Shown here: piece after piece, positions 1 to 64,000 of the stretch
Position numbering within the stretch: the first letter of the stretch is position 1
Layout: every line of letters begins with the position of its first letter
Origin: Pseudopyrenochaeta lycopersici
Taxonomy: Eukaryota; Ascomycota; Dothideomycetes; Pleosporales; Pseudopyrenochaetaceae
Assembly: GCA_003313425.1 (NCBI GenBank)
Contig: NHZP01000092.1
Span: 1 to 64,000 of the forward strand
DNA: 64,000 bases
Direction: 5' to 3'
Notes under the pieces: generated by a model
What the model was told of the DNA's origin: nothing
Database searches by the model: none
What the model saw: only the letters and a program-made list of their open reading frames with translations
Translations under genes and position numbers: made by a program

Positions 1-2035
1 AAGCAGCTACGCGAACTTCTTAAACTGTACAACATCCTAGGCCTAAGAGAGCTCCGCCTGCGACTAGACTACTCTCCGCCTTATCCCTATCTTACTAATT
101 ACCTTAGAAATACGTGTAAGCATTATAGCTATAAGACGACGAGCATTAACCTTATAGGTCGCTATTTATCTGCTAAGCACGGCGTAAAGCGCAAGTCCTT
201 GATATAGCTCCATGATCATGTTAGCTGAGGCCTGATGCTCTAAAGCTAGGACTATAATAGGGCGTACGGTTATTAGATTGTGAAACAGGATTGTACATCT
301 GCTACTCGCAGTTCTGTCGTCGACAGCAGCTTGCAACAGACCTCTGCACCGCGCCTGCAGCGCCTTAAACAGCTACATCTTAAAGAACTTAAACGCATAA
401 ATCGTCGTCGAACGAATATAACTAATAACCTTGGCGGTTGCGACATAGCTTTGAACACGAACTAGATGCGACGCACTGGATAGGCGGAAACCTTTGCTGG
501 TGCAGAGCGCAGGCTCCTTGTGCAGCTCGCGCAGATCCCTGTTGTTACGGTGCAGAATCTGCACCTTAGACTCTACGGAGGCGTAGACCTATACAGCTGC
601 AAGGAAGATAAGTATAGACTAAGCCTTCTAGTCGCAGCGCTAGACTAAGTCTTTGATTAATATGAAGACACAGTCCGCTATACTGATGTTTTAATCTAGT
701 GTCTGCTTTATAGTTTATACCCTGATCGCACGTATAAGGCGCCTTTTAAGTTAGTTAGTCGTAAGGTAACTACCTAAAGATATAGAAGGATCTTTAAGAT
801 AGTTTTCTGTTTCTGTGTACGCTTCTAGAGGCTGGACAAGTGCGCACGATAAAACCTTCTACGTAGGTCTCTTACTAAAGAGTAAGATGAGTTGCTGCAC
901 TAACTGTGGTTTGACTAGGCATGGTCCCTTATGCCCGAGATAAGACGAAGGAGGTAGAGCCGCGCGCATACTAATTAAAATTAGGCCCTCTAAACTTAGA
1001 AACCTGGGAATTAATTTTAGAAGATAAGAGCGACGAGTCTGCCTCTGTTATTACAGACGATAGTAAGGAAGAGTTTGAATTAGCAGAAAGTCTACTAATA
1101 ACTATATCAGAATTTAAGGAGCCTTCTAAAAGTTATAGTTTCTTAAAAAGGAATAGTAGAGAAGCTCTTTCTTGGGCTAAGTATATAAAGCGCCGCTAGT
1201 CTACTAGTATAGCCCTACGCTGTAAGCTGCTCTAGATTTTAAGAAGGGATTATGAAACTCCTTAACCTTTTAAAAAAAAGGAGGCGACATAGAGTAGCCT
1301 ACTAGAAGATATGCTCTTCTGCTTTATATATTTTCTATTAATAGAGGAATATAAGGATAGCACGCTGTCCTCTAACCCTTCTGATATACTCCAGCGGTGT
1401 TCTTAGCTTAACTTAAGGTGGCTCTACATTCGAACGCGCGGGGAATTATACGTTAAAATTATCTGCTATAATCTATTACGTTTGAATAATTATCCTTAAA
1501 GCTACTCTTCCTTTAGTTTGCTTATGTTAGCCTAGGTTAGAGCGTTAGACTACGCTATAGGACAAGTAGAGCTCCTTAATTAGGGCCTGTAGAAAAAATT
1601 TATACCTAAGATCGCTACACTAATAAATAAGCTTCTTAGCCTACACAATTACAGGAGGGTAAGCAGTTACTTAGAAGGGCTCTTATTCCGCGTAACTTAG
1701 AGCTAAGACAGCTAGGTTATCTCTTAGGAAAAACATAGCCTTTCTATAGCAAAGTTCTGTTAGATCAGCTACAACTCTATTTAGGACACTTTAGCAGTAT
1801 ATAGTAAACTTATGTATAGTTAGAGTCCGCCAATCAATCTAGGTAGTATTCGTGACTATCTTACTAATACTTCTGCTAGCTATTCCTTCGTGACTGACAG
1901 TGCGAATAGCCTCTTAGAATTATACCTAGAGCTATCTTACAGGGCTTCCTTAGCGACGGTTAATAGACTGCTAGCTAATGATAACTGGGACGACTAAGCA
2001 GTCCGCTAGTACCTAGAGCTATACAGTTAAATAAC
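1..2035. other. Decayed TpA-rich DNA, nothing identified
   Basis: No open frame of useful length is seen. Potential coding stretches are broken mostly by TAG and TAA, and TA dinucleotides are conspicuously common (many CTAG, TTAG, CTTA words). A short frame at 280-465 begins at a GTG and has no recognisable motif. Around 890-960 a fragment with closely spaced Cys and His codons hints at an old zinc-binding segment. The pattern fits a mutated transposon or gene relic, but I could not name one. Confidence 0.5.
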
Positions 2036-2039
2036 TAAG

Positions 2040-4100
2040 CTAATAATATTATTACTGTATTTGCTAGGAGGACAGGCTCTAAGGGGAACAGAACTGTCAG
2101 CGCTTGAGCACTGTAATAGATCTTCAACATCTTATAGTGTATGTGTATATTCACGTAAGATAGCGCTAATCTTTAGGCACGCTAAGTCCTAGCGCTTAAC
2201 TAATTATAAGTTCTACGTAGTAAGATTTATACTAGATAAAGTTAGTCAGCTTCTCTACTATTATCTTGTGTTCATTTAGCTATTTGTATGCATGCTCTAT
2301 TAAGAGTTCTACGCAGGGGACATTAATAGCACGCTTCTCTTTTTATTACTAACTGTTCTAAAAGAGCTATTAAAGACGTCAGTGCTTACAAAGGTACTTA
2401 AGCGTTAAACTACGAGCACTGTAGGTTTCTAATTAAGCGTTAGGACATATTAATAGCTAGTAATTACAGTAACTAATAAACATATTTAACACATATTAGA
2501 ACCTTTTAACAGGCATAATAACTGAAGCACAAAGGCAGATCTAAATATAGTATATGCATGGCAGAGTAGGCACAGACTACTGCAAAGAGGTATGTTATAT
2601 AGAATTAACGGTGCATTCCTGGATACGCTTCAACCTGCGCTGCTTAATATTTATAAATAGGCATTAAATAAGTAGCATAAGTTTCTGCAGCTAGAACCAG
2701 CAGCTTATAACGCCTGTATTAAGATAATTAAAGGTTAAAAGCGTAAGGTAGCGTCTTCTTCTAGCGATAGTTCTCCAAAACAGCGTTATACTACTTAGCG
2801 AACGGGCATAGATTCATCCCCACTAAATAAGTAAGCCCTCCTTAAGCCTATGCCACATAAGATCAGCTAAGGCCTGTAGGCGAAGGAAGTTAAAGTTACC
2901 TTTTACAAAAGTACACTAAAACAAGCATAGCTAGGTTATATACCTATCTTTAGTCGCCTAAGTTACTTTAAGCGCGACAGAGTAATTAAGGAGAGGAAAA
3001 AGATTTTAGCCTATATTACGAGCGAAGAAGCAGAACTTAACAGATACTTTAATTCCTGCTACTAGCTGCATAGTATAGATAAAGAGTTTATACGCTAGAG
3101 AAACGTTAGCTGCTAGCTTTGTTACGCAGACAGTAGGAAGATAGAGCCTGATTACCTACTTAAGCACTATAACTATTACTGTAGCTCCGCAAGAGCTTAA
3201 TAAATTTTTAATTAGCTTTAAGCGCTTAAGCTTCCACAGCGCTTAAGGGGTGCTAGCTAGTGCGATTTATGCTCTATAACTGAATTTGTGTGTGCAGATA
3301 TTATTACAGGCGTCTGGCTAGGTAACGCCAAGTACGAGGCCGAAAGAAGTTATTAGAGAGAGCAGGCGGAGAAGTTACTTAACAGGGATAGGAAATGCTA
3401 AATAAAGCTGGTAGTAAAGAGGACTATTACTGCACTTTATACTTATAATGAACATATCCTAGGAGCCTTTTTAATAGAAAGACTTAGTGAGGAGAACAGA
3501 GTAGATATTATGGCGAAGAATTAGGTAGAGTTCTGGTTCTGGCAACGCGTCTCTCTGGGTAGCAGTACAGTCTTAAGGCTTCTTTTCGTGTTTAAAATAC
3601 TTATAAGTACTTTCAACTTTAGATGATCCTAGCTATTAGCAACAAAGAGCCCTAATTTAAGCGTAATCTCCCTACTACTATGTAGTTACGGCTGGGACAA
3701 CGACGATAAAGTATAAGGCTAGCATAACACGTTAAAGTAGTAGATAGGAAAATGTGGATTCTGTGCTAGACGCGGGCTTAAAGATACTAAGATCAATTAC
3801 AGTTTAAGCAACTGTAGGCGCGGGGGATTAACACAGCAGTTAATCTGTATGGGCGAAGCTATCTTTCTTAAAGGTTTTAAAGCAAAAGGTGGTTGTGCGA
3901 GGTGCGCTGTGCCTTAAGAAATTTGTAACAGGTAGGCAAAATTAAGCGACAGAGTCTAGAGAGAGTAACCTCTAGAACGTTATTAATACGGGCGCTTAGT
4001 ATACAATACAGTTATTAGGCTATACTAATGTACTAATACAAGGTACGCCTTTAACTTATTAATAATGATAGAAGAGGAGGGTAAGGAGGAGTACTGTGAC
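2040..4100 (+). pseudogene. Relic of a telomere-linked helicase/OrsD-type gene
   Basis: Translating + strand fragments gives broken matches to the kind of protein encoded intact at 12670-17475. Near 2066-2280 a GGQALRGTELSALEH stretch, then a tyrosine-rich FILDKVSQLLYYYL stretch, mirrors the intact gene's TGGAPARATELVTVKY and PREVGELVVYYLW block. Near 2540-2690 there is an ALLNIYK..ALNK segment. Near 3110-3200 and 3760-3930 come cysteine-rich stretches (CWLCYADSRKIEPDYLLKHY, CGFCARRGLKDTKINY, GGCARCAVP) like the family's C-terminal tail. Stops are TAG/TAA at Gln and Trp positions, as CpA to TpA mutation would produce. I see no clear RecQ motor core between the blocks, so it may descend from a helicase-less relative or carry a deletion. 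The limits are approximate. Confidence 0.5.
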
Positions 4101-4617
4101 CTGGATAATGTTAACGTGACCATGTAGCTATATAGGAAGTTAGTTGTTGCTAACGTTAAAGGTACTAAGATGCTGCGACAGCTTTAGGTATGGACGCAAA
4201 TGCTATAAAAGGCACGCTTAGAGTACTAAGATTTTAGAGTACTTTTAGAGTTATTATAATAACACTAGATCTCTACTAAGTAGCTAGAGTACAATAATGC
4301 TGCAGCATATCAGCCCTAGTTCTTCTAATAAGTACCCTTAAAAATGTACTGTTACAAGAAGGAGCGAAGACATTAATTAAAATATACAGTTACTTACATT
4401 ACGCGATGTTATTATAATTCTATTACTACTCGTATAGAATACGCATCCTTAACTTTTAGACAGGTAGACAAAGGCTTAGAACTACTTAATAATGCTTTCT
4501 TAAAGACTTTGGCGTCTTAGTCTATAAGCAGCATGGTACTGCAGTCGTTAATCTTAACACGTATCCCCTGCAGTATTATACTATGTACCTAAACTGTACC
4601 TTTAGGGTTATATTAGG

Positions 4618-4712
4618 TTGCCCCTAGGGGCAAGAATTAAGTTAGCCTCTAGAGGCAAGACCCTAGGGGGGTTAACAAGCGTAGGAAGTAATGCCTGCCC
4701 CTAGGGCAAGAT
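4618..4712. repeat. Palindromic CCCCTAGGGG cluster
   Basis: Three to four close copies of a GCCCCTAGGGGCAAGA-like palindrome occur within about 95 bp, in both perfect and mutated form. No function is assigned. It is more C+G-rich than its surroundings. Confidence 0.5.
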
Positions 4713-7700
4713 GCCTGTGCAAACAACGTAGCTTTACGAACTTTAAAACTTTATATAGCCTTCCTACCTACTACTCTATAGCGTGCCTATTCTATAAGAA
4801 GCTATTTTCCTAGGCTCTATTATATAAAAACCGCTCCTATAAAACGCAAAGGCGATAAAACAGCTGTTAAGGGAAGGAAGAAGTAACGAGTAGAGGTGAA
4901 AGATGTAGACTCCGTTCACGAGCAGGCTGAGCTATATCAACTGGCTACTGCTAGGTTTCCAATCAATGTGCTTACTTCAGAGTAGACGACTGGCACCAAC
5001 CGGTCCATCAACGAACACTACAAGCGCCGCCTCTGCCAGACATTCAGAGAAGTAGGCGTCCTTCGCAGAAATAAAAGCCGCTGACTGCAGGTTGCTTACA
5101 CAAAAGCGCAAGTGCACCAGATGCTTGACTATCTTAGGCTGAGAGAAAGCGGAGTTCTGAGCGATCGTAGTAGCTAGCGAACTAAGGGAGGAGATAATGC
5201 GGATTAGCCATCGTTCAAAGACTAGAGTAGCGTTGTTGGATAGAGGGCAGAACCTATAGCGTGCAACTATTAAGTAGAGGCCTTAAAGGAATATTTACAT
5301 AGTTCTTAGTCTGCGCATAGGGGGCGGTAGTAGATTAGTAACATCTACGACAAAGGTTCCATCCCTTAAGCCGCAGCAGCTAAGACGAGCTAACCCTAAC
5401 AGCAGACGCAAAAAAAAAGCTTATAGGTAGCTGTTATTAAGAGCTAAGTTTTTAGGACGGGCTCTTAAGTGGCCGGGACCACGTCTAACCAAAAAACCTT
5501 GCCTAAATGCGAGATACTGTCGTTATTCCGCTACTAACTGTTAAAGTCTATAGGCAGGATATTTAAGTAGAAGCGTCTGCGAACTAATACAGTCTTTGGG
5601 TCTAGTCTTGAGCGAAGACTATATAAGGAAGATTATCTACAATATGCTTGTAAGACTACGCTGTGTAATTTAAATAGCTACTAACACGGTAAGAGCTGTA
5701 AAAAGCTAGATAAGAGGTGTGCTATGTAGTAACTCGCCGTAGTTCTTATTCTCGTTCTTATTCTCGCTGTCAAAGTTTACAGTAATATTCATAGCCAGCC
5801 TCGTTAACTTAGGCCTAGCCTCCTAAGTTTTGCGCGCTTTCTCAGACCTAGTCCTAGTAGGTCTCTTGCTTTTTGATCGTTCCAGGCTTCTTTTTACCTC
5901 CTGTTTACTTAGTGCATTATACACGTTCCCTGCAACGGTGTGTAGGCTAGCCTACGGCTCCACAAACAACGCTGCTGGGTCCTTAGGTTAGCTATCTGTT
6001 ATGTTTAGAAGAAGCTGTGTAGAGCTATCTAGTAGAGGCAGGTTACTAGTTAGTAATTCTATAGTATAAGGTGCCTGCGAGGAGAGCTTTTTTGGGTTAA
6101 TAAGCTCGTATACTATCTTGCCCGCGAGAAACGTAAGCTAATAGGAGGACACTAGACCTGACTGCATAGAGTAAAGAGACAGAGAGGATGTATTACATCT
6201 GGCCTTATCAACTAGAAGGAGCGTGTAGGAGCTAGGAAGCCTCTGCTCTGTGCCTATCCTTACAGCTATAGTAGGATCTATAGTAGCTGCGGGGCCTACG
6301 TGTTAGGGTTATGTTACTATGCACAGCGTAGATAGCAACTTACGCTCTACAGGGATGCTAACACCGCTACTAGCAACTGCTGTGTTAAATTCTATAGTAA
6401 GATTATCTATAGCTATGCCTCTTACAGACTGTAAAAGGCTAGCTATTAGAACTGTACGATAAGTAAAGTGCATTTTTAGTAGGCAGGCGTAAGAGGAGAT
6501 AGATAGATAAATAGGAGGACAGGACGTTTAGGCTGGGTAGGTAAGAATAGACGAAAGAAAAGAGAAAGGGGCACAGCGAATCCAAAGATAAAGGAAATGC
6601 AGCAGAGACAGATGCCGAAAGAGCGTTAGTTTTTTATAGCTGTTACCTTGCTGCCGTATATTACATACAGACTTAGTGTAAAGCGCAGTACAAGGTAAAG
6701 ATAGCATACCTAACACTAGCGTTTCTCTACGTCCCTGCTGCATTATGTAAAGACCTTAGTTGTTAATAAAACAGTATAGCGAGAATAGCTAAACGTCCAA
6801 GTAACTAGCATGTTAGTAAATCCCGACTGTTAGGCCTGTGTTAGGGAAGTGAGAACCAGCGGTTGAAACAGTTCGCTAAGGGAGGTGCAGTAGAGACGCA
6901 TAGACTGTTAGAGGTTAGAGTAAATGCACGAGCTGCGCTAAGATACTTATAGCAGCTTCTAGAAGGCTTTGAAACACTACACAGACTAGACAGGTATTTC
7001 TTAGCTGCTAATCCTGTTACCTAATACAGCTGCTTCGTTTATGCCCCCTTCTGTTCAGTGTAGTAATTAATTAGCGCAATTGTGTTAAGTTCGGCCGCGT
7101 TATGCTAAATAGGCCGTGCACTAGAGGTGCTAGGGAAGTACTGTTCATGCTAAGGCAATGCGGGTCTAGTTATTATTGTTGTCTATGTTGCGACGTCCCT
7201 GCCAAGAACAAACCCTACGAGTTTCTTTAAGAGCCTCCCTTATTATACAATTATTTTTGCTAACAAATAGATAGGTTTAAAGGGCTATCGTTTATGCGTC
7301 TGGCTTAGTAGCTAACATGTTGAAACGATGTAAGCAGCTTAGCATGTTAGGGGCACGATTTTCGTCCTTATAGGAGGTATCTTAAAAGGATATAAAATAA
7401 GCATCTTTTACCCTAATTAGAACTTATATTATTAGCATCTCTCTATTTCATTTCTAGACACGCATCTTCTGTAAATAATTTTACTTAGCGCTCTTTTCCC
7501 TAACTTTAAGACTACTAATCCTTAATAAAGCCCCTTTTACTATGTAAGCATTAACAGTCGCGGCTATTTTAGTGTTTACTGCAGGCATAACTGCTAATGC
7601 TGCACCTGTTATCCTCTTAGAAGGTCTCTCTGATAGCCTTCTGTCTGGGCTTCTAACTACGGTTGGCCTTAATATACCTGTAGGTGTTAATAATCTGTAG

Positions 7701-7779
7701 GTCCTACACAGCGAATAATATACTAGGTTACTAATAGTATTAGGAGCTAGATAATCTGAGACTAGAGTTCTGAGGAGGC
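4713..7779. other. Decayed DNA, no supported gene
   Basis: No frame of protein-like content is seen on either strand. The 71-codon minus-strand frame at 6528-6743 has no motif and low-complexity composition. A stretch at about 4880-5220 is less TpA-biased than its flanks and may be a younger insertion or a protected fragment, but nothing in it is recognisable. Confidence 0.4.
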
Positions 7780-8700
7780 CCAGGCGGTTACAAAGAGAGA
7801 GCTACAGCGAGGCTGGGGCCGCGGTAGACGTAGCTAGGCGGGTCGTGTTAGCGGTGTTGTTAAGGGTGTAACTAAGGGGATTGGCGGCGCAGTAGACGTA
7901 ATTTTCATTAGGCAGACGATCTAGAACCAGACATCTCAAGAGGCGCAGCTAGTGGCGAAGAGAGAGCCACAGCGAGGCTGGGGCCGCGGTGGACGTGGCT
8001 GGGCGGGTTGTGTTGGCGGTGTTGTTAAGGGTGTAACTGAAGGTATTAGTAGGGTGGCAGATGGAATCTTTATTGGACAGATAATCTAAGACCAGACGTC
8101 TAAGGAATCGCAGCTAGTAGCGAAGAGAGAGCCACAGCAAGGCTGAGGACGTAGTAGACGCAGGTGAGCTGGTCGTATTAGCGACGTTGTTGAGGGCGTA
8201 ACTAAAGGTATTAGCGGTACAGCAGATGCTATTTTCATTGGGCAGACGATCTAAGACTAGACCTCTTAGGAATCGCAGCTAGTTGCGAAGAGGGAGCCGC
8301 AGCGAGGCCGGGGACGTAGTAGACGCGGGCGAGGTAGTTGTGTTAGCAGTGTTGTGGAGGGCGTAAGTAAGGGGATTAGCGGCGCAGCAGACGCAATTTT
8401 TATCGGACAGACAATCCAAGACCAGACCTCTTAGGAGGCGCAGCTAGTAGCTAAGAGGGAGCTGTAGCGAGGCTAGGGACGTAGTAGACGCGGGCGAGGT
8501 AGTTATGTTAGTGGGGTGGTTAAGGGTGTAAGTAAGGGTATTAGCGGGGTGGCAGATGGAATCTTTATCGGACAGACGATACAAGACCAAAGCTCTAAGG
8601 AGGCGCAACTAGTGGCGAAGAGGGAGGCACAGCGAGGCCAGGAAGGTGGTAGACTTAGGCAGGCAGGGATTTGCTAAGTGGGGGTTGAGTCAGCGTGTAA
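7780..8700 (+). repeat. 165-bp tandem repeat, eroded protein-repeat gene
   Basis: About 5.5 copies of a roughly 165-bp unit begin near 7790, 7956, 8122, 8284, 8449 and 8612. Each starts with a GCGAAGAGAGAGCC-like block followed by a G-rich GGCTGGGG segment. 165 bp is 55 codons. In one frame the copies read as Arg/Gly-rich followed by VVKGVTEGIS and ADGIFIGQ, interrupted by TAA where other copies keep CAA. This looks like a gene for a 55-residue repeat protein broken by C-to-T mutation at CpA. The original product is unknown. Confidence 0.65.
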
Positions 8701-9790
8701 TGGCGACTCAGCTAGACCAGATTTAGAGTTTGGTGCAGATTTAGACTTTACTGGTGCAGATTTCTAAGATAGATTATTAGTAGTTTCTATAAGCAAGTAA
8801 AGTACAAAATATAGATTGTTAATAAGCAAGTTAATTTATTTAGGGTTGTAATAAGCTACTATAGATAAGGGAGTAATAAAAAGCAGTATATAAAGTATAA
8901 AAAAGAATTGTAAAAAGAAGGGTAAGGGATTGTATTAGAGGTAAGTAGTAATAGTATTATTATTTAGGGGGTTAGAGAGTAGGTTTAGAGTTAATTAAGA
9001 ATAAGGTAGAGTTAAGTAAAAGGTATAGAAGTGTTAGATAAAATACTAAAATACGCTTTACAGAATTAATAATTACGATAAATTAATTGTGTGTTGATTA
9101 TAATTATATTCCTTATTAAGTTCTGTCTCCTACTTTCTTCTATATGTCCTCTACTTCTAAAGGTTCTGTCAATTAGTAATAGTTATTAGTCCTTCCTATA
9201 CTGTACTTCTAAGGTTCTCCTTATATTTAATAAGAAGAGTAAGTTATTTTAGAGTTTAATAAGAGTAGGTTAAAAAGTGTTAAGATATAATAGAGAGTAG
9301 ATTAGTAGCAGTAAGAGATTAATTAAAATTAAGATTAAGAGTATTCTTATTAGATATAAATGTGTAAGTTTAAGGAGGCTAGATAGTAGCATAAGTATTA
9401 AGTAGAACTAGTTAGTAGAAGGGCATATAAAAGAGTTTTAATAGAGAAGACATAATAAAGCAACTAGGGTAATAATAATAAATTTAGGGTTAGTTTAGGT
9501 AAATAGTTATTTTATATAACAAGGGGGATAAGTTATTAATTAGAATAATATAGTAATTTAATTTAGTAATAGTAGAAGGATAAGCATAGAGGTATTTAGT
9601 ATTATAAGAGAAGAGTTATATATATTAGTAGAAGAAGAAGAAGTAATAGGTTATAAATTAGGTAATAGAGGTTAGGTTAGAGTTCTATAGAAGATTAGAA
9701 GATTAGAAGATAAAGAAGAGTTATAAGTAGATTTTAAAAGTGTAGGTAAAGTAAGTAATAGTAGTAAAGTATTTAGGTTAAAGGTTAGAG
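8701..9790. other. AT-rich low-complexity DNA
   Basis: No gene is seen. The sequence grades from eroded repeat into A/G/T-biased DNA built of short GTAA, TTAG and AGTA words. A brief pyrimidine-rich stretch (about 9110-9240) contrasts with the purine bias around it. Confidence 0.4.
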
Positions 9791-9797
9791 TAAGTTA

Positions 9798-9932
9798 AGT
9801 AGGGGTAAAAGAGGGGCAAACAACTAAAGTAGGGGTAAATAAGAAGGAAAGTAGTAAAGTAGGGGTAAATAAGGAGTAAACAACTAGAGTAGGGGTAAAA
9901 AAGGAGTTAGTAACTAGAGTAGTAGTAAACTT
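9798..9932. repeat. 30-bp minisatellite
   Basis: About 4.5 copies of a 30-bp unit begin GTAGGGGTAAA. They differ by a few substitutions, mostly in the second half of the unit. The long minus-strand frame over this stretch is a by-product of the repeat. Confidence 0.7.
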
Positions 9933-10167
9933 ATAAGAAGGTGTAACCGTAACAAGGGGCGGTCTAAGCAGCAGGCTAAGTAGCAGCAATACAAGCGGCG
10001 ATAGGAGCAGCAGGAGCGCGAGGCAGCAGTGCACAGTCTGTGGCAGTGTCCGCAGCTAGGGCAGGAGGGTTTCTAAGAGATAGATAAGCTGCGGAGCAGA
10101 GTAAGGTATAAAAAGGAGGTTCAAACGTGCTGGAAGTGTGGGATAATAGAGTATCTCTGCGGCAGAA

Positions 10168-10218
10168 AGCAAGGTAGCAAGCAGAGCAGTAAGCAGAGCA
10201 GCAAGCAGAGTAGTAGGC
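10168..10218. repeat. 12-bp GCAAGCAGAGCA-like repeat
   Basis: About four imperfect 12-bp copies lie inside a short, more GC-rich island (about 9950-10310) that interrupts the purine-biased low-complexity DNA. Confidence 0.5.
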
Positions 10219-10319
10219 AGGCAGATTGCGCATAGCCGAACGTAGCGATAGCAGTACTATATAGGCTACGAGCAGGAGCAGAGGCAAAAGCAAGGCTAGA
10301 GGTAGGTAGAGGAATTTAA

Positions 10320-12180
10320 GATAGTAGGCTTTGGGAGGTAGGATATCAAGGGCAGGTAGATAGTAAGGAGGAGCTAGGTAGATAGATAGGAGAGGTATAT
10401 CAAGATAGGCAGATTTTTAAGCATATTATTAGTAAAGGAGTAGCTAGTATTATATATAGTATCTTAGAAGAGGAAAGAAGAAAATAGATATATTTTATAT
10501 AGTATTTATAAAAGAATAGTTAACTAGTTTAAATAAGAAAAAAGAAGAAGAGAGTAAAGTAATTTAATATAAGATGTTAGAAGGAGAGTAGAGAATAGCT
10601 AGCTACGTTAAATAAGAAAAAGAAGAAAGAGAGTAAAGTAATTTAATGTAAGACATTAGAAAGAGGGTAAAGAATAGCTAGCTACTTTAAATAATATATA
10701 AAATAGCTATAATTAGGTTAATTTTAAGAAAAGTTAAGTTTATATATAAGTCTTAGTAGAAAATACTATATAAATAACAATAGTAAGAAGCTATAGTATA
10801 TAAAATTATTCTAGAAATATAGTAGTATAACTTTTATAGTAGTATAATAAGAAGTTATTAAAATATAAAAGTTAAAAGATAAAAAGAAAAGAAGAATAAA
10901 AATATTAGAGTTAATAATTAATAATCTTATAGTAAAGAATAGTTTTTAAAGTAAAGTAGATAAAATAGTAGGAAAGAAGAAAGTAGTAGGTAAAGTAGCA
11001 GTAAGTAAAGTAAAGTAGAAGATAAAATAGTAGTATGTAAGATAGTAGTATGTAAGATAGTAGAAAGTAAGATAGTAGAAAATAAGATAGTAAGTAAAAG
11101 TATAGCTAAAGTAGTAGTAAGTAAAAGAGTAGATAATATAGTAGTAGGTAATATAGTAGATAAAGAAGTAGATAAGAAAGTAGTAAGTTAAGTAGTAGGT
11201 AAAGTAGTTAATAAGTAAGTAGATAAAATAAAAGTAGATAAAGTAGTAGTAAAAGAAGTAAAAGTAAATAATAGGTTAGTGGTATTAATAGGAAAAAAGA
11301 AGAGGAAGGTAAAAGAATTAAAATATAGTATAAAGAAGAGTAAATAATAAGTAAGTATAATTAAAAGAAAGAGGTTAAAAAGAGTAAAGTAATAAAAGAT
11401 AAGTTAAAAAGCGTAAAGTAATAAAATAGAAACAAAAGAAAGTAAAGTAATAAAATAGAGGTTAAAGAAGAATAGATAGTAAGTAGTATTAATTAGAAAA
11501 AAAAAGATAGTATAATAATATAAAAGAGTATAGTAAATAGAGATATTATAAGTAATAGAGTAGATAGTATAGTAGAAGTAATATTATAAAAGTTCCGAAT
11601 TTAAAAAGAATAAAATAGTAGGAATAGTTTTAAAGTTAATAAGAATAATTAAAGTAAGTAGTAAGTAGTTAAAGACTAAGTAGTAAATAGTTTTATAAAA
11701 AAAACGAAAGTAAAGTAATATAATATAGGAGAGAAGAATAGTAAGTTATAAGTAATAGAGTAGGTAGTATAGTAGAAGTAGTAAAATTAAGATATAGAAT
11801 TTTAAGAAAATAGGATAGTAGAGATAGGTTTAAAGTTATTGAGAAATATTATTTAACGTTAGTATAAGTAGAGAGTAGTAAGTAGAAGGTAGTTTTATGT
11901 TATTAAGGTTAAAAAAAAGTAAAGTAATAGAATATAGTATAGATAGATAAAAGGGATGTACTAGGTAGTATTATAGGTTAAAAAGAAAAGAGTTAAGTAA
12001 TTTAAAATAGTATAGAGGGAGATAGTAGAGTTTTAGTAGGTAGTTTTATAGAGTTAAGAGTTAGGAAAATAAAGTAATAGTATTTTAGTAGACAGATAGT
12101 AAGGTTTTCGTAAGTAGTATTAATTAGAAAAAAAAAGAAGAGTTAAGTAATTATATAAAGTATTTTAAGAGATAGATAGT
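10320..12180. repeat. Purine-biased AGTA/GTAA low-complexity tract
   Basis: About 1.9 kb is made almost entirely of A, G and T on the + strand in short degenerate words (AGTAAG, AGTAGT, GATAGTAG). C is very scarce. A shorter-period array lies at about 10975-11275. There are no genes. The strand asymmetry matches that of 18.5-22.4 kb. Confidence 0.6.
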
Positions 12181-12194
12181 AGAGATTCGCTAAC

Positions 12195-12320
12195 AGCAAA
12201 GACCGAAGGGATTAAGGTCGTTTTTGGGGTTAATCCCCTGAAAAACCCTAGCAGTTGGGGCCTTAATCCCTAAGGTCGATAATATCAATGGGATTAAGGT
12301 CTGAACTTGCGTGGATTGCG
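12195..12320. repeat. GGGATTAAGGTC motif cluster upstream of the helicase gene
   Basis: The 12-mer GGGATTAAGGTC occurs twice in direct orientation (about 12208 and 12290), with an inverted CCTTAATCCC copy between them and a GGGGTTAATCCCC half-palindrome. It lies about 350 bp upstream of the helicase ATG and could be a regulatory block or the border of an older element. Function unknown. Confidence 0.5.
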
Positions 12321-12669
12321 CTGCAACTTCACAGTCTAATGCATCTAACTCCGTTGCGTTGATTGAACCAACTTTCATGACGATTGGACAAGTATGTCGT
12401 GAGATATTTAATGAAAAGTGTAATGGTTTTCGTGGTTGTTAGGGTAGGCCGTGCGCGTTTGAGTTGAGTAACAATGCCAAGATTAGGGTTTCGAGACACC
12501 ATACAAAGTGCCCGGGGGAGAGTCCGACAGCGTGATAGACAAGGCATCACAAAAAGAAAGTTCATTGAAGTACAGTAATTTCCGTTAGAACGACCGCGAG
12601 GATTGCAACCATATAAGGAAGAGAAAGGGCAATTTTATAGAGTATATATTGTCTATGTAGATTAATACA

Positions 12670-15600
12670 ATGGAGCAGTTTACCAGCATTTTTGAGTATT
12701 TGCCAGCACAGCGCATCGCCGTATGCAAGAGCCACCAACAGGGTGTTATTAAATCCCAGTTGAAGACCCATTTAGACACCAAGCATCAGGAATATGTTCG
12801 CAGGACACGTTGGGAAATCGTCGAGGTAGTACAGGCAGAGGCATCATTGCAACAATGGGCCATGACCCAAGACGAGGTTGTTTACCCCAGCCCAGAGTCC
12901 AGCCCGTTGCCCCATTTGCCGGTGTACCACGACGGATTGCGTTGCCAGCAGTGCCCGTACGTTAATCGTAGCATCAAACGTATCCAAGAGCATTGTCGAC
13001 AAGAGCATGGTTGGAAGGGGGACAGTCGGCCGAAGCCAGGGCGTCCGTCAGGCACGCGAACCATGTGGGCAACCGTGTCATGCCAAAAGTTCCAAAACAC
13101 CAGTAAGATGGGCCGATTGTTTGAGGTCAGCGCAGCCACAGAGGCCCAGCACACAGGCGACGCGGACGTGGACGTAAGCCGGGCGATTGAGGAGTCGTTG
13201 GTCCAGGCCACAGCCCAGTTAGAGGAGTTGGAAGAGAAGAAGAATTCCACCATCCAAGCCAACGACGACCGGTACGATTTTAGCAAGTGGTTGGATCGAG
13301 CGGGTTGGGCCCGACATTTGAAAGGGTTGAAGCGTGATTGGTTGTTAACAATGGCGACAAAGCCCACGACCAAGGAGCGCGCATTGTACGAGGTATGTTG
13401 GGCAGCACGCATGGTCATGTGGCGGGCACAGCAGGCGTCCAAGGCAAGTGTGGTCGGGTTACCAGCCATGATGTACATCAATCGGCGAGAGTTTGGTGGC
13501 AAGGGCAACGAGAAGCCGTTCAATGCGCAGCAAACAGGAAAAACAATGGTCAGGTACAGCAATTGGTGGTTGGAGATTATTTCATACATTTGGCGGACCC
13601 ACGAGTTGCCCGTTGTCAGCAGCCGCAACGACGACGTGGAGGTGGAAGGAAAGAGACCGCCGTATCACATCAGTGGCAGGCAGGATATGTGGTTGCAAAA
13701 GATCAAGATGATCGTAGGGCGGGACCAGGAGGAGGATTGGTTTGAGGAGATGGAGTCGGACGGCGAGGGCGACGAGGAGAGGTTGGACGAGACGCAGGAG
13801 GAGGAATTAGAGGGCCATGTGTTGCAGTTCATGTTAGCATTGTTGGACCATTTTTTGGGCGACAGTGAGTACACGAGCGCGTTGATCAGTGGTATGGCCG
13901 TGTTGGGGATCAGCGCCGAGGACGGTTGGTTGAGCCCGTTGGTATACACGCCCAAGCAGGCCGCCATCGTCAACACATCACGCATGTTGGTGTTGTACAA
14001 GTCGACCCAGTTGCGGCAGCAAGAAGTAGGCAAGTTAATGGCCGAGGGTTGGGGAGCAGAAGATGCAAAAGCCATGGCACCAAGCCATTTCCATTTGGTG
14101 CAGGAGATGGCCCAGCGGTTTATGACGTTGACCGATTACAATGGCAAGCCAACGCCCATTGATTATATACAGCGGTTGAAGGCATTTGGATTCCACATCC
14201 GGTACAACACGAACGCAGAGGGAGTGGTCGATTGGAACGGCGATACGTTGTTGTACCGTAACATCCGGTTCAGCATGCCGCAAATGCGGTCGATGATCCA
14301 CGGCACAATGGCCAGCACACGACAACAGATTGTAAGGGATTTAATGTTGTTGCAGATAGACGACGAGGGCGCGATAGCCAAAGACACAACGGCGTTGCCA
14401 GTCATCGATTGGGCAAGGTTGGTCGACAATGCAGCCGAGCAGCGGGTTGGGTGGAGTTTCATGGAAGACCCGCGCAACAAAAATGCCACAAGCGTAGATG
14501 ATCCCAAGCAGTGGTTAGCGCAGCGGGTACAGAAGGAAAAGGCCATACAAAATAGTTTTATCGACGTTGAGGTGACACGGGCGGCGTTACCCAGAGGTGG
14601 AAGCGTGGTGTGGTTACGGGACCGCATACAGGCATACGGGCAAGCCATGAAAGAAGCCCGACACAAGTTGGCAGCGTTAGTCCATATGACAGGAGGTGCA
14701 CCAGCGCGGGCGACGGAGTTGGTGACGGTCAAATACAAAAATAGCGCGAATGGTGACAGTCGAGGAATTTTTATCGAAGATGGGTTGGTAGTGTTTGTTA
14801 CCAAATATCACAAGAATATCGGACAGTCAGGCAACGGTAAAGTAATCCACCGATATTTACCACGCGAAGTAGGCGAATTAGTCGTTTATTATTTGTGGTT
14901 CGCCAGCCCGTTTTGGCACCAGATCGAGGGGGCGGTTCGTGGCAAGGCGGTAGACACGAGCGCATATATGTGGGAGCCCCAGCCGGAGCAGGGTTGGCAG
15001 AAACCCGAGAGGAAAAGAAGACGCGGTGCCGAGAGCGTCCAGTGCCGCAGCAAGAGCGCAAAGAGAGACAGCAGATGCCGCAGCGTCGGTCGAGCGAGCC
15101 AGGATTCGTGGGAAGAGGGGGCCGAGTCGGGTGACGATACAGAGCAACCAGACGACCAGCAGCGCCCCATAGAGTTGTGGAACACCAACCGGGTCAAGCA
15201 CGCGATGCAGAAAGCATCGTTGCCGCATATGGGTGTCAAGTTAAATGTGCAGGCGTGGAGACATGGCACCAAGGCGATGTACCGTCGATACATTCACAAC
15301 CGGGCCGCGGTCAAGGCATTTTTAGACGCCGACGAGGACAGTGACGGTTCAGAAAACGAAGATGAGTTTTTCGACATCCAGACAGGTCACGGCAGCCGCA
15401 TGGCCGGCGGCATATACGGACGACCCGTCACGGAGGCCATGTTCAGCGTCGAGGCGAAGAGGGTCGGGTTACGTTTGGCCAGCATGGAGTGGCATGCGTT
15501 TTTGCAGATTCCGTCCACCATGTCGATGAAACCGCGGAAAGGCACGCAGGCAGCAGCAGCCCGTAAAGAAGCAGTAGAGGAAGAATACCGTCGGTGGAAG

Positions 15601-17475
15601 ATGATGCGGTTGGTGGACGTAGACGCCGAGTTGAAGAATTTGGTGGGGGACCAGGCCGAATTCCGCAGCGTCCAAAGGCCAGCCATCCAAGCGATTATGC
15701 AGCACAAGAGCCCAGTAGTAGCCATCATGGGCACAGGGGCCGGCAAGAGCGTGTTGTTCATGTTGCCAGCGTCGGTGTCCACCGGGGTAACGATCGTGAT
15801 TGTTCCGTTGGTTGCATTGCGGTTCGACATGAAAGAGCGGTGCGAGCAGTTGGGCATTGTCAGTGCAGAATGGAACAGTCGACGGCCGCACGAGTCCGCG
15901 CAAGTCATGTTTGTAACGCCCGAGGCAGCGGTGGGCGAGATGTTTGGCGATTACATCACCCGACAGCGGTTGATGGGACGTTTGGATCGGATTGTGGTGG
16001 ACGAGTGTCATGCCGTATTAGATTCGTTGGACGGTTTCCGTAGCCGGATGTTGAAGTTAAGAAGTTTGGTTCGAGTGGAGACACAGATGGTGTATTTAAC
16101 GGCGACATTGCGGCCCAGCGAAGAGCAGCAGTTCATCGACGTGATGGGATTACCGTCCAAGAGGCAGTGCCAGTGGTTCCGCGGACAGACGACGCGTAAG
16201 AACATCCGATATCGAGTACATGCGTACGACACAGCCGACGAGCAGCAAGCAGTCCAGCATTTGGTGGAGGATTTGAAGAATAAGTACCCGTTGCCCGGCC
16301 AGGTTGTTGTGTATTGCGGTTTAGTGAAGCGAACAAAAGACATGGCCAAGAAGTTAGGGGCCGTTTGTTACCATCGGGAAGTTGGCAGTATCGAAGAGAA
16401 GAAGGAGATTGTCAAACAATTAACCAGTGGACAACAGCAGGTGTTCACAGCGACCAACGCGTTAGGGTTAGGGATCGATGCGCCGACGATCCGCGCGGTA
16501 GTTCACATAGGCACAATCCGCAAGATGCGGCATTACGCACAAGAAAGTGGCCGGGCAGGGCGTGATGGTAAGCCGAGTGAGGCAATCATCATGCGAGGGT
16601 ATCGGAAAACACGACAAGGGAGGGTGTATGGTAAGTTTGGCAAGGACGTGGAGGCAGAGATGCAGGATTTGATTGCGGGAGAGGGGTGTATGCGGAAGGT
16701 GATTGACCAGGCGATGGATGGGGCGGATGGAGTGGATGGGGTGGACACGCGGTGGGAGTGCGAGGAGGATGAGGAGCGGTGTCAACGTTGCGCGAGGCCA
16801 GGGGTAGGGAGGGCGCAGGAAGAGGAGTGGGTGACAGCAGAAAAGATGGAGTTTGAGCAGCAGGGCAGGGGGCGGAAATGGTTGGCGGAGCAAGAGATGG
16901 AGCGGCAGTGCAGAGAAGCAGCAGAGGTGGAGGCATTGGTGGAGTTGATGGAGGAGTGGCGGGTAGGGTGTCAGTTGTGCCGGGCGTGGGGGGAAGATGG
17001 AAGGGGACATGAGTTGGAGGATTGCGTTCACGAGCAGGCGGAGAACGCGCGAGAAGGGTGCGAGAGGTTCCAGAAGGATTGGATTTATGTTAAGTTTTCA
17101 TGTTGTTATGATTGTAAATTGCCGCAGGCGTTATGCAGGAGTTTTGAGATGGATATCATGGATGGGGGGTACAGAAAAAAGGCAGGGAGAAGATGTCAGT
17201 ACGAGGGCGTGTTGATGAAGACATTGGTAGTGGCGTTAATGCGGGAGGTGTTTAAGGTTCCGGAGTTTTTTCACGGGGCGATAAAAGAGGATGGGGTTGC
17301 GGGGGGGTTGGGGTTTGAGGAGGACGAGGAGGACGAGGAGGACGAGGACGAGGTTGTTGGGGGGACATTCCGGGCGATCGTGCAATGGGGGAGCGGGAGG
17401 AAGCGATGGGGAGGGATTGAAGGGAACAAGTTGAGTTGGATTATTGGGAGGATTGTTGGGTGTTTGAAGGGTTAG
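12670..17475 (+). CDS. Telomere-linked OrsD/RecQ-type DNA helicase
   Basis: A 1601-residue protein opening at ATG 12670 in one uninterrupted frame. The N-terminus has OrsD/DUF3505-like paired zinc-finger segments (Cys-His pattern near residues 18-38, then RCQQCP...HCRQEH near 94-115). The central block (about 675-890) carries TGGAPARATELV, PREVGELVVYYLW and AWRHGTKAMYRRY, shared by fungal telomere-linked helicases and faintly like a tyrosine recombinase. The RecQ motor follows: Walker A GTGAGKS (1021-1027), DECH box (1111-1114), TAT of motif III, and motif VI QESGRAGRDG from 1291. The tail is Cys-rich and ends in an acidic Glu/Asp run. It is expected to be a nuclear ATP-dependent 3'-5' DNA helicase. 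Such genes sit next to telomeres and are often induced when telomerase fails. Leucine is encoded by TTG/TTA with no CTN codon seen. The family assignment is secure; activity is inferred. Confidence 0.93.
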   Translation: MEQFTSIFEYLPAQRIAVCKSHQQGVIKSQLKTHLDTKHQEYVRRTRWEIVEVVQAEASLQQWAMTQDEVVYPSPESSPLPHLPVYHDGLRCQQCPYVNRSIKRIQEHCRQEHGWKGDSRPKPGRPSGTRTMWATVSCQKFQNTSKMGRLFEVSAATEAQHTGDADVDVSRAIEESLVQATAQLEELEEKKNSTIQANDDRYDFSKWLDRAGWARHLKGLKRDWLLTMATKPTTKERALYEVCWAARMVMWRAQQASKASVVGLPAMMYINRREFGGKGNEKPFNAQQTGKTMVRYSNWWLEIISYIWRTHELPVVSSRNDDVEVEGKRPPYHISGRQDMWLQKIKMIVGRDQEEDWFEEMESDGEGDEERLDETQEEELEGHVLQFMLALLDHFLGDSEYTSALISGMAVLGISAEDGWLSPLVYTPKQAAIVNTSRMLVLYKSTQLRQQEVGKLMAEGWGAEDAKAMAPSHFHLVQEMAQRFMTLTDYNGKPTPIDYIQRLKAFGFHIRYNTNAEGVVDWNGDTLLYRNIRFSMPQMRSMIHGTMASTRQQIVRDLMLLQIDDEGAIAKDTTALPVIDWARLVDNAAEQRVGWSFMEDPRNKNATSVDDPKQWLAQRVQKEKAIQNSFIDVEVTRAALPRGGSVVWLRDRIQAYGQAMKEARHKLAALVHMTGGAPARATELVTVKYKNSANGDSRGIFIEDGLVVFVTKYHKNIGQSGNGKVIHRYLPREVGELVVYYLWFASPFWHQIEGAVRGKAVDTSAYMWEPQPEQGWQKPERKRRRGAESVQCRSKSAKRDSRCRSVGRASQDSWEEGAESGDDTEQPDDQQRPIELWNTNRVKHAMQKASLPHMGVKLNVQAWRHGTKAMYRRYIHNRAAVKAFLDADEDSDGSENEDEFFDIQTGHGSRMAGGIYGRPVTEAMFSVEAKRVGLRLASMEWHAFLQIPSTMSMKPRKGTQAAAARKEAVEEEYRRWKMMRLVDVDAELKNLVGDQAEFRSVQRPAIQAIMQHKSPVVAIMGTGAGKSVLFMLPASVSTGVTIVIVPLVALRFDMKERCEQLGIVSAEWNSRRPHESAQVMFVTPEAAVGEMFGDYITRQRLMGRLDRIVVDECHAVLDSLDGFRSRMLKLRSLVRVETQMVYLTATLRPSEEQQFIDVMGLPSKRQCQWFRGQTTRKNIRYRVHAYDTADEQQAVQHLVEDLKNKYPLPGQVVVYCGLVKRTKDMAKKLGAVCYHREVGSIEEKKEIVKQLTSGQQQVFTATNALGLGIDAPTIRAVVHIGTIRKMRHYAQESGRAGRDGKPSEAIIMRGYRKTRQGRVYGKFGKDVEAEMQDLIAGEGCMRKVIDQAMDGADGVDGVDTRWECEEDEERCQRCARPGVGRAQEEEWVTAEKMEFEQQGRGRKWLAEQEMERQCREAAEVEALVELMEEWRVGCQLCRAWGEDGRGHELEDCVHEQAENAREGCERFQKDWIYVKFSCCYDCKLPQALCRSFEMDIMDGGYRKKAGRRCQYEGVLMKTLVVALMREVFKVPEFFHGAIKEDGVAGGLGFEEDEEDEEDEDEVVGGTFRAIVQWGSGRKRWGGIEGNKLSWIIGRIVGCLKG

Positions 17476-17620
17476 GGTCACGTGAGTGGCATGAGACCCC
17501 AGTGGGATCCGGAGTGACATTTTCAAAACAGTACAGTATAACGTAATAGAGGCAGTAGCAGTACAGGGTTTGTAAGGGTGTAAGGAGTGTTTTTGATAGT
17601 TATTTGATAAGAGTTGGGGT
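17476..17620. other. Helicase gene 3' flank
   Basis: Short intergenic stretch with no recognisable gene. A polyadenylation region for the helicase is expected here, but no signal stands out. Confidence 0.3.
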
Positions 17621-17830
17621 TAATGCCCGTACAATAATCCCAGGGAAGACGTAAACACCCGTACAAGAATTTGCAGGGGAGTAGAGGGAAGCCCGTACAA
17701 GGATTTAGGGGAGAAGGTAGATGTTCGTACAAGGATTGCAGAGAGAAGTGGGATGCCCGTATAAGAATTTACAGGAGAAGTTGGACGTCCGTACAAGGAT
17801 TGTATGGAGTAGTTAAATAAGGGAGGGAGA
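17621..17830. repeat. CCCGTACAAGGATT minisatellite
   Basis: Five to six imperfect tandem copies of roughly 40 bp each contain CCGTACAAGAATTT or CCGTACAAGGATT followed by a GGGGAGAAG-like segment. Two further degenerate copies (near 17888 and 17915) extend the pattern. It is a subtelomeric satellite next to the helicase gene. Confidence 0.6.
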
Positions 17831-18540
17831 GAGATTTGAAGAGTTGAATGAAGGGAGGGAAAGAGATTTAAAGGAGAGGAGGGGAATGCCCGTATAAGAA
17901 TCCCAGGGGAGAGGTAACCCGTCCGGTGCAGAACGCGGAGCGTAACAGAGGGATGGGGGTTTGGGCCCGTAAGGTGTCATAAGAAGAAAGGAGGGGAAAG
18001 AGGGAGAGAAGGGGTACCCGAACCCGAAGGGCAGAGGAAACCCGTAGGGTGTAATAGAAGGGGAGGCGTAAAAGGTAGGGTAAGTTCCGGCCCCAGCAGG
18101 GGCGGAAGTTACGGGCAACAAAGCGATATAAAAAACAGGGGTAAGTAAGGTAGGGTGGAGAGGGCAGCAAGGATGGAGGGCAAGAAAGGGTTGCAGAAGC
18201 AAGGTAAGAAGGTAGAGAGTGGGCGGACAGTAGGTAGACGTTAGGTGCAGGTAGGAGGAGTTCCGGCGCCGTCAGGGACAGAATTTGGGAGTAGTAAGGA
18301 ATAGTAAAGTTCCGTTCGGGCCGGAACCGAAATCAGAAAGGTAGCCCCGACCCGTTCAGTAGTATGTTGTAGCCGTAGAGAAGAGGCCCGTAGAGAAGAC
18401 GAACAAGGCAGGTAGCCGGTTAGTGTAAGAGGAAAGGAGAAGAAGAGGGGAAACCGTCCGGTGTAGGAGAAATGAAGGGTTAGGCGGTGAGCCCGTCCGT
18501 GCAGGAAAAGAAGCCGAACACAGCGGGTTGGTAAGGATAT
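17831..18540. other. Subtelomeric GC-richer spacer
   Basis: No gene is supported. It has repeated CCCGTCCGGTGCAG and CCCGTAGGGTGTAA words and several TTCCGGC-type words, suggesting very degenerate long-period repeats. The minus-strand frames here are proline- and leucine-rich by-products of purine bias on the + strand. Confidence 0.4.
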
Positions 18541-20253
18541 AAAGTAGAAAGAAGAGTTTGGATTATATTAGTAAAAGAAGGTTTAGGTTTTAAAGTAAGG
18601 CAGATTAGGAAAAAGTATAATGTTTTAATAAAGTAGATTGCAGGGGAAGAAGGCGAAGAAATGAGGATTAGGGTTTTAGAGGTAAAGAGAAGGTTAGAGT
18701 GGTAGGAAAGAGGTAAAGGGGAATGTTAAAAGCGAAAAAAAGGGAGAAGAGAGTTGTAGAGAAGAGAAAAGGGCGGTGAGAGTTGGGAGGACAGGTAAAG
18801 ATGAAGTTAAAAAAGTTGTGAAAGGGAGGTAAGTAGAGAAAACAGGAGAAGGTAGAGAGAGTAGAGAAAGTAGAGTAGGAGAAAAGAGAAGAAGAGAAAG
18901 AAGAGAAAAGAAGAGTAAGATAAGAGTAAAAATAGAAGAAGGAAAGGGTAAAGTGGTAAAACGAGTTAGTTTGGTAAGAAAAGAAGAAAGGCAAAAAGGG
19001 TAAGAGTAAGTAGAAGAAAAGAGTAGTTTAGTAGTTAAAAGAGGGTTATAAAGAAAGAAGAGAGTAAGGGAGAGGGGAGAGGGTTAGAGTTGAAAAGAAA
19101 GAGGTAAGGGGGAAGGTTAAAGAGAAGAAAAGAGAAGAAGAGGAGGAAAGAAAAGGTAGTAAGTGTTAGAAGAGGGGAAAGAGGTTGAGAGAGTGTAAGA
19201 GTAAGGGTTTGGAAGGTTAAAAGAGTTAGAGTTGTAGGAAAGGATAAGAAGGTAAGTTGAAAGAGAAAAAAGAGAAAAGAAAAAGAGTCGCAGGAAAGAG
19301 AAAAGAAGGTTAAAAGTAGAGGGAAAAGGGAAGGTAAGAGTTAGAAGGAGAAGTAGAGAGAAAGTAAAAGAAGTTTAACAAGGGAGGTAAGTTGTAAAAA
19401 GGAGAGAGTAGAGAAAGTAGAGTAGAGAAGAAGAGAAGAGGAAGGAAAAAAGTAAGTAGAGAGTAGGTGCAAGTGTGAGAGAGAAAGTAAAGAAAAGTAG
19501 AGGGGTAAAGTTGTAAAAGTCGTAGAAAAAAGAGAAAAGAAGAGTAAGAGAAGAGTAAAAAAAGGAGAAGGAAAAAGAGGAAAGAGTAAAAGGATAAGTT
19601 TAGTAAGAAAAGAGTAAATAGAAGAAAAGAGGGTTATGGTTTGAGAAGAGAGTAAGGGAGAGGGAGAGGGTAAAAAAAGAGAGGGTTATGGTTTTGAGAG
19701 AAAGAGAGTAAGGTTTAGAGAGGGAAAAGTAGGGAAAAGTAGAGAGTAGGGGAAAAGGAGTAAGTTAAAGAGAGAAGGTAAAAAGAAGTGTATAGTAAAG
19801 TAAAGGAGAAAAGAGAGAAGAGTAAAAAAAAAGTAGAAATAGAGAAGGGTTAGTTTAAGAGAGAAAGAGTTTAAAAAGAGAAGAGAGTTTTGTTAGATAG
19901 AAAAGGGAGAAGGAGGATAGAAGTGGGAGTAAAGGGTAGGAAAGAGAGGAGAAAGAAAGAGAGTAGAGGGTGAGGGAGAGTAAGAGTAAGGGTGAGGGAG
20001 AGTAAGAGTGAGGGTGAGGGAGAGTAAGAGTGAGGGTGAGGGAGGAGGAGAGGGTTAGGGTTTTAGAAGAAGGAGAGGGTTAAGGTTTTAAGAGAAGTAA
20101 GGGAAAGGGGTTAGAGAGAGGGAGAGAGAAGTTAAATAGTAGAAAGAAGAGTAAAAAAAGGATGAGGAAAAAGTAAGGTGTTTAGAGAAAGTAAGGTAGT
20201 AAGGAAAGAGTAAAGAAAGAGAAGAAAAAGAAGGGTTAGTTTTTTAAGAAAGG

Positions 20254-20366
20254 AGGGAGAGAGTAGAAGTTGGGAGAGAGTAGAAGTTAGGAGAGAGTAG
20301 AAGTTAGGAGAGAGTAGAAGTTGGGAGAGAGTAGAAGTTGGGAGAGAGTAGAAGTTGGGAGAGTTG
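20254..20366. repeat. 17-bp GGGAGAGAGTAGAAGTT repeat
   Basis: Six to seven nearly exact tandem copies of the 17-mer, varying only G/A at one position. Confidence 0.8.
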
Positions 20367-20388
20367 GGGTTGTAGAAGTAAAAGGCAG

Positions 20389-20392
<4 letters not shown>

Positions 20393-20443
<51 letters not shown>
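20393..20443. repeat. (AAG)17 microsatellite
   Basis: An uninterrupted run of seventeen AAG triplets inside the polypurine tract. Confidence 0.95.
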
Positions 20444-20445
<2 letters not shown>

Positions 20446-21704
20446 GGAGAGAGTGTAAGGGAAGAGAGGTAAACAGGCGGAAAAGTAGAGGTTTAAGAAG
20501 AGTAGGAAAAGAAAAGAGAGGTAGGAGTTAGGAGTAAAGAGTAGAGGAGAGAAAGTAGAAGTAAAGGGATGTAGGGGTTGAGAAGGGTTAGAGTAGTAAG
20601 AAAGGCAGGGAAAGAGTAAAAGGGGGAAGAAAGTGTAAGGGAGAGGGTTAGAGTTGTAGGAAAGGTTAAGGGGGTTAGTTAAAAAAGAGAAAAGAAGAGT
20701 AAAAGTAGAGGAAAAAGGGAAGGTAATAGTTAGAAGAAGAGGTAGAGAAAAAGTAAAAGAAGTTTAGAAAGGAAGGTAGGTTATAAAAAGAAGAGAGTAG
20801 AGAGTATGTAGAAGTGTGAAAAAATAAGTAAAGAAAAGTAGGAGGAAAAAAAAAGTAGAGAGGTAAAGTTGTAAAGGTAGTAGGAAAAAGAGTAAAAAGA
20901 AGAAAAGAAGAAAAGAGGAAAGTAAGTAAAAAAGAAAAGAAAAAAGTTGAGGAAGAGAAGAGGAGGTGGAAGAAAAGGGTTGTTAAGAAGTAAAAGGGAG
21001 AGTTAAAAAGGAAGAAAAGAGTAAGGAAGAGAGGGAGAGGTTAAAAGGAGTAAGAGTGTAGTAGAGTAAGAAAGGGAGGGTTAGGGTTGTAAGAAGAGAG
21101 AAGTTTAAGTTTAAGGTAAAGGAAGGAGTTATAGAGAAGAAGGAGAGGGGGGAGGAAGGAGAAGAAAAGGGTAAAGAGTAGGAAAGAGAGGGTAAGCAAG
21201 TAAGGTAAGGTGTAAAGAGTTGGAAGTAGGGGTAAAGAAAAAGAGGGGAGGTAAAAGGTAAGAAAGAGAGGTAAAAGAGAGGGGGGGAGTTAGGTAGTAG
21301 AGGAGAGGAGTAAAAGAGAGAAAAGGGTAAAAAAAGAAGGGGTTGTAGTAGAGTTAAAAGGGAGTTAAAGGTGTAGGAGAAGTAGGTGTGAAGTTAGAAG
21401 AGTAGTAAAGGGTTAAGAAAGAAGGTAGTGAGGGTAGGAGAAAGGAAAAGAGGGAGAGGGTTAGGGTTTTAGAGGAGGAGAGGGTTAGGGTTTTAGAGGA
21501 GGAAAGGGTTAGGGTTTTAAGAGAAAGAGAGTAGGGGAAAAAGAGAGAGGTAAAGAGAGAAAGTAGAAGAAAAGAAGAGTAGAGTAAAGTAAAGAAGAGA
21601 AGAAAGGATAAGAGTAAGGAAAAAAAGTAGAAGAAGTAAAGAAAAAGAGAAGAGAGTTTTGTTAGAAAGGTAGAAGGAAGAGTAAAGAGTAGGAAAGGGA
21701 GGGA

Positions 21705-22080
21705 GAAAGAAAGAGGGAGAGGGTAAGGGTAAGGATGAGGGAGAGTAAGAGAGAGGTAGAGGGTGAGGGAGAGTAAGAGTGAGGGTAAGAGAGAGGGTAA
21801 GGGAGAGGTAGAGGGTGAGGGAGAGTAAGGGTAAGGGAGAGGGAGGGTAAGGGTAAGGGAGAGGGAGAGTAAGAGTAAGGGTAAGAGTGAGGGGGAGTGA
21901 GGGTGAGGGAGAGGTAGAGGGTGAGGGAGAGGGAGGGTAAGGGAGAGGGAAGGTAAGAGTAAGGGTGAGGGAGAGTAAGAGTAAGGGTAAGGGAGAGGGA
22001 GAGGGAGGGTAAGGGTAAGGGTAAGAGAGAGGTAGAGGGTAAGGGAGAGTGAGAGTAAGGGAGAGGGAGGGTAAGGGTAA
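21705..22080. repeat. GAGGGTAAGGGAGAG-type minisatellite
   Basis: An irregular array of 6- and 12-bp words (GGGTAA, GGGAGA, GAGTAA) that look like diverged telomeric hexamers mixed with GA repeats. Confidence 0.6.
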
Positions 22081-22175
22081 GGGTTAGGGTTTTGAGAGAG
22101 AGAGAGGGTTAGGGTTTTAAGAGAGAGAGAGGGTTAGGGTTTTAAGAGAAAGAGAGGGTTAGGGTTTTGAGAGAA
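22081..22175 (+). repeat. Degenerate telomere-associated 29-bp repeat
   Basis: Four copies of GGGTTAGGGTTTT followed by a GAGAGAGA spacer. Similar single copies occur near 20050, 20070 and 21450-21520. The GGGTTAGGG core is telomeric in sense. Confidence 0.75.
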
Positions 22176-22415
22176 AGGTAGAGAGTAGTAAAGTAAGAGA
22201 AGAAGAAGGGGAGGAGAGGAAGGAGTAAGAAGAGTTAAGAAGAGAGTAGTTAAGTAGGTGGAAGTAGAGGGAGTTAGAGAGGTTTAGGGGTTTAGAAGAA
22301 AGAGAGGTAAAGTAAAGGGAAGTTTTTTGGAGGGAGGGTGTTTAAAAGAGTTTAAAAGGGTGAAAAGAGTGAAAAGGAGGTAGAAGAGAGAAGGGGGAGG
22401 GGTGTTGGGGGTGGA

Positions 22416-22435
22416 TTAGGGTTAGGGTTAGGGTT
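22416..22435 (+). repeat. Interstitial telomere tract, (TTAGGG)3TT
   Basis: Three perfect TTAGGG hexamers plus TT, immediately followed by the first unit (CCTTTCACTAG). The G-rich strand reads towards the right, so the original chromosome end lay to the right and the array sits distal to it. The junction GATT-AGGGTT(x3)-CC is identical to junctions inside the array at 36664-36687 and 38267-38290. Confidence 0.95.
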
Positions 22436-22453
22436 CCTTTCACTAGAAAGTTG
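22436..22453. promoter_or_regulatory. Origin half-hairpin at host junction (J1)
   Basis: Only the right arm (CACTAGAAAGTTG) is present. The left arm and TATATATGATT are replaced by host telomeric repeats. The break falls exactly between TT and CC. Confidence 0.85.
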
Positions 22454-22833
22454 TCAAGTGGTCAGGAGCCTTGCGCTTCTGATCCTAGACACTTTACACG
22501 TATGCGTTGCCTACGACTGGAGGGAGTAGCGAAGCGTTAGTCTCTTTAGAGGCTAGGGGCAATGCACGCTTAAGTAACCCGGCGCACGGACGTAGCGCGA
22601 GATCATCTGATCTCCGGGTTGCCACATTTTTGGTCTCTGACCTAATTGGCCTGTGGATGCAGGGATGCACGGAGGTGATGTAGGTGCGCGATTGGGTTGG
22701 GAGCGTTGGTTTACTTGTGCACGGACGTGTCACTGCGGCGCGGTGTCTGCGCGTTGTATAAATGGTGCTCGTTCCCACGGGTCTCGTGGCACCGGAGGTT
22801 CTTCTTTTCCTCACTCTTTGAGTGTGCCTTATT

Positions 22834-23716
22834 ATGGATGCACGATGGAATGTCTGCACACTTGTTTCGAGTCAGGGAGCTGACGGACGGTGGAGCTCTA
22901 TGTTTACGTCTTGTTTGCAAGGTGGGGCGTTGTACGCTGCTACTGTCGTTGCTGCTGGGACAGCTTTACTTGGGAAGCGGAGGCGTAAGCCCGGTAGTGA
23001 TCCGGGTCTCTCCAGAGTAGGTCTCTGTTTGGCGCTTGTGTAGCATGATAATGCTGACTCCTTCGTTTTTGCAGGTTCCGAAGGTACAGAAGGTCGATAA
23101 ATTGCTCGAAGGGCCCGCGAAGTGGTTCCTAGAACGTCTGTCAACTATATCCACGAAGTGGGGGTTTCTTAGATCTTGTGGGAGCGAAGAAGTCGCTTTG
23201 GTGGAGAGCTTTTTACGTGCCAAGGTGGACCTTGCAGAGTATAACGTGGTGCGAAATTTAGAAGGCCTGTCTGCTCCCTCTGTTATGGGAAGCCTCATGT
23301 ATGGAGCGGATACACTGAGATGTTATCCCTCTGTATTCACGGGGGAGTACCCGCCGTTGAGTGTCGGCGATGGTTGCGGGCCAGTGAATGCTGCCTCTAT
23401 GGATATTGTGGAAACCCCGGGACTGTCCGGTTTTGGATCCGGTGGTGGTGGATGCGCTTATGTCGACCCTGCTTGGCTGGAGCCCCCGGAAGGGTTTTGT
23501 TGTTATGCTAGTAGTTTTGTACTTCCTGGCCACTCTGACAGTGTGGCTTCTGATTACGATTCCGCTGATTGGATGTCATTAGCACCAGAACCCTTTAACA
23601 GCGATGAAGGAGAGGGTGGTCTTGGTCTTGTAGAGATGGAGGACTGGGAGCTGGGGGCTCTTACGGATGTGTTGTATGATCGTAGTGGGGATCTGTTGTT
23701 AGGGGAGTATTCGTAG
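22834..23716 (+). CDS. Unit 1: spliced single-pass membrane protein, unknown
   Basis: Exon 1 22834-23016 (61 codons) and exon 2 23075-23716 are joined in phase 0 across a 58-nt intron with GTAGGT at the 5' end, a TGCTGAC branch site and TTTTTGCAG at the 3' end; 274 residues. TATAAAT lies at 22757, and the chosen ATG is the first one well placed after it. Residues about 31-47 (ALYAATVVAAGTALL) form one hydrophobic segment followed by KRRRK, fitting a membrane anchor with the basic side cytosolic. The rest is acidic towards the C-terminus, with a Gly-rich patch (GFGSGGGG). It is unlike the other units' proteins and has no family that I recognise. Membrane association could suit movement, entry or exit of the element, but that is speculation. 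Confidence 0.7.
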
Positions 23717-24005
23717 GTATGGAATTATTGTAGGGTATGTCTATTTTATGGTTGACTTATTGTGCAGTTGGTCTACCATTGTGTACGATCTGTTTTGATG
23801 GACTGGATTATGTAGAATACCTATGTTGTATTCGCAAGATTTTTCATTTTGGGTGTGAGCGCCCTTGGGATGGAACACCATCTCCAAAGAAAAAAAAAAT
23901 GCATAAGTCCATTTTTGCTGTGGCTGGGGGGGCACGCCGAGTCAGGTTGGCTGTGGCTCGGGAGAGTCAGCTGTGGCGCGGATTCTGCGCGCACAGACCA
24001 GAAAT

Positions 24006-24048
24006 CAACTTTCGAGTGCTATATATGATTCCTTTCACTAGAAAGTTG
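24006..24048. promoter_or_regulatory. Origin hairpin J2 (unit 1/2)
   Basis: Short-loop type: left arm CAACTTTCGAGTG with one mismatch to the right arm, loop CTATATATGATTCCTTT. Presumed Rep nick after 24030. Confidence 0.8.
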
Positions 24049-24455
24049 TCAAGTGGTCAGGAGCCTTGCGCTCCTTACCCTTGCCACTTTACAATTAAGC
24101 AGGGCCGGCGAGTGGAACGAGTAGCGAAGCGGTAGTCTTGAATAAGACTAGGGCCTCTGCACTTAGTAAGCAACACAGCGCACGGACGTAGCGCGAGATC
24201 ATCTGATCTGTGGGTTGCCACATTCTTCAGATTTTTTATCTGATTGGTCTATGGATATGGAGGCAGGGAGTGTGCAGGACCCTGCTAACTAGGGACTAAC
24301 ACATCTTGGCGGGGCCAAGGGTCTGGGAGACAGATTGAGATATATAAGAGAGGGGAGCGCCCTCCTATCTCTAATATCAACGGAGGTGTGCTTTGTTCGG
24401 TTCAGTTGTAGTCACTACATAGTGAACGTATTGTACGTAAGTAGTAGCGGTAGCT

Positions 24456-25233
24456 ATGGCGATGGAGTCGTTGCACGGAGTTGGCGTTTTCAGAGAACGT
24501 AGTATATTGTGTAGTAACAAGATGCCGGCGGGTACGTCGAGCGAAGCGTTTGCAGGGAGTGAAGAGCAGATGGAATGGGTGCGGAGTCACATTCCCGGTA
24601 GGTACTTCTTTCTCCTCGGGAAGTTAGTATCCTTTAACTGACACTGGGACAGAGTTTGTGGAACAAGGTGTTTCTCTTACATGTCATGTAAACCCGTGGG
24701 GGGCACGGTGTTGGTGGTCAACGAAGGAGAGTGGGAAGCTCTCTCGCGAATGTGTAGAGGAACAGCACAGTCCGTGTCTTAATGATTACGAAGTGATTGG
24801 CGCGGGCGGCGACAGGAGACGGGCGCTCCTTGTGTTCAAGGTGGACATCTTGGTAGGAGATGAATTGCAGAGCAATGTTGCGTTTGCGCAACTCTCTTTA
24901 GAGACACTGGAGGTGTTCCTGCAGGATGTTTTACCTCGTGTCTACTCGCTTGAAGAGAATTCGGTGGATACCTATATTGTGGACGATTTGTTCCACTCGT
25001 TAAACGTCGGGTGTTACTCTACGACGGTAGGGTGCGGATGCACGCGTTCTGATATTTGTATGAAGTGCGCGCCGGTGAGGATAGAGCGTGCTAGGTTTAT
25101 CGTGCTCCACAGATTTACCTCTGTTTATCCGTTTGGCTTGGGGAGGTGGTTTGATGGAATCAGCGATGCAGCAGGGACTGTGTACCCGTCGGGAAAAAAC
25201 TGGTTGAGTTGTTCCCATAGCCGTGTTCTGTAG
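24456..25233 (+). CDS. Unit 2: spliced WWxTKESG-family protein
   Basis: Exon 1 24456-24597 and exon 2 24653-25233, a phase 1 intron of 55 nt (GTAGGT...CTGAC...GGGACAG); 240 residues. TATATAAG at 24341, CCAAT box (ATTGG) near 24245. Family landmarks in exon 2 are EFVEQGVSLT, a double-Trp motif followed by TKESG, CVEEQH, a hydrophobic LLVFKVD strand, a helix-like AFAQLSLETLEVFLQDVLP, a CxCx5CxxC motif (GCGCTRSDICMKC) that could bind zinc, and a C-terminal GISDAAG..YPSGKNWLSC block. No known family comes to mind, so function is unknown. The unit appears base-for-base identical to unit 11. The exon 1 segment differs strongly between members, whereas exon 2 is conserved. Confidence 0.8.
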
Positions 25234-25576
25234 AGCACGATGTATTTTGTCTGGCCTGGAGGAGCTGCATTGAGGTAGACATAGTAGAGTTTTATTAACG
25301 ATTTTATTGTAAAGGATGCAGAGGAAACGATAGGTATATGTGTGGAGAGCAATTAGCGAGCATAGTGGTAATGCAGGTGTGGACCTGTTATGGCCGGCAG
25401 GTATTGAATTTACATTACGGGGTGTTGTAACGGAGTGTTGTTGTAGGACAACCCAAAAAAAAACGGTAAGTCAAAAAAAAATCCCAAGTTTTTTTGGCTA
25501 AGTCCGATTTTGCTGTGGCTGGAGGGCCATGCTGGGTCACGTTTGCTGTGGCGCGGGGAGCGCACAGGCCCCGACT

Positions 25577-25630
25577 CAACTTTCTAGTGTGGCGAAAAGC
25601 CTATATATGATTCCTTTCACTAGAAAGTTG
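25577..25630. promoter_or_regulatory. Origin hairpin J3 (unit 2/3)
   Basis: Perfect 13-bp stem. The loop carries a mini-stem GGCGAAAAGCC before TATATATGATTCC. Nick presumed after 25612. Confidence 0.85.
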
Positions 25631-25992
25631 TCAAGTGGTCGAGAGCCTTGCGCTCGGGACCACGACGGCTTTACTCTAAGCTTTGCCCGCGACTGGAGGG
25701 AGTACCGAAGGGTTAGGCTCTTTAGAGGCTAGAGGCAAGAGCCCTGGTAAGTAACACGAAGCACGGACTGTGCGGGTCATCTGATCTCAGGTTACCCACA
25801 TTTTATTTAATCAGGCTTCTGATTGGACTATGAATATAGAGTCATGGAATGGGCTGCCCTCTGCCTGCTAGGGACTAGTGTGTCTTGGCAGAGATAGCAT
25901 GGACATGTCTATATAAGAACAACAGAGGATCTGTTTTCACGGATGTGTCCTACATTATGTAGTGTTTTCTTTTGTTCTACTGCTATATTGCG

Positions 25993-26786
25993 ATGGAGTC
26001 GCGTGTCGGGCAGGGTGCTGATGTGGGGACCACTAGCACATCCACCTTTCTATCTGCAATAGATAGGATACAGGAAGGAAGTTCCTGTACATTGTCTGTA
26101 GAGACGCCCATGGAGTTTGAAGGCGTGAGAGATCACGTGCCCAGTCAGTGTCTTGCCTTTTCCCTAGACACGGAAGAAGTTGGGGGAGGGCCCCGACTAA
26201 CATCATCACAGAGTTTGTGGAGTATGGGATGTCCCTTACTGTCTACGTAGGTCTTTCGCGTAGGCGATCTTGGTGGATTACCAAAGAGAGTGGACGCTTT
26301 CCTGCCGAGTGTGTGGAACAACACCACATGGAGTGTCTAGAAGGTCACAAGGAAGGTTGTGTTTCGGGAGCCGCACAGCAGTCGCTCCTGGTTCTTAAGG
26401 TGGATGCACCGGCCCATGGGCGTGTATGGAGTTTCGTTGTTTTTGCTCAGCTCTCAGTAGTGGCACTGGATGTGCTGGTGGAGCGCGTTATCCCTCTTCT
26501 TGCATTGCCGGAGGGGCAGTTGGCAAATGCCCTATTTGAGAACAGATTGTTCATTATGTTGAACCATGGGTGGTACAGTACGTGCGTGGACTGCGCCTGT
26601 ACGCTGCAGAGAAGGTGTGAGCCTTGTGGGTTTGTAAGCCATACTTCGCGGAGGTTCCTTTGGATCAGTAGATTTGATAATCTATTCTTATGTACAGGGT
26701 GTAACTGGTGGAGCGGTGTTACCAATGCAGTTGGAGTAGTACAGCCGCATGGTGTTGACTGGCTGACTTGTCCAAGTAGGATGTAG
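25993..26786 (+). CDS. Unit 3: spliced WWxTKESG-family protein
   Basis: Exon 1 25993-26143, exon 2 26212-26786, 68-nt intron with the less usual donor GTCAGT and acceptor CATCACAG; 241 residues. TATATAAG at 25910. The start lies in the recurring GCGATGG(A/T)(A/G)TCGC context used by most members. Exon 1 contains the variable SxxxLSVETPMEF...VRDHVP segment. Exon 2 keeps SWWITKESG, CVEQHH, SLLVLKVD, the VDCACTLQRRCEPC cysteine motif and a shortened C-terminal block (GVTNAVGVVQP). Function unknown. The acidic-hydrophobic alternation suggests a compact beta/alpha fold rather than a membrane protein. Confidence 0.78.
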
Positions 26787-27174
26787 TTTATGTGGCTCAT
26801 GGAGTGGCAGTACTCTATTGTAATTAAAGAGGGGTGGTCCTTTATACCTATAGATATAGGTGTTGAGTCGATGTATACGAAGTTGTATAGCTTGGAATGG
26901 TAAGTACCTGTCTCATGGTATAGGTATTTTATTTCCTGTTTCTTTTTTTAAAAAAAAAAAAAAATCCGTATATATTGTAACACAAATTAATTATGTTGTA
27001 CAGATTCTGCATAGTAGTAAGAACAATGAAGAAATTGTAGTGCGGAGCTCGGTCAGTAAGGGTGGGAGCCCTTCAGATGGAACATCAAACCTCTCGAAAA
27101 ATGCGTAAGTCCATTTTTGCTGTGGCTGGAGGTCACGTTTTACCGGGGTGCTGAAAAATTTTTCAGCCACGACT

Positions 27175-27227
27175 CAACTTTTCTAGTGTGGCGCAGCCTA
27201 TATATGATTCCTTTCACTAGAAAGTTG
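27175..27227. promoter_or_regulatory. Origin hairpin J4 (unit 3/4)
   Basis: Stem with one bulged T in the left arm (CAACTTTTCTAGTG); mini-stem GGCGCAGCC in the loop. Just upstream is a strong palindrome GCTGAAAAATTTTTCAGC in the place where other units carry GCGC stems. Confidence 0.85.
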
Positions 27228-27690
27228 TCAAGTGGTCACCAGCCTCGTGCTGGAGACCCTGGACACTTTACATCTAAGCTGTGGCCTCGAGTGGAACGAG
27301 AAGCGGACGCGTCAAGCTACTTGTAGTTTGGGGCCATTGCCCCCTGTAAGCCAACAGACGCACGGACTGTGTGAGTCAGATGACGCTGGGTTGGCACGTG
27401 AGGAGCACCCCTGCCCTCACATCTACTAGATGTTCATAGCTATGGACACAACGGAGTGGGCGCATTATGGAATAATAGTCTTGGCAGAGACAGATACCTG
27501 GATAGAGTTCGTTATACTATGGAGTGTAACGCTTATAAGGAAACGGGTGTGTCCCGTTACCTTTCCTTATTACCAATTTTTTTTGCGTCTATTTACAGCG
27601 TGTACCGGGTACCGCTCGTACTAGAGGTATCGAACGTAGCTTGGTGGAGGCAGTTCTTGTTCTTGGACATGTTGTCAGCGTGTAGCGCCC

Positions 27691-27867
27691 ATGATGAGTG
27701 CTGATAAGGCGTACGTCGCGGAAGCGTTACGCAGTTGTATTGTAGGACGTATGTCGGTCGATAGCCTGGTAGGGCTAGTTTGCGGTGCGTATGGTTTCGG
27801 ATACCACTGGTACACTATCCGAAACAACCTTTCTTCCCTTTTGTCAAGGCATGGCGATGCTGCTTAG
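27691..27867 (+). CDS. Unit 4: unresolved gene, possible first exon
   Basis: ATG 27691 opens a 58-codon frame (MMSADKAYVAEALRSC...) of protein-like composition. It stops at 27865, or is spliced onward. Downstream, a second + strand frame in another register (about 27880-28283) carries a hydrophobic segment and acidic patches, but it has no good ATG. I could not find a splice pair joining them convincingly. The leader is nearly identical to that of unit 15 and lacks a clear TATA box. The unit has 1570 bp, so it is full length; the gene may be diverged or decayed. The long AT-rich stretch 28284-28650 is unassigned filler. Confidence 0.35.
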   Translation: MMSADKAYVAEALRSCIVGRMSVDSLVGLVCGAYGFGYHWYTIRNNLSSLLSRHGDAA

Positions 27868-28744
27868 TGGAATGGATTTTGAGTAGAGTGACAGGTACTG
27901 CTAGTGGGTGCTGGGGAGGCACCGCGGTTTCGGTACGACTGTCCGTTGTTCGCGATGAGGCAGGATGCGTAGGCATGCGAGCGTCAGTGATGCGCCCGCG
28001 TTCATCCTTTCTGTATTGGACGAAGCGTTGTCACGTAGTGCATGGCAAGACGTTGCCGTTACATTTGTCTGAGGGAGGCACTGCTGCGGAGCGTGTGCGT
28101 ATTTGTTTGTGGCTGCTCCTTGTGGAGCTTTGCGTAGTTGCGTCGGAGGAGGATGAATTCTCCTCTTGGATTTCACATCGTTACTTGTTGTGTGGAGCAC
28201 CTTTTATGGGAATTACGAGGGCTCCGTTCGCGTGGGGGGCCTTCGTAGTATGCGTAGCTATAGTAGTATGGGGGGCTACCTGACCCTGGGAGGTGTTTGT
28301 ATGTACATACAGAGAGGGTTTGTTACATAGTATACTATGCATTTATCTAGTCTATACGATATTTATGTTGGTATAGTGTATCATTACCATTATGGTAATA
28401 GTAGATGTATATCTCTTAGTATACGTAGTCAGAGTGTGTAGGTGTCGTAATAACTACGTCTGGTTACGAATAACAGCATAGTTTTTTATATACATAGAGT
28501 ATAATACCATTATACTATGCATTATAGCTAGTTATAAACAGAGCGATTCTATAGTGTTGATGTGTAGAGCGTTTTAATAGTTTCAGGGCTAAGAAATAAT
28601 TTGATTGTATGGATATTTGGTAGAAATTGGGGTGTGAGCCCTTGTAGATGGAACACCATCTCCAAAGAAATTGGCGAAGTCCGATTTTGCTGTGGCTGGA
28701 GGTCACGTTTTACCGGGGTGCTGAAAAATTTTTCAGCCACGACT

Positions 28745-28797
28745 CAACTTTTCTAGTGTGGCGCAGCCTATATATGATTCCTTTCACTAGAAAGTTG
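28745..28797. promoter_or_regulatory. Origin hairpin J5 (unit 4/5)
   Basis: Same sequence class as J4, including the upstream GCTGAAAAATTTTTCAGC palindrome and the GGCGCAGCC mini-stem. Nick presumed after 28779. Confidence 0.85.
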
Positions 28798-28994
28798 TCA
28801 ATGTGGTCGGCAGCCTTGTGCTGCCTGACCCATGTAACTTTACTGTAAGCTTTGCCTGTGACTGGAGGGAACAACGAAGTGTTAAACTAGAATTAGTTTA
28901 GAGGCAATGCACTATTTATGCAATGCATGACGTGGATACGGTCCTTGTGGAGCATGGTTGAGTCATTGCAGGCAAGGGCGCTGCCGTGCTCTCG

Positions 28995-29007
28995 TCACGT
29001 GGATGCG
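28995..29007 (+). promoter_or_regulatory. CACGTG-type promoter element, unit 5
   Basis: TCACGTGGATGCG, identical to unit 15 (44814) and one base different from unit 16 (46342). It replaces the usual CCAAT box in units carrying Rep-like genes. Confidence 0.6.
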
Positions 29008-29279
29008 GGGTTACTGTGAACGGAGGTGAGGTACCGGCTGGTTTTCGTTGCCTGCGAAGGCATTCTTAACGTAGTTGATCTTTTATCTTGTCTGCGGGGC
29101 TGGGCACCACGCAGGACTGTTTGGCACGGAAGTGCTTCAGGGGATTCGACGTCTTTTCCAATGAAAAAGAGCAGGCTGCGGGATCGTTGGTTCTATCCTT
29201 ACCAACTCCACCACGGTCAGTGGGGTTGCGAAGATCGCATATCAGGTTTATAGTGGAGGCTTGCGGGTAGCTCGTCCCT

Positions 29280-29873
29280 ATGTCCCGCTCGCGTAGGCAG
29301 CGTTCTTGTAGGAGCCGTCGTGTTGGAGGCACATCAGGTCAACCTGTTTCCATGCCACCCGGATCGGGTTTACAGAGTGTGCATGAACCGCGTCGTTTTC
29401 GGTCCAGGTTCGAGTTATGGGGCATTGAGGGTGTCTTTATGCCCCGTGATAGGTTCTTTCTCGTCCACTATGCGCCTTGGACAGGCCCGTGGGGCGTCAA
29501 CAATGTGGAACAGGAGTTGTCCAATGTTTTACCTGCGGAGGCTGAGTTTTATGCGAGTCTGCGTGTGGAACTGCATGACCGGAGGTGGTTACGCTGTGTG
29601 TATGCCTTGGTGGACTTTGGCCCTGTGTCAGTGCGGACAGTGGTTTGGCTGCATGAGAGTCCCTTCCGTGTTGCGGAGTCTTCGGGGATAATTGCAGGAC
29701 TTTGTGGCCGGCCAGGCACTCGTGGATCGAACGTACAGTGGCATCGTGAAGCGTTAGCCTCAGTTGCAATGTGGCAGAGGCGCATCGAGCGGTGGCGTGG
29801 TCTTGTGGGGCTCGTTCGCGATCCTTTGGTCGTTAGGCAAGACGAGTCTGCTGTACATACATCAGGTGTGTAG
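29280..29873 (+). CDS. Unit 5: Arg-rich protein resembling a catalytically dead HUH Rep domain
   Basis: A 197-residue single-exon protein from ATG 29280. The N-terminus is strongly basic (SRSRRQRSCRSRR), as in nucleic-acid-binding or capsid proteins. Residues about 58-110 follow the layout of the Rep domains in units 15 and 16: a FFLVHY strand in the place of motif I, then a LPAEAEFYASLRVELHD stretch matching MPPGTEIYG..ERHEDG, then RCVYALVDF where the catalytic HYHAV.F lies. The two metal-binding histidines are absent, and I see no clear YxxK. It shares the CACGTG element with the Rep units. It may be a Rep paralogue turned into a DNA-binding regulator, or an unrelated Arg-rich structural protein. 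The relationship is an inference by eye. Confidence 0.6.
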   Translation: MSRSRRQRSCRSRRVGGTSGQPVSMPPGSGLQSVHEPRRFRSRFELWGIEGVFMPRDRFFLVHYAPWTGPWGVNNVEQELSNVLPAEAEFYASLRVELHDRRWLRCVYALVDFGPVSVRTVVWLHESPFRVAESSGIIAGLCGRPGTRGSNVQWHREALASVAMWQRRIERWRGLVGLVRDPLVVRQDESAVHTSGV

Positions 29874-30200
29874 CAAACGGAGTTGTATTTTGGCGGTTGC
29901 TAACAATATTCTATAGGGTAGTACTGACCATATCAGTACTTTGATGTTGTTCAAGCTCTGCTTTATCCTTTGTTATGGCGTGCTCGCAGAGGTTTATTGC
30001 TTTGTCATGTTATGCGTAATGTGTTACGGTAGTATGCGTTGTATGCTTTTTCAAGCCCGGTATGCAATTTTTTGTATGCTACTGGTCATGCAGTCATATT
30101 TGTATTAAGGTACTATATTTTTGTATCGTTTTAGGAATTGATGTATTGGTAATGGCGGAAGCTATTATCTTATGGTAGCGTAGGCTATATTGTTAGTGGG
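29874..30200. other. Unit 5 3' filler
   Basis: AT-rich, non-coding stretch between the gene and the conserved pre-hairpin block. Its length complements the short gene so that the unit totals 1582 bp. Confidence 0.5.
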
Positions 30201-30326
30201 TACACTACGTTTGGAGGAACAATAGTTTTGTGTCTCAAAAATTGGCTAAGTCCAATTATGTGTGGCTGGAAGACACGCTGAGTCACGTTAGCTGTGGCGC
30301 GGATTTGACGCGCACAGACCCGTCCT

Positions 30327-30379
30327 CAACTTTTCTAGTGTGGCGCAGCCTATATATGATTCCTTTCACTAGAAAGTTG
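30327..30379. promoter_or_regulatory. Origin hairpin J6 (unit 5/6)
   Basis: Left arm with one bulged T, mini-stem GGCGCAGCC, invariant TATATATGATTCC. Nick presumed after 30361. Confidence 0.85.
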
Positions 30380-30761
30380 TCAAGTGGTCAGGAGCCTTGC
30401 GCTCCTTACCCCTGACACTTTACACCTAAGCAGGGCCTGTGACTGGAGGGAACAGCGAAGCGGTAGGCTTTTTAAAGCCTAGGGGCCATGCACGCTTAAG
30501 TAACACGAAGCACGGACTGTGTGAGTCAGATGACGCTGGGTTACCCGTGGGTGGCACTCCTGCCCCCACTCCGTCCTCAATCAGTTGTCTGATTGGTCTA
30601 TAGCTATAGACGCATGGAATGTGCATTTGGTTGCTCACTAGGGACTAGCATTTCTTGGCGAAGACAGCATGGACATGAATATATCACACGAACAGAGAAT
30701 CTGTGTTCACGGATGTGCTTCACTTCCTCAAGGGTTTGTTTTCTTCTTGTATTACCGCGCG

Positions 30762-31544
30762 ATGGAGTCGCAAGCCGGGCAGGGCACTGGCAATGCGGAG
30801 GCTGTTTCTGCTATAAGCTTCTTGTCTCTTCTAGAAGCGTTGGAGGAAGGAAGTTTTTTCCTATTGTCTGTAGAGACAGGTGCGGAGCGGCAATGCGTGA
30901 GAGGTCACGTGCATAGTCAGTGTCTTTTTTCCCACTCGTCTTCTAAAACTGACGGAGTAGCAGCGCTAGTGGAACGCGGGATGTCTCTCACAATCTTCTT
31001 GGATTTGTCGGGGAGACAATCTTGGTGGGTAACTAAAGAAAGTGGACGACTCTCTCAACAGTGTGTGGAGCAACAGCATATATTTTGTCTAAAAGATTAT
31101 AAGGAACTTAGTGCCGAAGGTGGGACCCGGCAGTCGCTCCTGGTCCTCAAGGTGGATGCACTCCACCCGGATGGGGTGGTCGAGAGCCAGGTTGCTTTTG
31201 CGCAGCTCTCGGTAGAGGCACTCGATGTGGTCGTGGAACGCATAGTACCCCTTCTCATCCTACCAGAAGGGCAGAGGGCGGATACTTTTATGACGTCTTC
31301 TATATTGTTGTACTCGTTGGACAATGGGTGGTACAGTACGTGTGTCGATTGCGCATGTACGGCGCGTAGAAAGTGTGAGCCTTGTGCGTATGTACAATTT
31401 TTTAAGGCTAGGTTTGTTCGAGTAGATGAATTTTCCGGGGTACGGCCATGTAGAGAGTCGTATTGGTTTACTGGGATCAGTGACGCTGTGGGAGCAGTAC
31501 TACCATCGGGAAGGAACTGGTTGAGTTGCACTCGTTTTTGGTAA
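30762..31544 (+). CDS. Unit 6: spliced WWxTKESG-family protein
   Basis: Exon 1 30762-30915, exon 2 30964-31544; 244 residues if the 48-nt intron (GTCAGT...ACTGAC...AGTAGCAG) is removed. The intron is a multiple of three and has no in-frame stop, so an unspliced message would also encode a full-length protein with 16 extra residues. ATG 30762 has the family context GCGATGGAGTCGC. Exon 1 ends in a VRGHVH-like segment. Exon 2 carries SWWVTKESG, CVEQQH, SLLVLKVD, LSVEALDVVVERIVPLL and CACTARRKCEPC. The promoter TATA is weak (AATATATCA near 30679). Function unknown. Confidence 0.78.
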   Translation: MESQAGQGTGNAEAVSAISFLSLLEALEEGSFFLLSVETGAERQCVRGHVHSQCLFSHSSSKTDGVAALVERGMSLTIFLDLSGRQSWWVTKESGRLSQQCVEQQHIFCLKDYKELSAEGGTRQSLLVLKVDALHPDGVVESQVAFAQLSVEALDVVVERIVPLLILPEGQRADTFMTSSILLYSLDNGWYSTCVDCACTARRKCEPCAYVQFFKARFVRVDEFSGVRPCRESYWFTGISDAVGAVLPSGRNWLSCTRFW

Positions 31545-31893
31545 GAATATCGTGATGGTAAGAGTACGTAGTCCCTGTGTCCATGTAATGGTAATAATAT
31601 ATCTCAGTAGGATACAAAAAGTATCAAGTCCATATGGTATGTTATAGTAAAGTATATTATGGTAAGTGTATTTACTTTTTTACATATAGTTGCTAACATG
31701 GTAATGGTAGGGTGATGAGAACAAAAAAATGAACAATGGTAGTGCGGAGCTTCATTAGTAAGGGTGTGGGCGCCCTTGGGATGGAGCACCATCTCCAAAG
31801 AAAAAAAAAATGCGTAAGTCCATTTTCCGTGTGGCTGGAGGGCACGCCGAGTCAGCAGGAGATGTGGCACATGGGGGGGCACGGGCCCCGACT

Positions 31894-31947
31894 CAACTTT
31901 CTAGTGTGGCGTTTTGCCTATATATGATTCCTTTCACTAGAAAGTTG
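31894..31947. promoter_or_regulatory. Origin hairpin J7 (unit 6/7)
   Basis: Perfect 13-bp stem with mini-stem GGCGTTTTGCC. The upstream stem is GGGGC...GCCCC. Nick presumed after 31929. Confidence 0.85.
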
Positions 31948-32340
31948 TCAAGTGGTCAGGAGCCTTGCGCTCCTTGACCCCTGACACTTTACTGTAAGCA
32001 GAGCCTACGACTGGAGGGAGTACCGAAGGGTTAGGCTTTTTAAAGCCTAGAGGCGCTGTCCCCTGTAAGCAAAGCAGAGCACGGACTGTGTGGGTCAGAT
32101 GATCACTGCTTGCCCACTCTTTTTCAGAACGTCAGTCTGATTGGTCTATGAACATGGACGCAGGGACGGGGCACCACATTGCCTGCTAGGGACTAGGTGC
32201 TCTTGGCGTTGCGCAAGGTCTGGAGGGACATATAAGAGTCTTTTCTTGTCTTTATATCATCCATGGATGTGGTGCTTGTGTAGCATTAGCGTGTAGCGCT
32301 TGTCTTCTTCTCTTGTTCCTAGGGAGTATATGTGATAGCG

Positions 32341-33139
32341 ATGGTGTCGCGGCCTGGACAAAGGTTTCTGGTAGGTACGGTTGGTAGACCATCCGTTGTA
32401 TTTTGCCCGTACACTTTACGTGTAGGTGAAAGAGGGGTTCCTTCTGTGTGGAGCGGTAATACTTTTCAGGCTGTGAGGGATCACGTGCCCCGTAGGTGTC
32501 TTGATCTTTTTACTGTAGAAGTTAAAAACAAGATCATCTGACGTAGGTGTAGTGTTTGTAGAACGCGGTGTTTCGATTACCTGCCACCTTGCACTCAATG
32601 GCGAGGTGCGTTGGTGGTGCACCAAGGAGAGCGGGAAGCCTCCTCAGCAGTGCGTGGACGAACAACACGCATCTTGTCTAGAGGACTACATGGAGTTTTG
32701 CGCAAGTGATGGTTGTCGATGCGCACTCTTTGTGGTAAAGGTGGACGTTGTCCAGAATGGCGAAGTGCGGAGCCTTGTTGCGTTTGCGAAGCTTTCTGTG
32801 CAGACATTCGATGTGTTTCTGCAGCGGGTGCTGCCTCTTATTGTCTTGCCGGATGGGCAGGCTGCGGATGCTACTCTTATTAGTATGTTGTTCGTTCTGT
32901 TGGACCTGGGGGGTCTCTCTAGCGGCTCGTTATGCGAATGCCATTTACAGGCTGTGTGCAAGCCGTGTAGCGAAGTGTTGGGGGTTCACTCCAGGTTTGA
33001 ACGTTGGGATGCGTTTTCTTGTGTATATCCAGATAAAATGTCTGGTTGGTTTGCTGGGATCAGCGATGCCGTAGGAAAAGTACACCCGGGAGGCGAAGAC
33101 TGGCTGTCATGTCCTCGTCAGCGAGTCTTACGATGTTGA
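32341..33139 (+). CDS. Unit 7: spliced WWxTKESG-family protein
   Basis: Exon 1 32341-32491, exon 2 32553-33139, 61-nt intron (GTAGGT...CTGAC...GTGTAG); 245 residues. TATAAG at 32231. Exon 1 is unusually different from other members (SRPGQRFLVGTVGRP...) but still ends VRDHVP at the splice. Exon 2 shows RWWCTKESG, CVDEQH, FVVKVD, AFAKLSVQTFDVFLQRVLPL and a changed cysteine motif (CECHLQAVCKPC). The C-terminal GISDAVGKVHPG block is retained. Function unknown. It is among the more diverged copies. Confidence 0.75.
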
Positions 33140-33470
33140 TATGTGACACTGGTAGGTGTTTGCGGTTGGGCGCATGCTGATGTAGGGAGCATCGTGTTTT
33201 CTACTTCTCGTTGGAAGTATACAGATTTGTATTATTTATATGTTATTGTATTCTGATGTGTTTACAGTACACAGTGTGGGATGTAAATGGGTTGGTAGCG
33301 TAGGCTGAATTTGTTAATGGTGTGAGCCCTCCCTGGGATGGAATACCAACTCTCAAAAAAAAAATTGCGTAAGTTCATTTTCCCTGTGGCTGGAAGACAG
33401 GCTGGGTCACATGGGGGTGTGGCTCGAGAGAGCGCAGACATGGGTCGAGTTGGGGCACGGGCCCCTCCGA

Positions 33471-33524
33471 CAACTTTCTAGTGTGGCGTTTTGCGTATAT
33501 ATGATTCCTTTCACTAGAAAGTTG
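33471..33524. promoter_or_regulatory. Origin hairpin J8 (unit 7/8)
   Basis: Perfect 13-bp stem. The mini-stem is altered to GGCGTTTTGCG. Nick presumed after 33506. Confidence 0.85.
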
Positions 33525-34029
33525 TCAAGTGGTCAGGAGCCTTGCGCTCCTTACCCTTGTCACTTTACATGTAAGCAGGGCCGGCGAGTGGAACGAGTAG
33601 CGAAGCGGTAGACTACTTGTAGGCTAGGGGCGCTGCACTTAGTAAGCAGAGCAGAGCACGGACGGTGCGGGTCAGATGACTATTGCTGTGCCTCACAAGA
33701 TCTTTGATCTAATTGGTCTATGTTCATAGACACGGGGAGTGGGCAGGATATGGCCGACTATGGAATAGTCCTGCTTGGCATTGGTTATCACTGGACGGTG
33801 ATTGGATATGTCGTATGTAGTGCGGCGTTTCGGAGATTGGTTTTCTCATCCTGGATAGGTTGGTGTGAAGCACGAATTGCGTACGTTGACGCAGTCGGGT
33901 TTGGCTGCGTCGGTTAATTCCTCAGAAGGGTGTATATAAATGGGGTCCCCGTAGTGTCGGGGTGCAGTGACTGCCTTTTAATGCTATTTAACCCTTCTTA
34001 TTTTTTTCCTTGTTATCAGCGTGGTTGCG

Positions 34030-34662
34030 ATGCCAACTGGAAAGGAGTATTCTGCGCGGAGGCGGTGCGAAGTTCGACTTCGGTCTGCGGTAATACGCTA
34101 TACGCTTGTTCCCGGAGGGAAGATGTTAAGTGTGGAGGACTTCAGCAAAGCCTTTCATCGCTACTTGATGAACCCCACGATGAGTGGTCAACGTAGTGCC
34201 GATGCGTGGATAGCAAGGCCTGTTTTGTCTAGTCGAAGCGAGGCCGCGGATGGCGATTTATTCGACGTGTTTGATGTACTCGTCGTCTTTCCTGCGCAGA
34301 TCCGGGTAGGGTCTTGTTCGCGTAGGTTTACCTTTGCGCCGCGTGTCTGGAAGGCGGCCGTTGTTGTCAAGGCAGCACAAAGTCGCAATATGTGCGTATT
34401 TGCGGTGTCGATACTTTGCCAGTGGAGCGACGCTTGTGAGGACCAGGTGTCGTTGGGATGTTTCGGCATTGGGTTTGACAGAACCGGCTTGGAGCTCGAT
34501 ACGGAGTCGTTTGCTGTTTGTCGTCAGTTAACGCTGTTCGGGTATGCCGAACTTTTGGATGGAACGATCTCAGACCCAGCTGCCCTTAGGCCGTATGTTG
34601 TACGTCCGGATTTTGAGCCGATTATGGAGTATTGCGTTCCCGTTTGCCTACGGACCGGTTAG
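34030..34662 (+). CDS. Unit 8: basic-N-terminus protein of unknown family
   Basis: 210 residues from ATG 34030; TATATAAA at 33933 is the best TATA box of the array. There is a possible acceptor (TTATCAG) just before the start, so a short upstream exon cannot be excluded. The N-terminus is basic (YSARRRCEVRLR). The body is rich in alternating hydrophobic residues (FDVFDVLVVFP, AAVVVKAAQ, CVFAVSIL), as in beta-sheet proteins. It lacks the WWxTKESG and cysteine landmarks. The size and charge layout are compatible with a small single jelly-roll coat protein. A very diverged HUH-like fold is another option (VIRYTLV resembles motif I). Neither can be shown from sequence alone. Confidence 0.55.
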   Translation: MPTGKEYSARRRCEVRLRSAVIRYTLVPGGKMLSVEDFSKAFHRYLMNPTMSGQRSADAWIARPVLSSRSEAADGDLFDVFDVLVVFPAQIRVGSCSRRFTFAPRVWKAAVVVKAAQSRNMCVFAVSILCQWSDACEDQVSLGCFGIGFDRTGLELDTESFAVCRQLTLFGYAELLDGTISDPAALRPYVVRPDFEPIMEYCVPVCLRTG

Positions 34663-34925
34663 AAGTCTGGTCAAGAACTTTGTGTTGTGGCGATATGGTG
34701 ACCTTGTTGTTACATCACTTCAAGGTGTACGGCTTTTATGTTGGGTACACGGAGTTGTGTGGTATGGAGTATTTTATGGGGATATTGGTGTTTCCCTAAC
34801 TAAGGTACGTTTTTGGCAAGTGTTTTGCGCATGTTGGCTAACATGAGGGCGTTAGCGTTTATTGATGACATTGGTCGTATGAGGCATGTGTGGCATTGTT
34901 GGAGTATTTGTACGCTAAACGTCAG
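34663..34925. other. Unit 8 3' filler
   Basis: No gene. Non-coding sequence between the stop and the conserved pre-hairpin block. Confidence 0.4.
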
Positions 34926-35058
34926 TTTTGTGTTAAAAAAAAATTGCTAAGTCCAATTCCTGTGTGGCTGGAAGACAGGCTGAGTCAGGATGCTGTGGCT
35001 CGGGAGAGTCACGTTGGGATGCTGTGGCGCTATTTTTGCGCGCACGGGCCCATTCTCT

Positions 35059-35101
35059 CAACTTTCGAGTGCTATATATGATTCCTTTCACTAGAAAGTT
35101 G
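35059..35101. promoter_or_regulatory. Origin hairpin J9 (unit 8/9)
   Basis: Short-loop type with left arm CAACTTTCGAGTG. Nick presumed after 35083. Confidence 0.8.
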
Positions 35102-35441
35102 TCAAGTGGTCAGGAGCCTTGCGCTTCTGATCCTGGACACTTTACATGTAAGCAGGGCCGGCGAGTGGAACGAGTAGCGAAGCGGTAGACTACTTGTAGG
35201 CTAGGGGCGCTGCACTTAGTAAGCAGAGCAGAGCACGGACAGTGCGGGTCGTCTGACCCTGTTGTGCCCACTCTTTTTCAGAACGTCAGTCTGATTGGTC
35301 TATGGCGGTAGACAGATGGAATGGGCATTACATTGCCTGCTAGGGACTAGTGTGTCTTGGCAGTGCCAGAGACGGAGGTGTATATAACTAACTACAGCTC
35401 CTCTGCTGTTGGCATGGAGTGTTCTTTAAAACTTCATTGCG

Positions 35442-36229
35442 ATGGAATCGCGCACTGGGCAGTATACCGTAGCCTCTACTATGGATCATAGTCATGTAGT
35501 GTCACTGGACACGCTTGTGTCGGGTCAAAGGGGGGAGCCCTTCCCTGGGACAGTTGCAAACATTGAATACCTGCGGAGTCGGGTGCCGGGTAGGTGTCTA
35601 CTTGTTTCTTTTACTTCTAACTTCAGTGGGCCTCCCCCACTGACGGAGTAGCAGAGCTCGTGGAACAATGCGTCTCTCTAGCACTTCATGTGGATTTGTC
35701 GGGGAGACAGTCTTGGTGGATTACTAAGGAGAGTGGGCAACCTCCTAAGCAGTGTGTAGAGGAGCAACACCTGGAGTGTCTTTCCAAGTTCAATGAGCGC
35801 TTTAGTGCCCTGGGGGATACCCGGCAGTCGCTCCTGGTCCTTAAAGTGGAAACTGTATACTGGAACGAGATGGAACAAACTATTTTGTTTGCGCAACTCT
35901 CTATGGAGGCACTGGATGTGCTTTTGCAGCGCATAGTATCCCTTCTCATCCTGCCGTCGGGGCAGATTGTGGAACCTTCAGTTGTTAACCGAGTGGTCTC
36001 CCTGTTAGGGGACGGGTACTATAGTACGTGTGTAGACTGCGCATGTATGCCGCTCAGGGTATGTGAGCCTTGTGCGTCGGTAAGTTATAATTCGCCAAGG
36101 TTTGTTCGAAAATGTAGATTTTCAGGTGTGTGGCCGTTTGGAGAGTCCATGTGGTTTGTTGGACTCAGCGATGCGGTAGGAGAGGTACAACCATCAGGAA
36201 GGAACTGGCTTTCGTGTCCCTGTGCGTAG
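35442..36229 (+). CDS. Unit 9: spliced WWxTKESG-family protein
   Basis: Exon 1 35442-35589, exon 2 35655-36229, 65-nt intron with GTAGGT donor and GAGTAGCAG acceptor; 240 residues. TATATAAC at 35381. A perfect 7-bp intronic stem (CAGTGGG 35624-35630 with CCCACTG 35636-35642) overlaps the ACTGAC branch site. Exon 1 has the SLDTLVSGQRGEPFPGTVANIEYLRSRVP sub-type, shared in part with units 17, 23 and 26. Exon 2 has SWWITKESG, CVEEQH, SLLVLKVE and CACMPLRVCEPC. Function unknown. A long T run (about 36409-36423) lies in the 3' region. Confidence 0.8.
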
Positions 36230-36632
36230 TACGTGTAATGATGATTTTGTAAGATACGGAGTATAATAAGGTAGTAGCAATAGCAATGGTTAGGATGAAG
36301 TAGATGCTGACTTTGTGCTTTGCAGAATACTACGGTATTATGAACGTTTTTGATGTTATCTATGACTATTATTTATGTTATGTTGTGAGTATGTATAGTG
36401 TTTTACTTTTTTTTTTTTTTTTTCTATTAAAAAAATAGTACTGATATTGTAATGGCAGTGCCTTGTTAAGCACTAAGGAATTTGTGGTGCGCAGCTTCAT
36501 TGTTAAGGGTGGGAGCCCTTCAGATGGAACATCGAACCTCTCGAAAAATGCGTAAGTCCAATTTTACTGTGGCTGGAAGTCACGTTGGGTCACCTGGGGG
36601 TGTGGCGCAGATTGTGCGCACGGGGCAGAAAT

Positions 36633-36703
36633 CAACTTTTCTAGTGTGGCGCAGCCTATATATGATTAGGGTTAGGGTTAGGGTTCCTTTCACTAGAAAG
36701 TTG
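36633..36703. promoter_or_regulatory. Origin hairpin J10 with telomere insert (unit 9/10)
   Basis: The stem arms are intact, but 18 bp, (AGGGTT)3 at 36668-36685, sit precisely between GATT and CC of the loop. This marks the presumed nick site and lengthens the unit to 1602 bp. Confidence 0.9.
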
Positions 36704-37043
36704 TCAAGTGGTCAGGAGCCTTGCGCTTCTGATCCTGGACACTTTACATGTAAGCAGGGCCGGCGAGTGGAACGAGTAGCGAAGCGGTAGACTACTTGTA
36801 GGCTAGGGGCGCTGCACTTAGTAAGCAGAGCAGAGCACGGACAGTGCGGGTCGTCTGACCCTGTTGTGCCCACTCTTTTTCAGAACGTCAGTCTGATTGG
36901 TCTATGGCGGTAGACAGATGGAATGGGCATTACATTGCCTGCTAGGGACTAGTGTGTCTTGGCAGTGCCAGAGACGGAGGTGTATATAACTAACTACAGC
37001 TCCTCTGCTGTTGGCATGGAGTGTTCTTTAAAACTTCATTGCG

Positions 37044-37831
37044 ATGGAATCGCGCACTGGGCAGTATACCGTAGCCTCTACTATGGATCATAGTCATGTA
37101 GTGTCACTGGACACGCTTGTGTCGGGTCAAAGGGGGGAGCCCTTCCCTGGGACAGTTGCAAACATTGAATACCTGCGGAGTCGGGTGCCGGGTAGGTGTC
37201 TACTTGTTTCTTTTACTTCTAACTTCAGTGGGCCTCCCCCACTGACGGAGTAGCAGAGCTCGTGGAACAATGCGTCTCTCTAGCACTTCATGTGGATTTG
37301 TCGGGGAGACAGTCTTGGTGGATTACTAAGGAGAGTGGGCAACCTCCTAAGCAGTGTGTAGAGGAGCAACACCTGGAGTGTCTTTCCAAGTTCAATGAGC
37401 GCTTTAGTGCCCTGGGGGATACCCGGCAGTCGCTCCTGGTCCTTAAAGTGGAAACTGTATACTGGAACGAGATGGAACAAACTATTTTGTTTGCGCAACT
37501 CTCTATGGAGGCACTGGATGTGCTTTTGCAGCGCATAGTATCCCTTCTCATCCTGCCGTCGGGGCAGATTGTGGAACCTTCAGTTGTTAACCGAGTGGTC
37601 TCCCTGTTAGGGGACGGGTACTATAGTACGTGTGTAGACTGCGCATGTATGCCGCTCAGGGTATGTGAGCCTTGTGCGTCGGTAAGTTATAATTCGCCAA
37701 GGTTTGTTCGAAAATGTAGATTTTCAGGTGTGTGGCCGTTTGGAGAGTCCATGTGGTTTGTTGGACTCAGCGATGCGGTAGGAGAGGTACAACCATCAGG
37801 AAGGAACTGGCTTTCGTGTCCCTGTGCGTAG
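37044..37831 (+). CDS. Unit 10: spliced WWxTKESG-family protein (near-identical copy of unit 9)
   Basis: Exon 1 37044-37191, intron 37192-37256, exon 2 37257-37831; 240 residues, the same protein as unit 9. The only unit-level difference I noticed is the length of the T run in the 3' region (1 bp). TATATAAC at 36983. The adjacent near-identical pair, each ending in the same telomere-bearing junction, looks like a tandem dimer of one circle that already carried the telomeric insert. Confidence 0.85.
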
Positions 37832-38235
37832 TACGTGTAATGATGATTTTGTAAGATACGGAGTATAATAAGGTAGTAGCAATAGCAATGGTTAGGATGA
37901 AGTAGATGCTGACTTTGTGCTTTGCAGAATACTACGGTATTATGAACGTTTTTGATGTTATCTATGACTATTATTTATGTTATGTTGTGAGTATGTATAG
38001 TGTTTTACTTTTTTTTTTTTTTTTTTCTATTAAAAAAATAGTACTGATATTGTAATGGCAGTGCCTTGTTAAGCACTAAGGAATTTGTGGTGCGCAGCTT
38101 CATTGTTAAGGGTGGGAGCCCTTCAGATGGAACATCGAACCTCTCGAAAAATGCGTAAGTCCAATTTTACTGTGGCTGGAAGTCACGTTGGGTCACCTGG
38201 GGGTGTGGCGCAGATTGTGCGCACGGGGCAGAAAT

Positions 38236-38306
38236 CAACTTTTCTAGTGTGGCGCAGCCTATATATGATTAGGGTTAGGGTTAGGGTTCCTTTCACTAGA
38301 AAGTTG
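38236..38306. promoter_or_regulatory. Origin hairpin J11 with telomere insert (unit 10/11)
   Basis: Same as J10: (AGGGTT)3 at 38271-38288 between GATT and CC. The following unit is unrelated to units 9 and 10. Confidence 0.9.
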
Positions 38307-38713
38307 TCAAGTGGTCAGGAGCCTTGCGCTCCTTACCCTTGCCACTTTACAATTAAGCAGGGCCGGCGAGTGGAACGAGTAGCGAAGCGGTAGTCTTGAA
38401 TAAGACTAGGGCCTCTGCACTTAGTAAGCAACACAGCGCACGGACGTAGCGCGAGATCATCTGATCTGTGGGTTGCCACATTCTTCAGATTTTTTATCTG
38501 ATTGGTCTATGGATATGGAGGCAGGGAGTGTGCAGGACCCTGCTAACTAGGGACTAACACATCTTGGCGGGGCCAAGGGTCTGGGAGACAGATTGAGATA
38601 TATAAGAGAGGGGAGCGCCCTCCTATCTCTAATATCAACGGAGGTGTGCTTTGTTCGGTTCAGTTGTAGTCACTACATAGTGAACGTATTGTACGTAAGT
38701 AGTAGCGGTAGCT

Positions 38714-39491
38714 ATGGCGATGGAGTCGTTGCACGGAGTTGGCGTTTTCAGAGAACGTAGTATATTGTGTAGTAACAAGATGCCGGCGGGTACGTCGAGC
38801 GAAGCGTTTGCAGGGAGTGAAGAGCAGATGGAATGGGTGCGGAGTCACATTCCCGGTAGGTACTTCTTTCTCCTCGGGAAGTTAGTATCCTTTAACTGAC
38901 ACTGGGACAGAGTTTGTGGAACAAGGTGTTTCTCTTACATGTCATGTAAACCCGTGGGGGGCACGGTGTTGGTGGTCAACGAAGGAGAGTGGGAAGCTCT
39001 CTCGCGAATGTGTAGAGGAACAGCACAGTCCGTGTCTTAATGATTACGAAGTGATTGGCGCGGGCGGCGACAGGAGACGGGCGCTCCTTGTGTTCAAGGT
39101 GGACATCTTGGTAGGAGATGAATTGCAGAGCAATGTTGCGTTTGCGCAACTCTCTTTAGAGACACTGGAGGTGTTCCTGCAGGATGTTTTACCTCGTGTC
39201 TACTCGCTTGAAGAGAATTCGGTGGATACCTATATTGTGGACGATTTGTTCCACTCGTTAAACGTCGGGTGTTACTCTACGACGGTAGGGTGCGGATGCA
39301 CGCGTTCTGATATTTGTATGAAGTGCGCGCCGGTGAGGATAGAGCGTGCTAGGTTTATCGTGCTCCACAGATTTACCTCTGTTTATCCGTTTGGCTTGGG
39401 GAGGTGGTTTGATGGAATCAGCGATGCAGCAGGGACTGTGTACCCGTCGGGAAAAAACTGGTTGAGTTGTTCCCATAGCCGTGTTCTGTAG
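38714..39491 (+). CDS. Unit 11: spliced WWxTKESG-family protein (copy of unit 2)
   Basis: Exon 1 38714-38855, intron 38856-38910, exon 2 38911-39491; 240 residues. The whole 1582-bp unit appears identical to unit 2, 14,258 bp to the left, yet its left and right neighbours differ from those of unit 2. That argues against a segmental duplication and for two insertions of the same circle. Confidence 0.85.
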
Positions 39492-39834
39492 AGCACGATG
39501 TATTTTGTCTGGCCTGGAGGAGCTGCATTGAGGTAGACATAGTAGAGTTTTATTAACGATTTTATTGTAAAGGATGCAGAGGAAACGATAGGTATATGTG
39601 TGGAGAGCAATTAGCGAGCATAGTGGTAATGCAGGTGTGGACCTGTTATGGCCGGCAGGTATTGAATTTACATTACGGGGTGTTGTAACGGAGTGTTGTT
39701 GTAGGACAACCCAAAAAAAAACGGTAAGTCAAAAAAAAATCCCAAGTTTTTTTGGCTAAGTCCGATTTTGCTGTGGCTGGAGGGCCATGCTGGGTCACGT
39801 TTGCTGTGGCGCGGGGAGCGCACAGGCCCCGACT

Positions 39835-39888
39835 CAACTTTCTAGTGTGGCGAAAAGCCTATATATGATTCCTTTCACTAGAAAGTTG
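39835..39888. promoter_or_regulatory. Origin hairpin J12 (unit 11/12)
   Basis: Perfect 13-bp stem, mini-stem GGCGAAAAGCC. The right flank reads GTTGAGCAAGTGG, which can pair with CTTGCAACTTT downstream (39922-39934 region), giving an alternative right-hand stem. Confidence 0.85.
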
Positions 39889-40225
39889 AGCAAGTGGTCG
39901 GCAGCCTCGTGCTGCCAGCCCTTGCAACTTTACCTGTAAGCAGAGCCCATGAGTGGAACGAATACCGAAGGGTTAGACTACTTATAGGCTAGGGGCGCTG
40001 CACTTACTAAGCAGAGCAGAGCACGGACGGTGCGGGTCACTTGACCTTGCTGTGCCCACTCTTTTTTCAATCAGGATTCTGATTGGGCTATGGACATAAC
40101 CTCATGGAATGGGCAGCCCTCTGTGTACTATGGAGTAGTTTTTCTTGGCAAAGACAGCATGGTTATCGATCTATAACACGAACAGAGGAGCTGTTTGCAT
40201 GGATATGTTTTACACCTACATTGCG

Positions 40226-41017
40226 ATGGTATCGCAACCTGGGAAGCTTATGGAGTTGTGGGCTATAGACGATAGTCGTATGCCATCCCTTGACAAGCTT
40301 GTGTCTGGTTGCAAGGGGAATCCCTTTGCGGGGACAGCTACCAATCTGCAATGGGCGCGGAGGCACATTGGTAGTACGTTTGTACTGTTCTTTGCTACTT
40401 AGTTAGTTAGAACGCTAACTAATAGAGTTGTAGAGCTGGTGGAGCAAGCTGTGTCAGTGACTTGCTATTCGGGTCTGGATAGCGAACCCTATTGGTGGCT
40501 TACCAGGGAGAGTGGATATCTCCCTCGCGAGTGTATATGGGATGGACCACACACGGAGTGTCTCGATGAGTTCAATGAGTTCTATGCCCAGGGGGCCACT
40601 CGGCAGTCGGTTCTTGTGCTGAAAGTTGACGTAGCCCAGGATGGGGAGGTGCGGAGCTTAGTTGCTTTTGCTCAACTCTCGGTAGAGGCATTGGATGTGC
40701 TTGTGGAGCGTATTCTACCTCTTGTAACACGATCACCTGATGGTCATACGGCGGATGCTGTAGTTGTGGAGGCACTGTTTGATACTTTGTCACTAGGTGG
40801 CTTTTCTACATCTGTGAAGTGCGCATGCAGACTACATGGAATTTGTAGGCGTTGTGCATCAGTACAGCGTATGTCGCCAAGGTTTCTTTTGTTGAATGGA
40901 TTTTCTGGAGTATGGCCGTTCGGGGAATCCGTTTGGTTTGCTGGCATTAGTCATGCTGTGGGACTATTACAGCCGTATTCAGTGAACTGGATGAGTTGCG
41001 ATTTATCCCTTAAGTGA
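40226..41017 (+). CDS. Unit 12: spliced WWxTKESG-family protein
   Basis: Exon 1 40226-40370, exon 2 40434-41017, 63-nt intron (GTAGTA donor, CTAAC branch, GTTGTAG acceptor); 242 residues. TATAAC at 40172. The intron has an 8-bp perfect stem TTAGTTAG/CTAACTAA (40403-40422) that includes the branch site. Exon 1 (SLDKLVSGCKGNPFAGTATNLQWARRHI) belongs to the SLDxLVSG sub-type. Exon 2 has YWWLTRESG in place of TKESG, SVLVLKVD and CACRLHGICRRC. Function unknown. Confidence 0.78.
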
Positions 41018-41413
41018 GTCAATGTAGTTCGTTATTGAGGAACATGGACTAGTAGTTAGGAGGGCTATTACTGATGGTAATTGATTGTGGAGAAACAGGC
41101 TTTGTTTTATTTCCGAATCGGTGGTGGTATCGTGAAGCGTGTTGACACATATTCTCTGTGTATGCGGGTTTAGGTATGTAAATTCTGTAGGGAGCAGAAT
41201 AGTATTCTCAAATTGTAGAAGAAAAAGCTAATGTCGTAATGGTTAGGTCTTCGAAACAAATAAGGGATTTTTGTATTGCCTTGCAATATTGTTAAGGGTG
41301 TGTGGACGCCCTGGGATGGAACATCAGACCTCTCGAAAAAATGGCTAAGTTCATTTTTGTTGTGGCTGGAAGTCACGTGTTGGGGGAGCTGAAAAAAATT
41401 TTCAGCCACTCCT

Positions 41414-41466
41414 CAACTTTTCTAGTGTGGCGCAGCCTATATATGATTCCTTTCACTAGAAAGTTG
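41414..41466. promoter_or_regulatory. Origin hairpin J13 (unit 12/13)
   Basis: Bulged-T left arm, mini-stem GGCGCAGCC. Upstream palindrome GCTGAAAAAAATTTTCAGC-like. Nick presumed after 41448. Confidence 0.85.
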
Positions 41467-41862
41467 TCAAGTGGTCAGGAGCCTTGCGCTCCTTACCCTT
41501 GCCACTTTACATTGTAAGCTTTGCCTACGACTGGAGGGAGAAGCGGACGCGTCAAACTACTTGTAGTTTGGGGGCATAAGCACTAGTAAGCCCGCTAGCG
41601 CACGGACGTAGCGCGAGATCATCTGATCGTAGTGGGCACGTGGGAGACACTCTTGGCCCCACCACCCTCTCAATCAGTACTGTGATTGGTCTATGGATAT
41701 AACTACATGGAATGACGTTTCTTGGTATTGCCAAGGGTCTGGGAGAGACAGACTGATATATATAAGAGAGGGGAGCGCCCTCCTCCTCTCCTCCTGCTTT
41801 TTGTCTTCTTTATCGCACGGGTAGTGTGTCTGTGTGTACAGGTTTCACGGAGTGTTTGAACG

Positions 41863-42579
41863 ATGTGGGAATACATAGAGAAGTTCCCTGCGACTCTATC
41901 GGAGGACGGAGTACATTTCTCTGATAAGAGTATCGAGTGTAAAGAGGATACGTTGGGAAACTGCGGAACGTGGTGCAGTAATGCGTTGAAGCTGGATAGC
42001 GAGGAAGTGGAACGGTTGAGGGCCAATTTGCACGGTGAGTGCTACCTTGTCCAAAGGAGGTTGAGGGATCTCGAAGTAACTAACTTGGTCTTGTTCTCTG
42101 GGACAGAGTTTGTGAAGCAAGGAACGTCAGTCTGGTGCGAGGCGGAGCCTTCTGGTACTGTCAAGTGGAACCTTGTAGAGGATGATAAATTGACCGTGGA
42201 CGGTTTATCCGACGGAGAGGAGGAAGAGTATGCCCAGCGTTATGGGCAATTTGGAGTTGTTAGTAAGGGCCGACCCTGTACGAAGGGGTCGCACCTTGTC
42301 ATCACGTATGCAGGCCACCGGTGTGGATCGACTGTGAAAGAGATGAGGGAGACTGGTACGTATGTGCCGTTGACGGAGGCAGCGTTTGGTTATCTGGTAC
42401 TGCATGTGCTACCATGTCTCTATGGAGGAGGCACCGGTTCCAGGTTTACTGAACTAGTGGCACTGTTGGAGGGGTTCCGTGCCGTAGATGCAAGATGTGA
42501 ATGTGTCTTGAGACCCGTACGTCCTTTGTGTTATCAGCCGGCGCTGGGGAGTAAGGCGCGTTATGTGGTAGAGTTTTAG
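41863..42579 (+). CDS. Unit 13: diverged branch of the spliced family
   Basis: Exon 1 41863-42034, exon 2 42107-42579, 72-nt intron (GTGAGT...AACTAAC...GGGACAG); 214 residues. TATATAAG near 41757. The start MWEYIEKFP does not use the common GCGATGG context. Exon 1 ends ALKLDSEEVERLRANLH at the splice. Exon 2 begins EFVKQGTSVWCEAEPSG and shares the family's layout, but WW..TKESG is reduced to VKWNL, and only the CxC half of the cysteine motif (CECVLRP) remains. It has a distinctive KGRPCTKGSHLVITYAGH segment shared with unit 19. Function unknown. The unit appears identical to unit 20. Confidence 0.78.
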   Translation: MWEYIEKFPATLSEDGVHFSDKSIECKEDTLGNCGTWCSNALKLDSEEVERLRANLHGECYLVQRRLRDLEVTNLVLFSGTEFVKQGTSVWCEAEPSGTVKWNLVEDDKLTVDGLSDGEEEEYAQRYGQFGVVSKGRPCTKGSHLVITYAGHRCGSTVKEMRETGTYVPLTEAAFGYLVLHVLPCLYGGGTGSRFTELVALLEGFRAVDARCECVLRPVRPLCYQPALGSKARYVVEF

Positions 42580-42990
42580 ATGCAAGGCATTGTTTGTGTG
42601 TAGGACAATTATTTTGCACGAAGTGTGTATGTTGCATACTGTACGTTTGGCTATATACGTGAAGCGAGTATAGGTTGTTGATAAGAATTAGCAATAAATG
42701 TATGGTTATCTCTCGTGTTTTTAGAGAGGGGACTAGGAATTATTGTATAAGGGAGAGTTTTTCCTGTAAAGTGGCAGTATTTTACTGTGGTAGGAGTACA
42801 GAATCAGTGTATCGAGTTGTGGAACAACTGAAACCCAAAAAAATGGTAAGTCAAAAAAAGAATCCCAAGTTTTTTTGGCTAAGTCTAATTATGTGTGGCT
42901 GGAGGCCATGCTGAGTCACCTGGGGGTGTGGCTCGGGAGAGCGCAGACATGGGTTGCTGTGGCGCAGATTGTGCGCACAGGCCTCTCCGA

Positions 42991-43033
42991 CAACTTTCTT
43001 GTGCTATATATGATTCCTTTCACTAGAAAGTTG
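42991..43033. promoter_or_regulatory. Origin hairpin J14 (unit 13/14)
   Basis: Short-loop type with left arm CAACTTTCTTGTG (one mismatch). Nick presumed after 43015. Confidence 0.8.
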
Positions 43034-43491
43034 TCAAGTGGTCACCAGCCTTGCGCTGGAGACCCTCGACACTTTACACGTATGCGTTGCCAACGAGTGG
43101 AACGAGTACCGAAGGGTTAGTCTTGAATAAGACTAGAGGCATAAGCCCCTGTAAGTAAGCCAGAGCACGGACGGTGCGGGTCGTTTGACCTTGGTTTGCC
43201 CACTCTTTTTCGGAATTTTATTCTGATTGGTCTATGAATGTAGACGCAGGGACGGGGCACCACATTGCCTGCTAGGGACTAGGTGGTCTTGGCATTGCGC
43301 AAGACAGAGATGTATAAGAGGGGAGCCCCCTCTCCCGCGCATGGGCTCTATTCCCCTGGGGGATTCTCTTACTGCAGCGTATGCTGTTTCCTGGTGGGAC
43401 GCATTTTGCGCGCGACACGGAAGTGGTTTGATGTGGATCGTAGCCGTGAGAGTGTCTCTATAGGCACTTTTCTTGTTAACATTGCGGAGCT

Positions 43492-44241
43492 ATGAAGAGG
43501 ACGTTGTCTGAATGGGTCTCGGAACGAAGGACGTCATGCGAGGATGCGGCGCGACTGCTGAGAAGCTTTTCTGTTTGGCTGAATACGTGGCCTATGCCAG
43601 ACGCAGTGGTCAGGCTGGAGGACGCTGACGAAGTACGGTTCGTGAGAGATCACGTGCCTGGTAAGTGTCTCTTTTATTATCCTTTCTAGACACGGAAGAA
43701 GTTGGGGAGCCCAACTGATAGACACACAGCTTTGGTGGAACAGGATGTGTCGTTGGTCTGCGTTGTGTCCGCAAACCGTGCTACGTGGTGGTTGACTCGG
43801 TTGCCCCTACGGCCTGTGGGGAAGAACAGGTGGCGGGCTTTGGAGACTGCTGAAGGCGAAGGCGTCTTTGGAGAACGTAGTCCCTCGTCTCACATTGTTG
43901 TGCAGGTCCTTGGAGGGCCCTGGTGTGGATGCGCTGTCAGGGAGACTCTCTTTCATGCTAAGCTTAGTCAACGGTCGTTGGATGCTGTGGTGACCAATAT
44001 TTTGGGGCGCGCTAAATGGGGCGTAGCCTTTGAGCCTTTAGTAAGAGGCTGCTTGGAGTGTAAGCAGTGGGAGCGCGCAGTTGATGTTCTCGTTGGTGGC
44101 GGTTTTCGTGGAGGCGCCTTCTGTGTATGTTGTATGCATGAAGTATGCCCTGATTGCACTGGGAGTAGCGACGGTCGGCTTCGAAGCTTTGATGCGCAGG
44201 TGGACCCTGATAAACCTGTCTGGGTTGTTAGGACGATGTGA
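43492..44241 (+). CDS. Unit 14: diverged spliced-family protein
   Basis: Exon 1 43492-43660, exon 2 43730-44241, 69-nt intron (GTAAGT donor, CCCAACTGAT branch region, ACACACAG acceptor); 226 residues. TATAAG at 43313. Exon 1 (KRTLSEWVSERRTSCEDAAR) is unlike the others until VRDHVP at the splice. Exon 2 has ATWWLTR without KESG, but keeps the complete cysteine motif (CVCCMHEVCPDC). The C-terminal GISDAVG block is missing, so the protein ends early. An intronic GTTGGG/CCCAAC stem spans 43701-43715. Function unknown. Confidence 0.72.
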
Positions 44242-44555
44242 TGGCGTTTTGGTATGGAATTTCTTTGGCTGTACAGACGTAAAGAGTACAAGGTGCGTTT
44301 ATACAGTGTATAATGTAATAGTAGGTTATAGTAACAGAGTGTAGGTATGAGTTATTTTATTTAACTGTGTTATGGTAATGTGTACATTATTGTCGTTGTG
44401 TATTGCGTGTCGTTCAGTTATGAAGGGCGTCCACATCCTTAGGATGGAACACCATCTCCAAAGAAAAAAAAATGCGTAAGTCCATTTTCCGTGTGGCTGG
44501 AGGGCACGCCGAGTCAGCAGGAGATGTGGCACATGGGGGGGCACGGGCCCCGACT

Positions 44556-44609
44556 CAACTTTCTAGTGTGGCGTTTTGCCTATATATGATTCCTTTCACT
44601 AGAAAGTTG
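44556..44609. promoter_or_regulatory. Origin hairpin J15 (unit 14/15)
   Basis: Perfect 13-bp stem, mini-stem GGCGTTTTGCC. Nick presumed after 44591. Confidence 0.85.
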
Positions 44610-44813
44610 TCAAGTGGTCACCAGCCTCGTGCTGGAGACCCTGGACACTTTACATCTAAGCTGTGGCCTCGAGTGGAACGAGAAGCGGACGCGTCAAGCT
44701 ACTTGTAGTTTGGGGCCATTGCCCCCTGTAAGCCAACAGACGCACGGACTGTGTGAGTCAGATGACGCTCGGTTGGCACGTGAGGAGCACCCCTGCCCTC
44801 ACATTCAACATTA

Positions 44814-44826
44814 TCACGTGGATGCG
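44814..44826 (+). promoter_or_regulatory. CACGTG-type promoter element, unit 15
   Basis: TCACGTGGATGCG, identical to unit 5. No TATA box is evident between it and the gene. Confidence 0.6.
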
Positions 44827-44958
44827 TGGTTTCCTGGATAGGGTCAGGAGGGGAGCGGGGTGCTCTGTCGGGACGGTACAGTCTTTTTTTGTTGTGCGGA
44901 GCCTGCAACTACTTTGCTCTTTGGAACGAGCATTACTCTACTTCGTCGCGGAAGCGTA

Positions 44959-45702
44959 ATGGTTCGTAAGTTCTGGCTGCGGACGCAGGTGTGCTTTGTC
45001 ACTTGGTGTAGGAGTCGCGTTGACGACATCGTTCAGTTTGAGCGTATGCTACGGGATGCAGTGCCGACCGGGACGGCTATGTATGGGTGTAAGGAATTGC
45101 ACCGGGATGGAGTGCCTCATTATCATGCGGTGCTCTGCTTTCCGGAGGAAGTTCGTTGGGATGATGCGCACGCTCAGTTAAGTCTCAAGTTGCCGGACGG
45201 CAGTGTTGATACGCGTTCTATACGTTTTCGCCTGCCACTTGCTGGGCAGCCTGTGGAGCAGTTTCTTCGTCGCACACAAAGGTATTGTGCGAAAAATCAA
45301 AACAAGGATTTGTTTGGTGTACGCATCGAATGGGATCATATGCGTCCTGGCAGCAAGGCTCCAATACTCAGATGCAGTGCTTGCCTGCATAGTGGAGCTC
45401 TCTCAGATTCATGGGTTTGTTGCGAATGCGCGAACGCACAGAGGCATGAGGAAAGCATGGTATGGTTTTCGTATTTCTTTGTTTCTCCTGTCCTTGACGT
45501 ACGTCACGTATGTGTTTTTTGAGGCTGACAATGTGGTTGTCTTTAGGTTCAAGATTTGCTTCTTCAGTTAGATGCAGTGAAGCATCAGTTGAGTGAATTA
45601 GAGCGAGGGACTCGTTCTCTTTTACGGGTAGATCAATTTGATTTGCCTATTCGTGGTGCTGTTCACCGCAGAAATAGCAGTGTTGGTCCGGAGGGTTTTT
45701 AG
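44959..45702 (+). CDS. Unit 15: HUH endonuclease-only Rep paralogue (RepA-like), spliced
   Basis: I choose ATG 44959, because the longer frame opens only with GTG. Exon 1 44959-45459 and exon 2 45547-45702 join in phase 0 across an 87-nt intron (GTATGG donor, GGCTGAC branch, TCTTTAG acceptor); 218 residues. Motif I is FVTWCRS (about residues 13-19), motif II HYHAV carries both histidines (about 53-57), and motif III is RYCAKN with the catalytic Tyr and the usual Lys. No SF3 helicase follows. Instead there is a Cys cluster (CSAC...CCEC), then after the splice a leucine-rich, coiled-coil-like stretch (VQDLLLQLDAVKHQLSELE) and a basic tail. It is probably an origin-nicking or origin-binding protein, perhaps with a regulatory role like the RepA of some CRESS viruses, but it is encoded on its own segment. 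Confidence 0.8.
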
Positions 45703-46040
45703 TATAGTATTATACTTGTCAAGTATGTCTTTTGCAGGTTTTATTTCTTCTTTGGAAAAGGGTAGTGTTACTTTTCTAATGCAGTTATGCTCTATGTCTA
45801 TAGGCAACACGTTCTGTGTTTATGGTTTGGTGTGCAATAGCAAGGGTTTGTTTTACATTCCTAGGGAATTCCTATTGTAGTAGTGTGTAGCTGTATTATT
45901 ATCTGTGGTGAGCAAAGTATTGTAGGATAGTTGCTAAAGGCAGTAGCTATGTCGTATATTGTATGCGTATTTTTATTTTGTTTTGTGTAGCGACAAGACA
46001 AGTATAGGATTGGTAAAGTTGTATTTTTTTGGAACATTGG
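45703..46040. other. Unit 15 3' filler
   Basis: T-rich non-coding sequence with no recognised gene. It brings the unit to 1597 bp. Confidence 0.4.
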
Positions 46041-46163
46041 TTCTGTCTCTCAGAAATTGGCTAAGTCCAATTTTACTGTGGCTGGAGGGCACGCCGAGTC
46101 AGGTTGGGTGTGGCGCGGACTTCGCGCACAGACGGGTCGAGTTGGGGCACGGGCCCCCTCCGA

Positions 46164-46206
46164 CAACTTTCGAGTGCTATATATGATTCCTTTCACTAGA
46201 AAGTTG
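46164..46206. promoter_or_regulatory. Origin hairpin J16 (unit 15/16)
   Basis: Short-loop type with left arm CAACTTTCGAGTG. Upstream stem GGGGCACGGGCCCC. Nick presumed after 46188. Confidence 0.8.
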
Positions 46207-46341
46207 TCAAGTGGTCAGGAGCCTTGTGCTCGGGACCACGACGGCTTTACATCTAAGCAGGGCCTCGAGTGGAACGAGAAGCGAAGCGTTAAACCACCTG
46301 GGGTTTAGGGCCTCTGCCCCCTGTAAGCGCTAGCCTTTTTG

Positions 46342-46354
46342 TCACGTGGAGGCG
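46342..46354 (+). promoter_or_regulatory. CACGTG-type promoter element, unit 16 (Rep)
   Basis: TCACGTGGAGGCG, one base from the unit 5 and 15 copies, followed by TATTTATATG at 46426 and the Rep ATG at 46479. Confidence 0.65.
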
Positions 46355-46478
46355 GGAACACATGGAGTGGGCAGTATGTCTCTTTCTACGGAGTAGTGTA
46401 TCTTGGCGGAGCTTGAGGTAGGTAGTATTTATATGCGCGCTCTGGCCGATATGTAGCGCGCTATCGTGGAGCGATATT

Positions 46479-47657
46479 ATGGCGGAGCCTACAGTAGAGA
46501 CGTGCGATATTTCTACGGTGGGACCGTCGTCCAGGCGGACATCTTTTGCGTCTTTGTTTTCGTGTAGTACGCAAGGAAGTGCGTCGAGCGTAGTCGATGA
46601 CCTCCCGGATGGGTGTGGGGAAAGGGAAGCTTTCGCGTTGAGGGTCAACGTTGTTCTTGTAACGTGGTCACAGAGTCGTCTGGAGGACGCGTCCGAATTT
46701 TACAATCTTCTTCAGGAGCGGATGCCTCCTGGTACGGAGATTTACGGTTGTCAAGAGCGCCATGAGGATGGGAAGCCTCATTATCACGCAGTGTTTCGGT
46801 TCACGCGTCGGACGAATTGGGTGGATGCACACCAACATTTTCGAATTTATCTGTCTGATGGCACAGTGGATACAGAGGCTATTCGGTTCTCGGTGCCTCG
46901 CCCGTATCAGCGGGAGTCTGATTTTTTGGAAAACACACAGAATTACTGTTTTAAGTATGATGATTCGGTGTTTTTTGGGACGAGGATCGAGTCACTCAGT
47001 AGTTCTGAGTCTCGGAAGCGCAAGTTCGCTGAGGTGCTGGTGGAACCTGATTACATTAAAGCGAAACGGATGTTGATGGAACTGGATCCTATGGGATTTA
47101 TCAAGTTTTATAACGCGTACTCGTCCTATCTGGCTAACGAGAAGAAAGGCACGCCTGGACGAGGGTGGGTAGACTCTGGGGAACCCCTGAAGCAATGGCG
47201 TGTCCCGGTCGCCATGGAGGATTGGCGGAAAAGTTACATTGGGGGGTCATATAAGGGTAGACCTGTCCCCCTCATTCTTGTTGGTCCATCGAGGCTAGGA
47301 AAGACAGAATGGGCTTTGCGTGCAGGGCCCAAGCCCATGGCCATGTCCAATCAGTGGAACCTTGGTAATTATGACCAGGATGCGTCGCATCTCGTGTTAA
47401 ACGACATCGATTTCAGCAATTTTGGGTCTGGTAAGTACCGGTATTGGCGAGAAATACTTGGTGGGCAGGCTTGTATTGATGCGCACGATCGGTATACGAA
47501 AACACGGAATTTGAGTTGGGGATTTCCAGTCATTGTAACGTGCAATGCAGATAATGACCCTCGGAAAGTTCCTGACATTGCGGCGTATCTGAAGCATGCG
47601 CCTTGTGTTGTGGTTGAGTTGGCGGATCTACTGTATGTAGATGACGATCTAGCGTAG
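46479..47657 (+). CDS. Unit 16: CRESS-DNA replication initiator Rep (HUH nuclease + SF3 helicase)
   Basis: 392 residues, single exon, ATG 46479. The endonuclease half has motif I VLVTWSQ (59-65), motif II H101-Y-H103 and motif III Y156xxK159. The helicase half has Walker A GPSRLGKT (269-276), Walker B VLNDID (306-311) and motif C IVTCN (352-356). Every motif needed for origin nicking, joining and 3'-5' unwinding is present. A basic SRKRK segment near 178-182 may be a nuclear signal. The family cuts ssDNA in the loop of an origin hairpin and drives rolling-circle replication with host polymerase. The motif spacing is closest, by eye, to geminivirus- and genomovirus-type Reps, but the lineage needs a tree. 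The gene leaves little non-coding space: the leader lacks several stems and the CCAAT box, and the stop is 104 bp from the unit end, so the unit still totals 1573 bp. Confidence 0.95.
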   Translation: MAEPTVETCDISTVGPSSRRTSFASLFSCSTQGSASSVVDDLPDGCGEREAFALRVNVVLVTWSQSRLEDASEFYNLLQERMPPGTEIYGCQERHEDGKPHYHAVFRFTRRTNWVDAHQHFRIYLSDGTVDTEAIRFSVPRPYQRESDFLENTQNYCFKYDDSVFFGTRIESLSSSESRKRKFAEVLVEPDYIKAKRMLMELDPMGFIKFYNAYSSYLANEKKGTPGRGWVDSGEPLKQWRVPVAMEDWRKSYIGGSYKGRPVPLILVGPSRLGKTEWALRAGPKPMAMSNQWNLGNYDQDASHLVLNDIDFSNFGSGKYRYWREILGGQACIDAHDRYTKTRNLSWGFPVIVTCNADNDPRKVPDIAAYLKHAPCVVVELADLLYVDDDLA

Positions 47658-47726
47658 ATAGATAGAATGAAAAATGGCTATGTCCATTTTCGTGGTGGCG
47701 GTGCGGGTCGCGCACAGGCCAGAACT

Positions 47727-47779
47727 CAACTTTTCTAGTGTGGCGCAGCCTATATATGATTCCTTTCACTAGAAAGTTG
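47727..47779. promoter_or_regulatory. Origin hairpin J17 (unit 16/17)
   Basis: Bulged-T left arm, mini-stem GGCGCAGCC. The conserved pre-hairpin block is shortened here, directly after the Rep stop. Confidence 0.85.
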
Positions 47780-48167
47780 TCAAGTGGTCACCAGCCTTGC
47801 GCTGGTTACCCTTGCCACTTTACATCTAAGCAGAGCCCATGAGTGGAACGAATACCGAAGGGTTAGACTCCTTGGAGACTAGGGGCGCTGCACCCTGTAA
47901 GCCCACAGGAGCACGGACGGTGCGGATCAGATGATCACAGTGGGCACGTGGGAGGCACTCTTGGCCCCACTACCCTTTCAATCAGTACGCTGATTGGTTT
48001 ATGGATATAATTACATGGAATAGGCACTCCGTTGCTCCCTAGGGACTAGGTGCTCTTGGTGAGAGGAGGTGGATATAACATGAACAGAGGACCTGTTTTT
48101 ACGGAGTGTTTTTTAAAACTTTATTGCGACTTCATCGCAAGCCGGGCAGGAGGCTCCCGTAGTGGCT

Positions 48168-48902
48168 ATGGGTGACGGTCATGTAGTGTCACTGGACACG
48201 CTTGTGTCGGGTCAGAGGGGCTCCCCCTTCCCTGGGACAGCTGTAAACATTGAACAGGTGCGGAGGCAAGTGCCAGGTAGGTGAACCTTCCAGTGCTTGT
48301 TGGGCATCTCCCCAACTAACATGATCACAGAGTTTGTGGAGCAAGCTGTGTCCCTTACGTTCTGTATAGAATTGTCGGGAAGACAGTCTTGGTGGCTCAC
48401 CAAGGAGAGTGGGCAACCACCGCAGAAGTGTGTATTGCTACGACATACGAAGTATGTAGTGTTCAGCGAAGAATTTCGCGCCGATAGGGGAACTCGACAG
48501 GCGTTTCTTGTCGTGAAGGTGGAGACAGTGGATCAGAACGAGAGGGAAACGATGGTTGCATTTGCGGAGCTCTCGGTAGAGGCGCTGGATGTGCTGGTGG
48601 AGCGCATTCTACCTATTCTTATACTGCCGGATGGGCAGGCTGCGGAGGCTTCTGTTGTCGAAGAAATGTTCCGTCGAATGCGCTTCGGGCACTATAGTAC
48701 GCGGGTCGACTGCGTGTGTAGCTTGTACACACAGTGTGAGCCTTGCGCATGGGTAAGCCATGAGTCACCAAGGTTTGTTCTGGTAGACCGATTTTCGGGT
48801 GTATGGCCGTTTGGAAAGCGAGACTGGTTTACTGGGGTCAGTGATGCGGTAGGCATGATACAGCCTGACGGCGTTGAGTGGCTCTCTTGCCGTTTTGAGT
48901 AG
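48168..48902 (+). CDS. Unit 17: spliced-family protein with shifted start
   Basis: The usual start context GCGATGGxxTCGC has become GCGACTTCATCGC (about 48126-48138), so the family ATG is lost. The next in-frame ATG is 48168. Exon 1 48168-48276, exon 2 48331-48902, 54-nt intron (GTAGGT, CTAAC, GATCACAG); 226 residues with about 14 N-terminal residues missing. TATAAC at 48074. Exon 1 is of SLDTLVSGQRGSPFPGTA type. Exon 2 has SWWLTKESG, a variant CVLLRHTKYV instead of CVEEQH, and CVCSLYTQCEPC. It is otherwise intact and may be translated from the later ATG or a non-AUG codon. Confidence 0.68.
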
Positions 48903-49305
48903 GATGTAGCAGGAATGTTAGGTAAGATACAGAGTATGCTAAGGTAAAGACAGAGTACATACTGACTTTGTGCTTTTTATAATACCTTAGTATCATAAAG
49001 CTCTTTGGTATGGTATAACCTATTTGTGTAGCATTATGGGTACGTTTGTTTATTTTAGATATATCTAATTTTTTGTTATCGAATAGGAGGCTAATATTGT
49101 AATGGCAGTGCCTTGTTAAGCACTAAGAAATTGTGGTGCGCAGCTTGGTCAGTAAGGGTGTGGACGCCCTGGGATGGAACATCAAATCTCTCAAGAAATT
49201 TTGACTAAGTCCACAGGAATTGTGGCTGGAGGCGATGCCAGGTCACATGGAGCTGTGGCGCGTTCTGCGCACAGACGGGTCGAGTTGGGGCACGGGCCCC
49301 TCCGA

Positions 49306-49348
49306 CAACTTTCGAGTGCTATATATGATTCCTTTCACTAGAAAGTTG
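49306..49348. promoter_or_regulatory. Origin hairpin J18 (unit 17/18)
   Basis: Short-loop type with left arm CAACTTTCGAGTG. Nick presumed after 49330. Confidence 0.8.
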
Positions 49349-49691
49349 TCAAGTGGTCACCAGCCTTGCGCTGGAGACCCTCGACACTTTACCTGTAAGC
49401 TTTGCCTGCGATTGGAGATCGCAACGGAGTGTTAAACTCTTTAGAGTGTAGGCATAAGCACTAGTAAGCACGGCATCACGTGGAGCGTGAGTCATCTGAC
49501 GATTGCTGTGCCTCACAAGATCTTTGATCTAATTGGTCTATGGCTGTAGACACAGGGAGTATGCGTTTTCTCGCTCCCTAGGGACTAGGTGCTCTTGGCG
49601 GTGCACAAGTCAGATATGTATATAGGAGAAGGGGTTTCCTCCCAACACACGGAGTGTTGTCAATTATGTAGTTGTTTTCTACTACAGTGCG

Positions 49692-50496
49692 ATGGGGTCG
49701 CAGCCTGGGCAGGGCAGTGCTATGGCGGGAGCCAATGCTACTATAAGCTTCTTATCTCTTTTAGAAGCGTTAGAGGAAGGGAGTTCTTCCGTAGTGTCTG
49801 TAGAGACGCTGATGGAACATCAGACTGTGAGGGATCACGTGCACAGTCAGTGTCTTTGTTTTCTAAACACAGAAGAAGTTGGGCTCCCCAACTGATAGAC
49901 GGACAGCTTTGGTGGAGCGCGGTGTGTCTCTTACGCTCAGCATGAATGCGTCGGGGAGGTGTTCCTGGTGGGTAACCAAAGAGAGCGGGCAGCCTCCTCG
50001 GCAGTGCGCGGAGCAACGACATATATCATGTCTGGAAGACTATAAGGAACTGTGTGCAGAGGGTGGGACCCGGCAGTCGCTCCTGGTCCTCAAGGTGGAG
50101 GCGCTCCATCAGGATGGGGTGGTGCGGAGCCATGTTACTTTTGCTCGGCTCTCGGTAGAGACATTCGATGTACTTGCATGGCGGGTCTTGCCGCTTATTA
50201 CACTGGCAGATCGGCAAGTTGTAGATGCTGTAGGCATGGAGATGTTGCTGTACTTGCTAGACGTTGGGTACTTTGGTACTTCCGTGGATTGCGGATGCAC
50301 GCTAGAGGGGATCTGTGAGCCTTGCGTATCAGTACTATGTACGTCGACGAGGGTTCCGAGGTTTCTTCAGCTGGATGGATTCCAAGGTGTATGGCCGTTT
50401 GGAAAGTCTGTGTGGTTTGCTGGGATCAGTGACGCTGTTGGTAGAGTACAATCATCCGGAGAGAACTGGCTGAGTTGCGATTGTCCAGCGTTTTGA
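49692..50496 (+). CDS. Unit 18: spliced WWxTKESG-family protein
   Basis: Exon 1 49692-49845, exon 2 49907-50496, 61-nt intron with donor GTCAGT and acceptor GACGGACAG; 247 residues. TATATAGG at 49619. Exon 1 (ISFLSLLEALEEGSS..SVETLMEHQTVRDHVH) is close to unit 6. Exon 2 has SWWVTKESG, CAEQRH, SLLVLKVE, FARLSVETFDVLAWRVLPL and CGCTLEGICEPC. The intron carries a GTTGGG/CCCAAC stem ending at the ACTGAT branch region. The leader lacks the standard stem order near 49440-49480 and has a TCACGTGGAGCG word. Function unknown. Confidence 0.78.
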
Positions 50497-50877
50497 GACG
50501 AAAGTCTTAAGTTTTGTTAACCTGTAAGCATAGGTATGGAGTACAGTAGAGTAATAGTATCAGTATCTAATTTTGATAGGACTGTGTACGTTGTTTTGCA
50601 TTGAGCTGATTGTGGTACTGTATCACATGTTTGTGGATATTTGTTAGGTACGATAGTAGGCACATTTTTTTTTAGTAGATTTTTATTGTTTTCTACTATT
50701 CACTAATTATGGTATGTAGGTTCTGTACAGAAGCCAAGAAAAAAGAACGAAGAAGTTGTTGTGCGGAGCTGTCGTCATGAAGGGTGTGGACGCCCTTAGG
50801 ATGGAACATCAAATCTCACGAAAAATTGGCTATGTCCAATTTCGTGTGGCGGTGCGGGGTGCGCACAGACCCCGACT

Positions 50878-50931
50878 CAACTTTCTAGTGTGGCGTTTTG
50901 CCTATATATGATTCCTTTCACTAGAAAGTTG
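50878..50931. promoter_or_regulatory. Origin hairpin J19 (unit 18/19)
   Basis: Perfect 13-bp stem, mini-stem GGCGTTTTGCC. Shortened pre-hairpin block, as at J17. Confidence 0.85.
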
Positions 50932-51340
50932 TCAAGTGGTCACCAGCCTTGCGCTGGTTACCCTTGCCACTTTACAATTAAGCAGAGCCTGCGAGTGGAG
51001 CGAGTAACGAAGTGTTAGACTACTTGTAGGCTAGAGGCGCTGCCCCCTGTAAGCAACACGCAGCACGGACCGTGTGAGTCAGATGACGCTGGGTTGCCAC
51101 TCTCTTTTTCAGATCTTTAGTCTGATTGGTCTATGAACATAGACAGCATGGAGTGGGCAGAACCCTGCCAAGTATGGAATAGTTTAGCTTGGCATTGGCA
51201 AGGGTCTGAGAAGACAGAGATGTATAAGAGAGGCGAGTGCCCTCCATCTCTTCTCACGGGTAGTGAGCGTATCTAAATCTACAGTTTCTCTGTAGTATTT
51301 TTCATATCCTTTCCTTAATTTCAACGGGTAGTTGATTGCG

Positions 51341-52026
51341 ATGGAGATGCAAGCCGGATCATGGTCCTGGACAAAGGGTAGCACGCCTAAGTCGGATTCA
51401 GATTTCTTATCTGATTGGTCTATGAAGATAGACCCAGGGACTGCGTTGAAGCTGGATAGCGAGGAGGTGTATACGTTGAAGGCGCAGTTGCACGGTGAGT
51501 GCTCTCTTATCTCTCTATATAAGTTGGGAGATCCCCAACTAATTTGGTCTTGTTCTCTGGGACAGAGTTTGTGAAGCAAGGCACATCAGTCTGGTGCGAG
51601 GCGGAGCCTTCTGGTACTGTCAAGTGGAACCTTGTAAAGGATCAACAGGTTCCTGGCCGCGGTGTATCCGACGAAGACGAGAAAGAGATTTCGCCAGAGT
51701 TTTTGCAACGTTATAGGCACTTTGAGGTTGTTAGTAAGGGCCGACCCTGTGCGAAGGGGTCGCACCTTGTCATCACGTATGCAGGCCACGGGCGTGGACG
51801 GACTGGGTTAGGGATGAGGGAGATTAGTATGTGTGTGCCGTTGACGGACGCAGCGTTTGATTTTCTGGTACAGAGTGTGCTACCGAACGTCTATAAAGTC
51901 GTCGAAGGTTCCAGGTTTAGCGTATTAGTGGTACTATTAGAGGGGTTTGGTGTCATGGATATAACATGCGAATGTGTCTTGAGACCTACTCGTTGTTTGT
52001 CTGATCAGGCGGCGCTGGAGACTTAG
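51341..52026 (+). CDS. Unit 19: diverged spliced-family protein with exonised promoter DNA
   Basis: Exon 1 51341-51494, exon 2 51566-52026, 71-nt intron (GTGAGT...CCCCAACTAAT...GGGACAG); 204 residues. TATAAG at 51233. Exon 2 matches unit 13 (EFVKQGTSVWCEAEPSG, KGRPCAKGSHLVITYAGH, CECVLRPTR). Exon 1 is chimeric. Bases 51398-51440 are a second copy of the upstream leader stem, CCAAT box and palindrome found at about 51108-51150, here translated as SDFLSDWSMKIDPG, and they lead into the unit 13-like ALKLDSEEV. The common GCGATGGAGATGC start precedes it. Function unknown. Confidence 0.75.
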
Positions 52027-52466
52027 ATGGAAGGGATTGTTCGTATGTAGGACAATTATTTTGCACGAAGTGTGTATGTTGTATACTGTACGTTGGGCTG
52101 TGAGTGACAGGTTTTGTACTCTGTATACGTGAAGCGAGTATAGGTTGTTGCTAAGAATTAGCAGTAAAGATGATGATTTTCTCTCGTGTCTGTAGAGAGG
52201 GAACTAGGAATAGTTGTTGTAGCACACATGATATTTGTGTTGCAGTATGTTGCGGCTGTAGGAGCTCAGGGAGCGGGGTGTGTAAACAGAGTCAGTAGAT
52301 TGAGATGTGGAACAACCAAAAACAAAAAACGGTAAGTCCAAGAAAAAAATCGCAAATTTTTTTGGCTATGTCCGATTGTGTGTGGCTGGAGGCGATGCTG
52401 AGTCACGGTTGCTCGAGAGAGCACGCGCTGGGGGTGTGGCGCGGATTTCGCGCACAGACCCTCCCT

Positions 52467-52520
52467 CAACTTTCTAGTGTGGCGAAAAGCCTATATATGA
52501 TTCCTTTCACTAGAAAGTTG
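52467..52520. promoter_or_regulatory. Origin hairpin J20 (unit 19/20)
   Basis: Perfect 13-bp stem, mini-stem GGCGAAAAGCC. Nick presumed after 52502. Confidence 0.85.
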
Positions 52521-52916
52521 TCAAGTGGTCAGGAGCCTTGCGCTCCTTACCCTTGCCACTTTACATTGTAAGCTTTGCCTACGACTGGAGGGAGAAGCGG
52601 ACGCGTCAAACTACTTGTAGTTTGGGGGCATAAGCACTAGTAAGCCCGCTAGCGCACGGACGTAGCGCGAGATCATCTGATCGTAGTGGGCACGTGGGAG
52701 ACACTCTTGGCCCCACCACCCTCTCAATCAGTACTGTGATTGGTCTATGGATATAACTACATGGAATGACGTTTCTTGGTATTGCCAAGGGTCTGGGAGA
52801 GACAGACTGATATATATAAGAGAGGGGAGCGCCCTCCTCCTCTCCTCCTGCTTTTTGTCTTCTTTATCGCACGGGTAGTGTGTCTGTGTGTACAGGTTTC
52901 ACGGAGTGTTTGAACG

Positions 52917-53633
52917 ATGTGGGAATACATAGAGAAGTTCCCTGCGACTCTATCGGAGGACGGAGTACATTTCTCTGATAAGAGTATCGAGTGTAAAGAG
53001 GATACGTTGGGAAACTGCGGAACGTGGTGCAGTAATGCGTTGAAGCTGGATAGCGAGGAAGTGGAACGGTTGAGGGCCAATTTGCACGGTGAGTGCTACC
53101 TTGTCCAAAGGAGGTTGAGGGATCTCGAAGTAACTAACTTGGTCTTGTTCTCTGGGACAGAGTTTGTGAAGCAAGGAACGTCAGTCTGGTGCGAGGCGGA
53201 GCCTTCTGGTACTGTCAAGTGGAACCTTGTAGAGGATGATAAATTGACCGTGGACGGTTTATCCGACGGAGAGGAGGAAGAGTATGCCCAGCGTTATGGG
53301 CAATTTGGAGTTGTTAGTAAGGGCCGACCCTGTACGAAGGGGTCGCACCTTGTCATCACGTATGCAGGCCACCGGTGTGGATCGACTGTGAAAGAGATGA
53401 GGGAGACTGGTACGTATGTGCCGTTGACGGAGGCAGCGTTTGGTTATCTGGTACTGCATGTGCTACCATGTCTCTATGGAGGAGGCACCGGTTCCAGGTT
53501 TACTGAACTAGTGGCACTGTTGGAGGGGTTCCGTGCCGTAGATGCAAGATGTGAATGTGTCTTGAGACCCGTACGTCCTTTGTGTTATCAGCCGGCGCTG
53601 GGGAGTAAGGCGCGTTATGTGGTAGAGTTTTAG
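52917..53633 (+). CDS. Unit 20: diverged spliced-family protein (copy of unit 13)
   Basis: Exon 1 52917-53088, intron 53089-53160, exon 2 53161-53633; 214 residues. All 1567 bp appear identical to unit 13, 11,054 bp to the left, while both neighbours differ. The preceding unit (19) encodes its closest relative. Confidence 0.85.
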   Translation: MWEYIEKFPATLSEDGVHFSDKSIECKEDTLGNCGTWCSNALKLDSEEVERLRANLHGECYLVQRRLRDLEVTNLVLFSGTEFVKQGTSVWCEAEPSGTVKWNLVEDDKLTVDGLSDGEEEEYAQRYGQFGVVSKGRPCTKGSHLVITYAGHRCGSTVKEMRETGTYVPLTEAAFGYLVLHVLPCLYGGGTGSRFTELVALLEGFRAVDARCECVLRPVRPLCYQPALGSKARYVVEF

Positions 53634-54044
53634 ATGCAAGGCATTGTTTGTGTGTAGGACAATTATTTTGCACGAAGTGTGTATGTTGCATACTGTACGT
53701 TTGGCTATATACGTGAAGCGAGTATAGGTTGTTGATAAGAATTAGCAATAAATGTATGGTTATCTCTCGTGTTTTTAGAGAGGGGACTAGGAATTATTGT
53801 ATAAGGGAGAGTTTTTCCTGTAAAGTGGCAGTATTTTACTGTGGTAGGAGTACAGAATCAGTGTATCGAGTTGTGGAACAACTGAAACCCAAAAAAATGG
53901 TAAGTCAAAAAAAGAATCCCAAGTTTTTTTGGCTAAGTCTAATTATGTGTGGCTGGAGGCCATGCTGAGTCACCTGGGGGTGTGGCTCGGGAGAGCGCAG
54001 ACATGGGTTGCTGTGGCGCAGATTGTGCGCACAGGCCTCTCCGA

Positions 54045-54087
54045 CAACTTTCTTGTGCTATATATGATTCCTTTCACTAGAAAGTTG
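54045..54087. promoter_or_regulatory. Origin hairpin J21 (unit 20/21)
   Basis: Short-loop type CAACTTTCTTGTG, followed by a GTTGAGCAAGTGG right flank. The same left half at J14 is followed by GTTGTCAAGTGG, showing that left and right halves assort freely at the nick. Confidence 0.8.
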
Positions 54088-54441
54088 AGCAAGTGGTCGG
54101 CAGCCTTGCGCTGCCAGCCCTTGCAACTTTACAATTAAGCAGGGCCGACGAGTGGAACGAGTAGCGAAGCGTTAAACTAGAATTAGTTTAGGGGCGCTGC
54201 ACTTAGTAAGCAACGCAACGCACGGACGTAGCGTGAGATCATCTGATCTGTGGGTTGCCCACTCTTTTTCAATCAATCATTTGATTGGTCTATGGCGATA
54301 GACACGGGGTATCGGCACCCCGGTGCTTACTAGGGACTAGGTTCTCTTGGCGGTGCCATGGATAGAGGTATATAATAACCACAGGGGAGCTGTGTGCACG
54401 GAGTGTTCTACTTTGTGTAGTTTCATCTTTTCTACACTGCG

Positions 54442-55235
54442 ATGGCATCGCACACTGGGCAAGAGGCTGAGGCGGGTTTCGCTGGCACCCGTGTTCTCCC
54501 ATCGACGATAGATGGGTTGCAGGAAGGAAGCGCTTCCGCATTGTCCGTAGGGACACAAGCAGAGTTTAACGTAGTGAGGGATCACGTGCCTGGTAAGTGT
54601 CTCTTTATCTCGTTAGAGAGGTAAGTAGTTAGTAGGGGAGCCTATCTGACATGCGTACAGTGTTCATGGGACGCGGTATTTCTCTCACGTTTAGTGTGGA
54701 GTTGTCGGGGAGACAATCATGTTGGATTACCAAAGAGAGTGGGCAGCCCCCTCGGCAGTGTGTGGAGCAACGACACAGAGCATGTCTGAAGTTCCATGAA
54801 GATCTCTGTTACGAGGGGGGCACCCGGCAGTCGCTCCTGGTCCTCAAGGTAGATGCACTCCAGGATGGGGTGGAGCGGAGCCAGGTTGTGTTTGCGGAGC
54901 TCTCAGTAGAGACATTCGATGTGCTTACACGGCGCATTCTACCTCTTATCACAACGTCAGAAGGCCAGAGGGCGGAGGCTTCTGTTGTTGACGAAGTGTT
55001 TTACGCGTTAGACGAAGGGGTTTTTAATACGCGGGTGGACTGCGCGTGTTTACTATATAAGAGGTGTGAGCCTTGCGCGTCGGTACGTTCCCAGTCACGG
55101 AGGTTTATTCGTTTAGCTCGATTTTACGGCGTATGGCAGCGGTCAAAGCTTTATTGGTTTATTGGGTTCAGCGATGCGGTAGGGACTATACAGCCGGAAG
55201 GCGAGGACTGGTTAACCTGCCGGCGTTCCTGCTGA
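54442..55235 (+). CDS. Unit 21: spliced WWxTKESG-family protein
   Basis: Exon 1 54442-54592, exon 2 54661-55235, 68-nt intron (GTAAGT donor, TCTGAC branch, GCGTACAG acceptor); 241 residues. TATATAATAA at 54369. Exon 1 (GLQEGSASALSVGTQAEFNVVRDHVP) resembles unit 3. Exon 2 has SCWITKESG (one Trp replaced by Cys), CVEQRH, SLLVLKVD, FAELSVETFDVLTRRILPL and CACLLYKRCEPC. The intron has a short TAGG/CCTA stem (54633-54644) next to the branch site. Function unknown. Confidence 0.78.
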
Positions 55236-55612
55236 GCTGGTTGTAGTAGGTTTTTCTACTCTTTATTAATGTATATGGGGTATACTAAGGTAGTAGTAGT
55301 AGTTGTCTACGATACGATTACGATGCGTTACATTTTGCGTATCAGCTTAGTTTAGTTTAGTACGTTATTATAACAGTACGTTGATACACTCAATTTTATC
55401 TTTATTTCGGTAGTTACTGATTTTGTAATGGTAAAGTCGTTATGACAATGAGAAGTCGTTGTGGGGCGGAGCTCCGTCATGAAGGGTGGCTACGCTTACG
55501 ATGGAACATGGAATTTTCCAAAAAAAAAATGGCTAAGTCCAATTTTGTTGTGGCTGGAGGGCCATGCAGAGTCACCTGGGGGTGTGGCGCGGAGAGCGCA
55601 CAGGCCAGAACT

Positions 55613-55665
55613 CAACTTTTCTAGTGTGGCGCAGCCTATATATGATTCCTTTCACTAGAAAGTTG
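55613..55665. promoter_or_regulatory. Origin hairpin J22 (unit 21/22)
   Basis: Bulged-T left arm, mini-stem GGCGCAGCC, GTTGAGCAAGTGG right flank. Nick presumed after 55647. Confidence 0.85.
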
Positions 55666-56168
55666 AGCAAGTGGTCGGCAGCCTCGTGCTGCCAGCCCTT
55701 GCAACTTTACTCTAAGCTTTGCCTATGAGTGGAACGAATAACGAAGTGTTAAACCACTTGGGGTTTAGGGGCAAAGACCCTTGTAAGCAACGCAGAGCAC
55801 GGACGGTGCGGGTCACTTGACCCTGCTTTGCCTCTTTTCTTTCAATCAGGCTTCTGATTGGGCTATGAATATAGACACAGGGAGTGGGCATGACATGGAA
55901 TAATAGTCTTGGCATTGCCAAGTAGTGGAACGTGTGACAGAAACATATAAGAGACAGAGATGTCTATATAAGAGGGGGGCGCCCTCCCCTCGTTTTGTAC
56001 ACGGAGGTGTGTTTTGTTGGCCTTTCTGCGGAGCCCTCTCTAGAAGCACTGGAAGTGTGTGGATTGTTTGAGCGGCCGACGCGCAATCTGTCGGCGTATG
56101 CTGGCAACCTGGACGTAGTACAATTGGACAACTGGACACGCAATCCGTGTTGTCGTCTCTGTGAAGAG

Positions 56169-56707
56169 ATGCGAGCTGGAACAGCGGCCCTGGTTGAGGG
56201 GTCTTGCAAGGCGGGCAGCGTGTTTGATGCCTCAAGAGCAGTGTACGTCCTGCTCTATGCCCAAGTTGCGCTTGGTTTGTGGACGCTATGTAGGGCGTCT
56301 TCCGTCTGGAGGAGGGTGCGGAGCGACGAGCGTGTAAGTGATTGCTTTTATTGCAACACGTAGTGTGGTTGACTCTAGCACAGTGCGCGGCGCGTGTATG
56401 GGCTGTGGTGACTGGCAGTCTTGCCGTCACTTTCATTGGAGTATTAGCAGGTCTTGCGTTTGCTCCCTGGTTGAGTTGGGTGGCATGGTCACCTCGATGT
56501 CAGCCTCCTGTAAAGGGCATGAAGGGCGTTCTTGTGTGGTTACAAGTTGCGGGTGCAGCGCAGAGCGGTGTCTTACTTGCCACGGCCGTGGTATCCTGGC
56601 CATTTGACGGAGTTCGTGGTATGCGTGACGCGTCTGAAGCGTATGTGTCTCTTTTGCACCTATTCCACAGTCTAGCGGTGGCGTGGGTTGCGCGAAGCTG
56701 CTGTTAA
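56169..56707 (+). CDS. Unit 22: spliced multi-pass membrane protein, unknown
   Basis: Exon 1 56169-56333 (55 codons) and exon 2 56384-56707 join in phase 0 across a 50-nt intron with a consensus GTAAGT donor, TTGAC branch and AGCACAG acceptor; 162 residues. Hydrophobic segments lie near residues 24-36 (VYVLLYAQVALGLW), 60-80 (AVVTGSLAVTFIGVLAGLAF), 100-118 (GVLVWLQVAGAAQSGVLLA) and 137-152, suggesting four membrane spans. The same frame stays open upstream to about 55995 with protein-like content (SLEALEVCGLFERP) but no ATG, so translation may begin earlier by splicing. A short upstream ORF starts at 56097. Two TATA boxes lie at 55944 and 55965. Role unknown; a movement- or pore-type protein is one possibility. 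Confidence 0.65.
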
Positions 56708-57050
56708 ATTGTAGCTATATGGGTACCATCGTTCTTACTGTGTACCAGATGCGTGAAGCGAATGCATTGTCTGTTGGCAGTGATGGAATGAAATCATGGA
56801 AGGAATAATGGAATTTGTTAAGGGAGTAGGGTTACGAGCTGTGTGCAAGAGATAGTTACAGTGTTTATACTATATTGATCTCTTTTTGAAAAAAAAAAAA
56901 AAAAAAAAAAAGAGGGATGAAAATTAACAAGGTATAGTTTTTACATGTTATACATTGAGTTATACGTAATAACTAATAAAGTACATAGTTTTATGTGGTA
57001 CAGTAAGAGGGACTCTTTTATCGTGGAACACTAAACAGTTGAAAAATTGT
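56708..57050. other. Unit 22 3' filler with poly(A) run
   Basis: Non-coding. It contains about 23 consecutive A residues near 56889-56911. A long filler accompanies one of the shortest genes, keeping the unit at 1575 bp. Confidence 0.5.
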
Positions 57051-57186
57051 ATTACAGAGCTTGGTTGGTAAGGGTGTGGATGCCCTTCGCTCAGGAAAAA
57101 AAAAGCGTAAGTCCATTTTCCTTGTGGCTGGAAGACACACTAAGTCACATGGAGTGTGGCGCATGGAGGGGGCACGGGCCCCGACT

Positions 57187-57240
57187 CAACTTTCTAGTGT
57201 GGCGAAAAGCCTATATATGATTCCTTTCACTAGAAAGTTG
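57187..57240. promoter_or_regulatory. Origin hairpin J23 (unit 22/23)
   Basis: Perfect 13-bp stem, mini-stem GGCGAAAAGCC. Nick presumed after 57222. Confidence 0.85.
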
Positions 57241-57610
57241 TCAAGTGGTCGGCAGCCTCGTGCTGCCTACCCTTGTCACTTTACAATTAAGCAGGGCCGG
57301 CGAGTGGAACGAGTAGCGAAGCGGTAAACTAGAATTAGTTTAGGGGCATGCACTTAGTAAGCAACGCAGAGCACGGGCGCGTGCTGATCATCTGATCACT
57401 GCTTGCCCACATTTTCTCAGATCTTTAGTCTGATTGGTCTATGTACATAGAGACATGGAGGGAGCAGCGCTCTGCTATCTAGGGACTAGGTGGTCTTGGC
57501 GAAGATAGCATGGACATCGATATATAAGAGGGGAGCCCCTTCCCCGTTCACGGAGTGTTACTGTTTGTAGGGAATGAACATTCTCTTTTATTATTTGCTT
57601 TTACAATGCG

Positions 57611-58427
57611 ATGGGGTCGCTCCTGGGACAGGGCAGTACTGTAGAGGTTACAGGTGACGGTCATTTACTGTCACTGGACACGCTTCTGCCGGGTCAGAGG
57701 GGCTCCCCCTTCGCTGGGACAGCGGCAAACATTCAAGAGGTGCGGAGGCACATTCCTAGTAGGTATCTACTTCTTTTCTCAGGTTGGGCCCTCCCCAACT
57801 AACATGATGACAGAGTTTGTGGAGGACTCTGTTTCTCTTACCGTTCATGTGGAACTGTCGGGAAAACAATCTTGGTGGCTCACCAAGGAGAGCGGATGCC
57901 TTCCTAGCGAATGCGTTTCTTGGGACCATACAGAGTGTCTGGAAGACTACAAGGAGTTCTGTGAACGAGGCGGTAGAGCACAGTCGGTCCTTGTGCTCAA
58001 GGTGGATACCCTGGCCAGGGATCAAGTGCGGAGTTCTGTTGTGTTTGCGGAGCTTTCGGTAGAGGCCTTTGATGTGCTTTTGCAGCGCATTTTACCTCTT
58101 ATCGCAACGCCGTCGGGGGAGAGGCTGGATATCGAAGATGTGGAGGCGTTGTTCTATCGACTGCGCTTCGGGTACTATAGTACGCGGGTCGACTGCGCAT
58201 GTACCTTCTACACACAGTGTGAGCCTTGTGTGTGTGCACACCGGATTTCATCGAGGTTTGTTCGCTTAGATGGATTTTCCCGTGTATGGGCGTTTGGAAA
58301 GCTTGACTGGTTCGCTGGGATTAGCGATGCGGTAGGAGAAATACAACCATCAGGACAGAACTGGCTTAAATGCTTAGATGATGGTTTTGGTTATCTTGGA
58401 GACCCTTATTTTGTTCAATACGTGTAG
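57611..58427 (+). CDS. Unit 23: spliced WWxTKESG-family protein
   Basis: Exon 1 57611-57758, exon 2 57814-58427, 55-nt intron (GTAGGT, CTAAC, GATGACAG); 253 residues, the longest ordinary member owing to a C-terminal extension (DDGFGYLGDPYFVQYV). TATATAAG at 57521. Exon 1 is of SLDTLLPGQRGSPFAGTAANIQEVRRHIP type. Exon 2 has SWWLTKESG, CVSWDHTECL, SVLVLKVD, AELSVEAFDVLLQRILPL and CACTFYTQCEPC. A GTTGGG/CCCAAC stem precedes the branch site. Function unknown. Confidence 0.8.
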
Positions 58428-58752
58428 CGTAGATAGGTGGATATGCACAGGTACGTTTGTGTAGTATTGGGATTGATATTGGTGTAGTCCGTGTATGGCT
58501 AATAGTATTGTCTTATAGTACTTTTTGAAATACCTGAGGTTTTTGTTGGACGCAGTATTTTTAGGCATGGAGTGGTGTTTTTGGAACAATCGTTGCTGTT
58601 GGCGTAGGCTGAATTTGGTAAGGGTGTGGACGCCCTGGGATGGAACATTGAAAATTATTTTTCAAAAAATGCGTAAGTCCGATTTTGTTGTGGCTGGAAG
58701 TCACGTTGGGTCACATGGAGTGTGGCGCATGGAGGGGGCACAGGCCCCGACT

Positions 58753-58806
58753 CAACTTTCTAGTGTGGCGAACCGCCTATATATGATTCCTTTCACTAGA
58801 AAGTTG
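58753..58806. promoter_or_regulatory. Origin hairpin J24 (unit 23/24)
   Basis: Perfect 13-bp stem. The mini-stem is GGCGAACCGCC, a 4-bp version showing a compensatory change relative to GGCGAAAAGCC. Confidence 0.87.
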
Positions 58807-59250
58807 TCAAGTGGTCGAGAGCCTTGCGCTCGGGACCACGACGGCTTTACTCTAAGCTTTGCCCGCGACTGGAGGGAGTACCGAAGGGTTAGGCTCCTTG
58901 GAGACTAGGGGCAAAAGCCCTGGTAAGTAACACGAAGCACGGACTGTGCGGGTCACTTGACCTCAGTTTACCCACATTTATTCAATCAGAGTCCTGATTG
59001 GTCTATGAACGTAGACAGCATGGAAGGGGCATGCCTCTGCCTACTAGGGACTAGTGTGTCTTGGCAAAGACAGGGTGGACATCGATATATAACCACAACA
59101 GCGTCTCTGCTGTTGGCACGGAGTGTGTTTTTATAGAATACTTCTTTTTGATTTAGGGTGGAGCCCGTTTTCTGTAGGGTTTTTTAAAGTTCCACCAAGC
59201 CGAAGGCTGGGGCTTAGGTTCTGTAGGTTTTTCTCGCGTGGAGCGCATTG

Positions 59251-59826
59251 ATGTTTGGGAAGCTTAGGCTGATCTTTTGTCCTGCAGTACTGCAGACTTT
59301 TGTCACGAGCCGCGCTTGTAGTAGTAGTCCGGGTTCGGACGCGATGGACTCAGATGCCATGGAATGGGAAGGTACGGATGGTACTGGCAACTCAGAAGGG
59401 GCTGTTAGGGGACCTGTTGCGGGAGATTCCGTGAAGCTCTCGAAACGTAGGAAGCGGGAGCGTCGTGGTCTTCGCACGAAGCCATCTTCGTTAGTGCACC
59501 AGCCGCCTTTTTTTAGAGAGGTTGTGCGGCGGGAGTCCTTTTCTAGAGCGTGGGAGCGCGAGGTTGTGGTGTGCCATTCTTGCACTTCCTTGTGTACGCG
59601 CGAGTCGTGTCAAGGTGCTCGTGTAGAGGAGCAGTGGGTAGTCAGCTATGTGCAGTTGTATGATCGTTCAGGGGCAACGCGGGTGTTGCCTTCGAGTGGA
59701 GGGCGGCTTTTATGGAAGAGCGACTGTGGCGCGGAGTCGTGGTTTAATGACATGGGGGAGCGTGTTCCCTATTCGCAGTCTGGAGCTGCGTTGTTCCGTG
59801 TGAGAATGAGTGGAGCTATTGAGTAA
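59251..59826 (+). CDS. Unit 24: basic nuclear-type protein with Cys cluster
   Basis: 191 residues from ATG 59251; in-frame Met codons about 30 residues on (DAMDSDAMEW) are alternative starts. TATATAAC at 59086. A strong basic patch (KLSKRRKRERRGLRTK, about 63-78) resembles a nuclear localisation or DNA-binding signal. A CHSCTSLCTRESC cluster follows and could bind zinc. The C-terminal third (ESWFNDMGERVPYSQSGAALFRVR) is unassigned. It belongs to no other group in the array. A regulator, silencing suppressor-like or nucleic-acid-binding structural protein would all fit, and the sequence does not decide. About 150 bp of leader between TATA and ATG contain no earlier good start. Confidence 0.6.
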   Translation: MFGKLRLIFCPAVLQTFVTSRACSSSPGSDAMDSDAMEWEGTDGTGNSEGAVRGPVAGDSVKLSKRRKRERRGLRTKPSSLVHQPPFFREVVRRESFSRAWEREVVVCHSCTSLCTRESCQGARVEEQWVVSYVQLYDRSGATRVLPSSGGRLLWKSDCGAESWFNDMGERVPYSQSGAALFRVRMSGAIE

Positions 59827-59829
59827 ACC

Positions 59830-60180
59830 GGAGGATTATGGTTATTGGAAGTAACATATCCGTTACTCTCTTTATTTGTCTGCGTGGAGGCAGTGACTGT
59901 AAGGGAAATAGAAGGTTAGGTTTGTTGGGCTAGGCAAAGCGTTTCAGTTACTGTCTGCTAATAAGGAGTTGTAGTTTTGTGGTATATGGAAATTTTGTAC
60001 GGTGTATTCGGAGAAGCTATTTGGATGAATATGGTAAGTTTTCGTTATTTTTCGATAGGTAGGCATTGAGTTGATAAAGGTGTTGTTTTAACATAGAAGT
60101 AGTATCTAGGATACGACTGTTACGTTAATTTGATTTTTGTAATTGCTATACTTTTGTATGGTTGTGAGGAAAATCGGAGA
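59830..60180. other. Unit 24 3' filler
   Basis: AT-rich non-coding sequence, no gene recognised. Confidence 0.4.
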
Positions 60181-60340
60181 GTTGTGGTGCGGAGCTCAGT
60201 CGGTAAGGGTGTGGGCGCCCTTGGGATGGAATACCGAAGATTAAACCTCTCGAAAATTGGCCAAGTCCGATTTCCCTGTGGCTGGAGGGCCATGCAGAGT
60301 CACATGGGTGTGGCGCGGATTTCGCGCACAGACCCGGACT

Positions 60341-60393
60341 CAACTTTTCTAGTGAGGCGCAGCCTATATATGATTCCTTTCACTAGAAAGTTG
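60341..60393. promoter_or_regulatory. Origin hairpin J25 (unit 24/25)
   Basis: Bulged-T left arm, with the base after the arm changed (CTAGTGAGGCGCAGCC). Nick presumed after 60375. Confidence 0.8.
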
Positions 60394-60807
60394 TCAAGTG
60401 GTCACCAGCCTTGCGCTGGTTACCCCTGACACTTTACACGTATGCGTTGCCAACGAGTGGAACGAGTACCGAAGGGTTAGTCTTGAATAAGACTAGAGGC
60501 ATAAGCCCCTGTAAGCAAAGCAGAGCACGGACGTCGCGGGTCAGATGACTCTTCTTTGCCACTCTTTTTATCAATCGGGTTTCTGATTGGTCTATGAACG
60601 TAGACGCAGGGACGGGGCACACTCGTGCTCCCTAGGGACTAGGTTTTCTTGGCGTAGCTTGAGGTAGATACCTATATAAGACTAACAGTGGAGCTGTTTT
60701 CACGAAGTGTTCTACTTTGTGTAGTTTCTTTTCTTCTACGCTGCGATTGTATCGCTTGCACTGATTAAGTGCGTACGGAGATTGTCCCATTTGATTCTTG
60801 TTTAAGA

Positions 60808-61656
60808 ATGGATCACCGCATCAGCGATAGTAGAGCGGCAGGCGTCGCGGGCCAGGATGGCGGGTCTGGTACTGCTGTAGGGATAACCAGCAATGGGAAG
60901 AGGGCGAAGCTTTGTCGGGACGATCCCACTGGAGGTGTTGTCTCTCTATTGCGGAGCAAGGAAGTCGTAGAGGATTTGTTATCACGTGTTCCGGAGCCAT
61001 CGCTGATGTCTAGCCGACCTGGTGGGGGAGGCTCGGTGTCGTATCTTTCAGCAACGGATGCTATCCGCCTTGCTAACAGGGTGTTTGGTTTTGACGGATG
61101 GGCAAACGAAATTCTCGAAGATGAACGGCTTGGAGAGGAACCGGGGCCGGTGTCTAAGACTAGGCAGTCTACTACGACTACGACTACGACGGTCTATTGG
61201 CGATCGAAGATAGCAGTCACACTGGCGGAGCACTTAGGAGGGGCGCGCCATGAGGATTGGGGCTATGGGAAGGCCACAGCTGCTAGTAAACTCGTAGCCA
61301 TTGAGAACGCAGCGAAGGAGTCTGTGACGGATGGCATAAAGCGAGCGTTGATTTTTTTTGGCGAGGCTACAGGGAACTGTTTTAAGGATCATGCCTATCT
61401 CGCCTGGGCACAGCGTGTTATGCGGAGCGGCGAGTGTGCTAGGAAGAGATTTTCTATGGATGAAGTTGTGCGTTTGGATGACGCAGGCAGTGATCGATGT
61501 CCCGCTGGTGGATCTACCAGTGCATTGGCTTCTCGGGTGGCTGTGCCTGTTACGAGGTCTCCTGTTAAGCAGGAAAAAGAGGTGGAACGGCTTGGTGGGG
61601 ACGCTGATATATTTGATTCAGATGATTTTGATTATGATATGGGGGAGTTCAATTAG
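60808..61656 (+). CDS. Unit 25: Rad52/Rad22-type ssDNA annealing protein
   Basis: 282 residues from ATG 60808; the frame extends upstream only to a GTG. TATATAAG at 60673. Residues about 80-198 match the Rad52 annealing domain: ATDAIRLANRVFGFDGWANEI, then WRSKIAVTLAEHL, then RHEDWGYG, KLVAIENAAKESVTDGIKRAL and FGEATGNCFKDHAYL. A Thr-rich insert (STTTTTTTVY) breaks one loop. The C-terminal part is short and acidic, without the Rad51-binding tail of cellular Rad52. It is expected to bind and anneal single strands, aiding recombination or concatemer formation among segments. The unit keeps the array's standard leader; the common start GCGATGGTATCGC is present as the mutated GCGATTGTATCGC 64 bases upstream. 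It was probably taken from a host gene. Confidence 0.9.
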   Translation: MDHRISDSRAAGVAGQDGGSGTAVGITSNGKRAKLCRDDPTGGVVSLLRSKEVVEDLLSRVPEPSLMSSRPGGGGSVSYLSATDAIRLANRVFGFDGWANEILEDERLGEEPGPVSKTRQSTTTTTTTVYWRSKIAVTLAEHLGGARHEDWGYGKATAASKLVAIENAAKESVTDGIKRALIFFGEATGNCFKDHAYLAWAQRVMRSGECARKRFSMDEVVRLDDAGSDRCPAGGSTSALASRVAVPVTRSPVKQEKEVERLGGDADIFDSDDFDYDMGEFN

Positions 61657-61925
61657 GTACAATGTAACCATTTTTTGTATTACGTTTACATTGCGTACAG
61701 GTTTGGTGGAACTGTTCATTTGGTAACGAACGTTATTCCATTGTAGTTGTTTATTGCGTGGTGCTTCGTCATGAAGGGTGTGGGCGCCCTTGGGATGGAA
61801 CATCAAATCTTCAAAAAAAAATGCGTAAGTCCATTTTCCCTGTGGCTGACAGTCACGTTGGCTGTGGCTCGGGAGAGCGCACATGGGTTGCTGTGGCGCA
61901 GATTGTGCGCGCACAGGCCACAACT

Positions 61926-61968
61926 CAACTTTCTTGTGCTATATATGATTCCTTTCACTAGAAAGTTG
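61926..61968. promoter_or_regulatory. Origin hairpin J26 (unit 25/26)
   Basis: Short-loop type CAACTTTCTTGTG, GTTGAGCAAGTGG right flank. Nick presumed after 61950. Confidence 0.8.
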
Positions 61969-62324
61969 AGCAAGTGGTCGGCAGCCTTGCGCTGCCAGCC
62001 CTTGCAACTTTATCTTAAGCTCTGCCCGCGAGTGGAACGAGTAGCGAAGCGGTAAACTAGAATTAGTTTAGAGGCAAGAGCCCTGGTAAGCAACACGCAG
62101 CACGGACCGTGTGAGTCAGATGACCGCAGGGTTGCCCACTCTTTTTCCAATCAGTACTGTGATTGGTCTATGGAGATAATATCATGGAATGTGCACTTAG
62201 TTGCTCTCTAGGGACTAGTGTGTCTTGGCAGCGCTCAAGACAGGGACATATATAACAACAGTGTCTCTGTTGGCACGGAGGTGTTGCACTCCCCTAAGGG
62301 ACTTTGTGCTCTTTTTGCACTACG

Positions 62325-63109
62325 ATGGAATCGCTACAGGTAGTAGATAGTGTAGGGACTACGGATAATAGTCATTTGCCGTCAGTCGACCAGCTTCGGC
62401 CGGGTCAGAGGGGGGAGCCCTTTCCTGGGACAGTTGCAAACATTGAATACCTGCGGAGTCGCGTGCCTGGTAGGTATCTACTTTGGTTTCTCACGTTGGG
62501 CCCTTCCCAACTAACCTCATCACAGAGTTAGTGGAGGACTCTGTGTCCCTTACCTTCTGTATGGAATTGTCGGGAGAACAATCTTGGTGGCTAACCAAGG
62601 AGAGCGGACGCCTTCCTACCGAGTGTGTGGAGGAACAGCACACGGGGTGTTTAAACGCTCGTAAGGAATTCTGTGCCTTGGGGGGTACCCTAAAGGCATT
62701 TCTTGTCGTGAAGGTGGAGACGGTGTATCAGAACGAGAGGGATACAATCGTTGCATTTGCGGAGCTCTCCCTAGAGGCGCTGGATGTGGTTGTGCAGCGC
62801 ATAGTACCCCTTCTCATCCTGCCAGATGGGCGGATGGTAGAGGCTTATGTTGTGGAGGCATTGTTTGATATACTGTCCCGAGGTGGTTTTTCTACGCGGG
62901 TGGACTGCGCATGCACGCTGCACAGGATGTGTTCGCCTTGCGCATCGTTAGAGTATGCGCTTGCTCGGTTCGTTTTTTGCGACCAATTTTTGAGTGTATG
63001 GCCGTTTTTCAAGCGAGACTGGTTCACTGGGGTCAGTGATGCGGTAGGCATGATACAACCGTCAGGAGAGGATTGGCTGTCTTGCCTCACCGAGTATTCC
63101 TCAGAATGA
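62325..63109 (+). CDS. Unit 26: spliced WWxTKESG-family protein
   Basis: Exon 1 62325-62469, exon 2 62526-63109, 56-nt intron (GTAGGT, CTAAC, CATCACAG); 242 residues. TATATAAC at 62249. Exon 1 ends GQRGEPFPGTVANIEYLRSRVP, the same as units 9/10 in this part, while its first half differs, so exon 1 itself looks mosaic. Exon 2 has SWWLTKESG, CVEEQH, AFLVVKVE, AELSLEALDVVVQRIVPLL and CACTLHRMCSPC. A GTTGGG/CCCAAC stem lies before the branch site. Function unknown. Confidence 0.8.
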
Positions 63110-63489
63110 TATCTTTTTGCCTTCTCTATGGTAAAAGTTTTCTATGGTAATGTCAATCGTATAGATTTTGGATAAAGCGTATGCTTATGTTGTTATTCTT
63201 AGGGCATTATAGAGTAGTGTAGCTTTTTTTCATACAGTGTAGTCTATTTGTATATCGTAGTAGGTACATATTTTTATATTTAGTTTATTTATCTTCTTTT
63301 AATAGAAGAGAAAGCTAATGTAGGAGTAGCAGGCATAGCAGGCTGGTTAGAAGAACGAAGGGTGTGAACCCTTAAGATGGAACGTCGAACCTTCGAAAAA
63401 AAAATGCGTAAGTCCATTTTCCCTGTGGCTGGAGGGCCATGCAGAGTCACATGGAGATGTGGCACATGGGGGGGCACGGGCCTCCCTGA

Positions 63490-63542
63490 CAACTTTTCTA
63501 GTGTGGCGCAGCCTATATATGATTCCTTTCACTAGAAAGTTG
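63490..63542. promoter_or_regulatory. Origin hairpin J27 (unit 26/27)
   Basis: Bulged-T left arm, mini-stem GGCGCAGCC. Nick presumed after 63524. Confidence 0.85.
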
Positions 63543-63923
63543 TCAAGTGGTCACCAGCCTTGCGCTGGTTACCCTTGCCACTTTACAATTAAGCAGGGCA
63601 CGCCTAGGGACTAGGCAGCGGAGCGTTAAACTACGAGTAGTTTAGGGGCCATGCACTTAGTAAGCAACACGAAGCACGGACAGTGCGGGTCATCTGACCA
63701 TGGGTTGCCCACTCTACTTCAGAGCTTTAGTCTGATTGGTCTATGAATATGGACGCATGGAATTGGCATGGTTCTGCCTCTTAGGGACTAGGTGCTCTTG
63801 GCGGCGCACAAGGAAGGGACGTATATAACCACAACAGTTCCTCTGTTGTCACGGAGGTGGTGCACTCCCTCAACGGACAGTCAGATCGGGTAGTTTTCTG
63901 ACCCGCATGGTTTTGTGTAGGCT

Positions 63924-64000
63924 ATGGAGTTGCCACGCGTAGCAGAGCGCACAGAGAACGCGCTCCTCTTGACGGCTGATAGGCTTAGTAAGGGCATGTA
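63924..64000 (+). CDS. Unit 27: start of a gene, cut by the window end
   Basis: A leader with CCAAT box, CTAGGGACTAG-like word and TATATAAC (63822) is followed by ATG 63924, opening 25 codons to the window edge (MELPRVAERTENALLLTADR...). The start resembles neither exon 1 sub-type closely. An earlier ATG at 63906 gives only an 11-codon frame. The unit continues beyond the window. Confidence 0.5.
   Translation, partial: MELPRVAERTENALLLTADRLSKGM

Follow-up and report, generated by a model that had tools for sequence, protein, structure and literature searches.

The window, meaning the whole 64,000-nucleotide stretch analysed here, belongs to a contig of 85.7 kb in a genome assembly of 62.7 Mb. 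Following a subtelomeric helicase gene and a short host telomere tract, an array of units of about 1.57 kb starts at position 22436, runs past the window end and reaches contig base 85577, where terminal TTAGGG repeats begin. The named relatives of the helicase gene make a host within Pleosporales probable; a 5.8S search gave no match. The features of the window are listed below (KESG, the orphan gene family found in many units).

12670..17475, +, subtelomeric telomere-linked RecQ-type helicase gene (TLH; OrsD + DEAD + Helicase_C); Pfam PF12013 E 8.8e-23, PF00270 E 1.4e-17; named relatives in Pleosporales
18000..22415, no strand, subtelomere with an A/G-rich strand, 2.3% C (base composition)
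22416..22435, +, (TTAGGG)3TT, the final host telomere repeats, which meet unit 1 as GGGTT|CC
22436..24030, +, unit 1, type S03; acidic orphan protein
24031..25612, +, unit 2, type S15; KESG family
25613..27209, +, unit 3, type S16; KESG family
27210..28779, +, unit 4, type S09; orphan, hydrophobic stretch in frame
28780..30361, +, unit 5, type S33; orphan, arginine-rich N end (29280-29873)
30362..31929, +, unit 6, type S34; KESG family
31930..33506, +, unit 7, type S17; KESG family
33507..35083, +, unit 8, type S35; orphan, frame similar by blastp to type S55, hydrophobic stretch
35084..36667, +, unit 9, type S10; KESG family
36668..36685, +, inter-unit telomere tract (AGGGTT)3
36686..38270, +, unit 10, second S10 copy
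38271..38288, +, inter-unit telomere tract (AGGGTT)3
38289..39870, +, unit 11, type S15 again, same sequence as unit 2
39871..41448, +, unit 12, type S18; KESG family
41449..43015, +, unit 13, type S19; remote member of the KESG family (238 aa)
43016..44591, +, unit 14, type S36; KESG family
44592..46188, +, unit 15, type S11; Rep-like gene, short and HUH-only (44959-45522, apparent intron after it)
46189..47761, +, unit 16, type S01; complete Rep unit
46479..47657, +, Rep, 392 aa, HUH endonuclease and SF3-type helicase (in unit 16)
47762..49330, +, unit 17, type S06; KESG family
49331..50913, +, unit 18, type S20; KESG family
50914..52502, +, unit 19, type S21; KESG family
52503..54069, +, unit 20, type S19 again, same sequence as unit 13
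54070..55647, +, unit 21, type S12; KESG family
55648..57222, +, unit 22, type S37; orphan, hydrophobic stretch
57223..58788, +, unit 23, type S38; KESG family
58789..60375, +, unit 24, type S22; orphan
60376..61950, +, unit 25, type S04; Rad52-domain protein (60808-61656)
61951..63524, +, unit 26, type S39; KESG family
63525..64000, +, unit 27, type S23; KESG family; unit end at contig base 65101

Extent of the arrays

The whole array on this contig contains 40 units: 26 of them, belonging to 23 types, are complete in the window, and one more runs off its end. The core sequence at the unit start, searched with up to 2 substitutions, occurs 27 times between 22436 and 63525, always on the + strand and never on the - strand, at a spacing of 1566-1603 nt. 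The original prediction of at least 26 telomere-attached units, all in the same orientation, thus holds, and the array is larger than proposed, extending up to the terminal TTAGGG cap.

Similar arrays lie at many contig ends of the assembly, and positions 18814-22435 of the window correspond to the end of contig C10 at 99.3-99.7%. Genome-wide, the exact 20-mer core is found 836 times, while the reversed pattern, used as a control, is never found, which rules out chance repeats. Not every telomere carries an array: contig C17 starts with telomere repeats, and is absent among the first 100 core sites, those listed for C4 to C61. Unit typing, lengths and junctions were derived from 271,670 bases of assembly sequence, in which 116 complete units represent 59 types and hardly vary in length (1577 +/- 10 nt, range 1543-1599 nt). 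A single inverted unit is the exception to the common orientation.

Origin hairpin and leader

The units share a hairpin at their start and a structured leader, as had been proposed from the window. The 58-nt junction that each unit would form as its own circle, folded as DNA, beats all 30 shuffles in 54 of the 59 types, and fails to do so in 5. To the right of the unit start, three stem-loops are conserved, with 98.6% pairing over the 59 types and compensatory changes; sliding the partners by 1-3 columns reduces pairing to 34.8-49.4%. The leader structure having been predicted from the same alignment on which it was evaluated, the compensatory changes weigh more than the pairing percentage.

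Junctions with telomeres and between units

All joins occur at one exact point, TT|CC, which sits in the loop of the hairpin. Its left partner is either the end of another unit (GATT|CC) or telomere repeats ending in GGGTT|CC, and unit ends also continue directly into telomere (GATT|AGGG). No exact core in the genome has a base other than T before CC, or before TCC. Exact TTAGGGTT|CC junctions number 40 genome-wide and exact GATT|AGGG junctions 25, of which 19 reach a new unit after 6-30 nt and 6 lie at contig ends. Each of the 19 inter-unit telomere tracts in the genome has a length that is a multiple of six, in one register. Among 138 junctions examined, 111 are unit|unit, 16 are unit+(AGGGTT)1-5|unit and 11 are host telomere|unit. 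The terminal telomere tracts of C92, C119 and C18 start straight from GATT; in the truncated terminal unit of C5, the telomere cap lies inside the unit and not at GATT. Attachment to the telomere, already noticed at this locus, is thereby confirmed, and the exact junctions with host telomere on either side of the units are the central point of the analysis, going beyond the earlier observation.

Arrays could have been produced artificially, if long multimers of an abundant free replicon had been wrongly joined to chromosome ends during assembly. Overlapping contigs left unmerged (C4/C101, C10/C92, C99/C118) and indel-rich copies at some contig ends do indicate regions that are hard to assemble. 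Yet separate contigs agree on the junction in C10/C92 and C4/C101, the same exact telomere junction recurs 40 times and arrays finish in terminal telomere, so that we regard such an error as very unlikely.

The tracts at entry points contain 1-5 repeats, whereas terminal tracts measure up to 142 nt as assembled, indicating that units were not joined to full-length telomeres or that the tracts shrank later. At least two chromosome ends, those of C18 and C119, look like broken subtelomeres healed first with two repeats, and the chromosome end, rather than the telomere, may therefore be what is sought. The fixed telomere register could reflect a telomerase pause site in the fungus rather than target choice by Rep.

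These two ends would also suit a capture of circles or linear multimers at broken ends by host end joining, with no joining by Rep, the units being rolling-circle concatemers. HUH replication yields nicked linear forms, and the 111 direct unit|unit junctions are in line with such an origin. End joining, however, would trim ends, while all exact core sites have TT before CC and the telomere tracts always consist of whole hexamers in one register; moreover, a concatemer derived from a single circle should show the same type over and over, and neighbours are random. This origin seems unlikely to us.

Unit order and copy identity

Among 129 pairs of units of the same type, 75 are identical. For 73 of these 75, identity is lost no more than 39 nt to the left of the nick; beyond the unit end, it is lost within 65 nt for 69 of 73. 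The neighbours of identical units are random: 91 of the 92 ordered pairs of adjacent units are distinct, and the one repeat compares with 1.42 expected in shuffles. The pair S04-[3 repeats]-S02 is common to C119 and C81. In the three cases where neighbours are of the same type, a telomere tract separates them.

The array had initially been read as one integrated concatemer. A single captured concatemer is ruled out by the random unit order and by the presence of arrays at many ends; these features, along with the 19 inter-unit telomere tracts, point instead to repeated additions at chromosome ends.

Additions might also result from telomere-initiated recombination and break-induced copying between ends, as the passages covered of the MoTeR literature describe for array growth, with no circle stage today. 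Inter-unit tracts would be possible starting points, and both the pair shared by C119 and C81 and the tracts between same-type neighbours fit this process. Block copying, on the other hand, should preserve order, which is not what the adjacent pairs display, and the identity of identical units ends at the nick. We consider it quite unlikely as the source of the arrays; ordinary recombination nevertheless also acts, as indicated by the repeated neighbour pair and the inverted unit.

Genes carried by the units

That each unit holds one gene is roughly right, but several genes look split by introns. One complete HUH/SF3 Rep type was found among the 59, in nine identical intact copies. Its motifs can be read directly: VTWSQS, HYHAVFRF and NYCFKY, and, in the same protein as the HUH domain, GPSRLGKT, LVLNDID and VTCN, which we take to be Walker A, Walker B and motif C. 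HUH endonuclease motifs I-III are present in the Rep alignment. A profile of 16 Reps compared with PDB recovers geminivirus-type Rep chains (E 1.7e-5 to 6.4e-5) and 10 of its 16 members match Gemini_AL1_M; taken by itself, the single Rep sequence reaches only E 0.15, and also stays under Pfam cut-offs. Exactly one complete Rep had been expected in the window, and this is the unit at 46189-47761; the Rep-like frame of its neighbour (44592-46188) has HUH motifs and lacks the helicase.

The Rad52-like segment that had been suspected is borne out by a strong Pfam match of unit 25 (E 7.2e-28). Membrane-protein segments fared less well, being reduced in the window to hydrophobic stretches in the units starting at 27210, 33507 and 55648. 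No capsid gene and no reverse transcriptase was matched among the window frames scanned, the former by Pfam. The model of the arginine-rich S33 protein is unusable (pLDDT 36.7).

The KESG family, a single diversified protein family, occupies 37 of the 59 types. Purifying selection is indicated by dN/dS, which is <1 in all 203 usable family pairs out of 231 (median 0.37). No homologue was found among the 8000 best of its candidates, nor any convincing match in PDB (best E 0.079), and its structure model is of low confidence (pLDDT 56.1). Degenerate Rep domains, suspected by eye in this family and in S33, S35 and S22, were discarded, profile comparison giving probabilities of 0.1-0.2%.

Amplified host subtelomeric gene families with a relic Rep, involving no replicon, might account for the predominance of one protein family, for the spliced appearance of the genes and for Rad52, a host-type gene. 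We hold this to be extremely improbable, since the common strand, the origin hairpin, the fixed length, the scattered identical copies and the nick-to-nick joins call for a site-specific replicon, and the Rad52 copies of the element differ from the host's own gene, located on C12.

A probable rolling-circle replicon at chromosome ends

The units likely represent a multipartite CRESS-type rolling-circle replicon, living at least partly as chromosome-end arrays. The multipartite CRESS-like nature assigned to them earlier is supported by the assembled sequence, as are the common origin of single-gene units and their single orientation. Similarly, with a single complete Rep type, replication of the other units would require that Rep in trans, as had been supposed.

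Telomeres are probably colonised through nicking by Rep and joining to telomeric G-strand 3' ends, with telomerase capping the free end, a chemistry that we infer from the junctions. Each unit of about 1.57 kb would be one replicon segment, excised and inserted nick to nick. Rep, through its HUH tyrosine, would nick the origin after GATT, remain on the 5' CC end and join it to whichever ...TT-OH 3' terminus it is able to hold. Joining to the GATT of its own circle would result in replication, joining to the GATT end of a unit already on a chromosome end in array growth, and joining to a telomeric G strand ending in GGGTT in first colonisation. The free GATT 3' end would become the chromosome terminus, to be extended in register by telomerase (GATT+AGGGTTAGGG) or to take the next unit. 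A tandem unit lies between two origins, so that each could be freed by Rep once more in circular form; segments that lack Rep would be served in trans.

More speculatively, and with considerable doubt on our part, by using telomeric G-strand 3' ends as acceptors the HUH Rep might lengthen eroded or freshly healed ends by whole segments, telomerase not being the only means. Chromosome ends would then hold a heritable archive of the replicon, whose segments would exceed 59 in number and could each be freed, nick to nick, by a single Rep acting in trans. Arrays reaching hundreds of kb might also serve as a DNA-based buffer when ends erode, and unit 15 might supply, in its HUH-only protein, a factor specialised in joining.

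Known multipartite ssDNA replicons comprise at most about eight to ten segments. The chromosome-end arrays suggest insertion of dozens of distinct mini-replicons into telomeres by an enzyme of viral type. If true, this would join multipartite ssDNA replicons to telomere biology, and the element would be the first seen here to target telomeres via rolling-circle chemistry. A chromosomal archive would explain how dozens of segments are kept without loss, so that the persistence of multipartite genomes, an old question, would become testable; a simple in vitro reaction, between an origin 5' end and GGGTT-OH, is predicted.

Comparison with known systems

Helitrons are HUH-type rolling-circle elements with a short target and no duplication; their Rep is fused to a SF1/PIF1-type helicase and they insert between A and T. 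The present element differs in its SF3-type Rep and TT|AG telomere target, and does not qualify as a Helitron. Human herpesvirus 6 is a large dsDNA virus with telomere-like repeats of its own, and is not known to use nick-site joining. Its DNA, like that of the present element, is kept at telomeres (PMC5537676).

The fungal telomeric elements MoTeR and FoTeR, as described in the portions covered of two reports (PMC7367193, PMC12857005), are closer in layout: they insert at telomeres in one orientation, form tandem arrays with short interstitial TTAGGG tracts and, for FoTeR, are accompanied by telomere-linked helicase genes. They are, however, reverse-transcriptase elements with variable 5' ends and variant repeats, while the present element has a HUH Rep and joins at a single fixed point on either side, mostly with no inter-unit repeat.

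A four-segment system with a coat protein has, in the parts covered of its description, a single segment length (1669-1707 nt) with about one ORF each, like the present units, an origin stem-loop region common to the segments, an intron-containing Rep of geminivirus-like type on one segment, a GC content of 46-49% and a proposed nick at TACTCTT^CA (TACTCTT^AG in one segment). It differs in its coat protein and purified particles; here at least 59 types lie in arrays on chromosome ends, with no recognised coat protein. The strings "integrat" and "telomer" are absent from the main text on that system. Fusarium graminearum gemytripvirus 1, a tripartite genomovirus, is likewise a fungal multipartite circular ssDNA replicon, of three segments, and chromosome arrays are not mentioned in the passages covered.

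Searches of the open-licence literature, preprints excluded, gave no account of a Rep element at telomeres, nor any joint mention of "CRESS DNA" and "telomeric repeat". Searching IMG/VR with proteins, with the alignment and with the pattern of the origin revealed no viral relatives, and tblastn found none in phages or plasmids. Homologues of the Rep are present in other fungi: Pyrenophora Reps are 52-57% identical to it, and a Colletotrichum sojae Rep is 40% identical over 66% of the length. Two of these three homologues lie on contigs of 1422 and 1600 nt.

Telomere-attached arrays

The telomere-attached array of at least 26 CRESS-like units put forward in the original prediction is borne out by the complete contig (C92, 85,695 nt, in an assembly of 62.7 Mb and 188 contigs): 40 units, all on the + strand, run from base 22436 to contig base 85577, 26 of them complete within the window, which spans contig bases 1-64000, and give way to 118 nt of terminal TTAGGG repeats. 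Across the assembly there are 836 occurrences of the exact 20-base core found at unit starts, 337 on one strand and 499 on the other; the reversed core, used as control, has none. The first 100 core places listed are on contigs C4, C5, C10, C18, C23 (at both ends), C50, C54 and C61 and are directed towards the contig end; additional array contigs were located by other searches of the assembly. Since the exact core is present in 106 of the 116 complete units analysed, which are a non-random selection, the whole assembly would be expected to contain about 915 units, amounting to 1.4 Mb. An individual array may extend over hundreds of kb, as matches to an orphan protein of the window span, on one strand, 9.4-285.9 kb of C61 (301 kb) and 6.9-159.0 kb of C81 (164 kb), in the 150 of 538 candidates scored.

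The first 22.4 kb of the window are subtelomere, carrying a RecQ-type helicase gene whose relatives in, among others, Parastagonospora, Paraphaeosphaeria, Pyrenophora and Bipolaris suggest that the host probably belongs to Pleosporales:

12670-17475, + strand, telomere-linked helicase gene, OrsD-type N-terminal domain, 1601 codons open

The end of C10 (1.59 Mb) matches window bases 18814-22435 at 99.3-99.7% and likewise continues into unit type S03, so that C92 is most simply taken as the unmerged continuation of that chromosome end. The stretch adjoining the telomere (18000-22435) contains numerous degenerate TTAGGG-like repeats, its strand being 43% A, 39% G and only 2.3% C. The subtelomeres of C18 and C119 are cut at points equivalent to window bases 11776 and 12194, with two telomere repeats between the cut and the first unit; C18, C119 and C101 have related subtelomeres, different cut points and a two-repeat cap ahead of the first unit.

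Unit architecture

The 116 units measure 1543-1599 nt (mean 1577.5, SD 9.9) and form 59 types at 95% identity, 29 of them singletons and 17 seen twice. Each begins with the half-hairpin CCTTTCACTAGAAAGTTG and a structured leader, followed by a CCAAT-like block and a TATA-like motif near base 300 (in 33 of 59 types, as against 3 types in a control stretch) and one main gene on the + strand; at the right edge a conserved block precedes the left hairpin arm, terminating in TATATATGATT. Across the 59 types, the leader stem-loops retain 98.6% of their pairs and show 22 additional pair types; in slid-partner controls the figures are 34.8-49.4% and 6-10. The location of these stems, upstream of the TATA-like motif, suggests that single-stranded DNA, not mRNA, is the form in which they function. 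An intron-like pattern, present in 28 of 59 types versus 11 in the reversed control, makes splicing likely in some of them.

Junctions with telomeres and between units

The main new result is the exactness of the junctions. Throughout the genome, no exact core is preceded by anything except TT, and the 40 exact junctions with telomere repeats to the left of the core share a single register, GGGTT|CC. Unit ends run into AGGG in 25 cases: 19 reach a new unit, after a tract of 6 (seven cases), 12 (two), 18 (five), 24 (four) or 30 nt (one), and six stop at contig ends. TATATATGATT followed by a base other than C occurs 51 times; on array contigs this base is always A, the remaining sites being scattered, as expected for a common 12-mer (control, 170).

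The analysed sequence holds 127 unit-unit junctions, 111 direct and 16 with a telomere tract. A further 11 junctions lead from the host telomere, through 1-3 repeats, into a unit; as these 11 include three pairs of overlapping contigs (C4/C101, C10/C92 and C99/C118), about eight independent ends lie behind them. An additional G is present in the tract of C4. Entry tracts comprise 1-5 repeats, as opposed to 27-142 nt for terminal tracts as assembled; units may join ends that have just been healed, or long tracts may shrink later. In the MoTeR work (PMC7367193, PMC12857005), inner tracts of at least three repeats are reported to break.

Same-type neighbours are separated by a tract in three cases out of three, although only 16 of the 127 junctions have one:

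C92, 35084/36686
C101, 28910/30511
C81, 15908/14328

One inverted unit (C101, 24186-25734), the sole case among the units analysed, has both its ends in the hairpin stem, and the last unit of C5 (1-130) is truncated and telomere-capped mid-unit.

HUH enzymes recognise bases 5' of their own cut, so that a Rep cutting ...GATT| in the origin could also use telomeric ...GGGTT. The circle would open at TT|CC and the target at TT|AG, without target duplication, the two Ts before the cut being common to both; the freed 3' end, GATT, would fit telomerase. For a Botrytis mycovirus, a cut at TT^CA has been proposed, with TT^AG in one segment. Alternatively, the fixed register could derive from the telomerase of this fungus leaving ends at GGGTT, rather than from cutting by Rep.

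Mobility of single units

Of 129 same-type pairs, 75 are identical over the whole unit, and no more than 3 substitutions separate the members of 117. Beyond the unit itself, identity is lost within 39 nt to the left in 73 of the 75 identical pairs, and within 65 nt to the right in 69 of 73. With C4 excluded because C101 represents the same chromosome end, there are 92 adjacent ordered pairs of units, of which 91 are distinct: one repeat was observed, versus 1.42 in shuffles. Identical units, flanks diverging at the unit edges and a shuffled-like order indicate that units move singly and recently. In place of the single captured concatemer originally predicted, the array is better read as the outcome of single segments colonising chromosome ends repeatedly and with site-exact joins. 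The Rep belongs to a known class; this way of life matches no known system in the limited literature covered.

Genes carried by the units

Unit type S01 encodes the HUH/SF3 Rep (392 aa), present in 9 intact copies with identical protein; two broken copies, near the starts of C99 and C166, where the assembly is indel-rich, could reflect decay or assembly errors. Another Rep-like frame (46% identity across 122 residues) has three copies genome-wide:

44959-45522 of the window, + strand, HUH-only Rep-like gene, HUH motifs without helicase

Rep homologues number 14 proteins, including those of Pyrenophora tritici-repentis, P. seminiperda and Colletotrichum sojae; homologue contigs are about one unit long in P. 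tritici-repentis (1600 nt) and C. sojae (1422 nt). A Rad52-domain protein has 13 copies in arrays, separate from the host's own, split Rad52 gene (C12, 1420587-1421134). One diversified family, with conserved Trp, Cys and His, is encoded by 65 of the 116 units, which represent 37 of the 59 types; no homologue was found among the best 8000 candidates of a protein search. Purifying selection acts on its members, with dN/dS below 1 in all 203 usable pairs (of 231) and a median of 0.37.
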